Below, one piece after another: positions 1 through 64,000 of a DNA stretch of 64,000 bases. Source of the DNA: Laceyella sediminis. GTDB lineage: Bacteria; Bacillota; Bacilli; Thermoactinomycetales; Thermoactinomycetaceae. Position 1 is the first letter of the stretch, and each line of letters begins with the position of its first letter. The position numbers and the translations under genes are program-made. The stretch covers positions 124,001-188,000 of the forward strand of contig NZ_PVTZ01000004.1 of assembly GCF_003003125.1 (NCBI RefSeq), in the 5' to 3' direction. Below the pieces are notes generated by a model, which made no database searches, was not told the DNA's origin, and saw only the letters and a list, made by a program, of their open reading frames with translations.

Positions 1-22
1 CGCCGCTCAAATAAGTCATCAT
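1..22 (-). CDS. 5' end of a gene running off the window
   Basis: Only the first seven codons are present (two ATG codons in tandem, then Thr-Tyr-Leu-Ser-Gly). A strong Shine-Dalgarno sequence, GGAGGAGGGGG, lies about 7 bases before the ATG at 22, so this is very probably a real start. The product cannot be identified. A GC-rich hairpin at 54-76 (arms GCACCCC/GGGGTGC) sits in its leader and has no U-run. Confidence 0.55.
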
Positions 23-218
23 GTGTCGCCCCCTCCTCCAAACAGATCGAATGGCACCCCTACCGCCCGGGGGTGCTTGCTATGGATCACTGAAATGTAA
101 CCACCACTCTTAGTCTACCTTGGAGCAGGCAGACTTCGCCATGGGGGAATTCCCTGATGGGTGCTCCCCCGTCATGCCTCTTTTCCCATCCAGCGCCCAC
201 TTGTACAGACAACCGGGG

Positions 219-1154
219 TTAACCAATGCTCAACCTTCTCAAGCAAGCCTTTACTTTGCCACCGGCGACAAAATCGAGCGCTTCCTTGACATCCTTTCTC
301 GTTCCCACAATCGAGCCTTTAATTCTGATTCCAAACAACACCTTGTCGAATTGCGGTACTTTCAACTCCTCATGGGGACTCCAAACCAGGGCAACCGTTC
401 CGCCCCGCCGGACGACCAAGTATGATTGTCGGAACGGATTTTTCCTGATATCCAAACAGAGGGATGTATGCACACCTCCGATTTTTTGCATAATCACGGC
501 AACGGGATCCGTATCTTCAGTATCCAAAACCATGTCGGCCCCCGACTTTTTCGCCAACTCTCTGTTTTCTCGCTGTTCATCCACTGCTACTACCCTCAAG
601 CCCATCGCTTTAGCGTACTGCACGGCAAGATGTCCCTGGCCCGCCATTCCAAACACAGCTACCCATTCACCTTGTTTGACGCGGCTTTCTTTTAACGCTT
701 TGTAAATCAAGACGCCCTTGCAAAAAATAGGAGCCGCCTCTTGAAAATGCAGATTTCCAGGAATTTTGACCACATGCGAAGCCGGGAAAACGCCATAATC
801 GACTCCGTCGCCGAACACCTCTTCACTGTCTTCCAACTGATGTTCGCACATCCTTTCCTTTCCGGAGCGGCAATACCCGCATTCGCCGCAAGCAGAATGA
901 AAACAGGGAAGGCCAACACGATCACCCACGGCCAGCGATGAAACCCCTTTGCCGATGCCGCATACGATCCCCATGTATTGTGGCGAAGGGCGATTGGAAG
1001 CCGCTGTGACACAGGCGGTTGAGTGACATCCTATGTGACACCCCCCGCAGCAATCATGCATTCGTATCAATACCTCACCAGATCCAATCAAGGGCGCAGA
1101 CATCTCTTTCAGTTCAAGCTGGTTGAAAAACCGATTCACAACAGCCACTTTCAT
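219..1154 (-). pseudogene. decayed zinc-dependent alcohol dehydrogenase
   Basis: The 311-residue frame aligns by eye with Bacillus/Geobacillus AdhT/AdhP NAD-dependent alcohol dehydrogenases (usually about 340 residues). The structural zinc site is intact (CGECGYC...C near residues 89-103), as are the GEWVAVFG and KGSIVGTRKD segments. However, the GHE catalytic-zinc motif expected near residue 60 is absent. The missing stretch is partly readable in the next frame (RLPIALRHN aligned to the usual KLPLIPGHE), which points to compensating frameshifts. The nucleotide-binding GGLGH motif is altered to AGQGH, and about 30 C-terminal residues are lost after KVKA. The ribosome site (AGGAGGAG) is still good. 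A functional but highly divergent enzyme is possible but unlikely without GHE. Confidence 0.62.
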
Positions 1155-1488
1155 TTTACTCCTCCTACATAACCGATGTTGGTTAAAATCCCCACCGCAA
1201 AGTGATCCGTTGAGTTGGCTTTCTTTATTTATGGGTAATGGCCGATCATGGTCATAGACGAACGGTTGGTTGTGTTAATCTGTATCCGGTCTTCCGGCAA
1301 AGGACGATCCAATGGACTCTCCGCATTCCGGTCGATTGGCATGCCGCATTTGCCAACTCTTCACGTCTATCTTAAAACATCGGGTCGTAATTGTATTTCA
1401 GGGAATTCACTGATCCAGCGTAAAAATCTACCGGACATTTCGGTAGCGATTCCCGGCCGTCATTTTTTATACTTTTTAATTTAATATA
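1155..1488. other. intergenic, no gene seen
   Basis: This stretch lies between the divergent alcohol dehydrogenase remnant and sodA. The frames that cross it have no ribosome site and no recognisable protein. The right end becomes AT-rich and leads into the sodA promoter. Confidence 0.6.
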
Positions 1489-1517
1489 TTGATTAAATAA
1501 GCGAGTTATTGCATAAT
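1489..1517 (+). promoter_or_regulatory. sigma-A-type promoter of sodA
   Basis: TTGATT at 1489-1494 and CATAAT at 1512-1517 are separated by 17 bp, inside an AT-rich tract about 40 bp before the sodA start. Predicted from sequence only. Confidence 0.55.
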
Positions 1518-1558
1518 TAAATTAGAAAGGAATACCGATTACATAGGAGGGTTCTGAA

Positions 1559-2170
1559 ATGGCGAAATTCGAACAGCCCGCATTGCCTTACGCTTTTGAC
1601 GCATTGGAGCCGCACATTGACGCGCAAACCATGGAAATCCACCATGACCGCCATCATGCCACATATGTGAACAACTTGAACGCCGCTCTGGAAGGGGTGG
1701 AAGTGAGCGCTACTTCCGTAGAGGCCTTGATCTCCGACCTGAATGCGCTGCCGGAGAACGTGCGCACCGCTGTTCGTAACAATGGTGGTGGCCACGCCAA
1801 CCACAGCCTGTTCTGGGAAATCTTAAGCCCCAACGGCGGCGGTGAGCCGACTGGTGAAGTGGCTCAAGCAATCGCGGATACCTTTGGCGGCTTCGACAAC
1901 TTCAAGAAACAATTCACCGATGCAGCGGCCAAGCGCTTCGGTAGCGGTTGGGCTTGGTTGGTTGTGAAAGACGGCAAGTTGGCTGTGACCAGCACCCCTA
2001 ACCAAGACAGCCCGCTGATGGAAGGAGCTACACCGATCTTGGGCCTGGACGTATGGGAGCACGCTTACTACCTCAAATACCAAAACAAGCGCCCCGCTTA
2101 CATCGAAGCGTTCTGGAATGTGGTCAATTGGGATGAAGTAAACCGGCGCTATCTTGCCGCGCGCGCATAA
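1559..2170 (+). CDS. sodA: manganese superoxide dismutase SodA
   Basis: Converts superoxide to oxygen and hydrogen peroxide in the cytoplasm. The 203-residue length is standard for Mn/Fe superoxide dismutases. All four metal ligands are visible: His28, His82, Asp164 and His168, the last two in the DVWEHAYY signature. The GGGHANHS segment around residue 77-83 and the C-terminal [11 protein letters not shown] are also family hallmarks and favour the manganese type. The start is set by AGGAGG at 1545-1550, 8 bp ahead of ATG. The gene stands alone between its own promoter and a hairpin at 2196-2234. Confidence 0.97.
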
Positions 2171-2195
2171 CTTTCATCCTATTACGCCAGCACAG

Positions 2196-2234
2196 AAATG
2201 AACGGCTGAGCCATGTGCGTTCAGTCGTTCATTT
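2196..2234 (+). terminator. hairpin after sodA
   Basis: Arms AAATGAACG-GCTGA and TCAG-T-CGTTCATTT form a stem with one G-U pair, followed by CATTTAAAA. The U-run is poor, so this may be a bidirectional hairpin. A second small hairpin (GCCCT/AGGGC) lies at 2303-2324. Confidence 0.55.
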
Positions 2235-2524
2235 CATTTAAAATCATACTGATTATTACCAAACGAAGCAGACTGACGTTCCCACCTCTGGCAATGAAAT
2301 AAGCCCTCCTGGCAATGGAAGGGCCTAATGCTTTATGTGTATTGGCATCCATTGACTGTGTGCGCTTTTCGACGTAATCATTATGTAACCTTAAGCTTGT
2401 GGCGGTTCGCCATACAGATATTTCATCCCGCTTTCACCTCCGTTTTTTTATTTTCTACAAATTCAGTTATTTAACCTTCTTTGGTTGCAATTTACACCGA
2501 ATAATATTAAAAATATTAATCGTG

Positions 2525-2553
2525 TTGCTTGCGCAAATAGTAAATGCTACAAT
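2525..2553 (+). promoter_or_regulatory. sigma-A-type promoter for the small broken gene
   Basis: TTGCTT at 2525-2530 and TACAAT at 2548-2553 with a 17 bp spacer. It precedes an AAGGAG ribosome site and the ATG at 2585. Confidence 0.5.
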
Positions 2554-2584
2554 ACGGATAAACCAGCGAAAGGAGAGTGCCCAC

Positions 2585-2749
2585 ATGAAAAAGAAATCAC
2601 TGGAGTTTTCGTCCAAAGGGGTTGGGTACTCGACTGCTGTTTTTTACAATCTTTCTAATCACGGGATCAGCCTGTCTAAAAACAAAGCTTGCCAACGACT
2701 CGTCATCCTTTGATCAGAAAGCTTATAAAATGAAGGATGGATCACACGC
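2585..2749 (+). pseudogene. small lipoprotein-like gene with a probable frameshift
   Basis: An ATG at 2585 follows AAAGGAG by 8-10 bp and a good promoter. The open frame gives only 42 residues, starting MKKKSLEFSSKG. Removing one base in the AAAGGGG run near 2617 gives a typical exported-protein profile instead: a lysine-rich start, a hydrophobic segment LLFFTIFLITG and the sequence GSAC, resembling a weak lipobox, then a polar tail that ends near 2749. Either this is a tiny gene, or more likely the N-terminus of a decayed lipoprotein gene. No family is recognised. It is followed by a strong terminator at 2791-2821. Confidence 0.4.
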
Positions 2750-2790
2750 CACGGGTCGTTAGCCCCGTGGTTTCGTATATCGCAATACCA

Positions 2791-2821
2791 ACGCCACAGG
2801 GCCAACCTGTGGCGTTTTTTT
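2791..2821 (+). terminator. strong intrinsic terminator
   Basis: A perfect 10 bp stem (ACGCCACAGG / CCTGTGGCGT) with a 5-base loop is followed by seven T residues. A second hairpin (CCACGGG/CCCGTGG) stands just before it at 2749-2770. Confidence 0.85.
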
Positions 2822-2865
2822 ATCTAGGACGAGTGTTTGGGGCATCAACGAGGAGGTTATGGCAA

Positions 2866-3408
2866 ATGGAATTAAAAGGGAAAGAAATCTTCGTCCGAAT
2901 GCTAGAAGTTGATGACGCTCCGGCTTTGGCGCGTCTTGAAACGGAAAACCGCGATTTTTTTCAAACATACACCCCCTTGCGCGACGAAGCGTTTTACACT
3001 GTGCAAAGGCAACAGGAACTGCTCAAGCAAATGAAGAAAAGAAAAGCTGCCGATCTAGAATACTGGTTTGGGATCTTCCTGTCGAAAAACGGGGAATTGA
3101 TCGGCAAAATCACCCTTTCAGAAGTGATGCGACATAACTTGCAGAGTTGCTGGATCGGGTATTATCTGGATAAACGTCACAACGGCAAAGGCTATATGAC
3201 CGAGGCCGTCCGCCTTGTCGTCTCCTATGCCTTCAACGAACTGAAATTGCACCGGATTGAAGCAGGAGTGATGCCTCATAACCTCGGTTCAATCCAAGTC
3301 TTGAAAAAAGTGGGATTCCACACCGAAGGTATCAATAAAAAAAATGTGCGGATTAACGGAAAATGGGAAGATCATGTGCATCTCGCCATCATCAACGAAG
3401 AAGATTGA
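2866..3408 (+). CDS. GNAT family N-acetyltransferase, RimJ-like
   Basis: This 180-residue protein is a RimJ/RimL-type acetyltransferase that transfers acetyl from acetyl-CoA to a protein N-terminus or small amine; the substrate is not known. The acetyl-CoA-binding region is visible as HNGKGYMTEA with the following AVRLVV helix, then ELKLHRIEAGV and the N-x-S-x-x-V-L-K-K-V-GF motif typical of the RimJ group. The start is ATG 2866, since AGGAGG at 2851-2856 is 9 bp upstream; the open frame extends further upstream through the terminator and is not coding there. Single-gene unit. Confidence 0.85.
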   Translation: MELKGKEIFVRMLEVDDAPALARLETENRDFFQTYTPLRDEAFYTVQRQQELLKQMKKRKAADLEYWFGIFLSKNGELIGKITLSEVMRHNLQSCWIGYYLDKRHNGKGYMTEAVRLVVSYAFNELKLHRIEAGVMPHNLGSIQVLKKVGFHTEGINKKNVRINGKWEDHVHLAIINEED

Positions 3409-3420
3409 GGAAAACAACAA

Positions 3421-3457
3421 AAAATGACTTGAGTGGCATAGCGCCTCAAGTCATTTT
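3421..3457. terminator. bidirectional terminator
   Basis: Perfect 13 bp arms AAAATGACTTGAG / CTCAAGTCATTTT with A- and T-rich flanks. It serves the GNAT gene on the plus strand and the converging arylamine N-acetyltransferase gene on the minus strand. Confidence 0.8.
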
Positions 3458-3514
3458 CCCTTCTGCCCAGTTTGCTGACACCCGCAGCAACCGGCCTTCC
3501 TGCGCATCGGCGAC

Positions 3515-4297
3515 CTAGCTGATACCAAAGTGCCGTTTGGCCAATTCATTGAAAGTTTCCTGATCAATCTCTTCTTTCGTCGCCTGTCCGTCAACCCACC
3601 ACGTGAAGGAACCTTCTGTTAACGTCAACCTTCCCCCTTCCGTCAATCGGGTGATTAACGGCTTTTTGTTAAAGGGTGATTTTTCGTGTTCGGCGATGAT
3701 GGTTTGGATCTCTTCCAATTCTGTAGCCTTTTGCACCGGGTGTTTGGAATCAAACGCATAACCGATCCGCCAATCCTTGTCGGTATGCTTTATTTTTATT
3801 TTCAAAACATGATCACCGTATTCGGTATCCATTTGTTCCACCCGAAACTCCCCATTCGGCGATGTGACGGCCTCACCGCTCATCGGTACGGGGCGTAAGG
3901 GCAAATTCCCCCCGAACCCGGTGTCCACTAGATAGGTTTTTCCTTCATGTGTCAATAAGATGACAGCATGTGTTCTCCCCACTTCCTCAAAGTCTTGATT
4001 TTCGGCGTTGTACACCGCCCCCTTGACCATGATCGCATTAAACCCATGCTCCAACAAGAAATAGTAAAAAAGCGTGTTTAATTCATAACACAGGCCGCCT
4101 TCATTTCTCACCAACACTTTGTCGATCAGATTCTCTTTGGTGATAGCCTTCCTTTCCTTGCGGATGACGCACAAATTTTCGAACGGGATGGTCGTCGCTG
4201 TCTTTTCTAATATTCGCCCCAAGGCTTCAAATGTGACTTTTTCATCGACGGGAAACCCAATTCGCTTGCAAAACAATGCATGCATTTTCAACGTCAT
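3515..4297 (-). CDS. arylamine N-acetyltransferase
   Basis: Transfers acetyl from acetyl-CoA to aromatic amines and hydrazines through a cysteine thioester. The 260-residue length fits bacterial NAT enzymes. The catalytic triad is readable: Cys70 in GGLCYELN, His110 in GRTHAVIL and Asp125 in LVDTGFGG. The N-terminal IPFENL segment is also typical. The start is set by TAGGAG about 8 bp before the ATG at 4297. It converges with the GNAT gene and shares its terminator. In Bacillus such genes are usually monocistronic and act in detoxification; the natural substrate here is unknown. Confidence 0.93.
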   Translation of the reverse strand: MTLKMHALFCKRIGFPVDEKVTFEALGRILEKTATTIPFENLCVIRKERKAITKENLIDKVLVRNEGGLCYELNTLFYYFLLEHGFNAIMVKGAVYNAENQDFEEVGRTHAVILLTHEGKTYLVDTGFGGNLPLRPVPMSGEAVTSPNGEFRVEQMDTEYGDHVLKIKIKHTDKDWRIGYAFDSKHPVQKATELEEIQTIIAEHEKSPFNKKPLITRLTEGGRLTLTEGSFTWWVDGQATKEEIDQETFNELAKRHFGIS

Positions 4298-4617
4298 AAA
4301 TAACCACTCCTAATATTGCGTATTTTTCTACATTCTATAAATACCCCAGCCACCTCTTTTTCAATCCTTGGAAATTACGAAACAAAAAGCCAAATTCGTC
4401 GTAGTTCCTTTTTAAGCAACGGCGGACCCGGAGTTTATGTTGTTCATACAAGTCACGCAAGCGCGATTTTGAACGAAAGTCCAAATCATTGGTCAACATA
4501 AAACCTTCTTTTCGGTATAACAGCCATTCGCCATGCTCATTAGCACTACCATGTTTTTTTCATGCGCGTTAACCCCTTTTCAAAAAGACATCAAAGGGGT
4601 TAACGCATCGCTCGTGA
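4298..4617. other. intergenic between nat and ku, hairpin near ku end
   Basis: No intact gene. On the minus strand a reading frame beginning at ATG 4500 (after AAGAAGGT) reads 21 codons, and a second frame, shifted by one base, continues with basic and aromatic residues to 4335. This could be a frameshifted small gene or chance. A long inverted repeat (GCGTTAACCCCTTT at 4566-4579 with its complement at 4593-4606) follows the ku stop and probably ends ku transcription, although no U-run follows it on the minus strand. Confidence 0.45.
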
Positions 4618-5505
4618 TTACACCTTCCGTCTCCGGCGCGGTGTCGGGGTCGCCGCCGGACCGGTTTCAGTTCCAGCCGCCCTTCGCGCCTCCGTCCCCA
4701 TCCCCGTATCTGTCATTGTCGGTGCTACTTTGGACGCATTCAAGCTACGTTGCAACGCTTCCATCAAATCGACCACATTGTCTGTTCGCGGCGCAGCATC
4801 TGGCTCTTCAATTTCCTTGTTTTGAATTTTGGCTTGAATCAACTCTTTGAGTGCTTCTTCGTAGTTGCTCTTATAGTCGTCACCAAAATTCTTGCTGATT
4901 TCCTCTATCAATTTGGTGGCCATTTCCAATTCCGCTTCACTTACCTCTGTTGCCGCAATCCCCTCAATTCCGGGCAAGCCTTCAACCGCTCTCACTTCAG
5001 CCGGATAATGAATGATGTTCAGCAAGAGGCAATCTTTGTGAACCCGAATGACCGCCAGATGCTCACTGGTGCGAAACGCAACTTTGGCGACTGCCACCTT
5101 CCCTGTCCGGTTCATCGCTTCATGCAACAGCTTGTACGGCTTCCCTCCATATCCCCCAGGCCCCAGATAGTATGATTTCTCATAGTAAACCGGATCAATG
5201 CTATCTTTGTCTGTGAAATGAAGAATCTCAATCGTGCGCAAGGTGGGCAAAGGCAATTCGTTGATGTCGTCATCAGTGATAATGACATAGTTGCCTGGAG
5301 CGTATTCATAACCGCGAATCACCTCTTTGGCTCCCACTTCACGGTCACAGACCGGGCACCATTTTTTGTATTGAATCGGGTGCTTACACTTTTCATGCAA
5401 ACTGCGGAAGCTGGTCTTGTGGTCTTCGGTTGCCTTGTACAGGCTGACGGGGATATTGACCAACCCAAAACTGATACTCCCTTTCCACATGGATCGCATG
5501 GACAT
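4618..5505 (-). CDS. ku: Ku protein, non-homologous end joining
   Basis: Bacterial Ku binds double-strand DNA ends as a homodimer and recruits ligase LigD; in spore formers it protects spore DNA. The N-terminal WKGSISFGLVNIPVSLY, the central LHEKC...YKKWCPVC and the EHLAVIRVH segments are diagnostic. A basic C-terminal tail (PRRRRKV) of variable length ends the protein. The start is ATG 5505, or ATG 5499 two codons later; AAAGGG lies 3 or 9 bp before them, so 5499 is the better spaced choice. LigD, often adjacent to ku, is not in this window. Confidence 0.95.
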   Translation of the reverse strand: MSMRSMWKGSISFGLVNIPVSLYKATEDHKTSFRSLHEKCKHPIQYKKWCPVCDREVGAKEVIRGYEYAPGNYVIITDDDINELPLPTLRTIEILHFTDKDSIDPVYYEKSYYLGPGGYGGKPYKLLHEAMNRTGKVAVAKVAFRTSEHLAVIRVHKDCLLLNIIHYPAEVRAVEGLPGIEGIAATEVSEAELEMATKLIEEISKNFGDDYKSNYEEALKELIQAKIQNKEIEEPDAAPRTDNVVDLMEALQRSLNASKVAPTMTDTGMGTEARRAAGTETGPAATPTPRRRRKV

Positions 5506-5611
5506 CCACCCTTTCGCTCTTTTCACTTATGTTCTCCAACCTCTTCCTGAATCACTCAGCGCCCCAACGCATAAAGGCTTTTTCGCCAGGCCACCCTATA
5601 TCCAAATTGAG

Positions 5612-6190
5612 ATGCGGACGGTGTGGAAGGTGTTGGACAGATTAGCGGAAATCAAAGTCAAAGCCGAAGGAACGATTTTTGAGGAGTTTGTGTCTTCGCA
5701 AGTGGAGAACTACAAGCGACAAAAACAAAAAGAACTAAAAAAAGCGAACATCAACAACAAATGGATTGACCATGCCGACGCGCTTTTCAACTTATTCGCC
5801 CAAATCAGCGAAGAGGTTAAACCACAAATCGAACCGTTTGTCGCGCGTGTCGAGTTTGTAGACAATAGGGAAAGCGACGGCGCCGTCATGCTTACCGTAG
5901 CCAATTTCAAAGATGAAACATTCTCTTTGCGATGCGCTGACCTGCATACAATGGAAGATTACGCGAAGTTGGAAGACGATGCATTCGTGGAAACATTGGA
6001 CGAAGCGCAAGAAGAGGGAGGGGTTCAGTTCTTTTTTGACCCGGACGAATTAGTTGAGACGGTTGCGCATTCCCGTATTTTCAAGGAGGATGATCCCTTT
6101 GCCGCCCTCAAGCAGGTAATCGAACCCCATCTAGTGGAACTGCTCAAACGGACATTCGATATCGCCGCTCTCTTGGAAAAGAAAACCTGA
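5612..6190 (+). CDS. unknown acidic protein, divergent from ku
   Basis: Not recognised. The frame from ATG 5612 gives 192 residues. It is strongly charged, with a lysine-rich stretch near residues 35-50 (YKRQKQKELKKANINNKW), many Asp/Glu residues in the second half, and no membrane segment or signal peptide. The open frame continues upstream into the ku start region, but no ribosome site is visible before 5612 or at earlier ATGs. The start is therefore uncertain, and the gene could be 5'-truncated. The C-terminal half has steady amphipathic helical character. Confidence 0.5.
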   Translation: MRTVWKVLDRLAEIKVKAEGTIFEEFVSSQVENYKRQKQKELKKANINNKWIDHADALFNLFAQISEEVKPQIEPFVARVEFVDNRESDGAVMLTVANFKDETFSLRCADLHTMEDYAKLEDDAFVETLDEAQEEGGVQFFFDPDELVETVAHSRIFKEDDPFAALKQVIEPHLVELLKRTFDIAALLEKKT

Positions 6191-6227
6191 GATAACCAGC
6201 TTACCCGCCATTTACATAACCAAAAAA

Positions 6228-6249
6228 AACATGGGGTTTACCCATGTTT
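6228..6249 (-). terminator. terminator after amtB
   Basis: Arms AAACATGGG / CCCATGTTT with a 4-6 base loop. On the minus strand the stem is followed by a run of Ts (A-run at 6222-6229 on the plus strand). It overlaps the end of amtB and also faces the unknown gene on the other strand. Confidence 0.75.
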
Positions 6250-6250
6250 A

Positions 6251-7528
6251 TTACATCACCCGCCGTATCTCTTCCTCATGTCTCATGAACATCACATGTT
6301 CAGGATAGCTGTAACTACCATGTTCACTGATATCCAACCCCTTCAGTTCATCTTCCTTCGACACGCGGAGCCCCATGGTTTTATCCAATATCCAAAGTGC
6401 AATAAAAGTAACCAAGGCAACATATAAAGCCGCCACGACCACGCCAACCAATTGCACACCCAATTGACTGAATCCACCGCCATAGAACAATCCCGCTTTG
6501 CCGATCCCCACTTTCTCCACCAAACGCGGCGAAGCGAATAACCCCGTGGACAGACTGCCCCAAATTCCAGCAATGCCATGGACGGAGAAAGCAAACACAG
6601 GATCATCAACGCCTTTTTTGTCGAAATAGACAGCAGTGTATGTGGTCAGGGAACCAGCCACCAATCCGATTACCACCGCCGCCCAAGCCTCCACGAACGC
6701 ACACGCGGCAGTGATCGCAACCAAAGCGGCCAGCACTCCGTTTAAGATAGCTGGAATTTCCGCTTTTCCCGTCAACAGGAGCGAGGTGCAATAGGCCGCC
6801 AAAACCCCTGCCGCCGCGGCCAACACCGTAGTCAGCGCCACATAACCATAAAATCCGTCTTGCGCGCTAAGCGTGCTTCCTGGATTAAAACCGAACCAAC
6901 CCAGCCAAATGATCAGCACGCCCAATACAGAATAAACTTGGTTGTGTCCTGGAATCACATTGGATGAACCGTCGCGGTTGTATTTGCCTAAACGCGGTTT
7001 CAACATCAGTGTGGCGACCAGCGCCGCGACGCCCCCTTGCAAATGAACGACCGTTGATCCAGCGAAATCTTGTTTACCCAAGCTGTGCAACCAGCCTTCC
7101 GCGCCCCAAATCCAGTGCCCGACCACCGGGTAAATGGCCACGGTATAGATGAAGGCAAAAATCAAATACACACTTAATTTGGCTCGTTCAGCAAAGCCAC
7201 CCCAAGCGATGGCCAAGGAAACCGCCGCAAAGGAAAGCTGAAACAGAAACGAAAGTTCATTTGGTATAGCGTCTTTCTCCTCCGGCAGATCAAGAAACCA
7301 GCCCGTTTGACCAATCCATGACCCCTCACCAAAAGTCAGCCCATAACCTACAGCCCAGAAAGTCAACGCGGCTACTGAAAACCCGAGCAATTGTTTGCCG
7401 GCAATGTGACCCGCATTTTTCATCCGTGTGGCCCCGGCTTCCAACAAAACAAACCCCGCTTGCATAAATAAGACGAGAATGGCAGACAACATCACCCAAA
7501 CGCCATCTACTGCCAACATGCCTGACAT
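6251..7528 (-). CDS. amtB: ammonium transporter AmtB/NrgA
   Basis: Integral membrane channel for ammonium uptake under nitrogen limitation; 425 residues with about 11 hydrophobic segments. Family signatures include the N-terminal FMQAGFVLLEAGATRMKN, HLQGGVAALVA, the WLGWFGFNPGS motif and the VHGIAGIWGSL histidine motif. The start is ATG 7528, preceded by GAAGGGGCG at 7 bp, rather than the earlier ATG in frame at 7546. No glnK/nrgB gene follows, unlike the nrgAB operon of B. subtilis. A perfect GlnR/TnrA box is 80 bp upstream. Confidence 0.96.
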   Translation of the reverse strand: MSGMLAVDGVWVMLSAILVLFMQAGFVLLEAGATRMKNAGHIAGKQLLGFSVAALTFWAVGYGLTFGEGSWIGQTGWFLDLPEEKDAIPNELSFLFQLSFAAVSLAIAWGGFAERAKLSVYLIFAFIYTVAIYPVVGHWIWGAEGWLHSLGKQDFAGSTVVHLQGGVAALVATLMLKPRLGKYNRDGSSNVIPGHNQVYSVLGVLIIWLGWFGFNPGSTLSAQDGFYGYVALTTVLAAAAGVLAAYCTSLLLTGKAEIPAILNGVLAALVAITAACAFVEAWAAVVIGLVAGSLTTYTAVYFDKKGVDDPVFAFSVHGIAGIWGSLSTGLFASPRLVEKVGIGKAGLFYGGGFSQLGVQLVGVVVAALYVALVTFIALWILDKTMGLRVSKEDELKGLDISEHGSYSYPEHVMFMRHEEEIRRVM

Positions 7529-7572
7529 ATTCGCACGCCCCTTCATGTCATGTTAATTAACACCTTAAGGGC

Positions 7573-7579
7573 ATATTAA
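7573..7579 (-). promoter_or_regulatory. probable -10 region of amtB promoter
   Basis: TTAATAT on the minus strand would place the transcription start near 7566, which is about 50 bp downstream of the centre of the GlnR/TnrA box, the geometry known for TnrA-activated promoters. No good -35 is present, as expected for an activated promoter. Confidence 0.4.
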
Positions 7580-7607
7580 CATGTAAAGTATCTCCTAACC
7601 ATATTTA

Positions 7608-7624
7608 TGTCAGATAATATGACA
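7608..7624 (-). promoter_or_regulatory. GlnR/TnrA box upstream of amtB
   Basis: The 17 bp sequence TGTCAGATAATATGACA fits the TnrA/GlnR consensus TGTNANAWWWTMTNACA at every position. A shorter palindrome, TGTTAATTAACA, lies at 7551-7562, between promoter and start codon. Together they suggest activation or repression of amtB by nitrogen regulators. Confidence 0.85.
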
Positions 7625-7644
7625 TATAAATCAAGCAGAAAATA

Positions 7645-7674
7645 AAAAACCAGCCTTGCCGATCACTTTCGGCA
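7645..7674 (-). terminator. terminator after dnaD
   Basis: Stem TGCCGA/TCGGCA (7657-7662 and 7669-7674), extended by weaker pairs. On the minus strand it is followed by GGCTGG and a T-rich run of TTTTTTATTTT. Confidence 0.65.
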
Positions 7675-7696
7675 TGCCGGTCAGTTTCTTCATCAT

Positions 7697-8428
7697 TTAC
7701 TGTTCTTGGTTCACCCAGTTATAAAATGAAAAGCCATTGGGCCGCGTAGAAGCTCTCTCTTGCACGTTGGTTTGGTACAGCATCCCTTTTTGTCTGAATT
7801 TACGGGAATATTCCACAGCATCTTCTGCTGTGCGGACTTGGTTGCGCTGCCACTCAAACAAAATCCGGTCAATATAGCGGAAATTCAATTTGCCGCAAAA
7901 CACGGCTTCGCGCAACGCGGCTTCAATCAGTTCTTCCCGGTGTCCATCTTCACTCAGCCACCGCGCCAACATTTGGCACTCCATGGGAGACAAGGCTCTG
8001 CCAAATTCTTGTTCAAACAAACGGAAAATAAATTGATAGGATTCCTCGCTAGTTGAAGTGTCTTCCTCTTCCTTGGCGATATAGGAAGAGACTAGTTGCT
8101 GATACAGCGGCGTCAATGAAAACCGTTCGCTGCGCAACCCGTATTCATTCACTTCATCATCAATATGCAAAAAGCCGCCCCGCACTAACTGCTCAATCAA
8201 GCTGACGATCTGTTCTTTTGTCATGTTCATGCGTTCAGACAATTCGCTTGCCGTCGGAAACGCCTTATGTTCTTTTTGCTGATAGAGCATGATATGGATC
8301 ATCAGCATCACTTGCGGCTCTGTCAAACCTACCCGCTTATATTCCGTCAACAACAGCACAGGCAGAGAAAGCGAACCTTGTTCAAGGAGATGAACGAGAG
8401 CGGTCTGCACTGATCCTTTTCGATCCAT
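7697..8428 (-). CDS. dnaD: DnaD replication initiation protein
   Basis: DnaD acts with DnaB and DnaI to load the replicative helicase at oriC and at restarted forks. This 243-residue protein has the N-terminal winged-helix region (about residues 10-110, including LTEPQVMLMIHI and the helix-turn-helix FPTASELSERMNMTKEQ) and the C-terminal DnaB_2/DnaD domain (about 125-200), ending in the conserved FYNWVNQ. The start is ATG 8428, with GAGGTGG 6 bp upstream; an ATG at 8434 is too close to the ribosome site. The gene follows asnS as in B. subtilis, but nth, which normally comes third, is not there. Confidence 0.92.
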   Translation of the reverse strand: MDRKGSVQTALVHLLEQGSLSLPVLLLTEYKRVGLTEPQVMLMIHIMLYQQKEHKAFPTASELSERMNMTKEQIVSLIEQLVRGGFLHIDDEVNEYGLRSERFSLTPLYQQLVSSYIAKEEEDTSTSEESYQFIFRLFEQEFGRALSPMECQMLARWLSEDGHREELIEAALREAVFCGKLNFRYIDRILFEWQRNQVRTAEDAVEYSRKFRQKGMLYQTNVQERASTRPNGFSFYNWVNQEQ

Positions 8429-8588
8429 GTTCATCCACCTCACTTATCCACTTTACTATATCACGCACGGATAATCAGATATAGACTTGAAAAACGAAAA
8501 AACACGTTGAAAGATTTCCGTATCAAGTGCCTGGCACCACAACAAATCTCTTATCATCGGACATTCGACCGCTTAAGCCCGCAATGCG

Positions 8589-8634
8589 AAAAGCCATTTT
8601 TCCCCACAACGAACGGCGGTGAAAAAATGGCTTT
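8589..8634 (-). terminator. hairpin after asnS
   Basis: Arms AAAGCCATTTTT / AAAAAATGGCTTT separated by about 19 bases. The minus-strand side is followed by TTTTCG only, so termination may be partial and allow read-through into dnaD, which lies 160 bp downstream. Confidence 0.55.
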
Positions 8635-8697
8635 CACAAGCGATGCGCGTCCCCTCGCCCGCCTAAAGTTCGACCGGGAGGGCGCCGGGATCTCCTA

Positions 8698-9990
8698 TTA
8701 CGGATACAGTCGGTTCAACATGCGTGGGAATGGAATCGTCTCACGCACATGGTCTAAGCCGCAGATCCAGGCAACGGTCCGTTCCAAGCCCAATCCGAAG
8801 CCAGAGTGCGGTACGCTACCATATTTGCGCAAATCCAGGTACCATTGGTATGCCTCAAGCGGTAGGTTATGCGCGGCATAACGCTCTTCCATCAAGGCAG
8901 GATCGTCAATCCGTTGGCTTCCGCCGATGATTTCCCCATATCCTTCCGGAGCGATCAAATCGGCGCACAATACCACTTCTGGGCGGTTGGGATCTGGTTT
9001 CATGTAGAAAGCTTTGATCTCTGTCGGATAATGCGTGATGAAAACAGGTTTGTCGAAGCTTTCGGCGATTTTCGTTTCATGAGGTGCGCCAAAGTCTTCA
9101 CCCCACTTGAAATCGGTAAACCCTTCCCGATGCAATAGCTCAACCGCTTCATCATAGGTAATCCGTGGGAAAGGCGCCTGCACTTTTTCCAATTTGCTGA
9201 TATCCCGATCCAGTGTTTTCAATTCACGCTCACAATTTTTCAGCACTTGCTGCACCACATAGCTGAGCATCTGTTCTTGGATTTCCAAGCTTTGCTCATG
9301 TTCGACGAAAGCCATTTCCGGTTCGATCATCCAGAACTCAATCAAATGGCGGCGCGTTTTCGACTTTTCGGCACGGAACGTGGGGCCGAAAGAATATACA
9401 TTGCGCAAAGCCATAGCCGCCGCTTCCATGTAAAGCTGGCCGCTTTGCGTGAGAAACGCGTCTTCATCGAAATATTTGGTGTGGAAAAGGTTGGTCGTCC
9501 CTTCGCAAGAAGAAGGCGTCAACACTGGCGGGTCGACCAAGGTGAATCCCTGTTGATCAAGGAATTCTTGAATGGCCCGGATGATTTCCGCGCGGATGGT
9601 AAGAATCGCGCGTTGGCGCGGCGTACGCAACCACAAGTGGCGATGGTCCATCAAGAAGTCGACACCATGCTCTTTTTTAGTAATCGGATACTCCTCTGCC
9701 ACTTGAATGATTTCCACATGTTTCACATCGAGCTCAAATCCGCTTGGCGCCCGGTCATCTTGCCGAACTGTCCCGGTCACGTACAGGGAGCTTTCTTGCG
9801 TCAATTTGCTCGCGTCTTCCCATACTTCCGGAGCGACTTGGCTCTTCACCAACACGCCCTGAATAAACCCGGTGCCATCACGCAATTGCAGAAATTGGAT
9901 CTTTCCGCTTGAGCGCTTATTATATAGCCAACCGCCCAATTTGACCTCCTGGCCAACATGTGCGGCTACATCTTTAATCGTAGTTAGCAC
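8698..9990 (-). CDS. asnS: asparaginyl-tRNA synthetase
   Basis: Class II aminoacyl-tRNA synthetase charging tRNA-Asn. The 430-residue protein has an N-terminal OB-fold anticodon-binding domain (about 15-105, with [20 protein letters not shown]) and the class II core: motif 2 around [11 protein letters not shown], followed by [15 protein letters not shown], and motif 3 [13 protein letters not shown] near the C-terminus. The start codon is GTG 9990, with TGGGGGT 8 bp upstream. No T-box leader was seen in the roughly 150 bp upstream. It is followed by dnaD in the same direction. Confidence 0.97.
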
Positions 9991-10144
9991 GTATGTAAAC
10001 CCCCATCCCTTAAGTTAAACCGATTCAATTATACAACTCTGCATTTTGAACAGTCAATGAACCGCCATCATCCCACACATGCATAAACATGCCATAAGTT
10101 TATAACATATAAATTAAAGTTAAATAGATCACTAACAACGAAGT

Positions 10145-10159
10145 AGGTGACTCTCTCTG
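10145..10159 (+). promoter_or_regulatory. ribosome site and CTG start of the CapA-like gene
   Basis: AGGTGA at 10145-10150 is the only ribosome site. An in-frame TGA overlaps it, so the frame cannot open earlier. The next codons with initiation potential are CTG 10157 (6 bases away), ATA 10166 and TTG 10175 (24 bases away, too far). CTG gives the usual Lys-Lys signal-peptide start. Confidence 0.6.
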
Positions 10160-11323
10160 AAAAAGATAGTAACATTGTCAGCCCTTTTCTTTCTCCTCAT
10201 TTTGGCCATGCTGTTTTCCTCCTTCTGGATTCCGCGTGCGCAACCCCCTTCCTCAAAGAACCCGCCCAGAGCCGACCCAGCACCATCTCAACCCAAGGTT
10301 GTTAAAATAGCGGCATTTGGTGATGTGATGATGCATATTCCGCAAATGAAAGCGGGCAAAACCGCGGCAGGGGGATACGACTTCCGACCCTTTTTCAAGG
10401 AAATCAAGCCTTACCTCTCCGCCGCCGACTTGACAATCGGCAATTTGGAAATGACTTTGGGCGGCAAACGATTGCCTTTCAGCGGCTTCCCCCGATTCAA
10501 CGCGCCTGATGAAATCTTGACAGCCCTCACTGACGCAGGCGTAGACCTGTTGAGTACAACCAACAATCATGCGATGGACACCGGCGAAAAAGGGGTGATA
10601 CGAACTTACCAACAAGTGCGGAAGGCAGGCATGCAGCCGATCGGCACAGCCCCGTCGGCAAAGGACAGAAAACCGGTGTTGGTGCGCAAAAACGGCTTAA
10701 CCCTGGCTTTTCTCGCTTACACCGAATCTACCAATGGCCTGCCCGTCCCCAAAGAAAAACCCTATCTGGTCAACCGGCTAAACCTTACGCAAGTCGCCAA
10801 GGATATTGCTGACGCGAAAAAGCAGGGGGCACACGCGGTAATCGTGTCTCTTCACTTCGGTGTGGAATACCAGCGCCAACCAAACCCCAAGCAGATCAGC
10901 ATCGCCCGACAGATCTTGAAAAGCGGAGCGGACGTGATATTGGGCAGCCATCCCCATGTGGTGCAACATGCCGAAAAAGTAAGCATCAATGGCCAGGACA
11001 AGCTGATCATTTATTCCATGGGCAACTTCATCTCCAACCAGCAAAAACGGTACACTGACGAGGGGATCATTTGGTATTTCGATGTGGTGCAACACCCGGA
11101 TACCAAGCAGGTCACATTTGACAACATCGCGTATTTGCCGACTTTGACCCACCGTTATATCGGTCAAAAGGGCAAACAATATACCGTGCTTCCAATCACG
11201 GAGCAATTGCCGGAGCGACTGCCGCCGTATCCTGGCATCACCAAAGCGAAATGGCAAAGCGCATGGCAACACACCACTTCCTTGATCAACGCGAAAGGAA
11301 CCTTTCCCGTATATTCCCCATGA
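10157..11323 (+). CDS. CapA-family metallophosphatase-like exported protein
   Basis: Member of the PGA_cap/CapA family, calcineurin-like proteins linked to poly-gamma-glutamate synthesis or anchoring. From CTG 10157 the 388-residue product starts M-K-K-I-V-T with a hydrophobic segment to about residue 25, i.e. a signal peptide or membrane anchor, then a proline-rich linker. Family motifs are visible: AAFGDVMMH (metal site), IGNLEMTL, STTNNHAMDTG, VSLHFGVEY, GSHPHVVQ and YSMGNFISNQQ. No capBC genes are next to it, so it may be a stand-alone envelope enzyme. The non-canonical CTG start is an inference from ribosome-site spacing. Confidence 0.88.
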   Translation: MKKIVTLSALFFLLILAMLFSSFWIPRAQPPSSKNPPRADPAPSQPKVVKIAAFGDVMMHIPQMKAGKTAAGGYDFRPFFKEIKPYLSAADLTIGNLEMTLGGKRLPFSGFPRFNAPDEILTALTDAGVDLLSTTNNHAMDTGEKGVIRTYQQVRKAGMQPIGTAPSAKDRKPVLVRKNGLTLAFLAYTESTNGLPVPKEKPYLVNRLNLTQVAKDIADAKKQGAHAVIVSLHFGVEYQRQPNPKQISIARQILKSGADVILGSHPHVVQHAEKVSINGQDKLIIYSMGNFISNQQKRYTDEGIIWYFDVVQHPDTKQVTFDNIAYLPTLTHRYIGQKGKQYTVLPITEQLPERLPPYPGITKAKWQSAWQHTTSLINAKGTFPVYSP

Positions 11324-11333
11324 CCCCCATGTT

Positions 11334-11520
11334 AGAAAGTGCTTAAGCATTTCGGCAAAGCATCCCCAAACCGAAGTTTTTAGTCTGCATTCTTTCATCG
11401 CTATGCGGGAACGTACATCGACACCAACCGCAGGCAATGGGCAAAGTCTAACGCTCTTCGCTCGATTCACGTTCCCAGTCATGTCGTTTTTAAATTGATC
11501 CAACAGCTTAAGCACTTTCT
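11334..11520. repeat. 187 bp element with 14 bp terminal inverted repeats
   Basis: Perfect ends AGAAAGTGCTTAAG (11334-11347) and CTTAAGCACTTTCT (11507-11520), with a nested pair GGGAACGT (11407-11414) / ACGTTCCC (11469-11476). This looks like a miniature inverted-repeat element or a structured RNA. No target duplication is visible at the edges. The right arm also pairs with the sequence after it to make a terminator (next entry), so the two folds exclude each other. The remainder of the stretch 11324-11695 has no gene. Confidence 0.5.
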
Positions 11521-11540
11521 CCATATGAAAGTGCTTTTTT
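11511..11540 (+). terminator. terminator overlapping the inverted-repeat arm
   Basis: Stem AGCACTTTC / GAAAGTGCT with a 7-base loop followed by six T residues. It would end capA transcription unless the upstream arm at 11334-11347 captures the left half of the stem. Confidence 0.75.
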
Positions 11541-11695
11541 CATCCCGCCATCCCTGTGTTTCCGGCATTTGCAGTTCATACACCGCATTAGCCAGGCAAC
11601 CTTTTCCAAACGTTCGGTTTTATTATCGCCCAGTTCACAAATAAATTAAGATATAATAAATTGATGTATCCAATCTAAAAGAAAGGTGGCTCCCC

Positions 11696-12322
11696 ATGAA
11701 CATCCAGATCCGACCTTACACGCTCGCCGATTTCCCACAACTGCTGGAGATCCAAAAAGAGGCCTTCCCGCCTCCGTTCCCCGAGGATCTCCTGTGGAAC
11801 CGCGATCAGATCTCCGCCCATGTCCACACATTTCCCGAAGGGGCCCTTCTGGCTGAAGTGGATGGGGTAGCGGCCGGTTCGGCGACCGCTTTGATTGTCC
11901 ACCACACAGGCAAGCCCCACACGTGGGCAGAGGTGTCTGACAACGGTTATATCAAAGGAAGCCATGCGCAAGACGGGGACAGTCTATACGGCATCGATGT
12001 TTGCGTGCGGCCACAATTCCGCGGTCAAGGCATAGCGCAAGCGCTATATCAAGCGCGCAAAGAGCTGGTGGTGCGCTTAGGCTTGACGCGGTTGATCGCC
12101 GGATGCCGAATCCCAGGCTATCACCGCTATCAGCATGCGCTGTCGGTTGATACGTACGTGAGGAAAGTGAAGCAAAACGAAATAAGAGACAGCGTACTTA
12201 GCTTTATGCTCAGTCAGGGACTTGAACCTTTGCAAATTTTGGAACATTACCTGGATGATGAGGAGTCTTGCCATTTTGCCGTCTTGGTGGAATGGAAAAA
12301 TCCATACAAAAAAGAGGGATGA
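11696..12322 (+). CDS. GNAT acetyltransferase, N-terminal half of a YhcX-type system
   Basis: A 208-residue GNAT-fold protein with the acetyl-CoA loop in RPQFRGQGIAQAL and an extra C-terminal helix region. It matches the N-terminal half of YhcX-like bifunctional proteins (GNAT plus carbon-nitrogen hydrolase). The start is ATG 11696 after GAAAGGTGG. Only three bases separate its stop from the next ATG, so the two are translationally coupled and probably form a complex. Substrate unknown. Confidence 0.85.
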   Translation: MNIQIRPYTLADFPQLLEIQKEAFPPPFPEDLLWNRDQISAHVHTFPEGALLAEVDGVAAGSATALIVHHTGKPHTWAEVSDNGYIKGSHAQDGDSLYGIDVCVRPQFRGQGIAQALYQARKELVVRLGLTRLIAGCRIPGYHRYQHALSVDTYVRKVKQNEIRDSVLSFMLSQGLEPLQILEHYLDDEESCHFAVLVEWKNPYKKEG

Positions 12323-12325
12323 ACA

Positions 12326-13201
12326 ATGAAACCACTGCGCATCGGCATTGTGCAATACGAACTAGCACCCTTAAAGTCGGAAGCGGACTTTTGGGATGGC
12401 ATCCGGCGCGATACGGATCAAGCAAAAGCTGACGGGGTACAATTGCTGATCTATCCAGAATACTTAACCGCCCACCTCTTGGCCTTGAGCGAGCCGCTGG
12501 CCCACGATGAAGCGGCTCCTTACCTTGATCAGTTCACCGATCGATACATCCACTTTTTCATTGACTTAAGCCGCGACACTGGCATCATCATCCTCGCGGG
12601 GACGCACATCCGCCGCGTTGGGAGCGGCTATGTGAATGAAGCCTATCTCTTTTTCCCGGACGGTCGAATCGAGACCCAGCAGAAGCTCCATTTGACGCCC
12701 GAGGAGCGCAACTGCTGGCATCTGAGCCCAGGCAACCGCCTTAATATCATTGACACAGATTTCGGCCGAATGGCGATTCTGGTCTGTTATGACATCGAAT
12801 TCCCGGAACTTTCCCGCATCGTGGCTGAACAGGAAGTGGCGCTCATCCTCAACCCCATTTATACCGATCAAGCGGCCGGTTACTATCGCGTCCGCCACTG
12901 CGCCCAAGCGCGTGCGATCGAGAACCAACGCTTTGTCGCCTTGAGCGGGATGGTTGGAAGCTTGCCGTACATTCCGCAGATCGACGCTGGTTACGCCGAA
13001 AGCGGCTGTTTCTCGCCTTGCGACTTTCCATTCCCGGCAAATGGCGTGCTGTGTATCACAGATAACATGCAAAAAGATCTGGTCATTGTCGATCTAGACC
13101 TTACCCAATTGAAGCGCAACTGGGAAGAAGGGCAAGTCTCTCCTTATCGGGATCGGAAGCCTGAGTTATACCAACAGTTGGCCGGTCAACCATCTCAATA
13201 A
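12326..13201 (+). CDS. carbon-nitrogen hydrolase, nitrilase superfamily
   Basis: Hydrolyses a C-N bond, probably an amide or nitrile, with a Glu-Lys-Cys triad. The triad is visible: Glu45 in IYPEYL, Lys120 in QQKLHLTPEE and Cys154 in LVCYDIEFPE. The 291-residue length is normal for a single-domain nitrilase-superfamily enzyme. In B. subtilis YhcX this domain is fused to the GNAT domain encoded here by the preceding gene. The ribosome site is the GAGGGA inside the end of that gene. A hairpin follows at 13215-13245. Confidence 0.92.
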   Translation: MKPLRIGIVQYELAPLKSEADFWDGIRRDTDQAKADGVQLLIYPEYLTAHLLALSEPLAHDEAAPYLDQFTDRYIHFFIDLSRDTGIIILAGTHIRRVGSGYVNEAYLFFPDGRIETQQKLHLTPEERNCWHLSPGNRLNIIDTDFGRMAILVCYDIEFPELSRIVAEQEVALILNPIYTDQAAGYYRVRHCAQARAIENQRFVALSGMVGSLPYIPQIDAGYAESGCFSPCDFPFPANGVLCITDNMQKDLVIVDLDLTQLKRNWEEGQVSPYRDRKPELYQQLAGQPSQ

Positions 13202-13214
13202 ACGTAATCAATGA

Positions 13215-13245
13215 AAGGCACGATCGCTGTCAGGGATCGTGCCTT
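13215..13245 (+). terminator. hairpin after the nitrilase gene
   Basis: Perfect 11 bp stem AAGGCACGATC / GATCGTGCCTT with a 9-base loop. No U-run follows on the plus strand. It overlaps the last bases of the converging small gene. Confidence 0.6.
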
Positions 13246-13441
13246 ATGCTATATGCAAATAAAAAACACCCCCCAGGTCATTGGAGAAGTGCTTTTTCTC
13301 ACGCTTTCTTATTCTCTCCGCCTTCGTTGGCGTTTTTCTCGCTACTGGATTGATCGCCCACATCTCACGGCTTAAGGTAGGATCAAGTTTGCCTTCTCGA
13401 ATTTGTTTTAGTCGGTGTTTTTTCGCTTTGCTTCTGACCAT
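13244..13441 (-). CDS. small basic conserved protein
   Basis: A 65-residue, very basic protein (MVRSKAKKHRLKQIREGK..., then TPTKAERIRKREKKHFSND). This pattern of a Lys/Arg-rich start and a second basic helix is seen in small uncharacterised Bacillales proteins, some of which bind ribosomes or nucleic acid; no function is assigned. The ribosome site AAGGGAG lies about 12 bp before ATG 13441, slightly far. Monocistronic. Confidence 0.65.
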   Translation of the reverse strand: MVRSKAKKHRLKQIREGKLDPTLSREMWAINPVARKTPTKAERIRKREKKHFSNDLGGVFYLHIA

Positions 13442-13912
13442 CGTTCATTTCACTCCCTTTCTGTTTCCTATGGTGCATCAACAGGACTTCCCATTCCAAT
13501 AGCCATGGTATACCCGTTTTGGAACCGGGTTAATCATGCATTCACCCCACTCAGGTGACTGCTCACAAAAACATCATCGAGGCAAGCCCAACAAACAATA
13601 GCCATAGAGATCGTCAACGGGCAACCCTAAGCCCACTTCTGAAATTTAGCGGCCAAGACTTTTCATATAAGTGACCTAAAACGCAGATTCAACCATCGGT
13701 TCTAGAGCGTGTCTGATGAATAGGCCAGCGGCTCCAAAACCATTTTCTCATTCGCTTCACGCGTTGCTAGGAGCTCCTCGAGAAAAGGTTTTTCCGCCGC
13801 TTCTTCCCTACCAACTCGATTTGCCAGACACACCCTAGACTCCTTTGTCGACTACCTAATCATTGTTCCCCAACTTTATGACCTCGATAAATGAACAGGT
13901 CAAATTGCCCTA
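13442..13912. other. non-coding stretch carrying a palindromic repeat
   Basis: No gene is recognisable in 13442-13912. It contains the 139 bp inverted-repeat element listed next. The rest may hold remnants of a membrane protein on the minus strand, but no open frame with a ribosome site was found. Confidence 0.5.
13701..13839. repeat. MITE-like palindromic repeat, copy 1
   Basis: Ends TCTAGAGCGTGTCTG and CAGACACACCCTAGA are inverted repeats with 13 of 15 matches. Internally CTCCAAAACCATTTTCTC faces GAGAAAAGGTTTTTCC around a central CTAGGAGCTCCT palindrome, so the whole element can fold into one hairpin. About 57 bp of it recur, in opposite orientation, at 18674-18728. Confidence 0.7.
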
Positions 13913-14881
13913 TCATTCGCCTTCTTCCGTGATCTCATCCAAGACATGATCAGCCAGTGCGGTGACAACTTTTCTATCAACCTTGCCTGCCACCGGTTGG
14001 GCCGCGTTCGCCGCTCCAGCCGCCACCGCTGTGGCCAGCGCGCGTTTTGCAGTAGAACCGTTGGCCAGACTCCACAAAAGTCCCCCCATAAATGCATCGC
14101 CTGAGCCGACGGGATTCACCACATCGACTTGCGGTGCAGGCACATGGTAATAGATCGATCGGTGATAAGCGACAGCCCCTTGGTCACCCAGCGTAATAAT
14201 GGGAAAGTCGATTCCTTTTAAGACTAAGTCCGCCAATGGTTTGCGCCAGTGTTGGAGGCTTGGCGCCGCTGGTTGCTCCCCGGCATCCGCTTTCGTCAGA
14301 GCCGCGAACTCATGCTGGTTCGGTGTGATGATGCTGGGCTGACAAGCGATGGCGGCCGCCAAGGCCGTGCCACTGGTATCAACAACCACACGTGCGCCCC
14401 GCTGACGGACAAAGCGAAGCAAGCTACGCCATTCCTCCATCGGAAGACCTGGCGGCAAGCTCCCGGAAAACACGACGATCATACCTGGGGTGATCAGAGA
14501 TTGGAGGCGCCTTTTTAACCGCTCCATTTGGCCAGCTGTCACATGTAAGCCCGGCTCCAAAATCTCTGTCGCCTTCTGGTAGCTTTCATCAATGATGGAT
14601 AAGCAGATGCGAGACTCTCCCTCTGGGACTTCGCAAAATGCGGCGTCTATTCCCTCTTCCTGCAATTTTCTGATGATGGTTTGCCCATTGTCCCCTCCCA
14701 CAAACCCGGTCGCCGTCACCGTCCCTCCCAAACGGTGAATGGTACGGGCTACATTAATGCCTTTTCCTCCCGCCTGGGTATACTTTTGCCGCACTCGGTG
14801 CACTTCCCCAGCTTGAAAATTATCCACTACATACGTGGTGTCCAAAGCGGCGTTTAATGTCACTGTCAAAATCCGGCTCAT
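13913..14881 (-). CDS. PfkB-family sugar-phosphate kinase (tagatose-6-P or fructose-1-P type)
   Basis: A 322-residue PfkB kinase of the 1-phosphofructokinase/tagatose-6-phosphate kinase branch: N-terminal VTLNAALDTTYVV, the substrate loop GGKGINVA, and the ATP/catalytic motif VGSGDAFMGG near residue 255. In this cluster, with AgaS and a GatY-type aldolase, the expected reaction is tagatose-6-phosphate to tagatose-1,6-bisphosphate; this is inferred from context. The start is ATG 14881 with AGGAGGGGG 5-8 bp upstream, not the earlier frame opening. It is the last gene of the amino-sugar cluster. Confidence 0.88.
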   Translation of the reverse strand: MSRILTVTLNAALDTTYVVDNFQAGEVHRVRQKYTQAGGKGINVARTIHRLGGTVTATGFVGGDNGQTIIRKLQEEGIDAAFCEVPEGESRICLSIIDESYQKATEILEPGLHVTAGQMERLKRRLQSLITPGMIVVFSGSLPPGLPMEEWRSLLRFVRQRGARVVVDTSGTALAAAIACQPSIITPNQHEFAALTKADAGEQPAAPSLQHWRKPLADLVLKGIDFPIITLGDQGAVAYHRSIYYHVPAPQVDVVNPVGSGDAFMGGLLWSLANGSTAKRALATAVAAGAANAAQPVAGKVDRKVVTALADHVLDEITEEGE

Positions 14882-14971
14882 ATCCCCCTCCTCATCTGCC
14901 TTACAAATCGAGTGCGAGGCATTGATGGAAAAACATGACAACCAATTCAGAGATAGCACCCATTTATGGCG

Positions 14972-15727
14972 TCACAACTTTTTAATGCGCCCCTTAAACC
15001 GTTCGATAAACCGCGCATTGGCCTCATCTCCGCCTGGTGCATTGCCGCTCATCCAAATCGGCGGCGTGATCCCTTTTTGCACCATCAGTCGTACCGCCTC
15101 TGCCATCACGCAGTTTAATAAGTAAGCGTTAGCAAAGGTAGACATGGCGGCGACCGGTTGATCCAGATTTGGAATGTTGATGACCGCATCTCCCACTTCT
15201 ACCTTGCAGTCTAAAACCACATCCACCAATTCAAACAGATTTTTTTTGCTCGGATGGCGGGCTGGATGGTTCTCCGGCGTGGCAGTGGCATGTTTCACAG
15301 AGGTGACGCCGATGGTGGTCACTCCCCGCCGTTTCGCTTCCAGCGCCGCGTCGATTGTCGCCGCGTTAATTCCATACGCGTTGACGATGATAAGTAAATC
15401 ACCCGCTTGCAGATTGTAATCGTCGATGACAATCGTCCCGTATCCCGGAGTGCGTTCAATGGCCATCGAGCGTAAGGCGCCCCCGCTCAAAAGGGTTCCT
15501 TCATCAAGGATGGCACTAACATGCATCAGCCCCCCGGCCCGGAAAAAGACTTCCTGCGCCCCCAGATTGGAATGACCCCCTGGGCCATACACATAAACGA
15601 TCTTATCTTGGCTGACATGGTCGGCAATTAGGCGCGCCGCTCGATTGACCGCGTCCGCTTCCTCACGCAGCGATTCCAAGTGAGCGACGATCTTCCGCAA
15701 ATACTGTTCCATGATGATCTCAGCCAT
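14972..15727 (-). CDS. SIS-domain sugar isomerase-like protein
   Basis: A 251-residue SIS (sugar isomerase) domain protein of the UPF0309-like group, predicted to bind a phosphosugar. Visible features are VYVYGPGGHSNLGAQEV (phosphosugar loop), DEGTLLSGG, and the second half with VGDAVI and the FANAYLLNCV helix. The start ATG 15727 overlaps the nagA stop by 8 bases and has AAGGGGG 9 bp upstream. Its precise reaction is unknown. It may act as an epimerase/isomerase or a phosphosugar-sensing partner alongside AgaS and NagB encoded nearby. Confidence 0.8.
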   Translation of the reverse strand: MAEIIMEQYLRKIVAHLESLREEADAVNRAARLIADHVSQDKIVYVYGPGGHSNLGAQEVFFRAGGLMHVSAILDEGTLLSGGALRSMAIERTPGYGTIVIDDYNLQAGDLLIIVNAYGINAATIDAALEAKRRGVTTIGVTSVKHATATPENHPARHPSKKNLFELVDVVLDCKVEVGDAVINIPNLDQPVAAMSTFANAYLLNCVMAEAVRLMVQKGITPPIWMSGNAPGGDEANARFIERFKGRIKKL

Positions 15728-16913
15728 CGGCACCGCCCCCTTGCATGTGGGTGTCTGCTTCATGCAGAATCGCCCCTTGTTTGATCGTGCGGAGTATCCG
15801 CACCTCCTCATCCTCCGGCTCAAACACGACCAAATCAGCCGGCGCACCGACAGCCAATCCCCGCCGCGCCGACAATCCCAAGTAAGCGGCAGGTCTTATT
15901 GATGCCATGTCCCATGCATCTTGCAATCTGCACAGTTGTTTCTTAAACAAGTTCCATACGCCCTGCCGCAAGGTCTGGACAGAACCGGCCAGCAGCTGCG
16001 GCCTACCTTTCAGATGGAGTTTGCCCTGCGGTGTCAACACCACGCGGCCGCCGATATGCGTCTCATACTCTCCCGGCTCACGCCCGCCCAGCTGCACCAC
16101 ATCACTGACCAGCATGGCTTTGTCCCGCTTCACGCGCATAATCACTTTGATGACCGAATCAGGCAAGTGAAACCCGTCGCCGATCATGCACGCCCACAAG
16201 TCCGGCTCGGCAAGCTGATCCCAAATGTAGTTGGGATGCCTGGGGAGCATCGGATGTGCACCATTGCCGAGATGGGTAGACAAGGTTGCTCCAGCCCGCA
16301 CCGCTAATGCAAGTTGCTCTGTGTTGGCCGCAGTGTGACCGATGGCCACTTTCACCCCATGCCGGACGCAGGATTCTATGAATTCGTGTGCGCCTGGCCA
16401 CTCCGGCGACAAGGTCACCAAGCGGATACGCCCGTCCGCCGCCTTTTGCCATCGCTCAAACAGTGCCCAATCCGGGGCTTTGACAAAGGCGGAATCATGA
16501 GCTCCACGCGGACCGTCCTGCGGCGAGATAAACGGGCCTTCCAAATGAATTCCCGGTATGACACGGTCAAGTGTAGGTAACTGGCGGATCGCTTCAGCAA
16601 CGGCCCGTACCGCTTCTTCAATTCCTTCGTCATGGTTGGTAATGATGGTTGGCAAATAGGCAGTCACCCCTTCCCGCCACAACATACGGGTCACGGCGGT
16701 GACCGAGTCGGGGGAAAAGGGCGGTGTATTCAAGTCCACCCCGCCGAATCCATTCACCTGCAAGTCAACCAGTCCGGGCGCCAGCCACGGCAAACCCGGT
16801 CGGTTCTGAATACGGCGGATATGGCTGATGATTCCCCCCTCGATTTCCACCGCAATCGAACATCCCGTCCGATAATCCACTCCCTCGATGTGTCGAATCT
16901 CAGTCTCCTGCAT
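15720..16913 (-). CDS. nagA: N-acetyl-hexosamine-6-phosphate deacetylase
   Basis: Amidohydrolase-superfamily enzyme that removes acetate from GlcNAc-6-P or GalNAc-6-P; 397 residues. Motifs: LAPGLVDLQVNGFGGVD (metal site at the start of the barrel), GIHLEGPFIS with the metal-binding Glu, AIGHTAA, THLGNGAHP, and the catalytic Asp in LVSDVVQLGG. THLGNGAHP differs from the usual THLFNAM, so the enzyme is divergent and may prefer GalNAc-6-P (AgaA role). It overlaps nagB upstream by 14 bases and the SIS gene downstream by 8, consistent with coupled translation. Confidence 0.9.
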   Translation of the reverse strand: MQETEIRHIEGVDYRTGCSIAVEIEGGIISHIRRIQNRPGLPWLAPGLVDLQVNGFGGVDLNTPPFSPDSVTAVTRMLWREGVTAYLPTIITNHDEGIEEAVRAVAEAIRQLPTLDRVIPGIHLEGPFISPQDGPRGAHDSAFVKAPDWALFERWQKAADGRIRLVTLSPEWPGAHEFIESCVRHGVKVAIGHTAANTEQLALAVRAGATLSTHLGNGAHPMLPRHPNYIWDQLAEPDLWACMIGDGFHLPDSVIKVIMRVKRDKAMLVSDVVQLGGREPGEYETHIGGRVVLTPQGKLHLKGRPQLLAGSVQTLRQGVWNLFKKQLCRLQDAWDMASIRPAAYLGLSARRGLAVGAPADLVVFEPEDEEVRILRTIKQGAILHEADTHMQGGGADG

Positions 16914-17691
16914 ATTCGCTCACCCCGTATGCAACCGTGTCCAGATACAATACCCCATCTTGGTGCCTGCGCAGGATCGACGCAGGGCAGTCCTCAGACA
17001 CGGGACCGGTAAGAGCTCTGCGCACCGCCTCGCGCTTTGTCGGACCTGGAACGACGCCAATCAGGTGATCTGCGGACATCAGTGCTGGCACAGTCAGAGT
17101 CAGCGCAGTCTGGGGAACAGATGCAAGATCAGGGAAACACCCGTCGTTTACCTGTTGTTGCCTGCATTTCTCGTCCAGGCAAACTGATTTGACAACAGCG
17201 GGGTCATTAAAATCAGCCACGCCGGGATCATTAAAAGCGATATGCCCATTCTCCCCAATCCCCAGGCACACAATGTCAATCGGCGCTTCGCTCAACAACT
17301 GGGCGTACCTGGTACACTCCCGCTCTGGATCACCGTCTGGCCGGATCAGTTGCACTTGCCCCGGGTGGACGTGGCGAAACAAATGTTCTTGCAGATAATA
17401 GGAGAATCGCTGAGGTGAGTCCTCCGGCAACCCGATATATTCATCCATATGAAACACCTCAACACATGACCAATCCACTCCTTCTGCGCGACAAAGATGC
17501 ATGAGTAGTTCATTTTGCGACGGTGCGGCCGCAAACACCATACGAACCCTTCCCTTACGCGCTTGCACTTCCTTCATCTTGTTCACAACCTCGGCCGCGG
17601 CCGCCGCACCCATGGCATCTCGGCTTTTGTAGACGCGAATCCGCAAATGGTCCACAGTGGTTTGCACGACTGGTTGCCATCTGGCATCCAT
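16900..17691 (-). CDS. nagB: glucosamine-6-phosphate deaminase NagB-like
   Basis: Isomerises and deaminates glucosamine-6-P to fructose-6-P and ammonia. The 263-residue length matches NagB. Motifs: FAAAPSQNE (phosphate loop), FHMDEYIGL with the catalytic Asp, and LGIGENGHIAFNDPG with the catalytic His and Glu. The start ATG 17691 has AAAGGGGG 6 bp upstream; the ATG two codons earlier is too close to the ribosome site. Sitting in a cluster with AgaS, it may act on galactosamine-6-P or handle a mixed GlcNAc/GalNAc supply. Confidence 0.9.
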   Translation of the reverse strand: MDARWQPVVQTTVDHLRIRVYKSRDAMGAAAAAEVVNKMKEVQARKGRVRMVFAAAPSQNELLMHLCRAEGVDWSCVEVFHMDEYIGLPEDSPQRFSYYLQEHLFRHVHPGQVQLIRPDGDPERECTRYAQLLSEAPIDIVCLGIGENGHIAFNDPGVADFNDPAVVKSVCLDEKCRQQQVNDGCFPDLASVPQTALTLTVPALMSADHLIGVVPGPTKREAVRRALTGPVSEDCPASILRRHQDGVLYLDTVAYGVSEYAGD

Positions 17692-17725
17692 GCCCATCCC
17701 CCTTTCCCGCAATCGGACGCGGTGC

Positions 17726-18598
17726 TTACGTCGACGAATCGCTGGCTTCCCCTTTGCTTTGTTGCGCCAGCAGGATTTTTCTCTTGGCCGCTTGTTTGAC
17801 CGCTTCCCGCGCTGTAAGGAAATAGCGGCGGGGGTCGGCCTCATTCGGATGCGCAAGCAAGTAGTCTCGCAAAGCTTCCGCAAACGGCAATTTTAGCTCA
17901 GTAGAAATATTCACCTTGCTGACACCACATTGCACCGACCGACGCACCCCTTCATCCGGCACACCTGACGCTCCATGCATAACCAGCGGGATGGCGACGC
18001 GCCGAGAGATCGCTTGCAACCTGGCGAAATCCAGTTGGGGCTCGCCTTTGTAAACGCCATGCGCCGTGCCGAACGCCGGAGCCAAAAAATCAATTCCGGT
18101 TCGGGCAACAAACTCTTCCGCCAAAGCGGGGTCCGTATAAGTGGCTTCCGCTTCACCGACAGAACCTACCTCCTCGGCTCCGCCAATGGTACCCAACTCT
18201 GCTTCCACGGGCACGCCAACGGCATGGGCGATCTCCACCACCCGTTTGACTAGCGCCACATTTTCTTCGAACGGAAGATGAGAGCCATCAATCATCAATG
18301 ACGTATATCCAGCACGCAAACATCGGACTACCGTCTCCACGCTGTCTCCGTGATCCAAGTGCAACGCAATCGGTACCTTGGCAGACTGTGCGGCCATCTT
18401 TGCCATCGACACCATGTAATCCAGCCCGACATAGTGAATCGTCCGTGGGGTTGTCTGGAAAATGACAGGGGCCTCCAGCTCTTCCGCTGCTTCGGTTACA
18501 GCCTTCATAACCTCTAGATTATGGATGGCAAACCCCACGACAGCGTAATGATGGCGATATGCGTCTTCCAGCATGGCTTTTGAAGTTACCAATGGCAT
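17726..18598 (-). CDS. class II aldolase, GatY/KbaY type
   Basis: Zinc-dependent class II aldolase of the fructose/tagatose-bisphosphate family; 290 residues. Zinc ligands and active-site motifs are visible: ALHLDHGD near residue 80, EAELGTIGG near 135, FGTAHGVYKG near 178, and VMHGASGVPDEG near 207. The short loop pattern is of the GatY/KbaY/AgaY type, so cleavage of tagatose-1,6-bisphosphate to dihydroxyacetone-P and glyceraldehyde-3-P is the likely role. GAGGAGGGG lies 8 bp before the start. It precedes nagB by 34 bp; a repeat element separates it from agaS. Confidence 0.9.
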   Translation of the reverse strand: MPLVTSKAMLEDAYRHHYAVVGFAIHNLEVMKAVTEAAEELEAPVIFQTTPRTIHYVGLDYMVSMAKMAAQSAKVPIALHLDHGDSVETVVRCLRAGYTSLMIDGSHLPFEENVALVKRVVEIAHAVGVPVEAELGTIGGAEEVGSVGEAEATYTDPALAEEFVARTGIDFLAPAFGTAHGVYKGEPQLDFARLQAISRRVAIPLVMHGASGVPDEGVRRSVQCGVSKVNISTELKLPFAEALRDYLLAHPNEADPRRYFLTAREAVKQAAKRKILLAQQSKGEASDSST

Positions 18599-18725
18599 GG
18601 CGACATCCCCTCCTCATCTATTCCGCCCATTGCCTCAACTGACTGGAAAAGCAGTTGTCTTCGCACCCCTACCAAGCGAATAAGAACACGGTTTTGAAGC
18701 CGCTGGTCTATACACCAGACACGCC
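18599..18725. other. gap between agaS and the aldolase, filled mainly by repeat copy 2
   Basis: This is the longest break inside the amino-sugar cluster between 13.9 and 29.9 kb apart from the MITE region. It contains the aldolase ribosome site at its left end and the repeat at its right end. Confidence 0.6.
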
Positions 18726-18728
18726 CTA
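18674..18728. repeat. MITE-like repeat, partial copy 2
   Basis: AGCGAATAAGAAC...GGTTTTGAAGCCGCTGG...CCAGACACGCCCTA aligns with the reverse complement of 13701-13760 at about 80 percent by eye. The end of the element (CTA on this strand) supplies the TAG stop codon of agaS, so the element abuts or has slightly remodelled the agaS 3' end. Confidence 0.65.
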
Positions 18729-19775
18729 TTCATCCAGCACAACCACTTGCTCCAGATTACGCGGCGAGTCTGGATTTAAGCCCATCTTCAACGTACGGTG
18801 ATAAGCAAACAGTTGCAAAAATGGCAAATACAACAGACTCCGGCTAAGATCGCCCAAACCGCTGTCCAATGCGATTTTCACGTTGCAATGGAAATCATCC
18901 AATCCATCGCCCAACACCACCGCGTCGGCTCCAAACTTCCGCACATCATCGACCAACGCTCGCTCATAAGAGCGAATCGCCCCATTGCTCAACAGGAGAA
19001 CGCGACATTGCCCGTCCAGTACCGAAATCGGGCCGTGGCGGAATTCAAGTGGGTTAAACGCTTCAGCGTACAGTTGTGTCATCTCCTTTAACTTCAACAT
19101 CCCTTCATAGGCCAAACCCAGATATGCGCCAAGACCCAGATAAATAAAATGACCATACGCTTCATCCGCCGCCAATGATTCTGCAATTGGTTCGACACGG
19201 GCAATGACCGATGCGCCGATGTCGGGCAGGCGTGACAATTCTGCCAAAAACCCTTCGTCCGCAGACAGGATGCCAGCAAGCAACTGTGAAACAAGCAACA
19301 GATTCGTAAATGAGCCAGTCATGACCACACTTTTCTCCTGGGAGTGGGGCAAGCTGATCACATCATCTGCTATGCGGGCTAACTCACTATCTGGTTGGGT
19401 GGTAATCGCGATGCAATGTGCCAGCTTGTTTTGCTGGGCATAGGCAACTGCTCGGACTACCTCCGTGGTGTTTCCCGAACGGGAGGAACCGATCAACACC
19501 GTCCGCTTGTTCTTGCCAAAAACGGCACCTGGATTGAGGAAAACTTCCGAAGCAGGCACCGCCTTGGCAGAAATCCCCGTTTTTTCCTGAAATGTCGACG
19601 CGGCGGTCATCGCAATGTAATAAGACGTTCCGCAACCGGTGAACAACACTTCATCCGGATTGAGGTTGTTAAAGAGTTGTTTCAACTCCGCCGCTTTGGA
19701 AAGCACTAATTTGATCGTCTGCCGCCAAGTCTCCGGCTGCTGTTTGATTTCTTGGTAGGTGTGTGTTTGCACCAT
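18726..19775 (-). CDS. agaS: AgaS-like SIS-domain deaminase/isomerase
   Basis: A 349-residue protein with two SIS domains, similar to the isomerase half of GlmS and to AgaS. AgaS converts galactosamine-6-P to tagatose-6-P with release of ammonia. Motifs: FTGCGTSYYIAM (first SIS loop, residues 45-57), IGSSRSGNTTEVV (phosphosugar loop, about 95-107), and LEFRHGPISVL with the catalytic-type Glu/His in the second domain. The start ATG 19775 has GGGGGAG 6 bp upstream. Its presence separates this cluster from plain GlcNAc catabolism and argues for GalNAc. Confidence 0.85.
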   Translation of the reverse strand: MVQTHTYQEIKQQPETWRQTIKLVLSKAAELKQLFNNLNPDEVLFTGCGTSYYIAMTAASTFQEKTGISAKAVPASEVFLNPGAVFGKNKRTVLIGSSRSGNTTEVVRAVAYAQQNKLAHCIAITTQPDSELARIADDVISLPHSQEKSVVMTGSFTNLLLVSQLLAGILSADEGFLAELSRLPDIGASVIARVEPIAESLAADEAYGHFIYLGLGAYLGLAYEGMLKLKEMTQLYAEAFNPLEFRHGPISVLDGQCRVLLLSNGAIRSYERALVDDVRKFGADAVVLGDGLDDFHCNVKIALDSGLGDLSRSLLYLPFLQLFAYHRTLKMGLNPDSPRNLEQVVVLDE

Positions 19776-19812
19776 CCGTCTCCCCCTCTTTTTTTTTGCA
19801 AGTGATGATCCA

Positions 19813-20781
19813 TTACGCCTTCTCCACTTTCTGCTTGGCGTAAAGCGCGCTGCCGATCACCCCCGCATCATCCGGCCAATGGGCCGTGCGTATCTTAAGG
19901 CGTGACCAGTATCCTTGATAAACGGATCGTTGCAACTCTTCCCGCATCGGCGCAAGCAACCGCTCCCCCGCTTCGGCTACTCCTCCGCCGATCACGACTA
20001 CGTCCGGACTGAATAGCGTCACGGCGTAAGCTAAAGCCCGGCCCAACACCCTGCCGGTGTGATCCAGCACTTCCCGCGCCACCCGGTCACCGGCGTCATA
20101 CGCTTTGGAGACGTCGGCCGCCGTTAATCCCGACAGATTGGCGGCGGGAAACCAAGTCCCTAAAACGCTCTGTTTCCCCTGGGCGACAGCCTCGCGAACC
20201 TGTCTGACAATGCCTGTGGCCGAAGCGACCGTCTCCAAACACCCCTGCATGCCACAAGCACAAGTAGCCTGTTCCCCCTCCATCCTCATGTGTCCGAGTT
20301 CGCCAGCCATAAAACCGCCGCCGTAATAAACCTGGCCCCGGACGACCACTGCCGCGCCTACCCCCGTGCCAAGCGTGATTCCCAGTACATGGTCATATCC
20401 CTTTCCGGCACCTGTGATCGCTTCGCCAAACACATACATCCGAACATCATTGTCAACAAAAACCGGAAGATTCAGTTTTCTACCCAACCGTTTCGCCACT
20501 TCCACACGGTTCCAACCGAGGTTTCCAGCAAACAGGGTAATCCCCTGTTCCGGATCAACTAGGCCGGGACTGCCCATTCCCACGGCCAGCACTTGACTGG
20601 TATCCCCTTGCCGAGATGAAATCAGTGTCTTTACCGTCTGGGCGATCGCCTCCAGCACATGTTCACTGCCGAGATGGGCTTTGGTTGGCCGCTTAATTTT
20701 TTCAAGCAGACGACCTTCACCATCCAACAGCCCGCATACGATGTTGGTGCCACCCACATCCATTCCCACCAGATATTTCAT
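19813..20781 (-). CDS. ROK-family sugar kinase
   Basis: A 322-residue ROK kinase. The N-terminal ATP motif is GMDVGGTNIVCGLLD, the catalytic Asp is in VFVDNDVRMY, the ROK signature is in the GELGHM region, and the zinc-binding CACGMQGCLE follows. No helix-turn-helix domain precedes it, so it is a kinase rather than a repressor. Likely reaction: ATP-dependent 6-phosphorylation of imported hexosamine or N-acetylhexosamine, which would be needed since the cluster's transporter is of the ABC type. The start ATG 20781 has ACGGGGGCG about 8 bp upstream. Confidence 0.9.
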   Translation of the reverse strand: MKYLVGMDVGGTNIVCGLLDGEGRLLEKIKRPTKAHLGSEHVLEAIAQTVKTLISSRQGDTSQVLAVGMGSPGLVDPEQGITLFAGNLGWNRVEVAKRLGRKLNLPVFVDNDVRMYVFGEAITGAGKGYDHVLGITLGTGVGAAVVVRGQVYYGGGFMAGELGHMRMEGEQATCACGMQGCLETVASATGIVRQVREAVAQGKQSVLGTWFPAANLSGLTAADVSKAYDAGDRVAREVLDHTGRVLGRALAYAVTLFSPDVVVIGGGVAEAGERLLAPMREELQRSVYQGYWSRLKIRTAHWPDDAGVIGSALYAKQKVEKA

Positions 20782-20832
20782 GATGATTCGCCCCCGTTTC
20801 ACGACAATCGCCGCACCATCTGCAAGAAGTGA

Positions 20833-22074
20833 TCACTGATCGATCAGCCGGTAGATCGCTTCATGGATGGCCGTTTCGACGGTAGCTTCGAACGGGGCGG
20901 GCAGACAGAAATAAACAATCGATTCCCGCGCCTCGTAACCGCCTTCGGCCACCTGACGTTGAGTGGGTACATATCCGATCATGCCGTTGCTATAAGGCAC
21001 TGGCAACACAGACCCGGCAAATCGTTGTTTGATGAACAATCCGTATTCCACCACCATCTCCGCATTCATCGTCAGCAACGACAACCCCTCACACAGCTTC
21101 AACCAAGACATCTCCAACGGGATGGGAGGCAAATGATGTCGAGGCTCATCCCGCGCTAACTCATTACGGAACAGCAATGATTGAAAAGGCAACGGGACAT
21201 GCGTCATTCTCCCAATCAAACGACATGGAGCCAATGTTTCCATCGGTTGGTTTAAGACCCAGGTCACCTCCTCCGCGAGGAGCTTCCCCAGCTGGCGAAC
21301 ATCCCGCTCACCGCCTCTATAAAACCGCCCCTCTTTGACCAAAGCAGGCCGGACATCACCGCAACATCCCTGCAAAAATGCGGCCACTGCCCCCGAATCC
21401 AAACTACTTTCAAGCAGCGCCATAGCCGCGCCGGGATACTCGGATGAAACGAGCGGCTCATCCGTGGTTGTGGGGTGGCAAGTGAAATGGACGAGCAACG
21501 CTTTGGTTTGGTTCGCTTTCGTGCGGAAACGCACCACATGCACTTCCGGATCGGCGGGTCCGTCGGGATCGGGCGCCATCTCAATCTTTCCGGCGACCGG
21601 TTTGCGGCGGTGGATGCTGAAACGGCAGGCGCCCTTTCCCCGCTCTGCTACCACCGGCTCCACATTGGCAGTAGCCAATGCAATCCCCTGAAGCAGTCTC
21701 TCTTCCAACCATGTTAGATACCCTGGATCGGCTTCTCCCAATGCGGGAGAAAAACGGTGGGTTGTCTGTGGCCCCGAATGGGTGTGTGTAGCATGCAGGA
21801 TGAAAAACGGCGCCTCGATCCCCCACCTCTTCGCCAAGTGGCGGCGCAAGCTCTCAACCAACTCTGGCCCCCACCAAATCAGATCAGCCGACACAAGCAA
21901 CGCCGACTGTGTTTTCCCGGCGTCGCTCCGCTGTTCAAAAAACAACATTCGGGCGTGCAATGGCAAAGATACACCGCGATATTTCCCTACCCGCCCTTCA
22001 AATCCCGCCAATGGCACCGGCCAAGTCGGGGTGATATCAACCTTGGCCGTTCCCAATGCCAATGTCGGTGTCAT
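20833..22074 (-). CDS. neutral/alkaline ceramidase-like protein
   Basis: A 413-residue protein with the N-terminal domain of the neutral/alkaline ceramidase family: GTAKVDITP at the start, then HATHTHSGPQT (zinc-binding His residues near 95-100), ending the family core around LLVHFTCHPTTT and FLQGCCGDVRP. It lacks a signal peptide, so it is probably cytoplasmic. Homologues in Firmicutes occur in sugar clusters and may be amidases or esterases acting on a modified sugar rather than on ceramide. The start ATG 22074 overlaps the upstream oxidoreductase stop by 4 bases (ATGA type). Confidence 0.82.
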   Translation of the reverse strand: MTPTLALGTAKVDITPTWPVPLAGFEGRVGKYRGVSLPLHARMLFFEQRSDAGKTQSALLVSADLIWWGPELVESLRRHLAKRWGIEAPFFILHATHTHSGPQTTHRFSPALGEADPGYLTWLEERLLQGIALATANVEPVVAERGKGACRFSIHRRKPVAGKIEMAPDPDGPADPEVHVVRFRTKANQTKALLVHFTCHPTTTDEPLVSSEYPGAAMALLESSLDSGAVAAFLQGCCGDVRPALVKEGRFYRGGERDVRQLGKLLAEEVTWVLNQPMETLAPCRLIGRMTHVPLPFQSLLFRNELARDEPRHHLPPIPLEMSWLKLCEGLSLLTMNAEMVVEYGLFIKQRFAGSVLPVPYSNGMIGYVPTQRQVAEGGYEARESIVYFCLPAPFEATVETAIHEAIYRLIDQ

Positions 22075-23108
22075 GTGGCATCCCCCAAGTGTATTTCCTT
22101 ACCCGATGCATTAGACTGGTAAATCGCCTCGATCAACCGCACTGCATCTCTTCCTTCACGGGCAGCAACAGCGGGAGACCTTCCCTCAGCCAATGCGTTC
22201 ACAAAGTCGGTTAGTTGCAATTGATGATACTCTGATGGGATGTCACGCGGATCAGTGACACCGGCTCCGTCGCCACGCACCCCGTCAAGTTGCGGCAGTG
22301 GCATGTCGGGAACGCTCCAATGCGTGATCGCCATCCCTTCCAATTTGATGGTGCCGCTTTCCCCATAAAAAGAGAGAGTGGGAGCAAAGCCCGGCCGGAT
22401 ACTAGTGGAAGAGAGGAGTGTGCCAAATGCTCCATTGGCAAACGTGAGCACAGCCAAGCCCATATCCTCTGCCTCCATACGGTGCGTCTGGGTAGCTATT
22501 TTGCCAAAAACTGACTTAACTGGGCCTGCCAACCATAACGTCAAATCGATGGAATGAATGCCCTGGTTCATCAGCGCCCCTCCGTCTTCGGCCAACGTCC
22601 CCCGCCACTTTGCACTGTCGTAATACGCTTGTGGGCGATAAAATGGGCAGGCCACTTCCACCATCAGCAATTTGCCGATCCCCCCGCTGTCCAGGACGCG
22701 TTTGACCTGTTGGTGTTGCGGTTCAAAGCGACGTTGTGACACGACCGTCAAATAAAGACCGTTTGCTTCTGCCGCTTGGATCAGGCGATCCGCCTCCGCC
22801 GCGCTCATCGCAAGCGGTTTTTCTACCACCACGTGTTTTCCCGCCTGTAGCGCCTCCAAGCCGATTGCGCCGTGGCTACCGCTGCTGGTCGTCACGCAAA
22901 CAATGTCCACTTCCGTATCGCGCAACAACGTGCAGTAATCCGTTGTCCATTTGCACCCTTCACGCTCACCGACGGCACGTGCTTTCCGCTCATCCCGGCT
23001 GGCGACCGCTACCATCCGGGCCCCTTTCATCTTGCGGATCGCTTGCAGGTGGAACTCGGCGATCGCCCCGCAACCGATCAAGGCAAACCCCCAGGTTTTC
23101 ACAACCAC
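22071..23108 (-). CDS. Gfo/Idh/MocA oxidoreductase (1 of 3)
   Basis: NAD(P)-dependent sugar or inositol dehydrogenase-type protein; 345 residues. Rossmann motif GCGAIAEFHLQAI at residues 12-24, the EKP catalytic motif in VVVEKPLAMS, and the C-terminal beta-sheet domain with GGALMNQGIHSIDL. The start overlaps the isomerase stop by 10 bases. Substrate unknown; with the TIM-barrel isomerase and DegT aminotransferase just upstream, oxidation of a sugar hydroxyl to a keto group is a reasonable guess. Confidence 0.88.
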   Translation of the reverse strand: MVVKTWGFALIGCGAIAEFHLQAIRKMKGARMVAVASRDERKARAVGEREGCKWTTDYCTLLRDTEVDIVCVTTSSGSHGAIGLEALQAGKHVVVEKPLAMSAAEADRLIQAAEANGLYLTVVSQRRFEPQHQQVKRVLDSGGIGKLLMVEVACPFYRPQAYYDSAKWRGTLAEDGGALMNQGIHSIDLTLWLAGPVKSVFGKIATQTHRMEAEDMGLAVLTFANGAFGTLLSSTSIRPGFAPTLSFYGESGTIKLEGMAITHWSVPDMPLPQLDGVRGDGAGVTDPRDIPSEYHQLQLTDFVNALAEGRSPAVAAREGRDAVRLIEAIYQSNASGKEIHLGDAT

Positions 23109-23959
23109 TCCGCCTCCTTCAGGAGCTTTTGCAACCCTCTTAACGACTGTTGCGTGCCATCCTTCGCGGTTCCGCCCGGCGGAATGTAGTGCGTCTCAAT
23201 GGTGTAGTATCCTTTGTACCCATCGGCTTCTAACGCTTGCAACTGTTCTAGCATGCGCACTCGGCCACGGCCAATCGGCACGCATTGTGGTTCACCGTGG
23301 TCGTCGACCAACGCGTCTTTCAAATGCACATGGCCAAGCCAATCCTTCACCCATCTGTACCCTTCCGGAAAAGCGGGACGGCCCCCGTACTCTTCATTGC
23401 CAGGATCCCACAGCACCCGGAGGGCAGGAGAATCGACCGCTTCTGCAAGACAGGCCACTTCTTCGGCATAACCGCCATTACAAGACGGTTCGTTTTCCAG
23501 CAAAAGCAACATCCGTTCTTGTTCCGCTATTGCGGCTGCCTGTCGCAAATGACCAACAATCTCCGCTTGATACCGCCGTGGTTCCTGTTCCCGCCAGAAC
23601 GAAAACAGGCGGATTTTTCTCGTTTGCAACATGTTGGCTATCTGGATCGTGCGGTGCAACATAGCGAAGTGTGTAGCAACATCCTCTTCAGGCTGCCCGA
23701 ACCTGTCCCCAGAAGCCACCGGGCGCGACGGATCAAGGGCGCATTTGAACAACGGGGAAGCGATCGCCGACACAAACAAGCCACGCTTCACCACCTCTTC
23801 GTGCACCCACGCGATCTCCTGATCCGTCAAATGTACGACATTTTTTCCGTCCACCATGCGGATTTCCACATGCGACAACCCCTGGTTCGCGGCCCAATCC
23901 AACGCTTCAGTCAAGTCACTCGACACTTCGTCGGTCACCACACCCAACCGTTTGAGCAT
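23099..23959 (-). CDS. sugar phosphate isomerase/epimerase (AP-endonuclease-2 fold)
   Basis: A 286-residue TIM-barrel protein of the xylose-isomerase-like/AP endonuclease 2 superfamily. Features: GLSHVEIRM near the N-terminus, the metal-ligand segments LLLLENEPSCNGG and LRVLWDPGNEEY, HVHLKDA, and YYTIETHYI near the C-terminus. Such proteins isomerise or epimerise keto sugars and often pair with Gfo/Idh/MocA enzymes, as here. The start is ATG 23959 with AAAGGGGG 8 bp upstream; the GTG at 23968 touches the ribosome site and is rejected. Confidence 0.85.
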   Translation of the reverse strand: MLKRLGVVTDEVSSDLTEALDWAANQGLSHVEIRMVDGKNVVHLTDQEIAWVHEEVVKRGLFVSAIASPLFKCALDPSRPVASGDRFGQPEEDVATHFAMLHRTIQIANMLQTRKIRLFSFWREQEPRRYQAEIVGHLRQAAAIAEQERMLLLLENEPSCNGGYAEEVACLAEAVDSPALRVLWDPGNEEYGGRPAFPEGYRWVKDWLGHVHLKDALVDDHGEPQCVPIGRGRVRMLEQLQALEADGYKGYYTIETHYIPPGGTAKDGTQQSLRGLQKLLKEAEWL

Positions 23960-23981
23960 GCACGTCACCCCCTTTCTCTCA

Positions 23982-25220
23982 TCATGGTTTTTGGTAATGC
24001 GCGGTCACTTTGCGAATGCCTTGGATGATGTCCTCAATATCCTGCTCATCGAAAAACTCGCTCACCCCGATCCGCACCGCTGTCTGCAATATTTGTTCCG
24101 CTGTCGGACACAATCCTCGCGGATAAGTAACATCAGACAAGTCAAATGGGAAATGGCTGTTCAGATACGCTTGTCGCTTTTGAAAGAGCGGTTGCAAATA
24201 TACGACTTCCGGAATATATCCCGGCTGGTTGGGAATGCCCTCAGCCGCCAACGCTTCGGAAAATTCCGCACGACTACAAGTGAGCGCATCCAGATCAAGG
24301 CGAAACATGTAAAACCAATAAGAGCATGTGCCCCCTTCATACACCTGATGCGGCTGAATGCCCCGGAGTCCGCTGATGCCCTCAGTGATGCGATCCCCGT
24401 AACGTCGCCTTGTTTCACAAATCCGCCGTAGCTTTTTCAATTGGGCTACGCCGACCGCGCCTTGTAGCTCGGTCATCCGATAGTTGGGAGCCAAATACGA
24501 TAGTTCCCGTCGCACTTGCCCCTGCAACCGTTGATAATTCTTGTCGGCGAAAGCATGAACCAAGCGATACTCCTCTTCGTCCCCCGAATTGACCGTCACG
24601 ATTCCGCCATCCCCTGTGGAGATGTGCTTAAAATCGTTGGTACTGAAACAGCCATAGTCGCCAATCGTACCGACCAATCGCCCTTTGTACCGGCACAGGT
24701 AGCTTTGGGCACAGTCTTCAATCACCTTCAAATCATGCTTGCGGGCGATAGCCATGATCGCATCCATGTCGCTGGGATTCCCTGCCAGATGCACGACCAG
24801 GATGGCCTTGGTTCGCTGGGTGATGCGGGACTCGATCGACGCAGGATCCATGTTGTAAGTATGGGGATGTAAGTCGGCAAAAACGGGAATCGCATTTTGA
24901 TAAAGGATGCCGATCAAGGTGCCTTGGTCGGTGATCGGACTGGTGATCACCTCATCGCCCACCGTCACCCCTGCCGCCCCCAAAGCGACATGAATGGCGG
25001 CCGTGCCGGAAGAAACGGCTACACTGTAATCCACACCATACAGCTCGTTGAAATCCTGCAAAAATTGTTTCACTTTTTTTCCATGATGGTAAAAAAGCGT
25101 ATTCTGCTCCAGCGCTTCCAACAACTCTCTGGCCTCTTCCTCGCCAAAGCGTTTCCCCGTGCCAAACGGCGTTGTTTTCACTTTCGGTCCACCGTGAATC
25201 GCCAACCGGCGTTCATCCAT
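23982..25220 (-). CDS. DegT/DnrJ/EryC1/StrS family aminotransferase
   Basis: PLP-dependent sugar or cyclitol aminotransferase; 412 residues. Features: GTAAIHVALGAAGVTVGDEVI (residues about 70-90), VIEDCAQSYL with the PLP-binding Asp, and the Schiff-base Lys in STNDFKHISTGDGG. The family usually makes amino sugars from keto sugars; in a catabolic cluster it could run either way. The start ATG 25220 overlaps the upstream gene by 8 bases and has GGGAGGG about 7 bp upstream. Confidence 0.92.
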   Translation of the reverse strand: MDERRLAIHGGPKVKTTPFGTGKRFGEEEARELLEALEQNTLFYHHGKKVKQFLQDFNELYGVDYSVAVSSGTAAIHVALGAAGVTVGDEVITSPITDQGTLIGILYQNAIPVFADLHPHTYNMDPASIESRITQRTKAILVVHLAGNPSDMDAIMAIARKHDLKVIEDCAQSYLCRYKGRLVGTIGDYGCFSTNDFKHISTGDGGIVTVNSGDEEEYRLVHAFADKNYQRLQGQVRRELSYLAPNYRMTELQGAVGVAQLKKLRRICETRRRYGDRITEGISGLRGIQPHQVYEGGTCSYWFYMFRLDLDALTCSRAEFSEALAAEGIPNQPGYIPEVVYLQPLFQKRQAYLNSHFPFDLSDVTYPRGLCPTAEQILQTAVRIGVSEFFDEQDIEDIIQGIRKVTAHYQKP

Positions 25221-26970
25221 GCCGAATCCCTCCCGCCCATTTTCTTTGCTTACCCCCGCGATCATCCTCGGTTTTGTTCACTGACACCACCTTTTTGATG
25301 CAGGGAACCCCAAACGGCCGTGCCATCGTTTCTGCCGACAGTTGGCGCTGGCCCTGTGGAACCGGCACCCACACGACCAGATCGGCTACGTCTTTGCCAC
25401 TGGTCAGCTGTACTGTTCCATCCTCTTTGATCCCTACGACGCGCACAGTGCGGCGAGCCCGCTCCCATTCACTGATCTGCTTGCCGGTCCAGAAGACGAA
25501 TCCCCGACGTTTGGCTTCATGCACGACATTTCGCAACGCCTTACGTACCGAGGGTTGATTGTGGATGTGAACCTGGTGAAACAGAAAATGGGCCACCCCT
25601 CGCACCTGGCGAACCCGTTCAAGAAACGGGACAGTCACACTCATGTCTGCTAACCGGGGATGATTCAAGTCCTGAGTCAAAAACCCGACTTCCAACACAT
25701 CATATAGGCGGTTTTTCTCATCCGCCCATGAGATCGGAAAGTAAGGGTGGCATGTGCCAAACAAAAAGCCGACATTTCCTTTTTTGCTCGGCCCCCTCGT
25801 TTGATCTGACGCTATGCCGTGGGTTTCACACCAGCGAAACAATTCGCCCCAGCCTTCAAATCGAGTGTAGTGATTTTTGTTGGAATGGATTTCTGTTAAG
25901 CCGGTCGCCTTTTTCAGCCACTGCAATTGGCGCTGGAATTCGGCTTCTCCCCACTTTCCATGGTCATGCTCCACCGCATTGTAATGGAAAGCCAACTCAT
26001 GCCCCTCGGCCAGTACCCGTGGATAAATGTGAGGATCATATCCCGGTTCTATCATGCACCAAGTGGCTTTGACACCGTGTTCCCGCAACACCGCCAGCGT
26101 CGTTTCGGCCGATTCATTCACATTCAAATCGCTGTCGAGAGAAATCATAGCCACTTGCTCTATGCCTGCGGGCCAATAGCCAACAAAAGGCAACGTCAAC
26201 CCCCTGTCGACTACCCTGTTTAGCAGATGGCCAATCATCACTTCTCGCCACCAATCAGCATAAGGATGCGCAAAATAAGGGGTAGCGGTCTCCGTTGTCA
26301 AGCGATCCAATTCCCAATCCATCGCCATGCCATCGTCCGCTTTCAACATGCCATCATCAATGGAGCCAGTGCCATCCAACGCCGGAATCCCATCTTCTAT
26401 CACCGGTTCGGCACCTTGCTGCAAACCGACGACGGTTTCCGCTATATCAACCGCCCAGCGATCGATGATCCCTTTTCCCACATGGAATTGAAGCAAAGCC
26501 GAACCGAGGCTGGCCCCCTGCGGATGCTCCGAGTGAATCTGGCCAATCGCGCTATAAGGCGGCCCGTCTTCCGACATCGCGATCCAGGGAGTGGCCCGCA
26601 AGTACCTGAGCGGATGCGATACGCCAACGTGCATAGGCAACCACGCATACCCTTTGCCAACGGGGCCTCTGTCGGCAAACCCGAGCCGACCCGCCAAAGA
26701 GGACAGCCCCCCATAGGCGATCACGATCCCCCCTCGCTCCGCAAAGCGCCAAATCGGCGTTACCGCCCCCTCCTCTTTTCGATCTAGCGCCACCAACAAC
26801 ACATCAAATGCCCGTTCTGTCAATTGTTCGACATCATCAATCCATTCAAACGGAATACCAGCATGAGACAATATTTCGCCAAGATAGACTTGAAATACAT
26901 TTAGTCCGTTGTCCCATCTTCTAAGAGCTGCTTTCCGATCCAATAAAACACCCACTCGGGCCATCTTCAT
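25213..26970 (-). CDS. large protein with polysaccharide deacetylase-like domain
   Basis: 585 residues, no signal peptide. The N-terminal half (about 1-210) resembles a glutamine-amidotransferase-like fold (VGVLLDRK..., FDVLLVALDRK, GGIVIAYGGLSSLA). The middle (about 245-480) has a NodB-like pattern: MISLDSDLNVNES in place of TFDDGP, GHELAFHYNAVEHDH with metal-type His residues, and HSNKNHYTRFEGW. The chain ends in a small basic domain. It may remove N-acetyl or another acyl group from a sugar. The best start is ATG 26970, 7 bp after AAGGTGG; a coupled start at 27021 (TGATG overlap) is possible. Confidence 0.7.
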   Translation of the reverse strand: MKMARVGVLLDRKAALRRWDNGLNVFQVYLGEILSHAGIPFEWIDDVEQLTERAFDVLLVALDRKEEGAVTPIWRFAERGGIVIAYGGLSSLAGRLGFADRGPVGKGYAWLPMHVGVSHPLRYLRATPWIAMSEDGPPYSAIGQIHSEHPQGASLGSALLQFHVGKGIIDRWAVDIAETVVGLQQGAEPVIEDGIPALDGTGSIDDGMLKADDGMAMDWELDRLTTETATPYFAHPYADWWREVMIGHLLNRVVDRGLTLPFVGYWPAGIEQVAMISLDSDLNVNESAETTLAVLREHGVKATWCMIEPGYDPHIYPRVLAEGHELAFHYNAVEHDHGKWGEAEFQRQLQWLKKATGLTEIHSNKNHYTRFEGWGELFRWCETHGIASDQTRGPSKKGNVGFLFGTCHPYFPISWADEKNRLYDVLEVGFLTQDLNHPRLADMSVTVPFLERVRQVRGVAHFLFHQVHIHNQPSVRKALRNVVHEAKRRGFVFWTGKQISEWERARRTVRVVGIKEDGTVQLTSGKDVADLVVWVPVPQGQRQLSAETMARPFGVPCIKKVVSVNKTEDDRGGKQRKWAGGIRHG

Positions 26971-27020
26971 CGCCAAATCCACCTTTTCATTCCATTTCGA
27001 AGAGTCACTCAAATACGCCA

Positions 27021-28163
27021 TCAGACATAATTTAATCCGCCGGCATAGGGAAACGGAATCGGAAACAATTCTTTCAAAACAGAGAGCAAACCCTGAAGGT
27101 GATTCGTGTGAGAAGCCGGATCAAACAGCAACGACACAAACGCCTGCGCATCCAAGATGACCTGCTCCCCATCTAGACGCAGTTCCGCGCGGCCATTCGG
27201 CAAAGCCTGCACTTCCAAGCCGGCGCCTAGGCGCTGGTGTTTCTCCTGCAGATATGGGCGCAGTTGCTGGATCAGCCTTTCTGGATGAACGATGCGCACG
27301 GTTCCCAAGTTTTGCTCAGCACAGTGTTCCGCAGGTGCCAAGGCTTGTGCCAACTCCGCCTCATGCCATAAAACCGGGACGTCCAAACGCCCAAGCCGAT
27401 ATCGCTTAACAGCATGTGCCAATGCAAGCGCAATCAAGCGTGGTTCCCCAGCCCATTCGATGGCTAGAGCAGGAGTTGCCGCTCCCTCGTCCGCAGGCAC
27501 AGCCACCACCGCAAAGGCTTTAACCCGCCCTTCCTCTTCAGCAATCAACACGCGGTGACGCAAGTTCATGCAACTGGCATTTGCTTCTGCCTGCATCAGG
27601 GTGGCTATATCCCAAACACTCTGCTCAAATCTGACTTCCCTCTTCCGTGCCAATTCCGTCACCTTAAACCAATCCGTCGGCCCCAACTCCCTCAGATGCA
27701 CTTCCGCATCTGCCGAGACGTTCCGGACAATCTCCGACGCTGAGTCCGACCCGATCATGAACCGGGTGATCGTCCCAAATCGGAAACAATCTATCCGCTC
27801 ATACAACGGCCCATAGCCGGACACCAACAATAAAGAAGCTTCCGCTTCGTCGATATGAGCCAAGATGCGCCGTAGAATCAACCCGGCAATCCCTTTTCCA
27901 CGATAGTCGGGATGGGTGCAAACCGAACCGATCGAATACACATTCAACCGGGCGCTACCAATGTGCACAACGCTCGGCACTAAGCCTACAAACGAAACAA
28001 GCCGGCCATCCGCAAACGCACCGTATGACTGGCCTAGACTAGATGAAAATACATGGGGAAAAGCCTGCGCCATTGAAGGCTGGCTAGACGTGCGAAACGT
28101 TTCGTCAGAAAGCCGAACAGCTGTCTTTAATTCATCAGCATGCAACAAACGAACATCGACCAT
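27021..28163 (-). CDS. GNAT acetyltransferase of the Eis/SCP2 type
   Basis: A 380-residue protein with an N-terminal GNAT domain (acetyl-CoA loop in CTHPDYRGKGIAGLIL, about 80-95), a second GNAT-like domain in the middle, and a C-terminal sterol-carrier-like domain (LRLDGEQVILDAQAFVSLLF). This is the layout of Eis and its Firmicute relatives, which acetylate amino groups on small molecules. In this cluster it may acetylate an amino sugar intermediate. The start ATG 28163 lies 8 bp after AAAGGGGA; the GTG at 28184 overlaps the upstream stop but has no ribosome site. Confidence 0.87.
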   Translation of the reverse strand: MVDVRLLHADELKTAVRLSDETFRTSSQPSMAQAFPHVFSSSLGQSYGAFADGRLVSFVGLVPSVVHIGSARLNVYSIGSVCTHPDYRGKGIAGLILRRILAHIDEAEASLLLVSGYGPLYERIDCFRFGTITRFMIGSDSASEIVRNVSADAEVHLRELGPTDWFKVTELARKREVRFEQSVWDIATLMQAEANASCMNLRHRVLIAEEEGRVKAFAVVAVPADEGAATPALAIEWAGEPRLIALALAHAVKRYRLGRLDVPVLWHEAELAQALAPAEHCAEQNLGTVRIVHPERLIQQLRPYLQEKHQRLGAGLEVQALPNGRAELRLDGEQVILDAQAFVSLLFDPASHTNHLQGLLSVLKELFPIPFPYAGGLNYV

Positions 28164-28180
28164 GGGCATGCTCCCCTTTC

Positions 28181-29896
28181 TCACAATTCGTGGATCAATT
28201 GATCATAGTCAGCTGGATTTAGACTGTATAGTTCGGCGCGCGTCTTTTTCGCTTCGGGACAGAACTCGCTTGCGTCCTGAAATAGAAACACCCGGTTCAA
28301 CGCCCGCTCCACCTGATCCGACTGCCCCGACTCCTTTAATAGCTGCATCAGCTCGTAATCCCGGATTCCCCGTTGCAACCATTTGTATCGAAGCGACAAC
28401 AACGGTTTTCCGGCAGCTCCCGGATAAACGAAGTTCATGTCTCCCGCTTTCCAAACCGGCGCCCGATATGACAACTTTTCCAAGGGGCGCTCTGGCCAAA
28501 CCGTGTAATTCCAACGCAAAAAGCCGTCCAACTTCCACTTTTCTGCTAACCATGGAATCAGTCTGCACTCCACCGGCGGCGACCCAATGAACGTGTTGGG
28601 AAAGTCAGGGTGACAACAAACATAATACAACAACTTTCCGGGGATTTGCGGTTTTCGTTCCAGCAACTGTTCATACTCGGCGGCCACACATTGCAAGATG
28701 GGAACATAATCATGGATTTCGGAAAGATTGTGGTGGAGAAATGCAGTTTGAGCGATGGCAATCTTATAACGAAAACAGGGAGCGACTTGCCGCAAAGCAG
28801 CCACTCTCTCTTTAAACACGGCAAACTCTTTTGGCTCATCAGCAAGAACGCGGACGCGGTCAATCCAACCTTTTTCGATGAAATGCGCTTGCAACGCCCG
28901 CACGTAGGCGTCGAAATCCTCCCTCCGGCGCATAAAGCGAAATGTGCCCGACCCGCTGTCATAATAGCGAATGCGGACACCATCGGGATGATCCGCGATG
29001 ACGGACCCATAACCCGCCTCGGGGTCCTGCCAGATGTTCAACAATCCGAACAATTCAATCTCCGCCGCAATCCCATATCGTTCCGCAAGAGCTACATAGC
29101 GGTCTATGACAGAAAAATCATATACAAACTGGCCGTCCCCGCGTCGAGTGACCCGAACCATGCTGTATTCGAACAAATCGGCAGGTTCTGGATCGCGATG
29201 ACTGTGTTGTCCCGACCACGGGATTTCCGACACCACCACGGACACCGCTTTTTGCCCCAATTGCGCCAAACTGTGCAGATAACGGTCAAGAATCGCAAAA
29301 TGTTCGTCAGACCACAGGCGGACGTCGTACTTTCTGGCAATGTTGGAGTTGTGTTGCCACAAATCGAGATAAAACCGGTATTGCGACGGTTCCGGCAACA
29401 AGTAATCTTTGATGGTAAGGGAAAACTGGCACTCACCCAACAGCCGCTCATCTTCAAACAAAGTGCGGGCATATATTCGCACTCGGCCGCTGTACACACC
29501 AGGCTGGCTGGCGTCGGTCGTTTCGCACTCCACCCACACTTGTTGCAAATGCCAACGTTCCACAAACATCGCGCTTTGCTCCAGCAACACGTCCGATTTC
29601 AAACACCCATCGTCGTCCTCAATCAATCCGATCAAACGGACTTCCGTCCGCACCGGCGCATCGGTGTTAATTTCCAAGCGCACAATGTTGAGCGGACCGC
29701 CTTTCCAAAACAAGGGATCGGTGCTTGTAGTGAGCAGAAATGCTTCATCTGCGGCCATGAGCACTTGGAAAGCAGCACTATCCCTCCGGCAACACGCGAG
29801 ATCCAGCCGTTTGGTGGCCGTCACCTGCCGCACTTCCTCCCAAGTGAGTGATCCCTTCACATATTTGTGAAACATCGTGGCCAAACCGAAATGCAA
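28181..29896 (-). CDS. GH123/DUF4091-type glycosidase, possible beta-N-acetylgalactosaminidase
   Basis: 571 residues. The N-terminal beta-sandwich region (about 1-170) precedes a TIM-barrel-like region and a C-terminal part with FLRWNYTVWPE...YPG and RYKWLQRGIRDYELM, which is the pattern of DUF4091/GH123 enzymes. GH123 uses an adjacent Asp-Glu pair in substrate-assisted catalysis; here ADEP carries Asp353-Glu354. No signal peptide, so cleavage would be intracellular, on imported oligosaccharides. The start is TTG 29896, 7 bp after GGAGG; the ATG at 29917 has no ribosome site. GalNAc specificity is inferred from family plus AgaS and GatY neighbours. Confidence 0.75.
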   Translation of the reverse strand: MHFGLATMFHKYVKGSLTWEEVRQVTATKRLDLACCRRDSAAFQVLMAADEAFLLTTSTDPLFWKGGPLNIVRLEINTDAPVRTEVRLIGLIEDDDGCLKSDVLLEQSAMFVERWHLQQVWVECETTDASQPGVYSGRVRIYARTLFEDERLLGECQFSLTIKDYLLPEPSQYRFYLDLWQHNSNIARKYDVRLWSDEHFAILDRYLHSLAQLGQKAVSVVVSEIPWSGQHSHRDPEPADLFEYSMVRVTRRGDGQFVYDFSVIDRYVALAERYGIAAEIELFGLLNIWQDPEAGYGSVIADHPDGVRIRYYDSGSGTFRFMRRREDFDAYVRALQAHFIEKGWIDRVRVLADEPKEFAVFKERVAALRQVAPCFRYKIAIAQTAFLHHNLSEIHDYVPILQCVAAEYEQLLERKPQIPGKLLYYVCCHPDFPNTFIGSPPVECRLIPWLAEKWKLDGFLRWNYTVWPERPLEKLSYRAPVWKAGDMNFVYPGAAGKPLLSLRYKWLQRGIRDYELMQLLKESGQSDQVERALNRVFLFQDASEFCPEAKKTRAELYSLNPADYDQLIHEL

Positions 29897-29930
29897 CGCG
29901 ATCCCTCCAGACTGCATGCGCTAAGATTGG

Positions 29931-30833
29931 TTATAACGCAACGGTTTCTCCGGTCAGGCGGCTTTCGTTCACCGCCTCGATGAAGCGGATGATTTGCCGT
30001 GTTTCCCGGAAATCAACAGGTGTTTTCCCTGTGGTGAACATCTCCATGATATGCGTGAGCAGACTGGCATAGTACGGTTTGGCGCTGGCGTTCACATCAA
30101 CGGCGCGCGTGCCCCCGCATCGATGGATTAAAGCGCCGAACCCATTGTTTCCCTTGCGGTTGCCGCGGACAACGCCTATACGTCCATCTTCCCACACCCC
30201 TACCGCCACATCCTGCTCATCGTTGCCTGCCGCAGTGACGCGGACACACCCTTTGCCCAGGATGGCAAATAGCATTTCCACGGTGTGAATTCCATACCAG
30301 AACCAACCGGGTTGCGTCGGTTCAAGCGGCATGGGGCCGTAACAATCCGCTCCGTAAACATCACCTTGTTCCGTTTCAGCTAGCGCCGTTGTCAGCGCTT
30401 CCGCGTAACGGAGCGCGGAGCAACTCAATACCGGCACCTGATATCGGTCGGCGAGAGCAAAGATTTTGTCCGCATCGGTGCTGGTGAGCGCCAATGGTTT
30501 ATCGATGAACACCGGCTTACCGTAGGGAGCAATTTTTTCAAATTGTTCCAAGTGCACCCGCCCATCAACGGATTCCAATAAGATGGCGTCGGCTTGTTCG
30601 GCGACGGTTTCAGGCGTGCTGACAATGGCAACGCCATACTGATCCGCCAGCTGACGCGTATATCCTTCAACGCGTGTTCGGCTCAGATCAAAATCAGGTG
30701 ACCCACCTGGATATGCCGCAATGACCCGCCCGCCCGGCACATGATGTGGTTCCTTTGGATCATGCAACAATTTCGTAAACGCCGTCACGTGCGACGTATC
30801 CAAACCGATGATGCCCAATCTCAATTCACTCAA
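29931..30833 (-). CDS. Gfo/Idh/MocA oxidoreductase (2 of 3)
   Basis: 300 residues. The N-terminus GIIGLDTSHVTAF is the variant Rossmann motif found in one Gfo/Idh/MocA subgroup, and VFIDKPLAL carries DKP in place of the common EKP. It has a short C-terminal domain. The start codon is TTG 30833 with AGAGGTG 7 bp upstream. It sits between another oxidoreductase and the glycosidase gene, 18 bp from one and 34 bp from the other. Substrate unknown. Confidence 0.85.
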   Translation of the reverse strand: MSELRLGIIGLDTSHVTAFTKLLHDPKEPHHVPGGRVIAAYPGGSPDFDLSRTRVEGYTRQLADQYGVAIVSTPETVAEQADAILLESVDGRVHLEQFEKIAPYGKPVFIDKPLALTSTDADKIFALADRYQVPVLSCSALRYAEALTTALAETEQGDVYGADCYGPMPLEPTQPGWFWYGIHTVEMLFAILGKGCVRVTAAGNDEQDVAVGVWEDGRIGVVRGNRKGNNGFGALIHRCGGTRAVDVNASAKPYYASLLTHIMEMFTTGKTPVDFRETRQIIRFIEAVNESRLTGETVAL

Positions 30834-30851
30834 GGTTTTTCACCTCTTCCG

Positions 30852-32012
30852 TCATGTATTGCTCCTTTCTGGATCCTCCGGCCAGCCAATAGGCAAAAAG
30901 GCGTTGGTCAGCGCCGACTCCCTCGCCCTCAAGCACATCAACGCACTTAGCAATCCGGCTTCCATCGGCGCAATCGACTTCGCCTCCCCTTTCATCACCG
31001 CGATAAAATTGCGGGCGAGCACTGCGTCTCCACCGAAGTGGCCCGCCTCTTCAGTCATTTCGTATGTCTCAACCACGGGTGAATGGTGCATGTAGACTTT
31101 GACCGCATTTGTGTAGAAGTCGAACTCCAACGTCCCTTTGTAGCCCAGTAAGCGGGCTCCCCGGCTTCCGGCCTTCCCTCTGGCGAAGAAATTTTGTGAA
31201 TAAGAGACATGCATCCCGGTCTCATATCGGATCAACGCGCTTCCTGCATCTTCATTCCCCGTATCTACCGCAAAGCAACAGTATTCACCGGCTGGTGTTT
31301 CATGGGGCAATCTGCGAATATTCACCGTGCTATCCGGACATGCATGCCGCTCATCGCAATCAACGCATTTGAGCCCGGCCGGTTTATTCCCTTTGAACAC
31401 CTGTTTGGACGTCATCGCGCAGATCAGCGTCGGTCGCATCCCCAACAGATAATTGATGTAATCAAAGTCGTGCGTCGCTTTTTGCAAAAACAATCCGCCC
31501 GTTTCCTTTTCATCGCGGTACCAGTGATGATAATACACCCCGCCGTAGGGCACATTGTTAACCGCTTGCACATGCTCCACCGTACCGATCTTTCCCGAAT
31601 CGATAATCTCTTTGACCAATGTCACCAACGGCGCCGCCCGAAGTGGGAAGGAAACCACCACCTCGGTTCCGGTCGCCTCATATTTCTGTTTGAGTCGAAG
31701 CAATGCGTGCTCATCAGTAGCCACCGGCTTCTCCAAAAACAGGGGAATTCCTTTCGGCAAGACTCTGATGGCCAAGTCCGCATGTAGCGAACACCGGGTG
31801 CCGATCAATATACCATGCAATTCGGCCTCCTGCACCATCGCTTCCGGACTGTCATAAAAAACGATCTCCGCAGCTTCCTCTCCCAACTCCTGCTTAATAT
31901 CATTGTTTTGCAAATCATTGATGGCCACCACCCGGCAATCCGGATCGATTCGGCGCATTTCCGCCACCATGTGCCGAATCCGCCGTCCATACCCGATAAC
32001 ACCTAACCGCAC
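30852..32012 (-). CDS. Gfo/Idh/MocA oxidoreductase (3 of 3) with a cysteine cluster
   Basis: 386 residues. Rossmann segment RLGVIGYGRRIRHMV, catalytic FLEKPVATD, and the histidine motif KATHDFDYIN. An unusual insertion, KCVDCDERHACPD near residue 215-230, holds three Cys and one His and may bind a metal or form disulphides. The start is GTG 32012 with AGGAGGG 7-8 bp upstream. It is the first gene after the transporter permeases, so it probably acts early on the imported sugar. Confidence 0.85.
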   Translation of the reverse strand: MRLGVIGYGRRIRHMVAEMRRIDPDCRVVAINDLQNNDIKQELGEEAAEIVFYDSPEAMVQEAELHGILIGTRCSLHADLAIRVLPKGIPLFLEKPVATDEHALLRLKQKYEATGTEVVVSFPLRAAPLVTLVKEIIDSGKIGTVEHVQAVNNVPYGGVYYHHWYRDEKETGGLFLQKATHDFDYINYLLGMRPTLICAMTSKQVFKGNKPAGLKCVDCDERHACPDSTVNIRRLPHETPAGEYCCFAVDTGNEDAGSALIRYETGMHVSYSQNFFARGKAGSRGARLLGYKGTLEFDFYTNAVKVYMHHSPVVETYEMTEEAGHFGGDAVLARNFIAVMKGEAKSIAPMEAGLLSALMCLRARESALTNAFLPIGWPEDPERSNT

Positions 32013-32024
32013 CGCCGTTCCCTC

Positions 32025-32870
32025 CTATCCTTTAATGGCCCCTTGCATGCCGGAAACGAAATAGCGTTGCATCATCAGATAGAAAACGATGATCGGCAAC
32101 AAGGAGACCACCGTGCCAGCAGCCATGACTCGCACATCATCGCCAAAGGTGCCCGACAAATACGCAAGCCCTAGCGCCAAGGGATACAAGTCATCATTCT
32201 TTAACACGATCAACGGCCAGATGAAGGAATTCCACACGGATATGAACGAAAATACGCTTAACGCCGCCAGCGTCGGTTTCGTCAATGGCAACATGATGCT
32301 CCACCACATCCTAAACGGGCCGCATCCGTCCAAAATGGCCGCTTCCTCCAGCTCTTTCGGAATGCTGAGATACGCTTGCCGCATCAAAAAGATGGAAAAT
32401 CCGCCCACCAGTCCCGGAATGATCAATCCCCACCACGAATCGATGAGCCCCAGTTTTTGCGTAATGATAAACAACGGCACCAGTTTTCCTTCTTCCGGAA
32501 AAAACATGGTGCCGATAATTGCATAAAAAATCAGATCCCGACCCGGAAACGTCATCCTCGCCAACGGATACGCGGTCAATGAGGTTAAAAACAGGTGGGC
32601 AGGCACCATCACCACGATCAGGATGAAGGAATTCAACAAATATTTCGGGAATGGGATCACCGTCAGAGCCTCCACAAACTGATCCCATACCGGCGGTTTC
32701 GGGATCAAGTCTGGCGGAAATGTGAATACATCCTGTGCATTCGATTTGAACGCCGTCGACAGAAGCCACAAAAAGGGACCGACAAATAAGAGTGCGATCA
32801 AAAGAAGCAACAGGTACATCAACGCTTTGCGCGCGATGGCAATCCCCATGCGCTTGCGCTTCGCATTCAT
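32025..32870 (-). CDS. sugar ABC transporter permease, MalG/UgpE type
   Basis: 281 residues with six hydrophobic segments. The EAA loop that docks the ATPase is visible as EEAAILDGCGPFRMWWSIMLPL near residue 185, and the C-terminus SGMQGAIKG is typical of carbohydrate-uptake family 1 permeases. Its ATG overlaps the stop of the preceding permease gene (ATGA), so the two subunits are made together. The cognate ATPase is not in the window; a shared MsmX-type ATPase elsewhere is the usual solution in Bacillales. Confidence 0.93.
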   Translation of the reverse strand: MNAKRKRMGIAIARKALMYLLLLLIALLFVGPFLWLLSTAFKSNAQDVFTFPPDLIPKPPVWDQFVEALTVIPFPKYLLNSFILIVVMVPAHLFLTSLTAYPLARMTFPGRDLIFYAIIGTMFFPEEGKLVPLFIITQKLGLIDSWWGLIIPGLVGGFSIFLMRQAYLSIPKELEEAAILDGCGPFRMWWSIMLPLTKPTLAALSVFSFISVWNSFIWPLIVLKNDDLYPLALGLAYLSGTFGDDVRVMAAGTVVSLLPIIVFYLMMQRYFVSGMQGAIKG

Positions 32871-33784
32871 CCTACCCGCCCCCCGTTGGACAACTTGAAA
32901 TTAATGACCGTCAAAACCATCAAAATGAGCCAAAGCACCATCCCCATCGCCGTCGCATACCCCATATCTAGCTCGACGAATGCTTTTTGATAAATGTACA
33001 GCGGCAATGTCAACGTGCTATCAAATGGCCCACCACCCGTCATGATATAGATGCTGGTAAACATCTGCACGCTAGCCAACGTGGATAAAACAAGGATCAC
33101 AGCAATGGTCGGCCGTAATTGCGGCAAATAGACATGCCACAATACCCGCAATCGGCCGGCACCATCCATCTTGGCAGCCTCCACCAACTCCTGTGAAATC
33201 GTCTGCAATCCGGCGAGATAGATCACCATGTAAAAACCAAGCGATTTCCAAACTTCCAGCACAGCAACGGCAGGGAGGGCGGTGTCGGGGTTTAGAAGCC
33301 AGTTGACAGCCTCTTTTTGTAGGCCGATTCCCTGCAAAACGGCGTTAAGCAAGCCGGCGGGATGGTATAAATATTTCCACACGATGGCCACCGCCACCAT
33401 CGAGGTGACCACAGGCAAATAGTAGATCACCCGAAACAATTGGATGCCTCGCAGTTTCTGATTGACCAATATCGCGAGGAACAAAGGCACCGTTAACAGC
33501 AAAGGAACGATGATAAGGAAGTATGTCAAAGAATTGCTGACCGCGATCCAAAACTTCGTATCTTGCATCAATGCCCGATAATTCTCCCATCCCACCCATT
33601 CGGCGGGAGACAGGATGTGGTACTCAGTGAATGAATAATAAAAGGCACTGAAAATAGGCAAATAGTCAAAGGTGAAGAACAATAGCAACGCCGGAAGTAA
33701 AAACAGATAAGGGAGTAAGGGAATGTTCCGCCTCTTTTTTTTAGATGCGCGATATTCGGTGGTTGGTACGATTTCATTGCCCAA
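32867..33784 (-). CDS. sugar ABC transporter permease, MalF/UgpA type
   Basis: 305 residues with six membrane segments after a basic N-terminus (SKKKRRN). EAA loop: VEAAKMDGAGRLRVLWHVYLPQL. The start is TTG 33784, with GGGGGGAG 7 bp upstream; the frame continues upstream to 33847, through a hairpin, and is not expected to be translated there. Partner of the MalG-type permease downstream and of the binding protein upstream. Confidence 0.92.
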   Translation of the reverse strand: MGNEIVPTTEYRASKKKRRNIPLLPYLFLLPALLLFFTFDYLPIFSAFYYSFTEYHILSPAEWVGWENYRALMQDTKFWIAVSNSLTYFLIIVPLLLTVPLFLAILVNQKLRGIQLFRVIYYLPVVTSMVAVAIVWKYLYHPAGLLNAVLQGIGLQKEAVNWLLNPDTALPAVAVLEVWKSLGFYMVIYLAGLQTISQELVEAAKMDGAGRLRVLWHVYLPQLRPTIAVILVLSTLASVQMFTSIYIMTGGGPFDSTLTLPLYIYQKAFVELDMGYATAMGMVLWLILMVLTVINFKLSNGGRVG

Positions 33785-33813
33785 ATCGCATCTCCCCCCA
33801 TTGAAGAAAATCG

Positions 33814-33856
33814 GGCGGCGAAAAAGGGCTTCGCCGCCTGTGCCCATATGGGCGGC
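33814..33856 (-). promoter_or_regulatory. mutually exclusive hairpins between binding-protein and permease genes
   Basis: GGCGGCG (33815-33821), CGCCGCC (33832-33838) and GGCGGC (33851-33856) can pair as left-centre or centre-right. Such hairpins commonly trim or attenuate the transcript so that the binding protein is made in excess over the permeases. Confidence 0.5.
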
Positions 33857-35139
33857 TATGACTTGGCAAGGGCTTCATTCCAATGCTTGACTGCTGTATC
33901 AAGTGCATCTTTCACTGTTTTTTTCCCAAGCATGGCCGCCCGGATCTGTTCTAGGTAAAACTCGCGCAGTTCTTTTTGCTTGGGATGGCCCATGTAAGTC
34001 AAGGTGAGGTGGGGAGCGTAGGTAACCATCATTTTGCGCGCATGGTCTTGAATCGTTTTCACCTCAAAATTAGTGAAAAAGGGATCTTTCAACGTATCTT
34101 CCGTCGAAGGGAAGATTGGGACCAACTTGCAAAATTCCAACTGTTTTTGTGGGCTGGTCAAGTATAGAGCAAAGTCGGCCGCCTCTTTGGGATGTTTTGC
34201 TTTCTTGGGTATCACAAACAGCTGGATATCCTTGACCGCCACTTTTCCCGTGGCGGTGACTGGCGGAACCACTTTCAGTTTGGACAGGACATTGGGCGCA
34301 TTTTTCTCAATGTTGTTCAACTGAAACGAGCTGGCCAAACCGACGTGCGCCGTCAATCCGTTGTCAATGGTTTGTTGTAATTGTCGATCATCTTTTACCA
34401 GCGCTCCCGGAGCAATCGCCCCGTCCTTGTACGCTTGGATGAATTTTTCCACAAATGCGATGTGTCGAGGAGAATTGAATACAGCCTTCTTCCCATCGGC
34501 GCTTAATATCGGCAATCCTTCGGTGGTGAACGTTTCCAACCCAGGCAAGTCATTGGAGCCATAAACATGGGGCAATCGCTGATGAATTTGTTTGCCATAT
34601 GCAAACAGTTCATCCCACGTTTGCGCCGGCTTGTCGGACGGAAGTCCCGCTTTTTGATACAGCTCGGTGTTGACCAAGCCGATTGGTGGTCCGGCATGGT
34701 ACCAAGGAATGGCCATCACTTCGCCATCACGGTTGGTCACGCTTTTAACCAGCCCGTCAATATAAGGGGCCATTTTCTCTTTGGCGACAACCTCTGAAAT
34801 CGGTCTTAATGCATGATACCCTTGCAAAACGGATAATCCTTCACTCGTCTCGTTGACCAAATCGGGAGCGCTACCGCTTGACAAAGCAGTGAACAACTTT
34901 CCGGTCATGTCCGCCCCGGGAACATCCACCCAATGGATATCCACATTGGGGTGGTTTCTCTCATACTCCTGGATGGCACCCTCGATGTAACCCGAGAAAT
35001 TTTTCTTCAGGTTGATCGTCCAAAACTCCAGCTGAACCCGTTCGGATTTGTCAGCCGCCGGGTCGGAGCCAGTGCAACCTGTCATTCCCACAACCAACAA
35101 GAAGGACAAGACCCAAGTCGCCGCACGACTGATATTCAT
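33856..35139 (-). CDS. sugar ABC transporter substrate-binding lipoprotein
   Basis: 427 residues, family 1 solute-binding protein. A signal peptide with lipobox-like GMTGC places the lipid-anchored Cys at residue 22. The mature protein has the usual LEFWTINLKK start, SGSAPDLVNETSEG and IPWYHAGPPIGLVN segments. It captures the oligosaccharide outside the membrane and passes it to the two permeases encoded downstream. ATG 35139 has AGGGGGAAA about 6 bp upstream. Confidence 0.93.
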   Translation of the reverse strand: MNISRAATWVLSFLLVVGMTGCTGSDPAADKSERVQLEFWTINLKKNFSGYIEGAIQEYERNHPNVDIHWVDVPGADMTGKLFTALSSGSAPDLVNETSEGLSVLQGYHALRPISEVVAKEKMAPYIDGLVKSVTNRDGEVMAIPWYHAGPPIGLVNTELYQKAGLPSDKPAQTWDELFAYGKQIHQRLPHVYGSNDLPGLETFTTEGLPILSADGKKAVFNSPRHIAFVEKFIQAYKDGAIAPGALVKDDRQLQQTIDNGLTAHVGLASSFQLNNIEKNAPNVLSKLKVVPPVTATGKVAVKDIQLFVIPKKAKHPKEAADFALYLTSPQKQLEFCKLVPIFPSTEDTLKDPFFTNFEVKTIQDHARKMMVTYAPHLTLTYMGHPKQKELREFYLEQIRAAMLGKKTVKDALDTAVKHWNEALAKS

Positions 35140-35161
35140 CTTTGTTTCCCCCTTGGCCCTC

Positions 35162-36838
35162 TTATTCCAATTTCATGCGGTAAAGTTGAACCAATCGTTC
35201 GATCTTGCCATTCCATAATGCCGCTGTTTCCTTTGGAATATGGATGCCCGTCAATGCGCGGATCTCAAGCGATAGGATACTGAGTGACTGAATAGCACTA
35301 CGATTCCGTTCCGAAAAATGGGCGTCGATGGCCCGGTTCATCTTGTTCAACAGGCTGCGCTTAATCCCATGACGAAGATCAGCGTTGACAATCTCATCCT
35401 GCAACTTATAGGAAACGTAAGCGGCTTCGACCGCTCGGAACGCCTTTTCGCGGCGATTGGGGTCGTAAATGATATTCTCGCCGATCATCCCAGCGTAACT
35501 GCTGGAAATGCTCCAGCCGCTTTTCTTCTCAAAACCGCTGTTCTTCATCGCGAAACCGCGTGCGTTGAAGTCATCAAACCCGACATTGTCCCAATAATTT
35601 CTGACTCCATTTTTCTCATACAACCGGATCGTCAATGTCGCCGATGTTTTCCCAGTGAGGTAAGGGGTTAAGTCCAGATTCACCTCTTCCCACTGGCCGC
35701 TCACGGTGTTTTGGGCTACATCCTGCTCCCACACCACCTGCTCATCAATCAACAGTTGCTTGATGTGATAGCCCTCCAATTTGGGACCTTCGGCCATCGT
35801 TCGGAAAGAAAGCGCATAGTTGCCTGATCCATCCGGATGGATAACCTGGCTGGCGGAAACGTTATCACCCGGCTTGGTCGAAACCCCCGACGGCACAAAG
35901 AAGCTCATATAGCCGTTGCCAGTAGCCGCCTTCTTGTCAGGCTCTGCAATAAACTCTTTCTCCAATTCATACGTGATCATGCCTGCCAGTTTACCTTTCC
36001 GCAGATTGTCCACTGCTGTCTGGACCGTTTCGCGAACATATTCCACCGATGGGTTGCCAGGCGTGTTGGTCAAATACGAAGTGTACACCATCCACACGAG
36101 GGGCAAATTGTATTTTTTTAACAACTGGTAAGCTTCATCAATCTGCTGTTGCTCAGTGGACCAGACCGAGGTGTTGCGGTAAGGATCATCGCGGTAAGCT
36201 ACGATCACACCATCGATATAGTCTCCTCTGGTTTTCAGAAATTCGTCTGTCAAGGCAGGGAAATACATGAGGGGCATGAACGAAGGCAAGAACTTCAGAT
36301 TGGGGTTAATCACTTTGGAGGCTTCTCTCATCTTCGCCATATATTCTGGCGTGAAGAAATCAAGGTTGTGGTTGAAGTCGTCAATCGCCCAACCGATGAG
36401 ATTGTCGTATTGTACAGAAAGCTCGGCAATCGCTTTCCCCCACGCCACATAATCCGTGGTATATGGGTAAGATTTGCGGCTACCGGTCGATTCCGATGGG
36501 GGAACCAAATACAAAATAACATTGATGCCGGCTTTCTTGGCAGCGGGCAAAAACTCGTCTTTGAAGTCGTCCCAATCGGTCGGTTGGTACCAGTTCAGAT
36601 AATAATACGTATTGACGTTTAATTCTTTCAGTTTTTTGATCATAGCCGGAGTGTCCACATGCCGGACCCCGTCGGCCCGTGGTGTGGCTTCCCGCTCAAA
36701 TCCCGCATAATCGGACAGTTTGGCGTCTATGTGACTGCGGTTGGACACAGGTTCCGCTTTCACAACCGGGGGTGGGCCGATGTTCAACGCCCCCCACAGG
36801 ATGACAATCAGGGCCAACAAGTACATCCCTTTTTTCAT
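35162..36838 (-). CDS. secreted TIM-barrel-like protein, probable glycan hydrolase
   Basis: 558 residues, family not recognised with certainty. A signal peptide (MKKGMYLLALIVILWGALNI, cleavage probably after VKA near residue 28) is followed by a region (about 55-310) of glycosidase TIM-barrel character: NVNTYYYLNWYQPTDWDDF, INVILYLVPPSE, IGWAIDDFNHN with paired Asp, and VIVAYRDDPY. A beta-sandwich region (about 320-450) ends in DNVGFDDF, resembling carbohydrate-binding modules, and a helical C-terminus follows. No lipobox, so it is released or wall-bound. As first gene before the importer it probably cuts the external polymer. Confidence 0.7.
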   Translation of the reverse strand: MKKGMYLLALIVILWGALNIGPPPVVKAEPVSNRSHIDAKLSDYAGFEREATPRADGVRHVDTPAMIKKLKELNVNTYYYLNWYQPTDWDDFKDEFLPAAKKAGINVILYLVPPSESTGSRKSYPYTTDYVAWGKAIAELSVQYDNLIGWAIDDFNHNLDFFTPEYMAKMREASKVINPNLKFLPSFMPLMYFPALTDEFLKTRGDYIDGVIVAYRDDPYRNTSVWSTEQQQIDEAYQLLKKYNLPLVWMVYTSYLTNTPGNPSVEYVRETVQTAVDNLRKGKLAGMITYELEKEFIAEPDKKAATGNGYMSFFVPSGVSTKPGDNVSASQVIHPDGSGNYALSFRTMAEGPKLEGYHIKQLLIDEQVVWEQDVAQNTVSGQWEEVNLDLTPYLTGKTSATLTIRLYEKNGVRNYWDNVGFDDFNARGFAMKNSGFEKKSGWSISSSYAGMIGENIIYDPNRREKAFRAVEAAYVSYKLQDEIVNADLRHGIKRSLLNKMNRAIDAHFSERNRSAIQSLSILSLEIRALTGIHIPKETAALWNGKIERLVQLYRMKLE

Positions 36839-37264
36839 TCTGCTCTCCCCTGTAAATGGATTTTAACCGCACAAGCGCAGCAACCACTGAGAAACCCAAA
36901 CGAACCACCCGATTCTCCGTTCCCCTCGGGATCTGACGAAGCTGGCTGTTTATTGGGCACCAATATCAGCCCGAACATAAACTACACGGCGAAATGACTT
37001 TAGCCTACTAAATGGGAACAGCAACAACTCCAAAATCATTCTATTCGGCAATGGGTTGGATCATGCGTTCGTCGGAACAAATCTCATGTGTCTGGCTTCG
37101 ATGGGACATCACAGCAGGAAACCATCGATCGGGGGCAGGGTGGCAAGCCCGGGGCAACGCTTGACAGCCAGTCCGCCTGCGCCGCACAATGGGCACATGT
37201 CCACATGAAAAACAACAGGGTTAACATGGAAAACTTGTATGTTAATTTCAACCATATATATTTC
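36839..37264 (-). other. long untranslated leader of the amino-sugar cluster
   Basis: About 420 bases between the promoter at 37265-37293 and the secreted-protein gene. No gene is visible on either strand. It holds an operator-like inverted repeat (37221-37245) and further short inverted repeats (for example CCATCGAAGCC / GGTTTCCTG flanks near 37100-37130). A second, closer promoter was not identified. Confidence 0.45.
37221..37245. promoter_or_regulatory. operator-like inverted repeat
   Basis: TTAACAT and ATGTTAA, perfect 7 bp arms with an 11 bp spacer, located just downstream of the predicted transcription start near 37257. A repressor bound here would block the amino-sugar cluster. Confidence 0.5.
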
Positions 37265-37293
37265 AAAATATCATGAATTTTCCAGGTAGTCAA
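37265..37293 (-). promoter_or_regulatory. sigma-A-type promoter before the amino-sugar cluster
   Basis: TTGACT (37288-37293) and TATTTT (37265-37270) with a 17 bp spacer, read on the minus strand, 17 bp after the end of eda. Confidence 0.5.
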
Positions 37294-37309
37294 GGCCACC
37301 GCCTTTACT

Positions 37310-37969
37310 CTACTGGTTGGCCGCGTTCTGTTTCGCCTCCCTATACGCACGCATAAACAAGCTGGCTCTTTGGGCGATCACGGCATCATCCCCACCGGGC
37401 GCCACCCCTTTGGTCAGTTCCGAACCAACTCCCACCGCCGCCGCTCCGGCTGCGATCCACTCTCCTACTCTCTCAGGGGTGATCCCGCCCGTCGGCATCA
37501 GATTGGCTTGAGGCAATGGGCCCTTCACCGCACGGAGCAGGCTGGGGGAAAACTGATTTGCAGGAAACAACTTTATTATGTCCACACCCATCTCCAGCGC
37601 TTTTTGCATTTCCCGCAATGTGACTGCTCCAGGGATCACAGGCACGCGATAGCGATTGCACAAGATGACGGTGTTTTCGTGTAAGCTGGGAGACACGATG
37701 AATTCGGCCCCGCAGAGGATGGCCGCTCGCGCCGTCTCCGGATCAAGCACCGATCCTGCCCCGATCACGACACCCTCGCTGGCACACTCTGCTGTCAATG
37801 AGGCAATCGCATTTAAGGCGTTCGGGACAGTCATAGTGATTTCGACCGCTCTAATCCCCCCGTTGATCGCATGCCGCGAGATGTTGATTGCTTCTTCCGC
37901 CGAACGTCCGCGCACGACGGCCACCACTCCTGCCTCCATCAATAACTGCAATGTTTTCAACTTCTTCAC
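37310..37969 (-). CDS. eda: 2-keto-3-deoxy-6-phosphogluconate aldolase
   Basis: Cleaves KDPG to pyruvate and glyceraldehyde-3-P, the last step of hexuronate breakdown. 219 residues; features: GVVAVVRG with the catalytic-site Arg/Glu region, VEITMTVPNAL, GAGSVLD, FIVSPSLHE, and the Schiff-base Lys in DIIKLFPA, then MPTGGI. The start is GTG 37969, preceded by GAGGTGG 6-7 bp upstream. It lies 13 bp after kdgK and is the last gene of the operon. Confidence 0.93.
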   Translation of the reverse strand: MKKLKTLQLLMEAGVVAVVRGRSAEEAINISRHAINGGIRAVEITMTVPNALNAIASLTAECASEGVVIGAGSVLDPETARAAILCGAEFIVSPSLHENTVILCNRYRVPVIPGAVTLREMQKALEMGVDIIKLFPANQFSPSLLRAVKGPLPQANLMPTGGITPERVGEWIAAGAAAVGVGSELTKGVAPGGDDAVIAQRASLFMRAYREAKQNAANQ

Positions 37970-37982
37970 TCCCCGCCACCTC

Positions 37983-38960
37983 TCACCTTTCAATATGGTT
38001 GCGCGTACCAAGTGCTTGCTCCACTTCTTCCCATGTAGGCAATGCCTCCCAATCACCCGGCGAGCCAACGGCAATAGCTCCAACCACATTGCCCAAATGC
38101 GCCGATTCCGCTAGGCTTTTGTTTTTCAGAAGCCCGACGATGAATCCAGCGCAAAAGCCATCACCCGCCCCCACCGTGTCTGTCGGCCGCTCAACTCTAA
38201 CATGAGGGACAACCGTTATTTTTCCGCGCTCGTGCACGTAGGTTTCATTGGCCCCGCCTTTGATGATCGTAGCGCCTGGCAATGCTTGCACATGTTCCAA
38301 AATCTCCGCAAAATCGTCCGTTTGATAAAGTAACCGCAATTCCGGCAACCCGGGGAGAAAATAATCGGCCATTTTCGCCAACTCCAATAAAATCGGCCGC
38401 GCTTGGTCCATAGACCAAAGTTTGAGGCGTATATTAGGGTCGAAGCAAACTTTGACCTGTTGAGATTTGGCCACCTCAACTGCGCGAAGCACCGTTTGGT
38501 GACAAGAATCGCTCAACGCGGGCGTGATTCCCGTGATATGCAAAATTTTGGCGTTGGTGATATATGCTTCGTTCAAATCAGCTGGCGACATCAAACTGGC
38601 AGCAGAATGTTTGCGGTAATAATAAACAGCGGATCGCCCAGATATCGTTTCCCTGAGCATAAGGCCGGTGTTTGCATCTGTTAAAAAATGGACTTGTGAC
38701 ACATCAACCCCCTCACCCCGCAATACCTTGCCAATGTGGCGCCCGATCGGATCGTCCCCTAACAAGCCGCACCAGCCCGCTACATATCCCAGGCGCGCGA
38801 TGCCGATGGCCACATTGCTTTCCGCACCGCCAAAGGATTTTTCAAACAGCGTGGAGTGAGCAATGTCTTTGCCACCCATCGGCGTAAATAAACCCATCGT
38901 TTCACCAAACGTCACCACATCAACGCGCGGAAAAGATGGATGCCGATCAGCCAAGCTCAT
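37983..38960 (-). CDS. kdgK: 2-keto-3-deoxygluconate kinase
   Basis: PfkB-family kinase that phosphorylates KDG to KDPG. 325 residues; features: N-terminal VVTFGETMGLFTP, GGAESNVAIGIARLG, and the catalytic DTVGAGDGFCAGF near residue 255. The start ATG 38960 has GAAGGGAG 7 bp upstream; the TTG at 38975 lies inside the ribosome site. It links mannonate dehydratase output (KDG) to the KDPG aldolase gene that follows. Confidence 0.93.
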   Translation of the reverse strand: MSLADRHPSFPRVDVVTFGETMGLFTPMGGKDIAHSTLFEKSFGGAESNVAIGIARLGYVAGWCGLLGDDPIGRHIGKVLRGEGVDVSQVHFLTDANTGLMLRETISGRSAVYYYRKHSAASLMSPADLNEAYITNAKILHITGITPALSDSCHQTVLRAVEVAKSQQVKVCFDPNIRLKLWSMDQARPILLELAKMADYFLPGLPELRLLYQTDDFAEILEHVQALPGATIIKGGANETYVHERGKITVVPHVRVERPTDTVGAGDGFCAGFIVGLLKNKSLAESAHLGNVVGAIAVGSPGDWEALPTWEEVEQALGTRNHIER

Positions 38961-38996
38961 CACATCTCCCTTCAAACGCCTCGTTCCCTTGCAACA

Positions 38997-39842
38997 TCAA
39001 ACCCCGGCATAAGCGGCAAAACCGCCGTCGACCGGAATCGTGACACCCGTGACGAAGCCGGACATGTTTTCATCGGCTAACCAGATTAACGTACCAAGCA
39101 AATCTCGTGGGACACCAAACCTACTCATCGGCGTGTGGGACAAAATTTTTTGGGATCGTTCAGACAACGACCCATCTTCCTTCATTAATAATGCCCGGTT
39201 CTGTGATGTCAGGAAAAAGCCCGGTGCAATCGCATTCACTCGAATCCCCGCTTCGGCCATGTGCACGGCGAGCCATTTGGTAAAATTCTCTACCGCCGCT
39301 TTGGCCGCGCTGTAAGCCGGCACTTTGGTCAACGGGCAAGAAGCACTCATCGACGATATATTAATCACCACCGCCCCTTTTCGGTTGACCATTTTCCTTG
39401 TGAAAACCTGTGTCGGAATGAGCGTACCCTGCATGTTGAGATTAAACACCGCTTGGAATCCTTCACTCGTCAAATCAAAAAAGGTGGTGATGTCCTCATT
39501 GTCGTCATCTTCCGCTTTCCATGTTTCATGGGTCGTGGTTGCTTGCGGATGATTTCCGCCCGCGCCGTTGATCAATATATTGCATGCGCCCCAACGCCCT
39601 GATACGACCTCTTCCGCCTTTTTCACACTGTCTTGATCCAGCACATCACAAGCGATGGCGATCGCTTCGCCTCCGAATTGCACGATTTCGTGCGCCACTT
39701 GTTCACCGCGTTCCACCCTCCGGTTCAGAATGGCCACCTTCACCCCCTGCCGGCCGAGCTCCCGCGCCATTTCACCGCATAAAACCCCGCTTCCGCCCGT
39801 TATCACCGCCACTTTTCCTTTTAAGTTCTCGTTCCTTATCAT
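38997..39842 (-). CDS. SDR-type D-mannonate oxidoreductase (fructuronate reductase)
   Basis: 281-residue short-chain dehydrogenase: [15 protein letters not shown] (coenzyme motif), NGAGGN, the Ser-Tyr-Lys triad in ISSMSA...[10 protein letters not shown], and a long insertion near residues 85-105. Adjacent to uxuA it most likely reduces fructuronate to mannonate, the role of UxuB in enterics and of the SDR YjmF/UxuB in Bacillus. The start ATG 39842 overlaps the uxuA stop by 4 bases and has AGGAGAG 7 bp upstream. Confidence 0.88.
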
Positions 39843-40915
39843 GCACGTCTCTCCTGCCCTGCTTTTTCCAGTGCATCCCAGATCCCCCATAAATACATGA
39901 TCCCGAGTGCCCGATCATACAGACCGTAGCCCGGCCGGCACTTCTCTCCCCAAATGTGCCTGCCGTGATCCGGCCTTGCGTAACCCTTAAATCCGCTCTC
40001 ATGATACGCCTTCACGATATCGCAAATATCGAGCGAGCCGTCGCAAGTTCGATGCGATGTCTCAATGAAATCGCCGTTTTCGTAAACTTTCACATTGCGA
40101 ATGTGGGCAAATGGGATGCGATCGGCAAATTCCCTAACCATGGCGGCAACATCGTTAGCTGGATTAGCTCCTAAAGAGCCGCTGCAAAGAGTTACTCCAT
40201 TGGAAGGGCTGTCTACGAGACTTAGCACCCTTTTGATACTTTCCCTGCTCGTGATAATCCTGGGCAATCCAAACACCGGCCATGGCGGATCATCAGGGTG
40301 AATCGCCAGCTTAATGCCATGCGCCTCCGCGACAGGAACCACTTGTTCCAGGAAATACTTCAAGTTGTTCCATAAGTCTTCTTCAGTCACATGCCGATAC
40401 GCAGTAAACAGTTTCTCCAGATCCTTCAATCTCTCCGGCTCCCAACCGGGCATTGTCAAATCGCGTTGATCCGCCATTCGCTTGACCAACTCGTTGGGGT
40501 TCATCTGATCCACTTTTGCTTTTTCATAAAAAAGCGCTGTTGACCCGTCTTCCATCTCTTTATACAAGTCCGTCCGGGTCCAATCAAACACGGGCATGAA
40601 ATTATAGCAAATCACCTTCACCCCGACTTGCGCCAGTTTTTTGATTGTTTTTTTGTAATTTTCAATATATTTTTCGCGAGAAGGGTATCCCAATTTGATA
40701 TCTTCATGCACATTCACACTCTCGACAACCTCAATGTGCAACCCATGCTCCTCGGCGACCCGTTTGACTCTCAATATATCCTCGAGCGGCCATTCTTCAC
40801 CTGCCGGCACATCGTGCAGGGCCCACACAATCCCTTCCACACCGGGAATTTGTTTTATTTGAACCAAACTAATCGTATCATTGCCCTCACCATACCATCG
40901 AAACACCATTCTCAC
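39839..40915 (-). CDS. uxuA: mannonate dehydratase UxuA
   Basis: Dehydrates D-mannonate to 2-keto-3-deoxygluconate. 358 residues, TIM-barrel metal enzyme; features: FRWYGEGND at the start, [46 protein letters not shown] and the C-terminal [11 protein letters not shown]. The start is GTG 40915, 7 bp after GGAGGGG. It opens the uxuA-SDR-kdgK-eda operon. Uronate isomerase UxaC and a uronate transporter are not in the window. Confidence 0.95.
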
Positions 40916-40938
40916 TGTTGATCCCCTCCATTCAGGTA

Positions 40939-40952
40939 TGAAACCGCTAGGA
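40939..40952 (-). promoter_or_regulatory. cre-like site before uxuA
   Basis: TGAAACCGCTAGGA matches the CcpA cre consensus TGWAANCGNTNWCA at 12 of 14 positions. It lies 24 bp upstream of the uxuA start codon, a suitable position for carbon-catabolite repression. Confidence 0.45.
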
Positions 40953-41012
40953 CACCGAATACTCTGTTTGAGAAAAATAAAAACTTTCTATACCCCCTCC
41001 TTCCCTCATCAT

Positions 41013-41032
41013 ATTCAAGTTGAATTATTCAA
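41013..41032. promoter_or_regulatory. overlapping palindromes upstream of uxuA
   Basis: ATTCAA-G-TTGAAT and TTGAA-TTA-TTCAA overlap here, about 100 bp upstream of uxuA in an AT-rich promoter zone. This may be an operator for a hexuronate regulator not encoded in the window. Confidence 0.35.
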
Positions 41033-41118
41033 TAACTTCTCGTTTAATGGGAAATTTCCTCTTTCATCCACCGGATCAGCAGGCGAAACATCTCCACCGG
41101 TTTCCGTGATAAGATGAA

Positions 41119-41148
41119 AAGAACCGACGCCTGTCTTTGTCGGTTCTT
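41119..41148 (-). terminator. terminator after the decarboxylase remnant
   Basis: Stem AAGAACCGAC / GTCGGTTCTT, followed on the minus strand by TTTTCATC. Confidence 0.65.
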
Positions 41149-41203
41149 GTGCCATTCGTGCTGATGGTAATGCAACGGCTTGCTTTCTTCTTCTGTGCGT
41201 GCC

Positions 41204-41941
41204 TCAGATGAGATGTGTACATGATGCACCCAATTCTGCGGCCAATCCGCAGATTCTCGCCAATATCTGGTGTAGCTCTTCCGTGGTCGTCCCTGGGTGA
41301 ATAGTACAAAGACGCATGACCACTTTCCCTTTCAAGGTGGTGGTGCTCACCATCGCAAACCCTCTGCGAACGACTTCTTCCGCCAGTTGCTTGTTGAACT
41401 CATTGATGGTGTCCAGTGTCGCCATACCCTTCGGCAGGTAGCGGATCGTGAGCACGCCCAATTGCGCGGGCGTCACCACCTCCCAGTCCTCCGTTTGGCG
41501 CATAAATGCCTCCGCCTGTTCAGCCAGCATGATCCCATGGTCAATTGCTTGGCGAAATGACTCAGCGCCAAACGCTTTGAGTGACAACCACACTTTGAGC
41601 GCCCGGAATCTGCGCGAAAGCTCAATGCCGCATTCCCCGAAATTGATTTGTTGTTCATTGCCGAGGTCGATATCTTGCAGATACTCCGGTGCCATGCTAA
41701 ATGTTTCTCGCAAATGCCGCCGATTCCGAATCAACACGCAGCCGACGTCATACGGCTGAAACAACCATTTGTGCGGGTCCATGGTCAGTGAGTCGACGCG
41801 TTCAATCCCGCGCAACAGCTTTTTTCCTTTGTCCGTGAGAGCCACCGGTGCCCCATATGCTCCATCGGCGTGCAACCAGGCATCCACTTCGCGACAAACA
41901 TCCGCCAATTCATTAAGTGGATCAACTGGTATTTGATTACA
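41204..41941 (-). pseudogene. 5'-truncated PLP-dependent decarboxylase (DDC family)
   Basis: Only the C-terminal half of a group II amino-acid decarboxylase (aromatic amino acid/glutamate decarboxylase family, normally 450-500 residues) is present. VDPLNELADVCREVDAWLHADGAYG and the PLP-lysine motif TMDPHKW are clear. Homology stops abruptly near 41930, and an in-frame TAA lies at 41942. The missing N-terminal half is not found nearby; a different gene begins 40 bp away on the other strand. A terminator still follows. Deletion or insertion-mediated truncation is the simplest reading; the fragment lacks the residues needed for substrate binding. Confidence 0.82.
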
Positions 41942-41983
41942 TTAAATTACTTCGGGTTGGTAAATTGAAGGAGGTTGATTCAT

Positions 41984-42349
41984 TTGAAGAAAAAAATGTT
42001 TTCACTCCTGGCATTAGCTGCTACTTTTGTAATGCTTGGCTCCTTCGTCGCATATGCAGCATCTGCATCAGTGTATTTACCCACCAACGTGAAATCCCGC
42101 CAGTCAGCTCTCATCTCAGTAAAAGAGGGAAATCTCCATGTCGCAGTAACTTCAAACAACCGAAGAAATGTTGGCTTTGAGGTCTATCGTTATGTTTCAT
42201 GGGGCAGAGACCAATTTATTACAGGTGGGCAGACTACGAGCAGATCTGCCTATGCAAGAGCTGTCTCAAGTGGTCGCTACTACATCGTATTAACTTGTAA
42301 AGATGGCAATGGTTATGGATGCGATGCTAGAGGTAGCATTTCTCAGTAA
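41984..42349 (+). CDS. small secreted protein of unknown function
   Basis: 121 residues from TTG 41984, which follows AAGGAGG by 9 bp; the TTG at 41975 is inside the ribosome site. A clear signal peptide (MKKKMFSLLALAATFVMLGS, cleavage probably after AYA-ASA near residue 27) leads to a mature domain of about 95 residues rich in beta-type segments (VYLPTNVKSRQSALISVKEG..., GRYYIVLTCKDGNGYGCDARG) with two Cys that may form a disulphide. No family recognised. It is flanked by a truncated gene and a strong terminator, so it may be a recent arrival. Confidence 0.75.
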   Translation: MKKKMFSLLALAATFVMLGSFVAYAASASVYLPTNVKSRQSALISVKEGNLHVAVTSNNRRNVGFEVYRYVSWGRDQFITGGQTTSRSAYARAVSSGRYYIVLTCKDGNGYGCDARGSISQ

Positions 42350-42405
42350 AAACAACCTGAATGTGGACACGAGCAATTGTTCACATCTATGTGTAATATA
42401 AACAT

Positions 42406-42448
42406 GAAACAACAAAACGAGAGCGTTCAGCTCTCGTTTTGTTGTTTC
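42406..42448 (+). terminator. long perfect terminator hairpin
   Basis: A 19 bp perfect stem from GAAACAACAAAACGAGAGC to its complement around a GTTCA loop. The T-rich descending arm acts as terminator for the secreted-protein gene. Confidence 0.8.
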
Positions 42449-42689
42449 ATTCGTTTATGACACCCTCTGGTGAAAGCAATGAGATATGGAAGTTAAATAT
42501 GGAGACACTTCTCAGTATGAAAAAAACATTTTGAAGAGACCCTCTATGTCCCCTTCAATTTTTTTGTTGAATTTACACCAAATTTTCCTCACCTAATGGG
42601 CAGTATAATCGTGTTCGCCTCTAAAATAGTAGTTTGTCCATGAATCATCTAGATAAATTTCATAGCTAGCTCCCTTCATGTGTTGAATT
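42449..42689. other. intergenic, no gene seen
   Basis: AT-rich and without a frame longer than about 20 codons with a ribosome site. It sits between the secreted-protein terminator and the gene fragment. Confidence 0.5.
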
Positions 42690-42857
42690 GACGACTGTGA
42701 TGAACTAACGACCCTACGCCGATTTCGTGATCGGTATATGTCCATTTTTGAAGAAGGTCAAAAAGAGAACCTTGCATACTACCCCGATGCTCTTCGTATT
42801 GTTACCCAAATGTATTTTCTTTTAGAGTATGCTACAGCAAAAAGGAGGCTCGTTTGA
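42690..42857 (+). pseudogene. C-terminal gene fragment (CFI-box-like tail)
   Basis: A 55-codon open stretch without start or ribosome site. Its first part reads DDCDELTTLRRFRDRYM and then YYPDALRIV, a pattern seen in the C-terminal tail of proteins annotated CFI-box-CTERM (Cys-x-Glu-Leu-x-x-Leu-Arg-x-Phe-Arg-Asp ... Tyr-Tyr). The stop codon falls in the loop of the glnA terminator hairpin. An upstream in-frame TGA blocks extension. Most likely the leftover end of a deleted gene. Confidence 0.45.
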
Positions 42858-42870
42858 GCCTCCTTTTTGC
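42838..42870. terminator. bidirectional terminator after glnA
   Basis: Stem AAAAAGGAGGCTC / GAGCCTCCTTTTT with a four-base loop. T-runs on both strands. Confidence 0.85.
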
Positions 42871-42874
42871 CAAA

Positions 42875-44212
42875 TCAGTACAGAGACATATATTGTTCGC
42901 GCTCCCATGGATGCACGGCGGTACGGAACATATCCCACTCGATTTCTTTTGCTTCCACGAAGTGCGCCAATGCGTGTTCACCCAAAGCCTCAACCATGAC
43001 CGGATCGCGTTGCAACTCGATCAGCGCCTCATGCAGGTTGCTTGGCAAGTTCTCGATTCCCGCATCGCGACGCTCTTGCTCTTCCATGATGTAGATGTTG
43101 CGGTCGGTTTGTTTCGGCAACGCCAGCTTGTTTTTCACACCATCCAAACCGGCTTTGAGCATCACTGCCAAGGCCAGGTAAGGGTTGGCAGCTGGGTCTG
43201 GAGAACGAACTTCGATCCGGGTGCCGAGGCCACGGGATGCGGGTACGCGCACCAACGGACTGCGGTTTTTAGGAGACCATGCAACATAACATGGCGCTTC
43301 ATACCCCGGAACCAAACGCTTGTAAGAGTTGATCAATGGATTGGTCACCGCGGTAAACGCACGAGCATGTTTCAAAATGCCAGCCAAGAAGTGACGTGCG
43401 GTCGCAGACAGGCCCAACTCATCGCTTTCATCATAAAACTCGTTTACATCGCCTTTGAACAGAGACATATGACAGTGCATGCCCGAACCATTCACCCCGA
43501 ACAGTGGCTTCGGCATGAAGGTAGCGTGCAGCCCGTAGCGGCGGGCAATGTTTTTTACAACCAGCTTAAAGATTTGGATGTTGTCGGCCGTGGTCACCGC
43601 GTTGGCGTATTTGAAATCAATTTCATGTTGACCCGGGGCCACTTCGTGGTGAGAAGCTTCCACTTCAAAGCCCATTTTGTCCAAGGTCAGAACGATATCG
43701 CGACGGCAGTTTTCACCAAGATCCAGTGGAGCGAGGTCAAAGTATCCGCCTTTGTCGTTCAGATCCAGTGTTGGTTCCCCTTTTTCATTTGTCTTGAAGA
43801 GGAAAAACTCCGGTTCTGTCCCCACATTGAACGAAGTGAAGCCCAATTCTTCAGCTTCTTTCAACACTTTTTTCAGGATACCGCGCGGGTCGCCCGCAAA
43901 CGGCGTACCGTCAGGCAGATAGATGTCACAAATGAGACCAGCTACTTTGCCTCCTGCGTCCGCACCCCAAGGGTAAATGACCCAAGTGTCCAAATCCGGA
44001 TAGAGGTACATGTCGGACTCTTCGATCCGCACAAACCCTTCAATCGACGAACCATCAAACATCATTTTATTATCCAGCGCTTTTGGCAATTGGCTGGTTG
44101 GGATTTCAACGTTTTTGATGGTTCCCAAAAGATCAGTGAATGTCAGGCGGATATAAGCTACATCTTCTTCTTGCACAATGCGCAAAATATCTTCTTTGGT
44201 GTATTTAGCCAT
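42875..44212 (-). CDS. glnA: glutamine synthetase type I
   Basis: Makes glutamine from glutamate, ammonia and ATP. 445 residues, the length of the GSI-alpha enzymes of Firmicutes, which are controlled by feedback inhibition and not by adenylylation. Motifs: [32 protein letters not shown], the ATP site [10 protein letters not shown], and [23 protein letters not shown]. The feedback-inhibited enzyme binds and stabilises GlnR and sequesters TnrA in B. subtilis. It follows glnR by 55 bp in the same transcript. Confidence 0.98.
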
Positions 44213-44267
44213 CGCAGTCGTTCTCCTTTCATTTAAGCAAGATGTCTATCTTGACCGAAAGCAACAA

Positions 44268-44669
44268 TCAGTGGCGGAAAAACCGAGATAATTCACCATG
44301 ATTCAACGGGATCTGCCCCCGTCTCGGGTGGATGATCTGTTGTTTCAGCATGCGGCGCAATTCGCGCTCGCTCAGCTCCTTCTTGGCGGTTTCCGCTTCC
44401 CGTTTTGCTTCCAGGACTTGCTGTGACTGTTTGAGCATTTCACGGATTCCCGCGATGTTGATACCCTTTTCCAAATAAGATTTGATCTGGAGCAAGCGAT
44501 CAACATCGTTGAAAGAGAATAACCGTTGGTTTCCCTTGGTCCTTTCTGGGCTGATCAGGCCTTGTTGCTCATAATACCGAATTTGACGCGGGGTCAATTC
44601 GGTCAGCTTGGTCACAATTCCTATTGGAAATAAAGGCATGTTCCGTCGAAGCTCATCTTTCACGTTCAT
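44268..44669 (-). CDS. glnR: GlnR nitrogen repressor, MerR family
   Basis: 133 residues. The N-terminal winged helix of the MerR family has PIGIVTKLTELTPRQIRYYEQQGLI and RTKGNQRLFSFNDVDRLLQI. The C-terminal tail, basic and about 25 residues past the coiled coil, is the part through which GlnA relieves autoinhibition in B. subtilis. It represses glnRA and other nitrogen genes when glutamine is high. Promoter and operator lie directly upstream. Confidence 0.95.
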   Translation of the reverse strand: MNVKDELRRNMPLFPIGIVTKLTELTPRQIRYYEQQGLISPERTKGNQRLFSFNDVDRLLQIKSYLEKGINIAGIREMLKQSQQVLEAKREAETAKKELSERELRRMLKQQIIHPRRGQIPLNHGELSRFFRH

Positions 44670-44713
44670 TGAGGGCGCCCCCTTTCAGCTATTCGGGAAT
44701 GCCTTACAACTTC

Positions 44714-44742
44714 ATTATATTTATGTAAGGTTTGTTAGTCAA
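44714..44742 (-). promoter_or_regulatory. glnRA promoter
   Basis: TTGACT (44737-44742) and TATAAT (44714-44719) with exactly 17 bp between them, read on the minus strand. Confidence 0.8.
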
Positions 44743-44746
44743 TGCA

Positions 44747-44763
44747 TGTAAGGAAAAATGACA
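44747..44763 (-). promoter_or_regulatory. GlnR operator of glnRA
   Basis: TGTCATTTTTCCTTACA fits TGTNANATTTTNTNACA at 15 of 17 positions, directly upstream of the -35. The half-site CCTTACAT recurs 25 bp downstream, over the spacer, giving a two-operator layout as in B. subtilis glnRA (O1 and O2). Confidence 0.75.
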
Positions 44764-45196
44764 TTGCTATTTTTTTCCCCTTAACCACCTATTGCTCCTG
44801 TTCATAGCCTTTGTTTCCGCTTGCTTCCATATTATTGCGGTGATTGACTTCGCATATTCCACCAGCTCAGGTTTTTCATTCATTTACTAACACGATCGTT
44901 GATCAACACCATGAATGGTTCGATCAGCAACCCACGCAGACAATCTTAACCATAGCCCGCGTGTGGGAATGCGAATAAGGCGTGCAAGGGACACCGGCAC
45001 ACCTCTTGCAACACTAGCCGATTGAAACGCAAAATATCCCGCGATCCCCCTACCGGAACATTGATTATTCTGAATCCATGGGTGGCAATGATTTCTTAAT
45101 GCAATCCCTCTCAAAATCGTTTAAAATATGAAAAGGCTTACATCCACTGCATGGTGCGCCTTTTGTTTTCACCTACACAACTCTTTCATTCACATG
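44764..45196. other. intergenic, possible small RNA region
   Basis: No gene with a ribosome site on either strand. A -10-like TTAAAAT occurs near 45120 on the plus strand, about 100 bp before a strong plus-strand terminator that has no protein gene ahead of it, so a short RNA is possible. A weaker hairpin AAAAGGC/GCCTTTT lies at 45132-45166. Confidence 0.35.
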
Positions 45197-45226
45197 GGAC
45201 GCTTCCGCAAGCGTCCTCTTTTTTGT
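45197..45226 (+). terminator. plus-strand terminator without an obvious gene
   Basis: Stem GGACGCTT / AAGCGTCC with a four-base loop, followed by TCTTTTTTG. Confidence 0.75.
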
Positions 45227-45245
45227 TGCCGAAGCCTTTGGTAAC

Positions 45246-45280
45246 TAAAAAAAGCCGCTTCCCACAATGGAAACGGCTTT
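45246..45280 (-). terminator. terminator after the DUF456 gene
   Basis: Stem AAAGCCG..TTCC / GGAA..CGGCTTT, with one mismatch, followed on the minus strand by a seven-T run. It ends the hfq-to-DUF456 transcript. Confidence 0.75.
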
Positions 45281-45285
45281 GTTCT

Positions 45286-45771
45286 TTAAAATATCACTAA
45301 GAAGCTGAACCAAATCACTAAACCCAACATCACTAAGAATTTGACGAAAATCCCGCCTAAAAATCCAACCAATGTGCCATATGCCACTTTGAAGGCTTCA
45401 GTGGCATTTCTCTTGATTACCAGCTCCATCAAGAAAACCAAGAGAAAGGGTCCCACGATAATGCCGATCGGGCCGATGATGAACGGGAACGTCAGCACCC
45501 CCAATACAGCGGCAACGACCGCCAGCGTGGACCCTCCGTATTTTTTCACGGCGACACTACTTGAAATGTAGTCCACCAACATCAACAAAACGGCCACCAA
45601 CAGCGTGGTGATCCAAAATCCGGTACCCAACTGCTCCCCGCCATCAATCAGGAAGTGATACACGGCAAAGCCGGCCACCAACAGCGGTACATCCGGCAAC
45701 ACAGGCACGATTAGCCCAACGAATCCTAGTATGATTAAGAAAAAGACTAGTACCCACAACAGCCATTCCAC
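45286..45771 (-). CDS. DUF456 family membrane protein
   Basis: 161 residues with four to five hydrophobic segments. The start LGFVGLIVPVLPDVPLLVAGFAVYH and the glycine-rich FPFIIGPIGIIVGPFLLVFLMEL are signatures of DUF456, an integral membrane family of unknown function. The start is GTG 45771, 8 bp after GGGG, and it overlaps the stop of the preceding gene by one base (TAGTG). It does not occupy this position in B. subtilis. Confidence 0.85.
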   Translation of the reverse strand: MEWLLWVLVFFLIILGFVGLIVPVLPDVPLLVAGFAVYHFLIDGGEQLGTGFWITTLLVAVLLMLVDYISSSVAVKKYGGSTLAVVAAVLGVLTFPFIIGPIGIIVGPFLLVFLMELVIKRNATEAFKVAYGTLVGFLGGIFVKFLVMLGLVIWFSFLVIF

Positions 45772-47054
45772 TACTCGTTTCCCCTTTCAAACGCGATGTG
45801 GCCCGTTTCTGCCATGTGATCCAGCGCTTGCACAATGCCGATCTTCACATGGGAATACGTCAATCCCCCTTGCATAAAAGCGATATATGGCGGTCTGAGC
45901 GGACCGTCCGCCGAAAGCTCAATGCTAGCGCCTTGCACAAACGTTCCGGCCGCCATGATCACTTCATCACGGTATCCTGGCATGGGAGACGGAACGGGCA
46001 GAATATGCGCGTCAATGGGGGAAGCCGATTGAATTCCTTGGCAGAAGGCCACCAACAACTCTGCGCTTCCCAAATGGATTTGTTGAATGATATCCGTTCT
46101 TGTTTCTTCCCATGATGGGGAGGTTTTGAAACCCAATTCTTCCAAAAAGGCCGCCGCGAACACCGCACCTTTAAGGGCTTCACCCACCACATGAGGCGCC
46201 AAAAACAGCCCTTGATAGTAATCGCGCAAATACCCGTGCGTCGCCCCGCCTTCAACGCCAATTCCCGGTGCAACCAAGCGGGAAGCTGCCCGCTCCACCC
46301 ATTTTGCTTTACCGGCGATATATCCACCTGATTTGGCCAAACCGCCGCCGGGGTTTTTGATCAGCGAACCGGCAACTAAATCGGCGCCCACCTGAGTCGG
46401 TTCGACCTCCTCCACAAATTCGCCGTAACAATTGTCGACGAAAATGACCGCCTCGGGACAAATCTCACGTACCCGCTCAACCATGTCTCGGATGTCCGCG
46501 ATGGTGAAGGAAGGACGGTCTGCATATCCTCGTGACCGCTGGATACCGATCATGCGGGTGCGCGCGCTTACTGCTTCCCGAAACGCATCCCAATCGATTC
46601 GACCCGCAGAAGTCAAAGGGATCTCCCGATAGGCGATGCCTAAATCCGCCAGTGATCCCGATCCATCGCATTCTTTTCCAATCACTTGGTGCAACGTGTC
46701 ATAAGGACGGCCCGTCAAATAGATCAACTCATCTCCTGGGCGCAACACTCCGTACAAACAAGCGGCGATTGCATGCGTGCCCGAAATGATATTGGGTCGC
46801 ACTAACGCTTGCTCCGCGCCAAACAGGGAGGCGAACACTTTTTCAAATGCCTCTCGCCCCAAATCGTCATACCCGTATCCTGTTGAAGCCTGAAGATGAA
46901 TTTCGCTCACCCCATGCTCACGGTATGCGGCCAGCGTTTTCCACTGCTGCCGATCGACGTTTCGCTCGATCCGTTTGAGCACAGGAGCGATTTTCGCCTC
47001 GACGGCAGCTACTTTCTTTTCGATCCATTGTCCATGTCGCAACTGGTTATACAC
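45771..47054 (-). CDS. ynbB: YnbB-like PLP-dependent protein (methionine gamma-lyase family)
   Basis: 427 residues; belongs to the aluminium-resistance/methionine gamma-lyase-like PLP family. Features: STGYGYDDLGRE, NIISGTHAIAACLYG, VDNCYGEFVE with the PLP-binding Asp, and the lysine in GSLIKNPGGGLA. It follows hflX in Bacillales, and the physiological reaction is not established. The start is GTG 47054, with AGGA about 10 bp upstream; the frame is open a little further upstream but without a better start. Confidence 0.9.
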   Translation of the reverse strand: MYNQLRHGQWIEKKVAAVEAKIAPVLKRIERNVDRQQWKTLAAYREHGVSEIHLQASTGYGYDDLGREAFEKVFASLFGAEQALVRPNIISGTHAIAACLYGVLRPGDELIYLTGRPYDTLHQVIGKECDGSGSLADLGIAYREIPLTSAGRIDWDAFREAVSARTRMIGIQRSRGYADRPSFTIADIRDMVERVREICPEAVIFVDNCYGEFVEEVEPTQVGADLVAGSLIKNPGGGLAKSGGYIAGKAKWVERAASRLVAPGIGVEGGATHGYLRDYYQGLFLAPHVVGEALKGAVFAAAFLEELGFKTSPSWEETRTDIIQQIHLGSAELLVAFCQGIQSASPIDAHILPVPSPMPGYRDEVIMAAGTFVQGASIELSADGPLRPPYIAFMQGGLTYSHVKIGIVQALDHMAETGHIAFERGNE

Positions 47055-47082
47055 TGATTCATCATTCCTATTGATTAAATTT

Positions 47083-48336
47083 CTAAGTAACTTGTTGTTT
47101 CAATTCCGACGGCAATTTCTCCAGCTGTTTGTCCGTCAAACGGCACTCTATCTCCATGAAAGCGTCATTCGCCTTGGCGGAAACGACTTCCGCCATCCGA
47201 TGCAAAGCAGAAAGGAGATCTCCCCGCTCAATCGGGATTTCCAGATGGACAGTCATGGGCTTAGAACGGAGCAAGTTTTCGATTTTCCTCTTCAATTTGT
47301 CCACATCTTCCTCCCGCAACGCGGAAATGCGAACGATCTCCCGCCCATCGGGTTCGATACCTTGCCCATCCAACAAATCCGCTTTGTTGAGCACCATCAA
47401 GGTGGGAATATCCGTCGCCTGTAACTCTTCCAACACCTTCTCCACCGCCGCAATCTGTTCGGCCGCTTCAGGGTGCGCCGCGTCTACCACATGCAACAAG
47501 AGATCCGCTTCCCGCACTTGTTCCAGCGTAGAGCGGAAAGCGGCCACGAGATGATGAGGCAAATTGCGGATGAAACCGACCGTGTCCGTCAAGATCACTT
47601 GTTGGCCTGAAGGCAACTCAAGCATGCGCGAAGTCGGGTCCAACGTGGCAAATAATTTATTTTCAGCCAACACCTCTGCTCCCGTCAACCGATTGAGTAA
47701 AGTGGACTTGCCCGCGTTGGTGTAGCCAACCAAGGCGACTTGAACTACTTCGTTTTTTTTGCGCCGCTCCGAATGCAAACGACGATGTTTTTTCACTTCT
47801 TCCAATTGTTTCTTCAAGTCGCGGATTTGCCGGTGGATGTGCCGGCGGTCCGTTTCCAATTTCTTCTCACCCGGTCCGCGGGTACCGATGCCCCCACCCA
47901 GGCGCGACAACTCTTTGCCGCGACCTGCCAAGCGGGGCAACATGTATTCCAATTGCGCCAGCTCCACTTGAATCCGGCCTTCTTTGGTCTGGGCGCGTTG
48001 TGCGAAAATGTCGAGAATCAACTGCGTGCGGTCAATCACTTTGCAGGGTAACAGCCGCTCCAAATTACGGATCTGCGCCGGACTCAGCTCGTGATCAAAA
48101 ATTACCAGGTCCGCCTCCCGCTCTTCCGCCATTTGCGCCACTTCTTCCGCTTTTCCTTTGCCGATCAACCAAGCCGGGTCAAGGCGGTCACGAAATTGCA
48201 CCGCTTGACCGATCACTTCGGCTGCAGATGTTTCCGCCAAGCGTCCCAACTCTTCCAACGTGGATAACAGTTCCCATTCATTCCGTTTGGGACCGCATCC
48301 AACAAGAATCGCCTTTTCTTTGTCGCTGTTTTGCAC
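47083..48336 (-). CDS. hflX: GTPase HflX
   Basis: Ribosome-associated GTPase that splits stalled ribosomes after stress. 417 residues: N-terminal HflX domain with FDHELSPAQIRNLE, the linker GGIGTRGPGE, a coiled coil rich in Lys/Arg/Glu (about 160-195), then the GTPase domain with G1 GYTNAGKSTL, G2/G3 around FATLDPT and DTVGFIRNLP, and NKAD. The start is GTG 48336 with AGGAT 7 bp upstream. Confidence 0.95.
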   Translation of the reverse strand: MQNSDKEKAILVGCGPKRNEWELLSTLEELGRLAETSAAEVIGQAVQFRDRLDPAWLIGKGKAEEVAQMAEEREADLVIFDHELSPAQIRNLERLLPCKVIDRTQLILDIFAQRAQTKEGRIQVELAQLEYMLPRLAGRGKELSRLGGGIGTRGPGEKKLETDRRHIHRQIRDLKKQLEEVKKHRRLHSERRKKNEVVQVALVGYTNAGKSTLLNRLTGAEVLAENKLFATLDPTSRMLELPSGQQVILTDTVGFIRNLPHHLVAAFRSTLEQVREADLLLHVVDAAHPEAAEQIAAVEKVLEELQATDIPTLMVLNKADLLDGQGIEPDGREIVRISALREEDVDKLKRKIENLLRSKPMTVHLEIPIERGDLLSALHRMAEVVSAKANDAFMEIECRLTDKQLEKLPSELKQQVT

Positions 48337-48362
48337 CGTTTCTATCCTACTTCATTCCTTTC

Positions 48363-49361
48363 TCAGACAGTGAGTGAATCATGGATTTTCTCATTATACC
48401 ACGAAGCCTTGAACCCATTCTGCGAACCGGACTCTATTTGCAGGTCTTCGCTTCTGAGCGTCATCAGATCATCGCGGCTCGCGTGCTTGGCACGCAACAG
48501 GCGAACGGCCTGATGGCGGGCCGCCTGTTCGATCAAATTACGGACATGGCGAGCATTGCCGAAATGGCTCCGATTTCTCAGCCGCTCCTCCTGCAAGTGT
48601 TTTTTCAGTTTCTCTTTGAAAGCGAAGGATAACCGGTATTCCCGCTCGCGCACCATATTGTCCGCGATTTCCATCAACTCGGCCAACGTAAACGGCGGAA
48701 AAGTGAGTTGGATGGGAAACCGGGACGGCAATCCTGGGTTAAGCCGCAAAAATTGTCCCATCTCATGAGAATAACCCGCCAAAATGAGAATGAACTCATT
48801 TTTATGGTCTTCCATTGATTTTACCAGGGTATCAATTGCTTCCTTGCCAAAATCCTTGTCCCCGCCGCGCGCCAAGGAATAAGCCTCATCAATAAACAAA
48901 ATGCCGCCCAAGGCCCGACGCACGTGTTCACGCGTTTTTTGCGCCGTGTGACCGATATATTCGCCAACCAAATCTGCCCGCTCCACTTCGATCAAATGCC
49001 CTTTGGACAAAACGCCCATCTCTTTAAACAACTTGCCGATGATGCGGGCCACAGTCGTTTTCCCCGTGCCTGGTTCACCAGCAAAAATCATGTGCAATAC
49101 TTGCTGGTCTGTTGCCAATCCTGCCGCTTGGCGACGTTTGCTCACTTCCAGCCAAGCGTATATCTCCGTCACAAACTCTTTTACCTTAGACAGTCCCACC
49201 AATTCGTCCAATTGATCCAAGCACGCTTTTAGCGGCCCCTCCGTTTCACGGGTCGATTCTACGACAGAAGCCGGGGCGGCAGTTTGGCGGCATTGCTGGC
49301 GATGGTCAAACACAACATGTATCTGATGTTTTGCGGTTCCGGTGTAAACCCTTCTCCCCAT
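48363..49361 (-). CDS. spoVK: stage V sporulation protein K, AAA+ ATPase
   Basis: 332 residues; AAA+ ATPase of the CbbX/SpoVK group made in the mother cell during spore maturation. Walker A GEPGTGKTTVAR, Walker B GILFIDEAYSL, sensor region LAGYSHEMGQFL and the RFPIQLTFPPFT arginine-finger region are visible. A variable 60-residue N-terminus precedes LDELVGLSKVKEF. The start ATG 49361 has GAGGTGA 7 bp upstream; the earlier ATG in frame is rejected. Same position as in B. subtilis, between hfq/miaA and hflX. Confidence 0.93.
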   Translation of the reverse strand: MGRRVYTGTAKHQIHVVFDHRQQCRQTAAPASVVESTRETEGPLKACLDQLDELVGLSKVKEFVTEIYAWLEVSKRRQAAGLATDQQVLHMIFAGEPGTGKTTVARIIGKLFKEMGVLSKGHLIEVERADLVGEYIGHTAQKTREHVRRALGGILFIDEAYSLARGGDKDFGKEAIDTLVKSMEDHKNEFILILAGYSHEMGQFLRLNPGLPSRFPIQLTFPPFTLAELMEIADNMVREREYRLSFAFKEKLKKHLQEERLRNRSHFGNARHVRNLIEQAARHQAVRLLRAKHASRDDLMTLRSEDLQIESGSQNGFKASWYNEKIHDSLTV

Positions 49362-49445
49362 CCGGTTCACCTCTCTGTGGTCTGATGCTTTTTTATGTAT
49401 ACGCACCCGCCCAGAAATGGGTGAATCCCGTCAGAGGACTGAAAA

Positions 49446-49475
49446 AAGCTGCTGATAGATTCAGCAGCTTAAAAG
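49446..49475 (-). terminator. terminator after hfq
   Basis: Stem AAGCTGCTGA / TCAGCAGCTT with a five-base loop; six Ts follow on the minus strand. Confidence 0.75.
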
Positions 49476-49479
49476 GGGC

Positions 49480-49722
49480 TCAGCCTTCTTTGCTTTCATC
49501 AGACGGCATCAGAGATACCGGACGAGCGGGAGTAAACGTGGAGATTGCATGCTTGTAAACCATTTGTTGTTTACCTTCGCTGTCAATCACTATGGTAAAA
49601 TTATCAAAGCCGCGAATCACCCCGCGTAGCTGAAATCCGTTTACCAAATAGATGGTGACGGGAACCGATTCTTTGCGGATTTGGTTTAGAAATGTATCTT
49701 GAATGTTGATGGATTGTTTCAA
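49480..49722 (-). CDS. hfq: RNA chaperone Hfq
   Basis: 80 residues. The Sm1 motif ([25 protein letters not shown]) and Sm2 motif ([11 protein letters not shown]) are typical, including the YKHAIS sequence of the RNA-binding proximal face. It forms a hexamer that binds small RNAs, with a limited role in Gram-positive bacteria. The start is TTG 49722 with AGGAGG 8 bp upstream. It lies 45 bp after miaA. Confidence 0.97.
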
Positions 49723-49767
49723 AATCCGTACCTCCTATGTAATTTTAACATTTTACATTATTGTACT

Positions 49768-50697
49768 CTATTCTCTAGCCAAATGGCACTTTCCTGCAAC
49801 CAAGCTCTGAATTTCTGCAAAACATTCCCTATTCGTCACATCAAACCAGTGCATCTCCCCATAACGGCGAAACCAGGACAGCTGGCGTTTGGCATACTTA
49901 CGCGAACCTTGCTTGATCAGATGCACCGCTTCCTCCAACGTTAATTGCCCTGACAGATAAGCCATGATTTCCTTATACCCGATGGCTTGCATTGAAGTCA
50001 AACCGAGGCCGTACCCTTTCTCCTTCAACCGCTTGACTTCTTCGACCAGTCCTTGTTCCAGCATCAGATCGACGCGCTTATTGATCCGTTCATATAAAAG
50101 TTCACGCGGCATCGTCAAACCGATCCAGCACGCTTCATACGGAGAGGTGCCTCTTCCCTTCAACTGGGAAAAAGGAATACCAGTAACATCATAGACCTCT
50201 AACGCGCGAATCATACGTCGTATGTCATTGGGATGCAATTTTTTAGCCGTCTCGGGATCTACCTCTTGCAAGCGAGCATGCAACACTTCGCCTCCCCGCT
50301 CAGCGGCGAGCCTGCCCAATTCTTGGCGCAAAGCCTGGTTCTCTGGGACCTGTGGCATCTCATAATCATACATCACCGATTCGATATATAACCCCGTCCC
50401 CCCCACTAGCATGGGAAGGCGACTCCGCTCATGCACCTCGTCGATTTTCTGCCGCGCCAACTTCTGATATTCCTGAACGGAGAAAGGGGTGTCTGGATCG
50501 ATGATGTCAATGAGATGGTGCGGGATACCTTCTTGCTCTTCAGGTGTGACTTTGGCTGTCCCTATATCCATACCCCGATATACCTGCATTGAATCCCCTG
50601 AGATGATTTCACCGTTAAATTGTTTGGCCAGCTTGATGCTGAGCGCCGTTTTTCCGACGGCGGTGGGTCCAGCGATCACCAACACCTGTGACTTCAT
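49768..50697 (-). CDS. miaA: tRNA dimethylallyltransferase MiaA
   Basis: Adds the isopentenyl group to A37 of tRNAs reading UNN codons; MiaB (encoded at 58904-60382) then methylthiolates the same base. 309 residues with the P-loop GPTAVGKTALS at the start, ISGDSMQVYRGMDIGTAK, and the GLGLTSMQAIGYKE motif. The start ATG 50697 has GGGGGGAG 5-6 bp upstream and overlaps the stop of the methyltransferase gene by 4 bases. Confidence 0.96.
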   Translation of the reverse strand: MKSQVLVIAGPTAVGKTALSIKLAKQFNGEIISGDSMQVYRGMDIGTAKVTPEEQEGIPHHLIDIIDPDTPFSVQEYQKLARQKIDEVHERSRLPMLVGGTGLYIESVMYDYEMPQVPENQALRQELGRLAAERGGEVLHARLQEVDPETAKKLHPNDIRRMIRALEVYDVTGIPFSQLKGRGTSPYEACWIGLTMPRELLYERINKRVDLMLEQGLVEEVKRLKEKGYGLGLTSMQAIGYKEIMAYLSGQLTLEEAVHLIKQGSRKYAKRQLSWFRRYGEMHWFDVTNRECFAEIQSLVAGKCHLARE

Positions 50698-51476
50698 TGG
50701 ACTCCCCCCTTTCGAATCACGCCCCAAGCAAAACTGGAAGAGGACTTGACGATCTCAAACCCGAGCCGGGCGAATTCTCCTCCCTTGGGCCGTTCCTTCA
50801 GCAATACGGCACGCTTCGCCACGCGGATCGCTTCCCGGACAGAGCGCTCATCCAATGGTTCTGGATTGGCCAACGGTTTCAACTGTTGGATGGCGTTTGA
50901 AGCCTGCACCGTCTCCCGGAACATCGGATCGAACATCACCACATCGAACGAATTATCTTGGCATAACGGCAGATAGTTTCGATAATCCGCCTGAACCACT
51001 TCGACCCGCCGCAATGCACGGTGCAAGGCTTTGCGATCGGTCTCATACGTTTTTAGGCCATGTTTCACGATAGCGGCGATTACCGGTTGGCTTTCAAGAG
51101 CCACCACTTGTCCCTCATCTCCCACGACATGAGCCGCTACAACGGCGTCCGCGCCCATGCCCAAGGTGCAATCAAGCACGCGATCTCCCGGCTTAAGCCC
51201 CGCGCATTCCACCATCGCATCGGGATCTCCATTCAACAACTGCTTGATCCTGAGCGCGGACATACTGGGATGAAAGAAAAAAGGCTGACCTTGTTCCTCC
51301 TCCACCCGCCATCCCTGTTTTGTCACAATGACCGCCCGTGATTCCCCCGTTTGTGCAAACAAACCGGGCAGCGAATGACGTTCCCGCTTCACATAGGGAA
51401 TTCCCAACAATGCGGACAGATACCGGGCTTCTTGGATTTCTTTCGTTCCTGGATGAAAAGACGTTGTCACAAACAC
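50694..51476 (-). CDS. RsmJ-like SAM-dependent methyltransferase
   Basis: 260 residues. A class I methyltransferase fold with the SAM loop RVLDCTLGMGADAVVAAH near residue 100 and the catalytic-type MFDPMF motif near 180; the pattern resembles RsmJ (16S rRNA G1516 methyltransferase) more than other families. The N-terminal 75 residues form an extra domain. The start is GTG 51476 with only a weak ribosome site, 4 bp after the mutL stop, so translation is probably coupled. Confidence 0.82.
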   Translation of the reverse strand: MFVTTSFHPGTKEIQEARYLSALLGIPYVKRERHSLPGLFAQTGESRAVIVTKQGWRVEEEQGQPFFFHPSMSALRIKQLLNGDPDAMVECAGLKPGDRVLDCTLGMGADAVVAAHVVGDEGQVVALESQPVIAAIVKHGLKTYETDRKALHRALRRVEVVQADYRNYLPLCQDNSFDVVMFDPMFRETVQASNAIQQLKPLANPEPLDERSVREAIRVAKRAVLLKERPKGGEFARLGFEIVKSSSSFAWGVIRKGGVQ

Positions 51477-51480
51477 GGTT

Positions 51481-53484
51481 CTACATCACTCGCTTAAACA
51501 TTTTTTCTAACTCATAGCTGGAGAAATGAACAAAAATGGGACGGCCGTGCGGGCAAGTGAACGGATTTTCGCATTGGTTCAACTGCACCAACAAGGTTTC
51601 CATCTCGTCACGGCGCAAATGCCGATTCGCTTTGATCGCCGCTTTGCAAGACATCATCTTGGCCGTCGCATCACGCAGCGCGCCCGTATCCACTTTGCCA
51701 TGCTCCTTCAACCACTCAATGATTTCGTGAACCAGGCTCTCCGCGTCTTCTCGTGGAAACCAAGTGGGATAAGCCCGGACGACAAACGTCGTTCCCCCAA
51801 AAGGCTCCATTTCCAACCCCCACTGCCGCAAATACGCCAACTTGGCTTCCAACAGTTCAGCTTCCGCGGGTGAACACTCAATCGTCAACGGGATGAGCAA
51901 GGGGTATTGCTTGGTATTTTCTTCGCCCAATTTGCGTGAATAAATCTCATAGTAGATGCGCTCATGCGCCGCATGTTGGTCAATCAGATAAAAGCCGTCT
52001 TTTGATTGGGCCACAATGTAGGTGCCGTGCACCTGCGCCAACGGTTCCATTTCCGGCAAACGCGGGGATGTGGAACCAGTTTCCACCGGTTCCGTACTTT
52101 CCGTTTCTTCCACCTGCTCAGCCGGAGGAGCGGGCGCAGTTTCTTCACGTTTGGCAAACGTGGTCAAAGCTGAGCGGTAAGCGGATTGAGGCGGAGCGCT
52201 AGGCGGTCGCGGCGGTGTGAATGTGAGCGACTCGGGCTCCTCTGCTACCACATTTCCCTGTCTGGAAGATTCCTGCCCGCGCGTCTGGAGCGGTTGCAGC
52301 ACCTCTTCCATGTCACTAGCATCGCTCGCGCTGGCCTCCATCACCTGATCCCCGCTTGGTTGTAGGGGCGGATAAACAGGCTTGTTCATTGATTTGGTCG
52401 GCGGTGCCTCCATCTTCTCCCACGAGAGCTCGTCCTGGACGACCGTCGTTTTGATCCGAGCTTGCCCCACACTACCCATCGCGCCCGGCACAAACCGCTC
52501 CGCTTTGAACGCCCGCGTGATCGCTTCCTCTACCAACCGGCAACACTCTTTCTCCTTGCTCAACCGCACTTCCAATTTAGCGGGATGCACATTTACATCA
52601 ACCAATTTGGGGTCCATCTGCACCGTCAGCACACCGATGGGGTAACGTCCATTCGGCAACAACGTGCCATAGGCGCGCAAAATGGCTTGTGTAATCGGTA
52701 TGGAACGAACAAACCGGCCATTTAGCACGATGGATAGATAGGAACGGGTGGAACGAGTGATTTCCGGTTTGGTCACATAACCCGCGATGGCAAAGTCCGC
52801 GTCTTCCCCCGCAAACGCCACCATCCTGCTCGCCACCTGCTTGCCGTACAGGGCGTGCAGCACATGCAGCAACTTGCCATCACCACTCGTGCGAAACAGC
52901 TCCCGTTGATTGTGGCTGAGTGCAAAAGAGATATGTGGATGGGCCAAGGCCAGCCGTCCGACAACATCCGCCACATGGCTAACCTCAGTGTTGACCGTTT
53001 TCAGGTACTTCAAACGAGCCGGTGTATTGTAAAAAAGCTCTTTTACCACCACATCTGTCCCTTGGGAGCGGGAGGCGTCCTCGACTGAGAGGAGTTCGCC
53101 TCCTTCTATCCGCACCACTGTCGCCAGTTGAGAAGGATCATGGGCCGTGGTCAGAGTCACCCGCGCAACCGAGGCGATGCTGGGCATGGCTTCGCCTCGA
53201 AAGCCCAGGGTTTTGATCGAAAACAAGTCCCGTTCGCGCTTGATTTTGCTTGTCGCATGCCGGGAGAACGCCAAGATCGCATCTTCTCGATCCATCCCGA
53301 TTCCGTTGTCAGAGACACGGATTAATGAGATGCCGCCTTCTTCGATGTGAATCTGAATGCGGGTCGCCTCCGCATCAATCGCGTTTTCCACCAGCTCTTT
53401 CACAATCGAGGCCGGCCGTTCAACCACTTCCCCCGCGGCAATCTGGTTGGCCAAATGATCATCCAACACTTGGATTCTGCCCAC
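51481..53484 (-). CDS. mutL: DNA mismatch repair protein MutL
   Basis: 667 residues. N-terminal GHKL ATPase with GEVVERPASIVKELVENAIDA, DNGIGM and GFRGEAMPSI; a Gln/Pro/Glu-rich linker (about 330-470); and a C-terminal dimerisation/endonuclease domain with QHAAHERIYYE (DQHA-x-x-E-R-type metal motif), ACKAAIKA and CPHGRPI. These mark the endonuclease form found in bacteria without MutH. The start is GTG 53484 with AAGGAGG 8 bp upstream. Confidence 0.97.
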   Translation of the reverse strand: MGRIQVLDDHLANQIAAGEVVERPASIVKELVENAIDAEATRIQIHIEEGGISLIRVSDNGIGMDREDAILAFSRHATSKIKRERDLFSIKTLGFRGEAMPSIASVARVTLTTAHDPSQLATVVRIEGGELLSVEDASRSQGTDVVVKELFYNTPARLKYLKTVNTEVSHVADVVGRLALAHPHISFALSHNQRELFRTSGDGKLLHVLHALYGKQVASRMVAFAGEDADFAIAGYVTKPEITRSTRSYLSIVLNGRFVRSIPITQAILRAYGTLLPNGRYPIGVLTVQMDPKLVDVNVHPAKLEVRLSKEKECCRLVEEAITRAFKAERFVPGAMGSVGQARIKTTVVQDELSWEKMEAPPTKSMNKPVYPPLQPSGDQVMEASASDASDMEEVLQPLQTRGQESSRQGNVVAEEPESLTFTPPRPPSAPPQSAYRSALTTFAKREETAPAPPAEQVEETESTEPVETGSTSPRLPEMEPLAQVHGTYIVAQSKDGFYLIDQHAAHERIYYEIYSRKLGEENTKQYPLLIPLTIECSPAEAELLEAKLAYLRQWGLEMEPFGGTTFVVRAYPTWFPREDAESLVHEIIEWLKEHGKVDTGALRDATAKMMSCKAAIKANRHLRRDEMETLLVQLNQCENPFTCPHGRPIFVHFSSYELEKMFKRVM

Positions 53485-53512
53485 GCTTTCGCCCTCCTTC
53501 CTCACTGATCAG

Positions 53513-56185
53513 TTACAATTTCTGTTTCAATTCATATAAAAATTGCATGCACTCAAATGGGTTCTTCATCATCAAATCCCATTGCCGCAATGCTTCAATG
53601 ATTTCTTGCTCCTTAGCCGACAAAAGCGCCGTGGTCGCGCCGTTCCCTGGCGTAACTGTCTCGGCCACATGGTTAGCCGTTTCATCTTTCGCAGGCGAAG
53701 TAGCTTTGGCCGCGTAGTCAAACAATGACAGCTGAGCTGAATCATCCGGTTTGGGTTCGGCAGGTTCCGGCGAAGCGTGAAAGCGTCCTTCCAATTCCCC
53801 TAATATCTCTTTGGCACGGTGGATGACCGGTTGCGGCAAACCTGCCAATTCGGCAACATGAATACCATAACTTTTGTCCGCCCCGCCGGGGACGATCCGG
53901 TGCAGAAAGACCACTTTGCCGTCCTTCTCAATGCATTGGGCATGCACGTTGACCAATCGGGCTAGTTGCCGCTCCAGCTCCGTCAACTCATGATAATGCG
54001 TGGAGAACAATGTCTTCGCCCCGATATGGTCGTGGATGTATTCCACAATGGCGTGAGCCAAAGCCATCCCATCATAAGTGGACGTACCGCGCCCCACTTC
54101 ATCGAGCAAAATCAGGCTGCGGGAGGTCGCTTCCCGCAAGGCGTGGCACGTTTCGGCCATCTCCACCATGAAGGTACTGCGCCCGCCAATCAGGTCATCC
54201 GCCGCACCAATGCGGGTGAAAATGCGATCTACAATAGAAACTTCGGCGTATTCCGCCGGCACGTAACTTCCGATCTGGCTCATCAGCGTGATCAAAGCCA
54301 CTTGGCGCATATAGGTACTTTTACCAGCCATGTTTGGTCCGGTAATGAGCAGGATTTGCCGCTTATCTCCATCCAGGGTCACATCATTAGCCACAAAGTC
54401 ATCCACATTTGTGGCCGCCTCCACCACCGGATGACGTCCCTGTTTGATATGCAGGCGATCCGCTTGATGAACTTCCGGTCTCACGTACCGATATTTTTGG
54501 GCGATGATGGCAAAAGCTTGTAGCACATCGATTTCAGCCACCTTCTCCGCCAAATGTTGCAAGCGGGTCACCTCTTGCGCGACTTGGTTGCGCACTTCTG
54601 TGAACAGCTCATATTCCATTTCCACCGATTTTTCTGCGGCGTTAAGAATCAATTGCTCCCGTTCTTTCAACTCGGGGGTCACAAACCGTTCCGCATTGGC
54701 AAGGGTCTGCTTCCGTTGATACCGCTCAGGTACATGCTGCAAATTGGATTTGGTCACTTCGATATAGTAACCGAATACCCGGTTATACCCGATTTTCAAC
54801 GACTTGATGCCCGTCGCTTCCCGTTCTTGCTGTTCCAACTGCGCAATCCAACTTTTGCCGTCTTTTTGGATGGCGCGCAATTGATCCAGTTCGGCATGGT
54901 ATCCTTCCCTCATGATGCCACCTTCTTTGACGGAAACCGGGGGTTCATCCACAATAGCGTGGTCAATCAACTCCCGGAGTGCCTGACACTCGTCCATCTG
55001 TTCGCCCAACGCGGCCAATTCATCATGGCCCGACCGCATCAACCGCTCACGCAAGTGAGGAATGACACTTAATGAACGCTTCACATTGGTCAGATCCCTC
55101 GCATTGGCTGAGCCAAACGAAATCCGTGCTGCGAGGCGCTCCAAATCATACACTTGCTTCAACATCTCGCGCGCTTCATCCAGCAGGATGAAATCTGACA
55201 AAAACGCTGCAACCGTGTCTTGGCGCCGCTTGATGTCCGACACGTTCAACAGTGGCTTGTCCAACCACTTGCGAAGCAGACGGCTACCCATGGCCGTTGC
55301 CGTTTGGTCAAGCAGCCACAGCAGGGAACCCCGTTTTTTGCCTTCTCCCAGTGTCCGCGTCAATTCGAGATTGCGCCGTGCCGCTTCATCCAGCATCATG
55401 TATTGTTTGGCATCATACCGGCGCAAACGCCGCAAGTGCCCCAGTGTACGCTTTTGGGTCTGCTTCAGATAGGCAAACAACATGGTGAGTACGCGCCGCA
55501 AGGGCTCGGACGTGCAAACCTCATGGAAATTGGCGAATTGCTCCGGCAGCTCTTCCGCCAATTCTTGTTCAACCAGCTTTTCCAGGGTGAGCGGATTCAC
55601 CAAACACTTGCATCTGCCCGACAGCGCTTCACGGAAGGCATCATTCCCATGCAATCCCTCATCGAGCAAAACTTCTTTGGGCTCATAGCTGGCCGCTTCA
55701 TCAATGATCCAATCCAATGAACCTGCCAATTCGGTGACATGGCATTCCCCCGTGGACAGATCCGCCGCAGCGAGCGCCATCGTCCCACCGAAGCCGGCAA
55801 GTGCGAGCAAGAAATTGTTTTCTTGCTCAACCAGCATGTTCTCTTCAATGATGGTGCCGGGAGTGATGACCCGGACCACTTCCCGTTTCACCACCCCTTT
55901 GGCCGCCGCCGGATTTTCCACTTGTTCACATATCGCCACTTTATACCCTTTTTCGATCAACTTTTCCACATACGTATGCGCAGAATGATAGGGGACCCCA
56001 CACATGGGAATCCGCTCTTTTCCCCCATCTCGGCTGGTTAACGTAATTTCCAGCTCTTCCGCTGCCTTTTCAGCGTCAGAAAAAAACATTTCATAAAAAT
56101 CGCCGAGGCGAAAAAATAAAAAGGCATCAGGATATTGTGCCTTTATCGATAAATACTGTTGCATCATCGGAGTATATTGCGACAT
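53513..56185 (-). CDS. mutS: DNA mismatch recognition protein MutS
   Basis: 890 residues, full length for MutS1. The mismatch-binding Phe-x-Glu is in RLGDFYEMFF near residue 30. The ATPase has Walker A in GPNMAGKSTYMRQ, Walker B in SLILLDEVGRGTSTYDG, and the FSTHYHELTELE histidine motif. A C-terminal segment with LSLFDYAA may bind the sliding clamp. ATG 56185 follows GGAGGAAG by about 6 bp. mutL begins 29 bp downstream. Confidence 0.98.
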   Translation of the reverse strand: MSQYTPMMQQYLSIKAQYPDAFLFFRLGDFYEMFFSDAEKAAEELEITLTSRDGGKERIPMCGVPYHSAHTYVEKLIEKGYKVAICEQVENPAAAKGVVKREVVRVITPGTIIEENMLVEQENNFLLALAGFGGTMALAAADLSTGECHVTELAGSLDWIIDEAASYEPKEVLLDEGLHGNDAFREALSGRCKCLVNPLTLEKLVEQELAEELPEQFANFHEVCTSEPLRRVLTMLFAYLKQTQKRTLGHLRRLRRYDAKQYMMLDEAARRNLELTRTLGEGKKRGSLLWLLDQTATAMGSRLLRKWLDKPLLNVSDIKRRQDTVAAFLSDFILLDEAREMLKQVYDLERLAARISFGSANARDLTNVKRSLSVIPHLRERLMRSGHDELAALGEQMDECQALRELIDHAIVDEPPVSVKEGGIMREGYHAELDQLRAIQKDGKSWIAQLEQQEREATGIKSLKIGYNRVFGYYIEVTKSNLQHVPERYQRKQTLANAERFVTPELKEREQLILNAAEKSVEMEYELFTEVRNQVAQEVTRLQHLAEKVAEIDVLQAFAIIAQKYRYVRPEVHQADRLHIKQGRHPVVEAATNVDDFVANDVTLDGDKRQILLITGPNMAGKSTYMRQVALITLMSQIGSYVPAEYAEVSIVDRIFTRIGAADDLIGGRSTFMVEMAETCHALREATSRSLILLDEVGRGTSTYDGMALAHAIVEYIHDHIGAKTLFSTHYHELTELERQLARLVNVHAQCIEKDGKVVFLHRIVPGGADKSYGIHVAELAGLPQPVIHRAKEILGELEGRFHASPEPAEPKPDDSAQLSLFDYAAKATSPAKDETANHVAETVTPGNGATTALLSAKEQEIIEALRQWDLMMKNPFECMQFLYELKQKL

Positions 56186-56254
56186 GGTCTCTTCCTCCGC
56201 ATATATTTTTCATTCACCTATTTTAACATGAAAATCTGAAGTCATCCCATTTGT

Positions 56255-57655
56255 TCACAAAGTTTTTTTCCGGACAAGCGCCTGCTGATACGGAGGCAGG
56301 TACCAAACTTTGCGGAAATCTTGTGTTTCATCCCACGTTTCACCGGAGAGGAGATAATGGAACAAGTCATCCAACGGTTTTTGGTATAACTCATAATCAG
56401 CGCATTTCTTCAGCTTTTCCCATAAGTTGGGCAACCAGCGGTAGATCAACGCTTTGCGGCCCATGTAATAAGCGCGCTGGATTTCTGGGTCTTGCAATGG
56501 GAAATAAGGAAGGGTGCGGTAGTTGCTAGCGATCAATTTGGCTAGGGCGAACACCCCTTTGGTCAATGTAGGGGAGACCAACCAACTCGGCGGCGTGCGA
56601 TATTCAAATCCCCCATGCGGTTGAAACCGATAATCTCCCAAATAGCCGTATTTCGGCCTGCGGTCGATTCCTTTCACATCTTCGGCGATCACAAACAAAA
56701 GAGCCATATAGTTATCCAATGCCCGGAACAGTTTAAAGTTTGGTTTGATTCCGCTGTAATGAATATGCCCTCCTAAAGGAAAGCCGCTCCAAGGCATCCC
56801 TCCAGCTAGCCATTTTCCCTGTATATGCCTCGTTTTCCTGGCCAGTTTGGTCAGCAGGCGATAAATGCTCATCACCATGGTTTTCGGGTCGGAGGTAGGT
56901 GTGGGCCTCAATTCAAACAAAGGCTTCTTGCGACGGTCTTCCCCCAACCAAATCGCATCGCAGCCGATCTCCCCCCGCACCGGTATCAGATCGGAGGCGA
57001 TGACCAATTTTCCGTCGGGACCAACCATCACAAATTCTGGATCGGCGCCCAACACGATTTGCTCCGGCTCCGGCTTCGGCTCTACACACTGAGCAACATA
57101 ACCTTTCAGTGCATTGAGGAAGCTTTTGATTCCATCCTCACCCAACGAAGGCGTAACTGTGAGGCCTGCAACGACAAGTTTGCCACCGCTGACCGCGCCG
57201 ATTTTGACCATGCCGTAATCCAATCCCAATGCATAAATCGTGCGGGTAGCCAACAGTTTAGCCCGACGGTATTCACGCGGCCGATCCTGCTCTTTTACCC
57301 GCCGGTACCGTGTTCGCTTTTGTTGGTGATTGGCCAGCCACACGGTTTGTTCCGTGGAACAGTATGCAGTCAACACTTCCGTCTGAAATATGAAAAAAAG
57401 ATACTCCCTCACAAATTTGAACTTATCATTTACCGCGATGCCATGCAATTGAAGCTGCTCTCTTCGCACACGCGGCTGAATTGCCCGTTCCACCTGTTGC
57501 TCCTCATTCAAAGTCAGCATCGCTTTGGATAACTGCGGCGCTTGCGGTAGTTGCAAAGCAATCGAAGGAACGAGCGTTCGATCCCCGTCCAATACCAGCT
57601 TTCTCAATTCTTCATCATTTTTTATCGATTCGTAAGGAAGGGTGGCGGCTACCAT
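56255..57655 (-). CDS. putative amidoligase (COOH-NH2 ligase type 2) beside cotE
   Basis: 466 residues. The C-terminal 260 residues carry the pattern of phage phiEco32-like COOH-NH2 ligases, relatives of glutamate-cysteine ligase: LGADPEFVMVG near residue 203, FELRPTPTSDP, and GGHIHYSG near residue 320, then FEYRTPPSW. This family is expected to form amide or peptide bonds. The N-terminal 190 residues have no clear motif. Genes with this annotation occur next to mutS/cotE in several Bacillales, so a role in spore-coat peptide modification is possible, but not shown. Confidence 0.75.
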   Translation of the reverse strand: MVAATLPYESIKNDEELRKLVLDGDRTLVPSIALQLPQAPQLSKAMLTLNEEQQVERAIQPRVRREQLQLHGIAVNDKFKFVREYLFFIFQTEVLTAYCSTEQTVWLANHQQKRTRYRRVKEQDRPREYRRAKLLATRTIYALGLDYGMVKIGAVSGGKLVVAGLTVTPSLGEDGIKSFLNALKGYVAQCVEPKPEPEQIVLGADPEFVMVGPDGKLVIASDLIPVRGEIGCDAIWLGEDRRKKPLFELRPTPTSDPKTMVMSIYRLLTKLARKTRHIQGKWLAGGMPWSGFPLGGHIHYSGIKPNFKLFRALDNYMALLFVIAEDVKGIDRRPKYGYLGDYRFQPHGGFEYRTPPSWLVSPTLTKGVFALAKLIASNYRTLPYFPLQDPEIQRAYYMGRKALIYRWLPNLWEKLKKCADYELYQKPLDDLFHYLLSGETWDETQDFRKVWYLPPYQQALVRKKTL

Positions 57656-57772
57656 GAAGCTTTCCCCTTTCTCTATCCCGCGCCGTCGCTGTTCATGGAA
57701 ATTTTATGCTGTTATCATATGTCACCTGCATAAAATTGGTTAGTCTTTTTTCCGCTGTCTTGTCTGGGCAAA

Positions 57773-57803
57773 TAAAAAAGCTCCTGGCAAAATCGCCAGC
57801 AGC
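57773..57803 (-). terminator. terminator after cotE
   Basis: Stem GCT..TGGC / GCCA..AGC (57781-57802); the minus strand continues into TTTTTTATTTG. Confidence 0.75.
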
Positions 57804-57814
57804 CGCAAGACAGA

Positions 57815-58393
57815 TTAATCTTCCAGTTCATCAATAACCAAATTGGGATCAAGATCATGAAAATCGTCTTCTACGTCTCCACTGATTCCTTCGTACACGT
57901 CTTTCTCATCGCTTTCGGCGTACTCGAGCGGATACACCGGAACGCACACTTTGGTTTCACCCGTCAATTCAACCAAAAACTCCTTTTCGACCCGAACCGT
58001 CACTCCGTCTTTGTGGGAAGCGATGGACGCTTCGATGCAATTGGGCGCTTGCGTCACCGCCGCCGTCACTGAAACGGAAGCCTCTCGGGTGTTGCGATCA
58101 TAAAATGTGAGGGGTACCTGCTCCGTATAATAGACGGTTTCTTGCATGACATCCGTTTTGGTATTCCCTTTCGTCGAATACCAAATATTGATGTCGTAAC
58201 TGCCCCGTACTTCGATGGCCTCTCCCACTTTGTGGCAGTCATAGTTGTGATTGATAACCCAAGCACCAAGAATGGTGTCAATATTGTCAGGCGGCTGAAT
58301 AGAATGCGACATCTGGGAAAATTTCCGACCTTTTCCGCATACCGCTTTGGTCAAAATCTGACGGTATTCAACTGGTCTATCTGTATTAGACAA
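57815..58393 (-). CDS. cotE: outer spore coat morphogenetic protein CotE
   Basis: 192 residues. CotE forms a ring around the developing spore and anchors the outer coat. The start region EYRQILTKAVCGKGRKF, LGAWVINHNYDCHKVGEAIEVRGSYDINIWYS and the acidic C-terminus (DDFHDLDPNLVIDELED) match B. subtilis CotE (181 residues). The start is TTG 58393, 8 bp after AGGAGG; the TTG at 58411 is part of the ribosome site. Between ricA and the amidoligase gene. Confidence 0.93.
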   Translation of the reverse strand: MSNTDRPVEYRQILTKAVCGKGRKFSQMSHSIQPPDNIDTILGAWVINHNYDCHKVGEAIEVRGSYDINIWYSTKGNTKTDVMQETVYYTEQVPLTFYDRNTREASVSVTAAVTQAPNCIEASIASHKDGVTVRVEKEFLVELTGETKVCVPVYPLEYAESDEKDVYEGISGDVEDDFHDLDPNLVIDELED

Positions 58394-58456
58394 TCTCCTT
58401 CCCTCCTCCAATCATCGTTCAATAACAAGTGTATGCAGGGCAAGTGTCTAGAGTGC

Positions 58457-58490
58457 AAAAAAAACCCTGCGGAAATTCTCCGCAGGGTTG
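58457..58490 (-). terminator. terminator after ricA
   Basis: Perfect 11 bp stem AACCCTGCGGA / TCCGCAGGGTT, with a run of eight Ts on the minus strand. Confidence 0.85.
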
Positions 58491-58497
58491 TCTTTTT

Positions 58498-58902
58498 TTA
58501 GCGGCAACTGCAAGCTCCTCCGCCGCAACCGCTGGCTGTCTCCCCGCCCGTCTCCACTTCGATTTTTTGGGAGACGGTGTCGGCGATCACTTGCTGGATC
58601 GTCTGCAACAAGCCGTTAACCTCTACTTGCGCCTGTTGGTATTCGCGCACGATAGGCAAATGATTCAAATGCCAATTTAATTTTTCCAGCTCTTGTTCAA
58701 GCAAACGGCTGTACTCCGGCTTCTGATAATGCTTAGCATGAACCAGCTCTTTTTGCTTGCGCTTAATGGATGCGATCGTCTGTTGCACTGCATCGCTTTG
58801 GTTCACTTGCCTCTCCGCATCCCGAAAGCGTTTCACTTCTGCACTGCGCTCCAACAAGGCAGCGAAGTTGCGTGCTTCGGACAAGATCGCGTGTCTGGAC
58901 AT
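58498..58902 (-). CDS. ricA: RicA/YmcA, regulator of sporulation and RNA processing
   Basis: 134 residues of the YlbF/YmcA family. With RicF (YlbF) and RicT (YaaT) it forms the Y-complex that assists RNase Y and speeds phosphorelay signalling in B. subtilis. The protein is helical, with FRDAERQVNQSDAVQQTIASIKRKQKE in the middle and a C-terminal GCGGGACSC cysteine tail that binds an iron-sulphur cluster in the Ric complex. The start ATG 58902 overlaps the end of miaB (TGAGATG) and follows GGTGGT. Confidence 0.9.
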   Translation of the reverse strand: MSRHAILSEARNFAALLERSAEVKRFRDAERQVNQSDAVQQTIASIKRKQKELVHAKHYQKPEYSRLLEQELEKLNWHLNHLPIVREYQQAQVEVNGLLQTIQQVIADTVSQKIEVETGGETASGCGGGACSCR

Positions 58903-58903
58903 C

Positions 58904-60382
58904 TCAACCACCCACCACGCGGGACTCCTGATCAACCCAAACGCCTTTTAGCGTCCAAGTCTGCGGTTCATCGATCCGCACGTGCACCATCTTCCCAATG
59001 AGGTGCTTCGGACCGATGAAGTTTACCAACTTGTTGGTGCGAGTGCGTCCAGAGAGCACATCCGGATTCTTTTTGCTTTCCCCCTCAACCAACACTTCTA
59101 CGATTTTGCCGCGCAACGCTTCGTTCTTGCGGCGGCTAATTTCATTTTGCAATTCATTCAGGCGTTGTAGGCGTGCTTTCTTTACTTCCATCGGCACATC
59201 GTCTTTCATCTTAGCCGCCGGTGTGCCTTCTCGTGGAGAGTAGATGAAGGTGAAGGCCGAATCGTATTCCACTTCTTTCACCAAGGACAGAGTTTCTTCA
59301 AATTGTTCATCCGTTTCACCTGGGAATCCGACAATGATGTCCGTCGTCAGCACCACATCTGGGATCGCTTCCTTGATTTTGCGGACAAGTTCCAGATATT
59401 GTTCGCGTGTGTATTTACGGGCCATCAGCTTCAAGACTTCGGAACTGCCCGATTGCACTGGCAAGTGAATGTGCTCCACCAAATTCCCCCGTTTTGCCAG
59501 CACCTCGACGAGATGATCGTCGAAATCGCGCGGGTGGCTTGTGGTGAAGCGCACGCGCGGAATACCGATCTTACGAACATCATCCATGAGATGGGCGAAG
59601 GTGTAATGGATGTCTTCAAAGTCCTTACCGTATGCGTTGACGTTTTGCCCCAGCAACGTCACCTCTTGGTAACCTTTGCGCGCCAATTCGCGGATTTCGT
59701 TTAACACATCCTCTGGACGGCGGCTTCTCTCTTTCCCCCGCGTATATGGAACAATACAGTACGTGCAGAACTTGTCACAACCGTACATGATGTTCACCCA
59801 AGCGCGCAAACCATCTTCACGTACCTTTGGCATGTTTTCAACGACGTCGCCCTCTTTAGACCAAACTTCGATCACCATTTCCTTGGAGAAGAGCGCATTT
59901 TGAAGCAAAACCGGCAAGCGGTGGATGTTATGCGTACCAAAAACCAAGTCAACATGCTGGTAACTCTGTAAGATACGGTTCACGACCACCTCTTCTTGAG
60001 ACATGCAACCGCAAACACCCAAAATCAGATCCGGGTTTTCCAGCTTGAGTTGCTTCAAACGGCCCAATTCTCCAAACACTTTGTCCTCCGCGTTTTCACG
60101 GATCGCGCAAGTGTTGAGGAGGATGATGTCTGCTTCCTCTTCGCGATTGGTGCCAGTATAACTCATTTCTTCCAAAATCCCGGCAATCGTCTCGCTATCA
60201 TGGACATTCATCTGGCATCCGTACGTCTCGATCATGTATTTTTTGCCTTTACCCACAGAGCGCATATTTTCTGGGATTTGCTCAAATTGGAGTACCTGCA
60301 CATCCTCTTTGCCCCGCTTTTTGGCCTGTTTCAAATCTGGCGCGACAAAATATTGGCTGTAATCTTTCACTTGTTTGCCCAT
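58904..60382 (-). CDS. miaB: tRNA methylthiotransferase MiaB
   Basis: Radical SAM enzyme that makes ms2i6A37 in tRNA after MiaA. 492 residues: an N-terminal UPF0004 domain with three cluster-binding Cys ([21 protein letters not shown] and VCGCM), the radical SAM motif [16 protein letters not shown], and a C-terminal TRAM domain. The start ATG 60382 has AAGGATGG 7 bp upstream; the open frame upstream to 60439 lacks one. It opens the miaB-ricA pair and has a promoter at 60481-60509. Confidence 0.97.
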
Positions 60383-60480
60383 GTCGTGTCCATCCTTTCT
60401 GAACAAACTTGAGATCCTGTGTTCTATGCCAAGAGCCATAACGGCTCAAAATGATCATTAAGTGCTCATTTAACTAAGTT

Positions 60481-60509
60481 ATTATACCTGATCTGTGCAA
60501 CTTGATCAA
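60481..60509 (-). promoter_or_regulatory. sigma-A-type promoter of miaB
   Basis: TTGATC (60504-60509) and TATAAT (60481-60486) with 17 bp between them on the minus strand. Predicted start of the RNA is near 60474. Confidence 0.65.
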
Positions 60510-60760
60510 TGAATTCTCCTATATTCGCCATTTTCGGCAAGTCATACAACTTGCCGATATCAAGTGTTCCCGGTTCGAATCAACCGGTACTGCTGTGCTT
60601 GGCCCATTTTAGCATGTTTGTGAAACAAACTTGTTTATTATGATAGTACAAAACCGTGCACTTACCCCAAGGTTGCCACATTTTTTCTGAAACTTGCCGC
60701 TGATTCATGCAAAAATAACCTTGTAGCTATTCACACATATTTGAACCGGAAGGTGATACG
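60510..60760. other. intergenic upstream of miaB and the GNAT remnant
   Basis: Nothing coding was found. A small hairpin (CGGCAAGT/ACTTGCCG) lies at 60535-60556. A -10-like TATGAT near 60638 on the plus strand could drive the GNAT remnant. Confidence 0.4.
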
Positions 60761-61197
60761 ATGCAATTAAACGGCTGGCGCTATTCACTCCACCTATTGC
60801 ATCCAACACACGCAGAACCTCTGTACAGCATCGTCAAGGACTCTCCCCGCCTTTGGGATTACATGATCACCCCCATGACTTCACTGGAGGACATGAAGCA
60901 CAATGTGAACAATGCCTTGCACGCATTCGCCCAAGGAACCATGCTTCCATTTGTCGTGATTGACTCCTCAACAAACACGATCGTGGGTGCCACCCGCCTG
61001 TATGATCTGTACACTGACCGGTTGACGGCGGAGATCGGCCATACCTATTACGCCCCTTACGCGCAGGGGACGGGAATCAACACTGAATGCAAATACCTCT
61101 TGTTTCAATATTGAAAAACTGGGTCTTGTTCGGGTTCAACTCAAAACAGATGAGCTAAACCTTCGCGCCCAACGGGCCATCGACCTGCCACATAAGT
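60761..61197 (+). pseudogene. frameshifted GNAT acetyltransferase
   Basis: The first frame (117 codons) follows the RimJ-type GNAT pattern up to YYAPYAQGTGINTECKYLLF and then stops at 61114. The expected continuation (IEKLGLVRVQLKTDELNLRAQRAI) is found in another frame and runs to a stop at about 61197, still short of the usual C-terminus. One frameshift near 61110 and a 3' truncation are needed to explain this. The start ATG 61761-type context is normal: ATG 60761 follows GGAAGGTG. Confidence 0.75.
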
Positions 61198-61199
61198 AA

Positions 61200-61232
61200 G
61201 CCCAGCTTCTGCATAACACAGAAACTGGGCTT
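61200..61232. terminator. hairpin after xpt
   Basis: Arms AGCCCAG-CTTCTG / CAGAA-ACTGGGCT, close to the end of xpt and of the GNAT remnant. U-runs are poor on both strands. Confidence 0.5.
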
Positions 61233-61238
61233 GTTCGC

Positions 61239-61865
<627 letters not shown>

Positions 61866-61884
61866 CTAGGCTTTCTCTCCATGG

Positions 61885-61915
61885 AAAAAGACAAAGACAC
61901 ACCCGTCTTTGTCTT
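61885..61915 (-). terminator. riboswitch expression-platform terminator
   Basis: Perfect 11 bp stem AAGACAAAGAC / GTCTTTGTCTT with a six-base loop and five Ts on the minus strand, 70-100 bp before xpt. Confidence 0.85.
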
Positions 61916-61922
61916 GTTGCCC

Positions 61923-61993
61923 ACCCGTAGTCGGATGATTTACGGTCATCCGGTAGAAACTCGCAAGCCAATTCTTGCGATTATATGAGGGAC
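61923..61993 (-). ncRNA. guanine-class purine riboswitch aptamer
   Basis: Minus-strand signature CTCATATAATCGC, GTTTCTACCGG and CCGACTACGG of the purine riboswitch, in the right order and spacing. P2 is made by GCAAG / CTTGC and P3 by GGATGA / TCATCC. The base that sets specificity (position 74, in GACTA) is C, so guanine, hypoxanthine or xanthine is the ligand rather than adenine. P1 pairing is weaker than in B. subtilis xpt. High guanine should favour the terminator and shut off xpt. Confidence 0.9.
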
Positions 61994-62176
61994 ATCTTCA
62001 TTTTAATCAATAAACAAATTATATCTGACCCTGTCCATTCAAGCTATCAAAAATTATCGAAGGCAACTTCCGGAGGAATGCGATTTGTTTGAGGTGGTCT
62101 GTATTTATTCTACGTTAAATTTGGGACGCCCCACCTATTTTGTAATGGGGCGAAAGGGTATATACTTTATATAGCG

Positions 62177-62317
62177 TTAGGGTAACTGAATATTTAGAAG
62201 CTCATGGTTATCCATTGAGCTTCTTATTTTTTTACTTAGCCAATAGCTCACTATGATGGGGACAATTGTTGGTATCAACATGAACAACCAGTCTTTTACT
62301 TCGGAGTAGATTTCCAT
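62177..62317 (-). CDS. 46-residue single-pass membrane protein, toxin-like
   Basis: A small gene with AAGGAGG about 11 bp before ATG 62317. The product has a short polar start (MEIYSEVKDW), one hydrophobic segment (LFMLIPTIVPIIVSYWL), a KK stop and a polar tail. This is the shape of type I toxins and holin-like peptides of Firmicutes. A plus-strand terminator (62197-62233) lies inside its 3' end, so an RNA transcribed from the opposite strand would overlap the mRNA end. No family member is identified. Confidence 0.6.
   Translation of the reverse strand: MEIYSEVKDWLFMLIPTIVPIIVSYWLSKKIRSSMDNHELLNIQLP
62197..62233 (+). terminator. plus-strand terminator inside the small membrane gene
   Basis: Stem GAAGCTCA / TGAGCTTC with an 11-base loop, followed by TTATTTTTTT. 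It belongs to a plus-strand transcript that would start around 62070-62170 and be antisense to the small gene. Promoter-like TTGTAA...TATACT occurs near 62142-62168 (spacing 15-17). Confidence 0.65.
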
Positions 62318-62366
62318 ACTTCCTAATTCCTCCTTGTTTTTAGAATGATTATTCATTACTTTTTTG

Positions 62367-62427
62367 AAAAAAAAAGCAAGACCTTTACCTTCTCAAGTTC
62401 ACACTTAAGAAAAGGTAAAGGTCTTGC
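62367..62427 (-). terminator. strong minus-strand terminator of a short transcript
   Basis: Arms GCAAGACCTTTACCTT (62376-62391) and its complement (62412-62427), with a loop and nine Ts on the minus strand. Confidence 0.85.
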
Positions 62428-62512
62428 TAACAACGAAATTGTTGCCAACAAAGCCGGGGCCTCCTGTGCCCGTTGTGACGACTTTGTTGTAAAAGCTACT
62501 CCCCCTTATCAT
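62405..62512 (-). CDS. 35-codon ORF inside a short terminated transcript
   Basis: The frame from ATG 62512 gives 35 residues: a basic start (MIRGSSFYNK), a Gly/Val/Thr-rich centre (VVTTGTGGPGFVGNN) and an aromatic end (FVVSKTFTFS). It is framed by a consensus promoter (62541-62569) and a terminator whose left arm encodes its last codons, the stop being in the loop. There is no clear ribosome site before the ATG. It may be a peptide (for example a signalling or modified peptide precursor) or the RNA may be non-coding. No family recognised. Confidence 0.4.
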   Translation of the reverse strand: MIRGSSFYNKVVTTGTGGPGFVGNNFVVSKTFTFS

Positions 62513-62540
62513 AAAACAGGAGTATAAAGTTGTTATTTCT

Positions 62541-62569
62541 AGTATAAGCTATGTCCTTTTATCAGTCAA
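62541..62569 (-). promoter_or_regulatory. consensus sigma-A promoter of the short transcript
   Basis: TTGACT (62564-62569) and TATACT (62541-62546), exactly 17 bp apart on the minus strand. RNA would begin near 62533 and run about 165 nt to the terminator. Confidence 0.75.
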
Positions 62570-62638
62570 TTATTTTTCTATTATTCTGACCAATATGTAT
62601 AATACATTCCTAAATGAAGATGCAGTCTTTATGGATAA

Positions 62639-62776
62639 AGTGCTGTCCAAACTGTTACAGCTGATATGAATGCACCTACCATTGACCGATGGCCGCAACC
62701 ATTTCCGACATTAAACATTCTCCATTCCTATATCTATTTTCTAATTTATAGAAGAATCGAACAGTAAGAGACGATA
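62639..62776 (+). mobile_element. remnant of an ISL3-like transposase gene
   Basis: A 45-codon open stretch reading AVQTVTADMNAPTIDRW, PQPFPTL and on. The Val-x-x-Val-Thr-x-Asp-Met-x-x-Pro pattern followed by a Phe-Pro is characteristic of the ISL3 catalytic region (catalytic Asp in DM). No start, no terminal repeats, and the following His/Phe motif is degraded, so only a fossil remains. Confidence 0.35.
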
Positions 62777-63085
62777 ATCAAAACCGTTGTTACTGAAGTT
62801 CAGGCTTGTCATCAAGAAGGAGAATAAATGGGGCATGAGCCAGAGTACGCATGCTCCGTTATTTTAAGTTGGTTATATAAGGGTATCAAAAAAATACAAA
62901 AGGCTTGAAGAAGTAATTCAAGAGGGAAGCGAGGCCAATCCATCCCAAGGGTGCTCTAGCACAGTGACGAGTATGCGGCGGAAGACTTAATAAGAGCAAG
63001 TATTAAGCATGCTTTGAAGCGCAGACTTTACTATTTCAAATACTATAAATACTTGATAGAGTTAATAGTGAAAGGGGTAATCAGG
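62777..63085. other. intergenic scar, no gene seen
   Basis: Contains a hairpin (GGGCATG/CATGCTC, 62834-62857) followed by GTTATTTT on the plus strand, and short fragments that could be degraded transposase code. The promoter of the membrane gene was not pinned down. Confidence 0.45.
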
Positions 63086-63943
63086 ATGAAATTAAATATA
63101 AAATGTATTGTAGTTTCTATGCTTACTATTACTTTGGGATTATTGGTTAATGCTGTTTTATGGATAACCAATAAGTTAACTTTTAATCAATTTTTTTCTC
63201 TTGCCGTTTTTTTGTTTATCATTTTATTTTGTTCCATGGAGTTGTTAGTTCGTTATGTGATTAAATCAAACGAAGAAAAATTTGAATTATATAATTTGAT
63301 AAAAGTATCGCCATCTCTTTGGCTCCATTGGTTGAATCATACAGATAAAGGAATAAAATTGATTCGAAGATTTCGGTTTGGTTATATTGGATGTATTATT
63401 TTGTTTGTTTTTTTTATTATAGATCAAGGCTTCATTCGATGGATTTATTCAATTTATCCTCATCACAAGTTTAGCCCTGAAGTTGATGCAGCAATTATTA
63501 CAACAATGGGTTCTACCGTCACACTTGGCTTAACCCTTATCGTTACCTTTTATTTTAATCGGCAAACCCAACTAGCCATGATTGAACAGTCGCGTGCCAA
63601 TTTAAAAGAACGTGTAATTGAAAAACGAATGACCCTATACCCGGAGATAGAACAAGAAATAGAAAAAATATGGCTTCTTTATCCTAAAGGGATAAATACA
63701 AATAGTTGGAAAAAAGCAGTATCCAAACTAAACCAACTATACCAAGAAAATAAATACTATTTATCTCAGAATCTGAGAAAATACATATTCCAAGTTCTTA
63801 CTTTTGCGAAAGCAGACCATCAAGAAGAATTATCCCCTGAAGAAATAAAAGAGGCTGAACAGAAGCTAAATGAACTAGTTGAACTCTGCCAAATCGAAAT
63901 TGAAAAATCCCTTGATCTTGCAACACTAGTTGATTTGGATTAG
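63086..63943 (+). CDS. multi-pass membrane protein of unknown function
   Basis: 285 residues, not recognised. Two hydrophobic segments near the N-terminus (about 5-27 and 35-57), a third near 105-120, and a fourth near 145-165 (TTMGSTVTLGLTLIVTFYF), followed by a cytosolic helical tail of about 115 residues rich in Glu/Lys/Gln with coiled-coil character (AMIEQSRANLKERVIEKRM, then a Leu-spaced C-terminus). The start is ATG 63086 with AAAGGGG 9 bp upstream. Codon use is strongly AT-rich, unlike the rest of the window, which suggests transfer. The layout resembles small membrane effectors, but no function can be claimed. Confidence 0.6.
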   Translation: MKLNIKCIVVSMLTITLGLLVNAVLWITNKLTFNQFFSLAVFLFIILFCSMELLVRYVIKSNEEKFELYNLIKVSPSLWLHWLNHTDKGIKLIRRFRFGYIGCIILFVFFIIDQGFIRWIYSIYPHHKFSPEVDAAIITTMGSTVTLGLTLIVTFYFNRQTQLAMIEQSRANLKERVIEKRMTLYPEIEQEIEKIWLLYPKGINTNSWKKAVSKLNQLYQENKYYLSQNLRKYIFQVLTFAKADHQEELSPEEIKEAEQKLNELVELCQIEIEKSLDLATLVDLD

Positions 63944-64000
63944 TCTATTCTGTTATTGAGAAATATTGATCATTCAAAGATTTAGCATCATATAACAAAT

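Follow-up and report, generated by a model that had tools for sequence, protein, structure and literature searches.

A probable operon for a GalNAc-containing oligosaccharide in Laceyella, with a recurring enzyme set coupled to its AgaS route

Which sugar is served by a run of 20 genes on the minus strand of the genome of Laceyella sediminis, a heat-loving bacterium, and what are the enzymes that the known GalNAc pathway lacks doing among them? The run occupies positions 13913-36838 of the window, by which we mean the whole stretch of 64,000 nucleotides analysed. An earlier inspection of the letters alone, here called the sequence-only reading, had seen in it a full route from an extracellular GalNAc polymer to triose phosphates. 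We consider it probable that the genes form one operon for the uptake and full breakdown of a GalNAc-containing oligosaccharide in this Laceyella species, a reading that is grounded in linkage rather than in enzymology. The genes, and the module that neighbours them, are:

35162..36838, minus strand: SecTIM, secreted TIM-barrel protein, 558 aa (predicted structure; signal peptide by eye)
33856..35139, minus strand: ABC solute-binding protein (PF01547, 90.3 bits)
32867..33847, minus strand: ABC permease, UgpA-like, possible start 33784 (PF00528, 69.6 bits; NF007852, 128.7 bits, below cut-off)
32025..32870, minus strand: ABC permease, UgpE-like (PF00528, 51.9 bits; NF008210, 137.4 bits, below cut-off)
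30852..32012, minus strand: Gfo3, Gfo/Idh/MocA oxidoreductase (Pfam match; EKP Lys and active-site His motif kept)
29931..30833, minus strand: Gfo2, short divergent Gfo/Idh/MocA protein, in the recurrent PDA-DegT-Gfo2 unit (PF01408, 31.9 bits)
28181..29917, minus strand: GH123-type (former DUF4091) protein (PF13320, GH123_cat, 287.7 bits, cut-off 23.1)
27021..28184, minus strand: GNAT acetyltransferase-like protein (PF13527, 67.2 bits)
25213..27021, minus strand: PDA, 602 aa, GATase/ThuA-like N-terminal domain and NodB-type deacetylase domain (PF01522, 25.3 bits, cut-off 23.1)
23982..25265, minus strand: DegT/DnrJ-type aminotransferase, likely start 25220 (PF01041, 281.5 bits)
23099..23968, minus strand: APe2, xylose-isomerase-like TIM barrel (AP_endonuc_2; sugar isomerase/epimerase type; PF01261, 95.4 bits)
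22071..23108, minus strand: Gfo1, Gfo/Idh/MocA dehydrogenase (closest solved proteins 3q2k/3q2i)
20833..22074, minus strand: Cer, short neutral-ceramidase-like protein (PF04734, 38 bits, cut-off 32.1)
19813..20802, minus strand: ROK-family sugar kinase (PF00480, 241.2 bits; TIGR00744, 222.7 bits, cut-off 260)
18726..19775, minus strand: AgaS/GlmD-type SIS deaminase-isomerase (SIS family match; linkage to gatY)
17726..18598, minus strand: GatY-type class II ketose-bisphosphate aldolase (PF01116, 336.9 bits; NF009374, 367.3 bits, cut-off 383)
16900..17883, minus strand: NagB-type isomerase/deaminase, second genome copy, true start probably near 17676 (PF01182, 90.9 bits)
15720..16913, minus strand: NagA-type deacetylase, divergent second copy (TIGR00221, 213.9 bits, cut-off 225.65)
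14972..15847, minus strand: SIS2, SIS-domain protein of the PRK02947 family, likely start 15727 (NF002805, 251.4 bits, cut-off 135)
13913..14959, minus strand: PfkB-family hexose-phosphate kinase, likely start 14881 (TIGR03168, 295.6 bits, cut-off 216.4)
37310..40915, minus strand: neighbouring hexuronate module of KDPG aldolase-type, PfkB kinase, SDR and UxuA genes (Pfam matches)

All families named by the sequence-only reading were found on this strand, and the three oxidoreductases, aminotransferase, isomerase, acetyltransferase and ceramidase-like protein that it had listed correspond to Gfo1-3, DegT, APe2, GNAT and Cer. The short gaps and overlaps it had described were also confirmed, with inter-ORF distances going from -158 to 127 bp, the latter being the largest gap. 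Several overlaps shrink with later starts, at which SD-like sequences are present for DegT (25220), SIS2 (15727) and pfkB (14881), and the alignment of nagB with its relatives in T. daqus and Lihuaxuella begins only at residue 70. Gene order is kept in Laceyella sacchari at 93-99% identity, so the order of the cluster is not a product of chance. Neither a regulator nor an ABC ATPase is found among the 20 genes. Upstream of the operon, promoter-like matches number 3 versus 0.6 in shuffled sequences, all of them consensus matches only. The 602-aa deacetylase-like PDA and the second SIS protein had both escaped the earlier inspection, and it had made no mention of the hexuronate module, which lies 471 bp upstream on the same strand and is also present in L. 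sacchari.

Concerning the GalNAc route itself, the label AgaS would draw on the SIS match and the linkage to gatY, but the scores do not single it out, since the agaS_fam model (153.8 bits, cut-off 529.2) ties with those for GlmS (156.2) and GlmD (154.4), all far below cut-off in NCBIfam. The best PDB match of AgaS is a GlcN6P deaminase (122 bits), and the best one labelled as a tagatose isomerase reaches 112 bits. Similarly, the kinase belongs to the PfkB family as proposed, but the tagatose-6-P type ascribed to it is left unsettled: two tagatose-6-phosphate kinase models give 218.1 and 201 bits, both below cut-off, and its highest score is with the 1-PFK subfamily (295.6 bits, over cut-off), followed by the 1-phosphofructokinase model (271.7 bits, below cut-off). 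Taken together, the NCBIfam scores do not fix the substrate of kinase and aldolase, and it is linkage that assigns both to the agaS route. Elsewhere the same genome encodes a nagA-nagB pair of the canonical kind, another class II aldolase that is 47% identical to GatY, and the NagA-type copy that exceeds the TIGR00221 cut-off; the nagA, nagB and aldolase genes of the cluster are therefore extra, dedicated paralogs. GatY-type aldolases are 58-100% identical to that of the window and other class II aldolases (E<=1e-80) 45-53%, both kinds being present in the window's genome. The ROK kinase has no detectable HTH domain.

To evaluate linkage we used 42 genomes of the order. A GatY-type aldolase gene shares a run with agaS for 11 of the 12 close AgaS relatives, that of the window included, and a full-length pfkB is in or with this run for 9 of the 12. 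In one genome (G091), agaS and gatY are followed by a split pfkB and then by the GalNAc PTS subunit AgaW (353.4 bits, cut-off 300), with an AgaE-like IID subunit (342.4 bits, cut-off 500) also downstream, and in Lihuaxuella (G007) gatY-pfkB-agaS adjoins an AgaR-like repressor (204.4 bits, cut-off 260). In G200 (locus L064), a relative of SecTIM stands immediately next to agaS, gatY, pfkB and a gene that by eye looks GntR-like. The linkage of agaS, gatY and pfkB, and AgaW in one relative, thus favour the GalNAc-type portion of the route to triose phosphates that had been proposed. In the accessible part of a paper on the aga/gam pathway, the steps are deacetylation, deamination-isomerisation by AgaS to tagatose 6-phosphate, a kinase and tagatose-bisphosphate aldolase (PMC12118421); as far as that part goes, the operon would share the deacetylase, AgaS, kinase and aldolase steps of E. 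coli, streptococci and gut bacteria. It differs from aga/gam in its ABC importer and ROK kinase in place of a PTS, in its divergent AgaS, and in the addition of GH123 and eight enzyme genes (Gfo1-3, DegT, PDA, APe2, Cer and GNAT).

Polymer attack would fall to SecTIM, and the release of beta-GalNAc inside the cell to the GH123-type protein. SecTIM combines a TIM barrel, a beta-sandwich and a C-terminal helical bundle (AF2 pLDDT 87) and is placed in a family by neither Pfam nor NCBIfam at E<=0.001; a fold search gives generic GH TIM-barrel matches only (best Z 18.7, 3.6 A, 271 aligned). Its Asp153-Asp154, just past strand 4, is invariant over 15 sequences, and from the model it may be a candidate glycosidase of an undescribed family. 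The two permeases are CUT1-type. The GH123-type protein shares with the beta-N-acetylgalactosaminidases NgaP, CpNga123 and BvGH123 the GH123_cat domain and the catalytic Asp-Glu, here the consecutive pair Asp360-Glu361, which does not vary among the window and three related genomes; unlike them, it shows no signal peptide by eye. Its best PDB matches are 5l7v and 5l7r, the former, labelled glycoside hydrolase, at 153.5 bits, and it scores about 95 bits against 8k2j and 5fqe, labelled beta-N-acetylgalactosaminidase. According to the available portion of one study, the catalytic motif is kept in 94% of 734 DUF4091 sequences, the majority of which are expected to be beta-N-acetylgalactosaminidases (PMC11087588).

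The remaining enzymes look like a recurring set resembling a sugar-building pathway run backwards, judging from their families. Structural comparison of the PDA model (AF2 pLDDT 73) matches its domains with GH42-type and ThuA/GATase folds (Z up to 17.7) and, among deacetylase folds, with chains 1z7a, 3cl6 and 3qbu (Z 13.4-14.2). The NodB metal site is canonically Asp-His-His; in PDA the SxDSD motif (Asp296/Asp298) and His346 are invariant over 9 sequences, and the site is atypical in that no residue stands out as the second NodB His. Of DegT genes that are both strong matches and full-length, the window's genome holds just two; the DegT of the operon keeps the PLP Lys213, which is invariant. 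Gfo1 scores 185.4 and 174.1 bits against 3q2k and 3q2i, which we take to be WlbA sugar 3-dehydrogenases, the next solved protein reaching about half (93.9); among NCBIfam models it scores higher for inositol dehydrogenase (138.8) than for UDP-GlcNAc 3-dehydrogenase (110.0), both below cut-off. The EKP Lys and His motif of Gfo3 are presumably the active-site motifs of its family. Cer keeps the invariant HTH and CH motifs, has GCCGD where the NSGD motif is expected in ceramidases, and shows no PDB relative at E<=1.

PDA is present in 15 of the 42 genomes and agaS in 13, all of them within the 15 (Fisher p 4e-9, related genomes not being independent; with one entry per genus, 8/10 vs 0/17, p 2e-5). 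The two genes lie <=16 kb apart in 8 of the 13 genomes with both; in the other five agaS lies on a different contig or 1.2 Mb from PDA, and in two of the genomes with PDA agaS finds no match. Co-occurrence in genomes and proximity thus show that the PDA-DegT-Gfo unit is coupled to the AgaS route. Among 20 other PDA loci, DegT is near PDA in 17, Gfo2 in 12 and GNAT in 3. Recurrent neighbours include heparinase-like genes (heparinase II/III-like by Pfam in L020, L021 and L086, at cut-off in L085), GH20/GH20C genes and members of the enolase superfamily, recognised by Pfam in L017 and L085 and by similarity at further loci. Because these stretches reach only about 3-19 kb from PDA, genes farther off are missed; within that reach, the PDA loci of Paenibacillus, Cohnella, G120 and G393 show no agaS block.

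The sequence-only reading had suggested a distinct catabolic system, to be sought in other Bacillales. That name is right in a broad sense, the relatives being in Thermoactinomycetaceae, and the coincidence of PDA and agaS supports a meaning in the combination, but a fixed 20-gene system finds no support: parts recur, and Laceyella alone was seen to have the complete set. In T. daqus, SecTIM, GH123, PDA, DegT and agaS are retained, with no gatY or pfkB in the stretch examined (the one class II aldolase of its genome is 47% identical, and its PfkB relatives do not rise above 32-35%); the cluster of Paenactinomyces lacks the genes from agaS to pfkB; that of Lihuaxuella keeps nagB-nagA-SIS2, with gatY-pfkB-agaS on another contig.

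Two described pathways resemble the extra set. Like the Wbp/Wlb pathway for 2,3-diacetamido-2,3-dideoxyuronic acids, the operon pairs a 3q2k/3q2i-like dehydrogenase with a DegT enzyme. It differs in having a deacetylase-like protein in place of WbpD, together with an importer and catabolic genes, and its DegT is nearer to other DegT enzymes (7b0m, 209.7 bits) than to WbpE (3nu7, 106.5 bits). WbpD is a hexapeptide acetyltransferase; none of this type occurs among the 20 genes, whose sole acetyltransferase is GNAT. The oxidative chitin pathway of the ong cluster, in the part of its description available, proceeds through deacetylation, removal of the amino group and a KDG kinase step (PMC9537276); on that partial description the likeness would lie in deacetylation followed by amino-group removal and then the KDG kinase step, with the difference that here the deaminating enzyme would be the DegT aminotransferase. 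The recurrence of PDA-DegT-Gfo2, the coincidence of PDA with agaS and the proximity of Gfo1 to 3q2k/3q2i suggest that a second, modified sugar loses an amino group.

It could be objected that the operon serves GlcNAc-type sugars, with AgaS and NagB both acting as glucosamine-6-phosphate deaminases and PfkB and GatY on fructose phosphates. The tie among the AgaS, GlmD and GlmS models, the GlcN6P deaminase as best PDB relative and the 1-PFK top score all agree with this, as do the T. daqus agaS with neither gatY nor pfkB nearby and the AgaS relatives beside AgaW and AgaR (G091 and Lihuaxuella), which themselves score highest as GlmD, far below cut-off. We hold it unlikely, however: a dedicated aldolase and kinase stay by agaS in relatives despite another class II aldolase in the window's genome, AgaW is downstream in G091, and the Lys found at a C-terminal position of the solved GlcN6P deaminases 1j5x and 2dec is replaced by Gln in the window, with Gln or Pro in 8 of the 9 proteins inspected among the 12 close ones and Lys only in T. 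daqus.

Even less probable, in our opinion, is that PDA, DegT, Gfo1 and GNAT make a 3-amino or 2,3-diamino surface sugar and sit in a catabolic operon for another reason. Such a role would suit the nearest solved relatives of Gfo1, the WbpB-WbpE-WbpD reaction order in the accessible part of PMC10622841, and Paenibacillus sp. J31TS4, where a nucleotidyltransferase gene precedes the Gfo2-PDA-DegT unit, which could mean biosynthesis. However, the set sits in one tight run with importer and catabolic enzymes, PDA-bearing and agaS-bearing genomes coincide, the conserved partner is deacetylase-like rather than GNAT, and heparinase-like, GH20/GH20C and enolase-superfamily genes recur near PDA. Somewhat better placed, although still on the doubtful side, is a glycan with uronic acids in it (for example teichuronic acid or chondroitin), whose uronic or amino-uronic part would be handled by the extra enzymes and the hexuronate module, possibly linked functionally to the operon. 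The position of that module in both Laceyella species and the heparinase II/III-like and enolase-superfamily genes adjoining PDA in other genera point this way; against it, the hexuronate genes are absent, save a weak SDR match, from the stretches examined of T. daqus, Paenactinomyces and Lihuaxuella, and no Pfam lyase, sulfatase or glucuronidase match occurs among the 20 genes. This substrate would be compatible with the GalNAc operon and would specify what it degrades.

In the GalNAc operon as we propose it, SecTIM, a putative secreted glycosidase, would cut or capture the polymer and the ABC importer, with an ATPase from elsewhere, would bring the fragments in. The cytoplasmic GH123 protein, whose family and catalytic pair are established, would then remove beta-GalNAc by substrate-assisted catalysis, and ROK kinase, NagA, AgaS, PfkB and GatY would convert GalNAc through tagatose 6-phosphate and tagatose 1,6-bisphosphate to triose phosphates, NagB and the second SIS protein perhaps serving a parallel or auxiliary route. 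A second amino sugar of the fragment, a modified one, would be the task of PDA, DegT and the Gfo proteins together with APe2, Cer and GNAT: judging by family and order, PDA (perhaps with Cer) would remove N-acyl groups, DegT would swap the amine so exposed for a ketone, and a Gfo protein would reduce this ketone.

A bolder combination, which we put forward only as speculation, is that PDA-DegT-Gfo constitutes an undescribed catabolic route stripping amino groups from rare N-acylated sugars (for instance 3-acetamido sugars or the 2,3-diacetamido uronic acids of bacterial walls) by deacetylation, transamination to a 3-keto sugar and reduction, that is, the Wbp pathway reversed with a deacetylase for the acetyltransferase. 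Across the order it would have co-evolved with GalNAc catabolism of the AgaS type, both being fused into one operon in Laceyella to scavenge the wall polymers of neighbours, with SecTIM as founder of a new glycosidase family. If true, bacteria would turn the chemistry that builds amino sugars to the consumption of unusual sugars, a step for which our full-text literature search retrieved no paper. As concrete proteins open to expression, SecTIM and the members of the PDA-DegT-Gfo unit may hold new activities, glycosidase and deaminating ones, and through the coupling of PDA to agaS-gatY-pfkB the substrate can be approached in many genomes together.

The operon is real and conserved: its core probably corresponds to the known GalNAc route, and its accessory set, although unexplained, is tied to that core across the order. 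It comprises 20 minus-strand genes separated by gaps of -158 to 127 bp, the negative values at PDA-DegT, gatY-nagB and nagA-SIS2 probably arising from ORF starts that were called too long. Gene names are our own labels, and families were assigned by profile matches.

36838-13913, minus strand: operon, first half in gene order: SecTIM (secreted TIM-barrel protein), SBP (solute-binding protein), permA, permE, Gfo3 and Gfo2 (Gfo/Idh/MocA proteins), GH123, GNAT, PDA (602-aa deacetylase-like protein), DegT
Second half: APe2 (xylose-isomerase-like), Gfo1 (Gfo/Idh/MocA protein), Cer (ceramidase-like), ROK, agaS, gatY, nagB, nagA, SIS2 (second SIS protein), pfkB

GalNAc is not proven as the substrate by any one protein, and the linkage of the genes is more telling. 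AgaS matches at E<=1e-50 occur in 13 of the 42 genomes of the order; 12 of the 15 matches, the window's included, have at least 44% identity and were kept for the linkage count, while the three at 37-38%, from genus g17 and with no adjoining gatY, were dropped. In 11 of these 12 cases agaS shares a run with a GatY-type aldolase gene, the exception being T. daqus, and full-length PfkB relatives are found in or with the run in nine; in Laceyella this pfkB is placed after nagB, nagA and SIS2. A tenth run with pfkB was found on contig 5 of genome G091, where the kinase gene is split over two overlapping frames (locus L097, 3199-4087, minus strand), unlike agaS, gatY and two GalNAc PTS subunit genes, which are whole ORFs. 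Identity to the window's GatY is 58-100% among the GatY-type proteins and 45-53% among other class II aldolases (E<=1e-80); the window's own genome carries one gene of either kind. The G091 run of agaS, gatY and split pfkB is followed downstream by genes of an AgaW equivalog (353.4 bits against a cut-off of 300) and an AgaE-like subunit (342.4 bits, under the cut-off of 500), and in Lihuaxuella (G007) the gene of an AgaR-like repressor (204.4 bits, cut-off 260) adjoins gatY-pfkB-agaS. In both of these runs the AgaS protein reaches its best score with GlmD (170.7 and 180.7 bits, cut-off 580), which argues against simple naming.

The AgaS of the window scores 153.8 bits on AgaS, 154.4 on GlmD and 156.2 on GlmS, each well under its cut-off, and its closest solved relative is the GlcN6P deaminase 1j5x (122 bits). 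Two deaminases of solved structure, 1j5x and 2dec, carry at one C-terminal position a Lys that has a role in GlmS. Nine of the 12 AgaS proteins were read there: Gln is found in the window, G345, G106, G200 (contig 1), G091 (contig 12) and G007, Pro in G200 (contig 24) and G091 (contig 5), and Lys, in this small sample, only in T. daqus, which is also the sole one of the 12 without an adjoining gatY. The GH123 protein, whose best matches are 5l7v and 5l7r (153 bits), carries the Asp-Glu pair as Asp360-Glu361; some genomes are present twice, through overlapping loci, in the sets used for conserved residues of GH123 and DegT. According to PMC11087588, this pair is kept in 94% of 734 DUF4091 sequences, the majority of which are expected to be beta-N-acetylgalactosaminidases. 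Since a canonical nagA (404.2 bits) and an adjoining nagB are encoded on a different contig of the window's genome, the divergent copies of the cluster (213.5 bits for nagA) are extras. Taken together, we consider the GalNAc assignment of the operon quite probable.

The two halves of the operon, the GalNAc block and the PDA unit, belong together. PDA is present in 15 of the 42 genomes of the order; the 13 genomes that have agaS all belong to those 15, with none from the other 27 (Fisher p 4e-9). Counted once per genus, agaS is found in 8/10 versus 0/17 (p 2e-5). These counts take in the three g17 matches of 37-38%, without which the figures become 10/15 versus 0/27 (p 2e-6); all three p-values are inflated by kinship. 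The PDA genomes without an agaS match are Paenactinomyces (G008) and G313. PDA and agaS lie no more than 16 kb apart in 8 of the 13 (two Laceyella, T. daqus, three g17, G200 and G091), with agaS-gatY-pfkB on the strand opposite to PDA in G200 and G091, and the remaining five have them on separate contigs or 1.2 Mb apart (G345).

Of 398 genomes of the class, 17 have PDA at E<=1e-20, and 8 loci were taken from a named genome collection. Its neighbourhood was counted in 20 loci, the window being left out, in stretches extending no further than about 3-19 kb from PDA. A DegT relative is near PDA in 17 of them, at 64% identity or more in 16, followed by Gfo2 (12), SecTIM (7), Gfo3 (7), Cer at 36% or more (7), Gfo1 at 43% or more (5), GH123 (3) and GNAT (3); the complete GalNAc block is near PDA only in L. 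sacchari. Since just two DegT genes of the window's genome are both strong matches and full-length (465.8 and 280.2 bits), its 12 other matches being weak and partial, the closeness of PDA and DegT would not be expected by chance, although the genomes compared are related and thus not independent. What else lies near PDA depends on the lineage. Families f2 and f4 have GH20C, enolase-superfamily, epimerase-like and regulator genes, in different subsets; g17 has GH20; and loci L020, L021 and L086 have heparinase II/III-like genes, with a match just at the cut-off in L085. The PDA units of L085, L087, L088, L082 and L084 look like a further uncharacterised glycan cluster; they hold, in different subsets, GH20C, a second DegT, an unassigned 357-aa protein, one enolase-superfamily gene and one that is epimerase-like. 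In Paenibacillus sp. J31TS4 (L019, 7086-12995) Gfo2-PDA-DegT comes after genes for a PHP-domain protein and a nucleotidyltransferase.

The PDA model (AF2 pLDDT 73) combines an N-terminal GATase/ThuA-like domain with a NodB-type domain, and the stretches SxDSD, HELAFH and SNKNHYTR are unvaried across nine sequences. A relationship with human NDST1 was rejected because the match is too weak (595 columns, TM 0.27, rmsd 12.5). Foldseek TM-scores among the 50 matches listed for each of the PDA and SecTIM models were just 0.16-0.54, and therefore no family was assigned.

SecTIM occurs in 20 of the 398 class genomes (E<=1e-10), every one in the same order, and its model (pLDDT 87) shows a TIM barrel, a beta-sandwich and a helical bundle. 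Structure searches returned generic glycoside-hydrolase barrels only (best Z 18.7, rmsd 3.6, 271 aligned). Clan GH-A, many of whose barrels are matched, was rejected, because predicted strand 7 has no Glu at its end and the conserved acidic pair is instead Asp153-Asp154, right after strand 4, unvaried in 15 sequences; substrate-assisted hexosaminidases have a comparable acidic pair just after strand 4. SecTIM is a good candidate for an undescribed glycosidase family. A relative adjoins a GntR-like gene, agaS, gatY and pfkB in G200, and others lie within about 7 kb of agaS-gatY-pfkB (G106) or gatY-pfkB (G237). The window's genome has a second copy (contig 1, 180754-182373, L061), whose neighbouring genes are found again near SecTIM in other genera of the order. 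Speaking against a fixed role, 7 of the 11 SecTIM regions fetched have no relative of any other cluster protein. SecTIM, present in 11/15 PDA genomes versus 9/27 others (p 0.02, inflated by kinship), has a weaker tie to PDA than agaS.

Concerning the accessory enzymes, Gfo1 matches best the solved proteins 3q2k (185 bits) and 3q2i (174 bits), the next being at 94; labelled only oxidoreductase and dehydrogenase in the search output, these are probably WlbA dehydrogenases, oxidising C3 of UDP-GlcNAcA; a literature search turned up no paper on either entry. DegT keeps its PLP lysine, Lys213. Reference 10 of PMC10622841 deals with the WlbA enzymes of B. pertussis and C. violaceum, and PMC10622841 itself describes the Wbp pathway as C3 oxidation, amination by a PLP enzyme and acetylation. 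With such a DegT and the deacetylase-like PDA both encoded in a catabolic operon, the extra enzymes would most simply be read as carrying out Wbp-type chemistry in reverse. Several points speak against it: DegT resembles other DegT enzymes more than WbpE, Gfo1 scores higher on the NCBIfam inositol dehydrogenase model than on that of UDP-GlcNAc 3-dehydrogenase and is missing from three of four related family clusters, the metal site of PDA is atypical, and a nucleotidyltransferase adjoins the PDA unit at one Paenibacillus locus. A glycosphingolipid substrate, as a ceramidase-like protein beside GH123 could suggest, is not favoured, since the protein scores weakly as a ceramidase (38 bits) and matches no PDB chain at E<=1. 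Gfo1 or Gfo3 may conceivably be NAD-dependent alpha-GalNAcases of GH109, the family of 2ixa; this reading was set aside, 2ixa being absent from the matches of Gfo1 at E<=1e-15 and from those of Gfo3 at E<=1e-5. The whole account, in which SecTIM would cut or capture the glycan, the ABC importer take it up, GH123 cleave it, an aga-type route lead to triose phosphates, and PDA, DegT and Gfo proteins act on a second amino sugar, is favoured with somewhat less confidence than the GalNAc assignment.

No specific literature on Laceyella, chondroitin or teichuronic glycans was found among the 20 matches listed of 1,373. Wall polymers of Geobacillus stearothermophilus include, according to PMC2571106, GalNAc-containing and mannuronic-acid-containing ones, and the title of one of its references names a polymer containing a diacetamidodideoxyuronic acid; such polymers are plausible candidate foods for the host of the operon.

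The surroundings of the operon, in a 3.39-Mb assembly of 43 contigs from a Laceyella species (Thermoactinomycetaceae), include the following features.

37310-40915, minus strand: hexuronate module (UxuA, SDR, PfkB kinase, KDPG aldolase-type), immediately upstream of the operon
41204-41908, minus strand: 234-aa ORF whose match to PF00282 (pyridoxal-dependent decarboxylase) is confined to model positions 221-373 of 375
61908-62008, minus strand: purine riboswitch (77 bits)

The hexuronate module was not found in the stretches fetched for three other genera and is also present in L. sacchari. The 234-aa ORF is possibly a remnant or a split gene, and the riboswitch is the sole Rfam match of the window at gathering thresholds.
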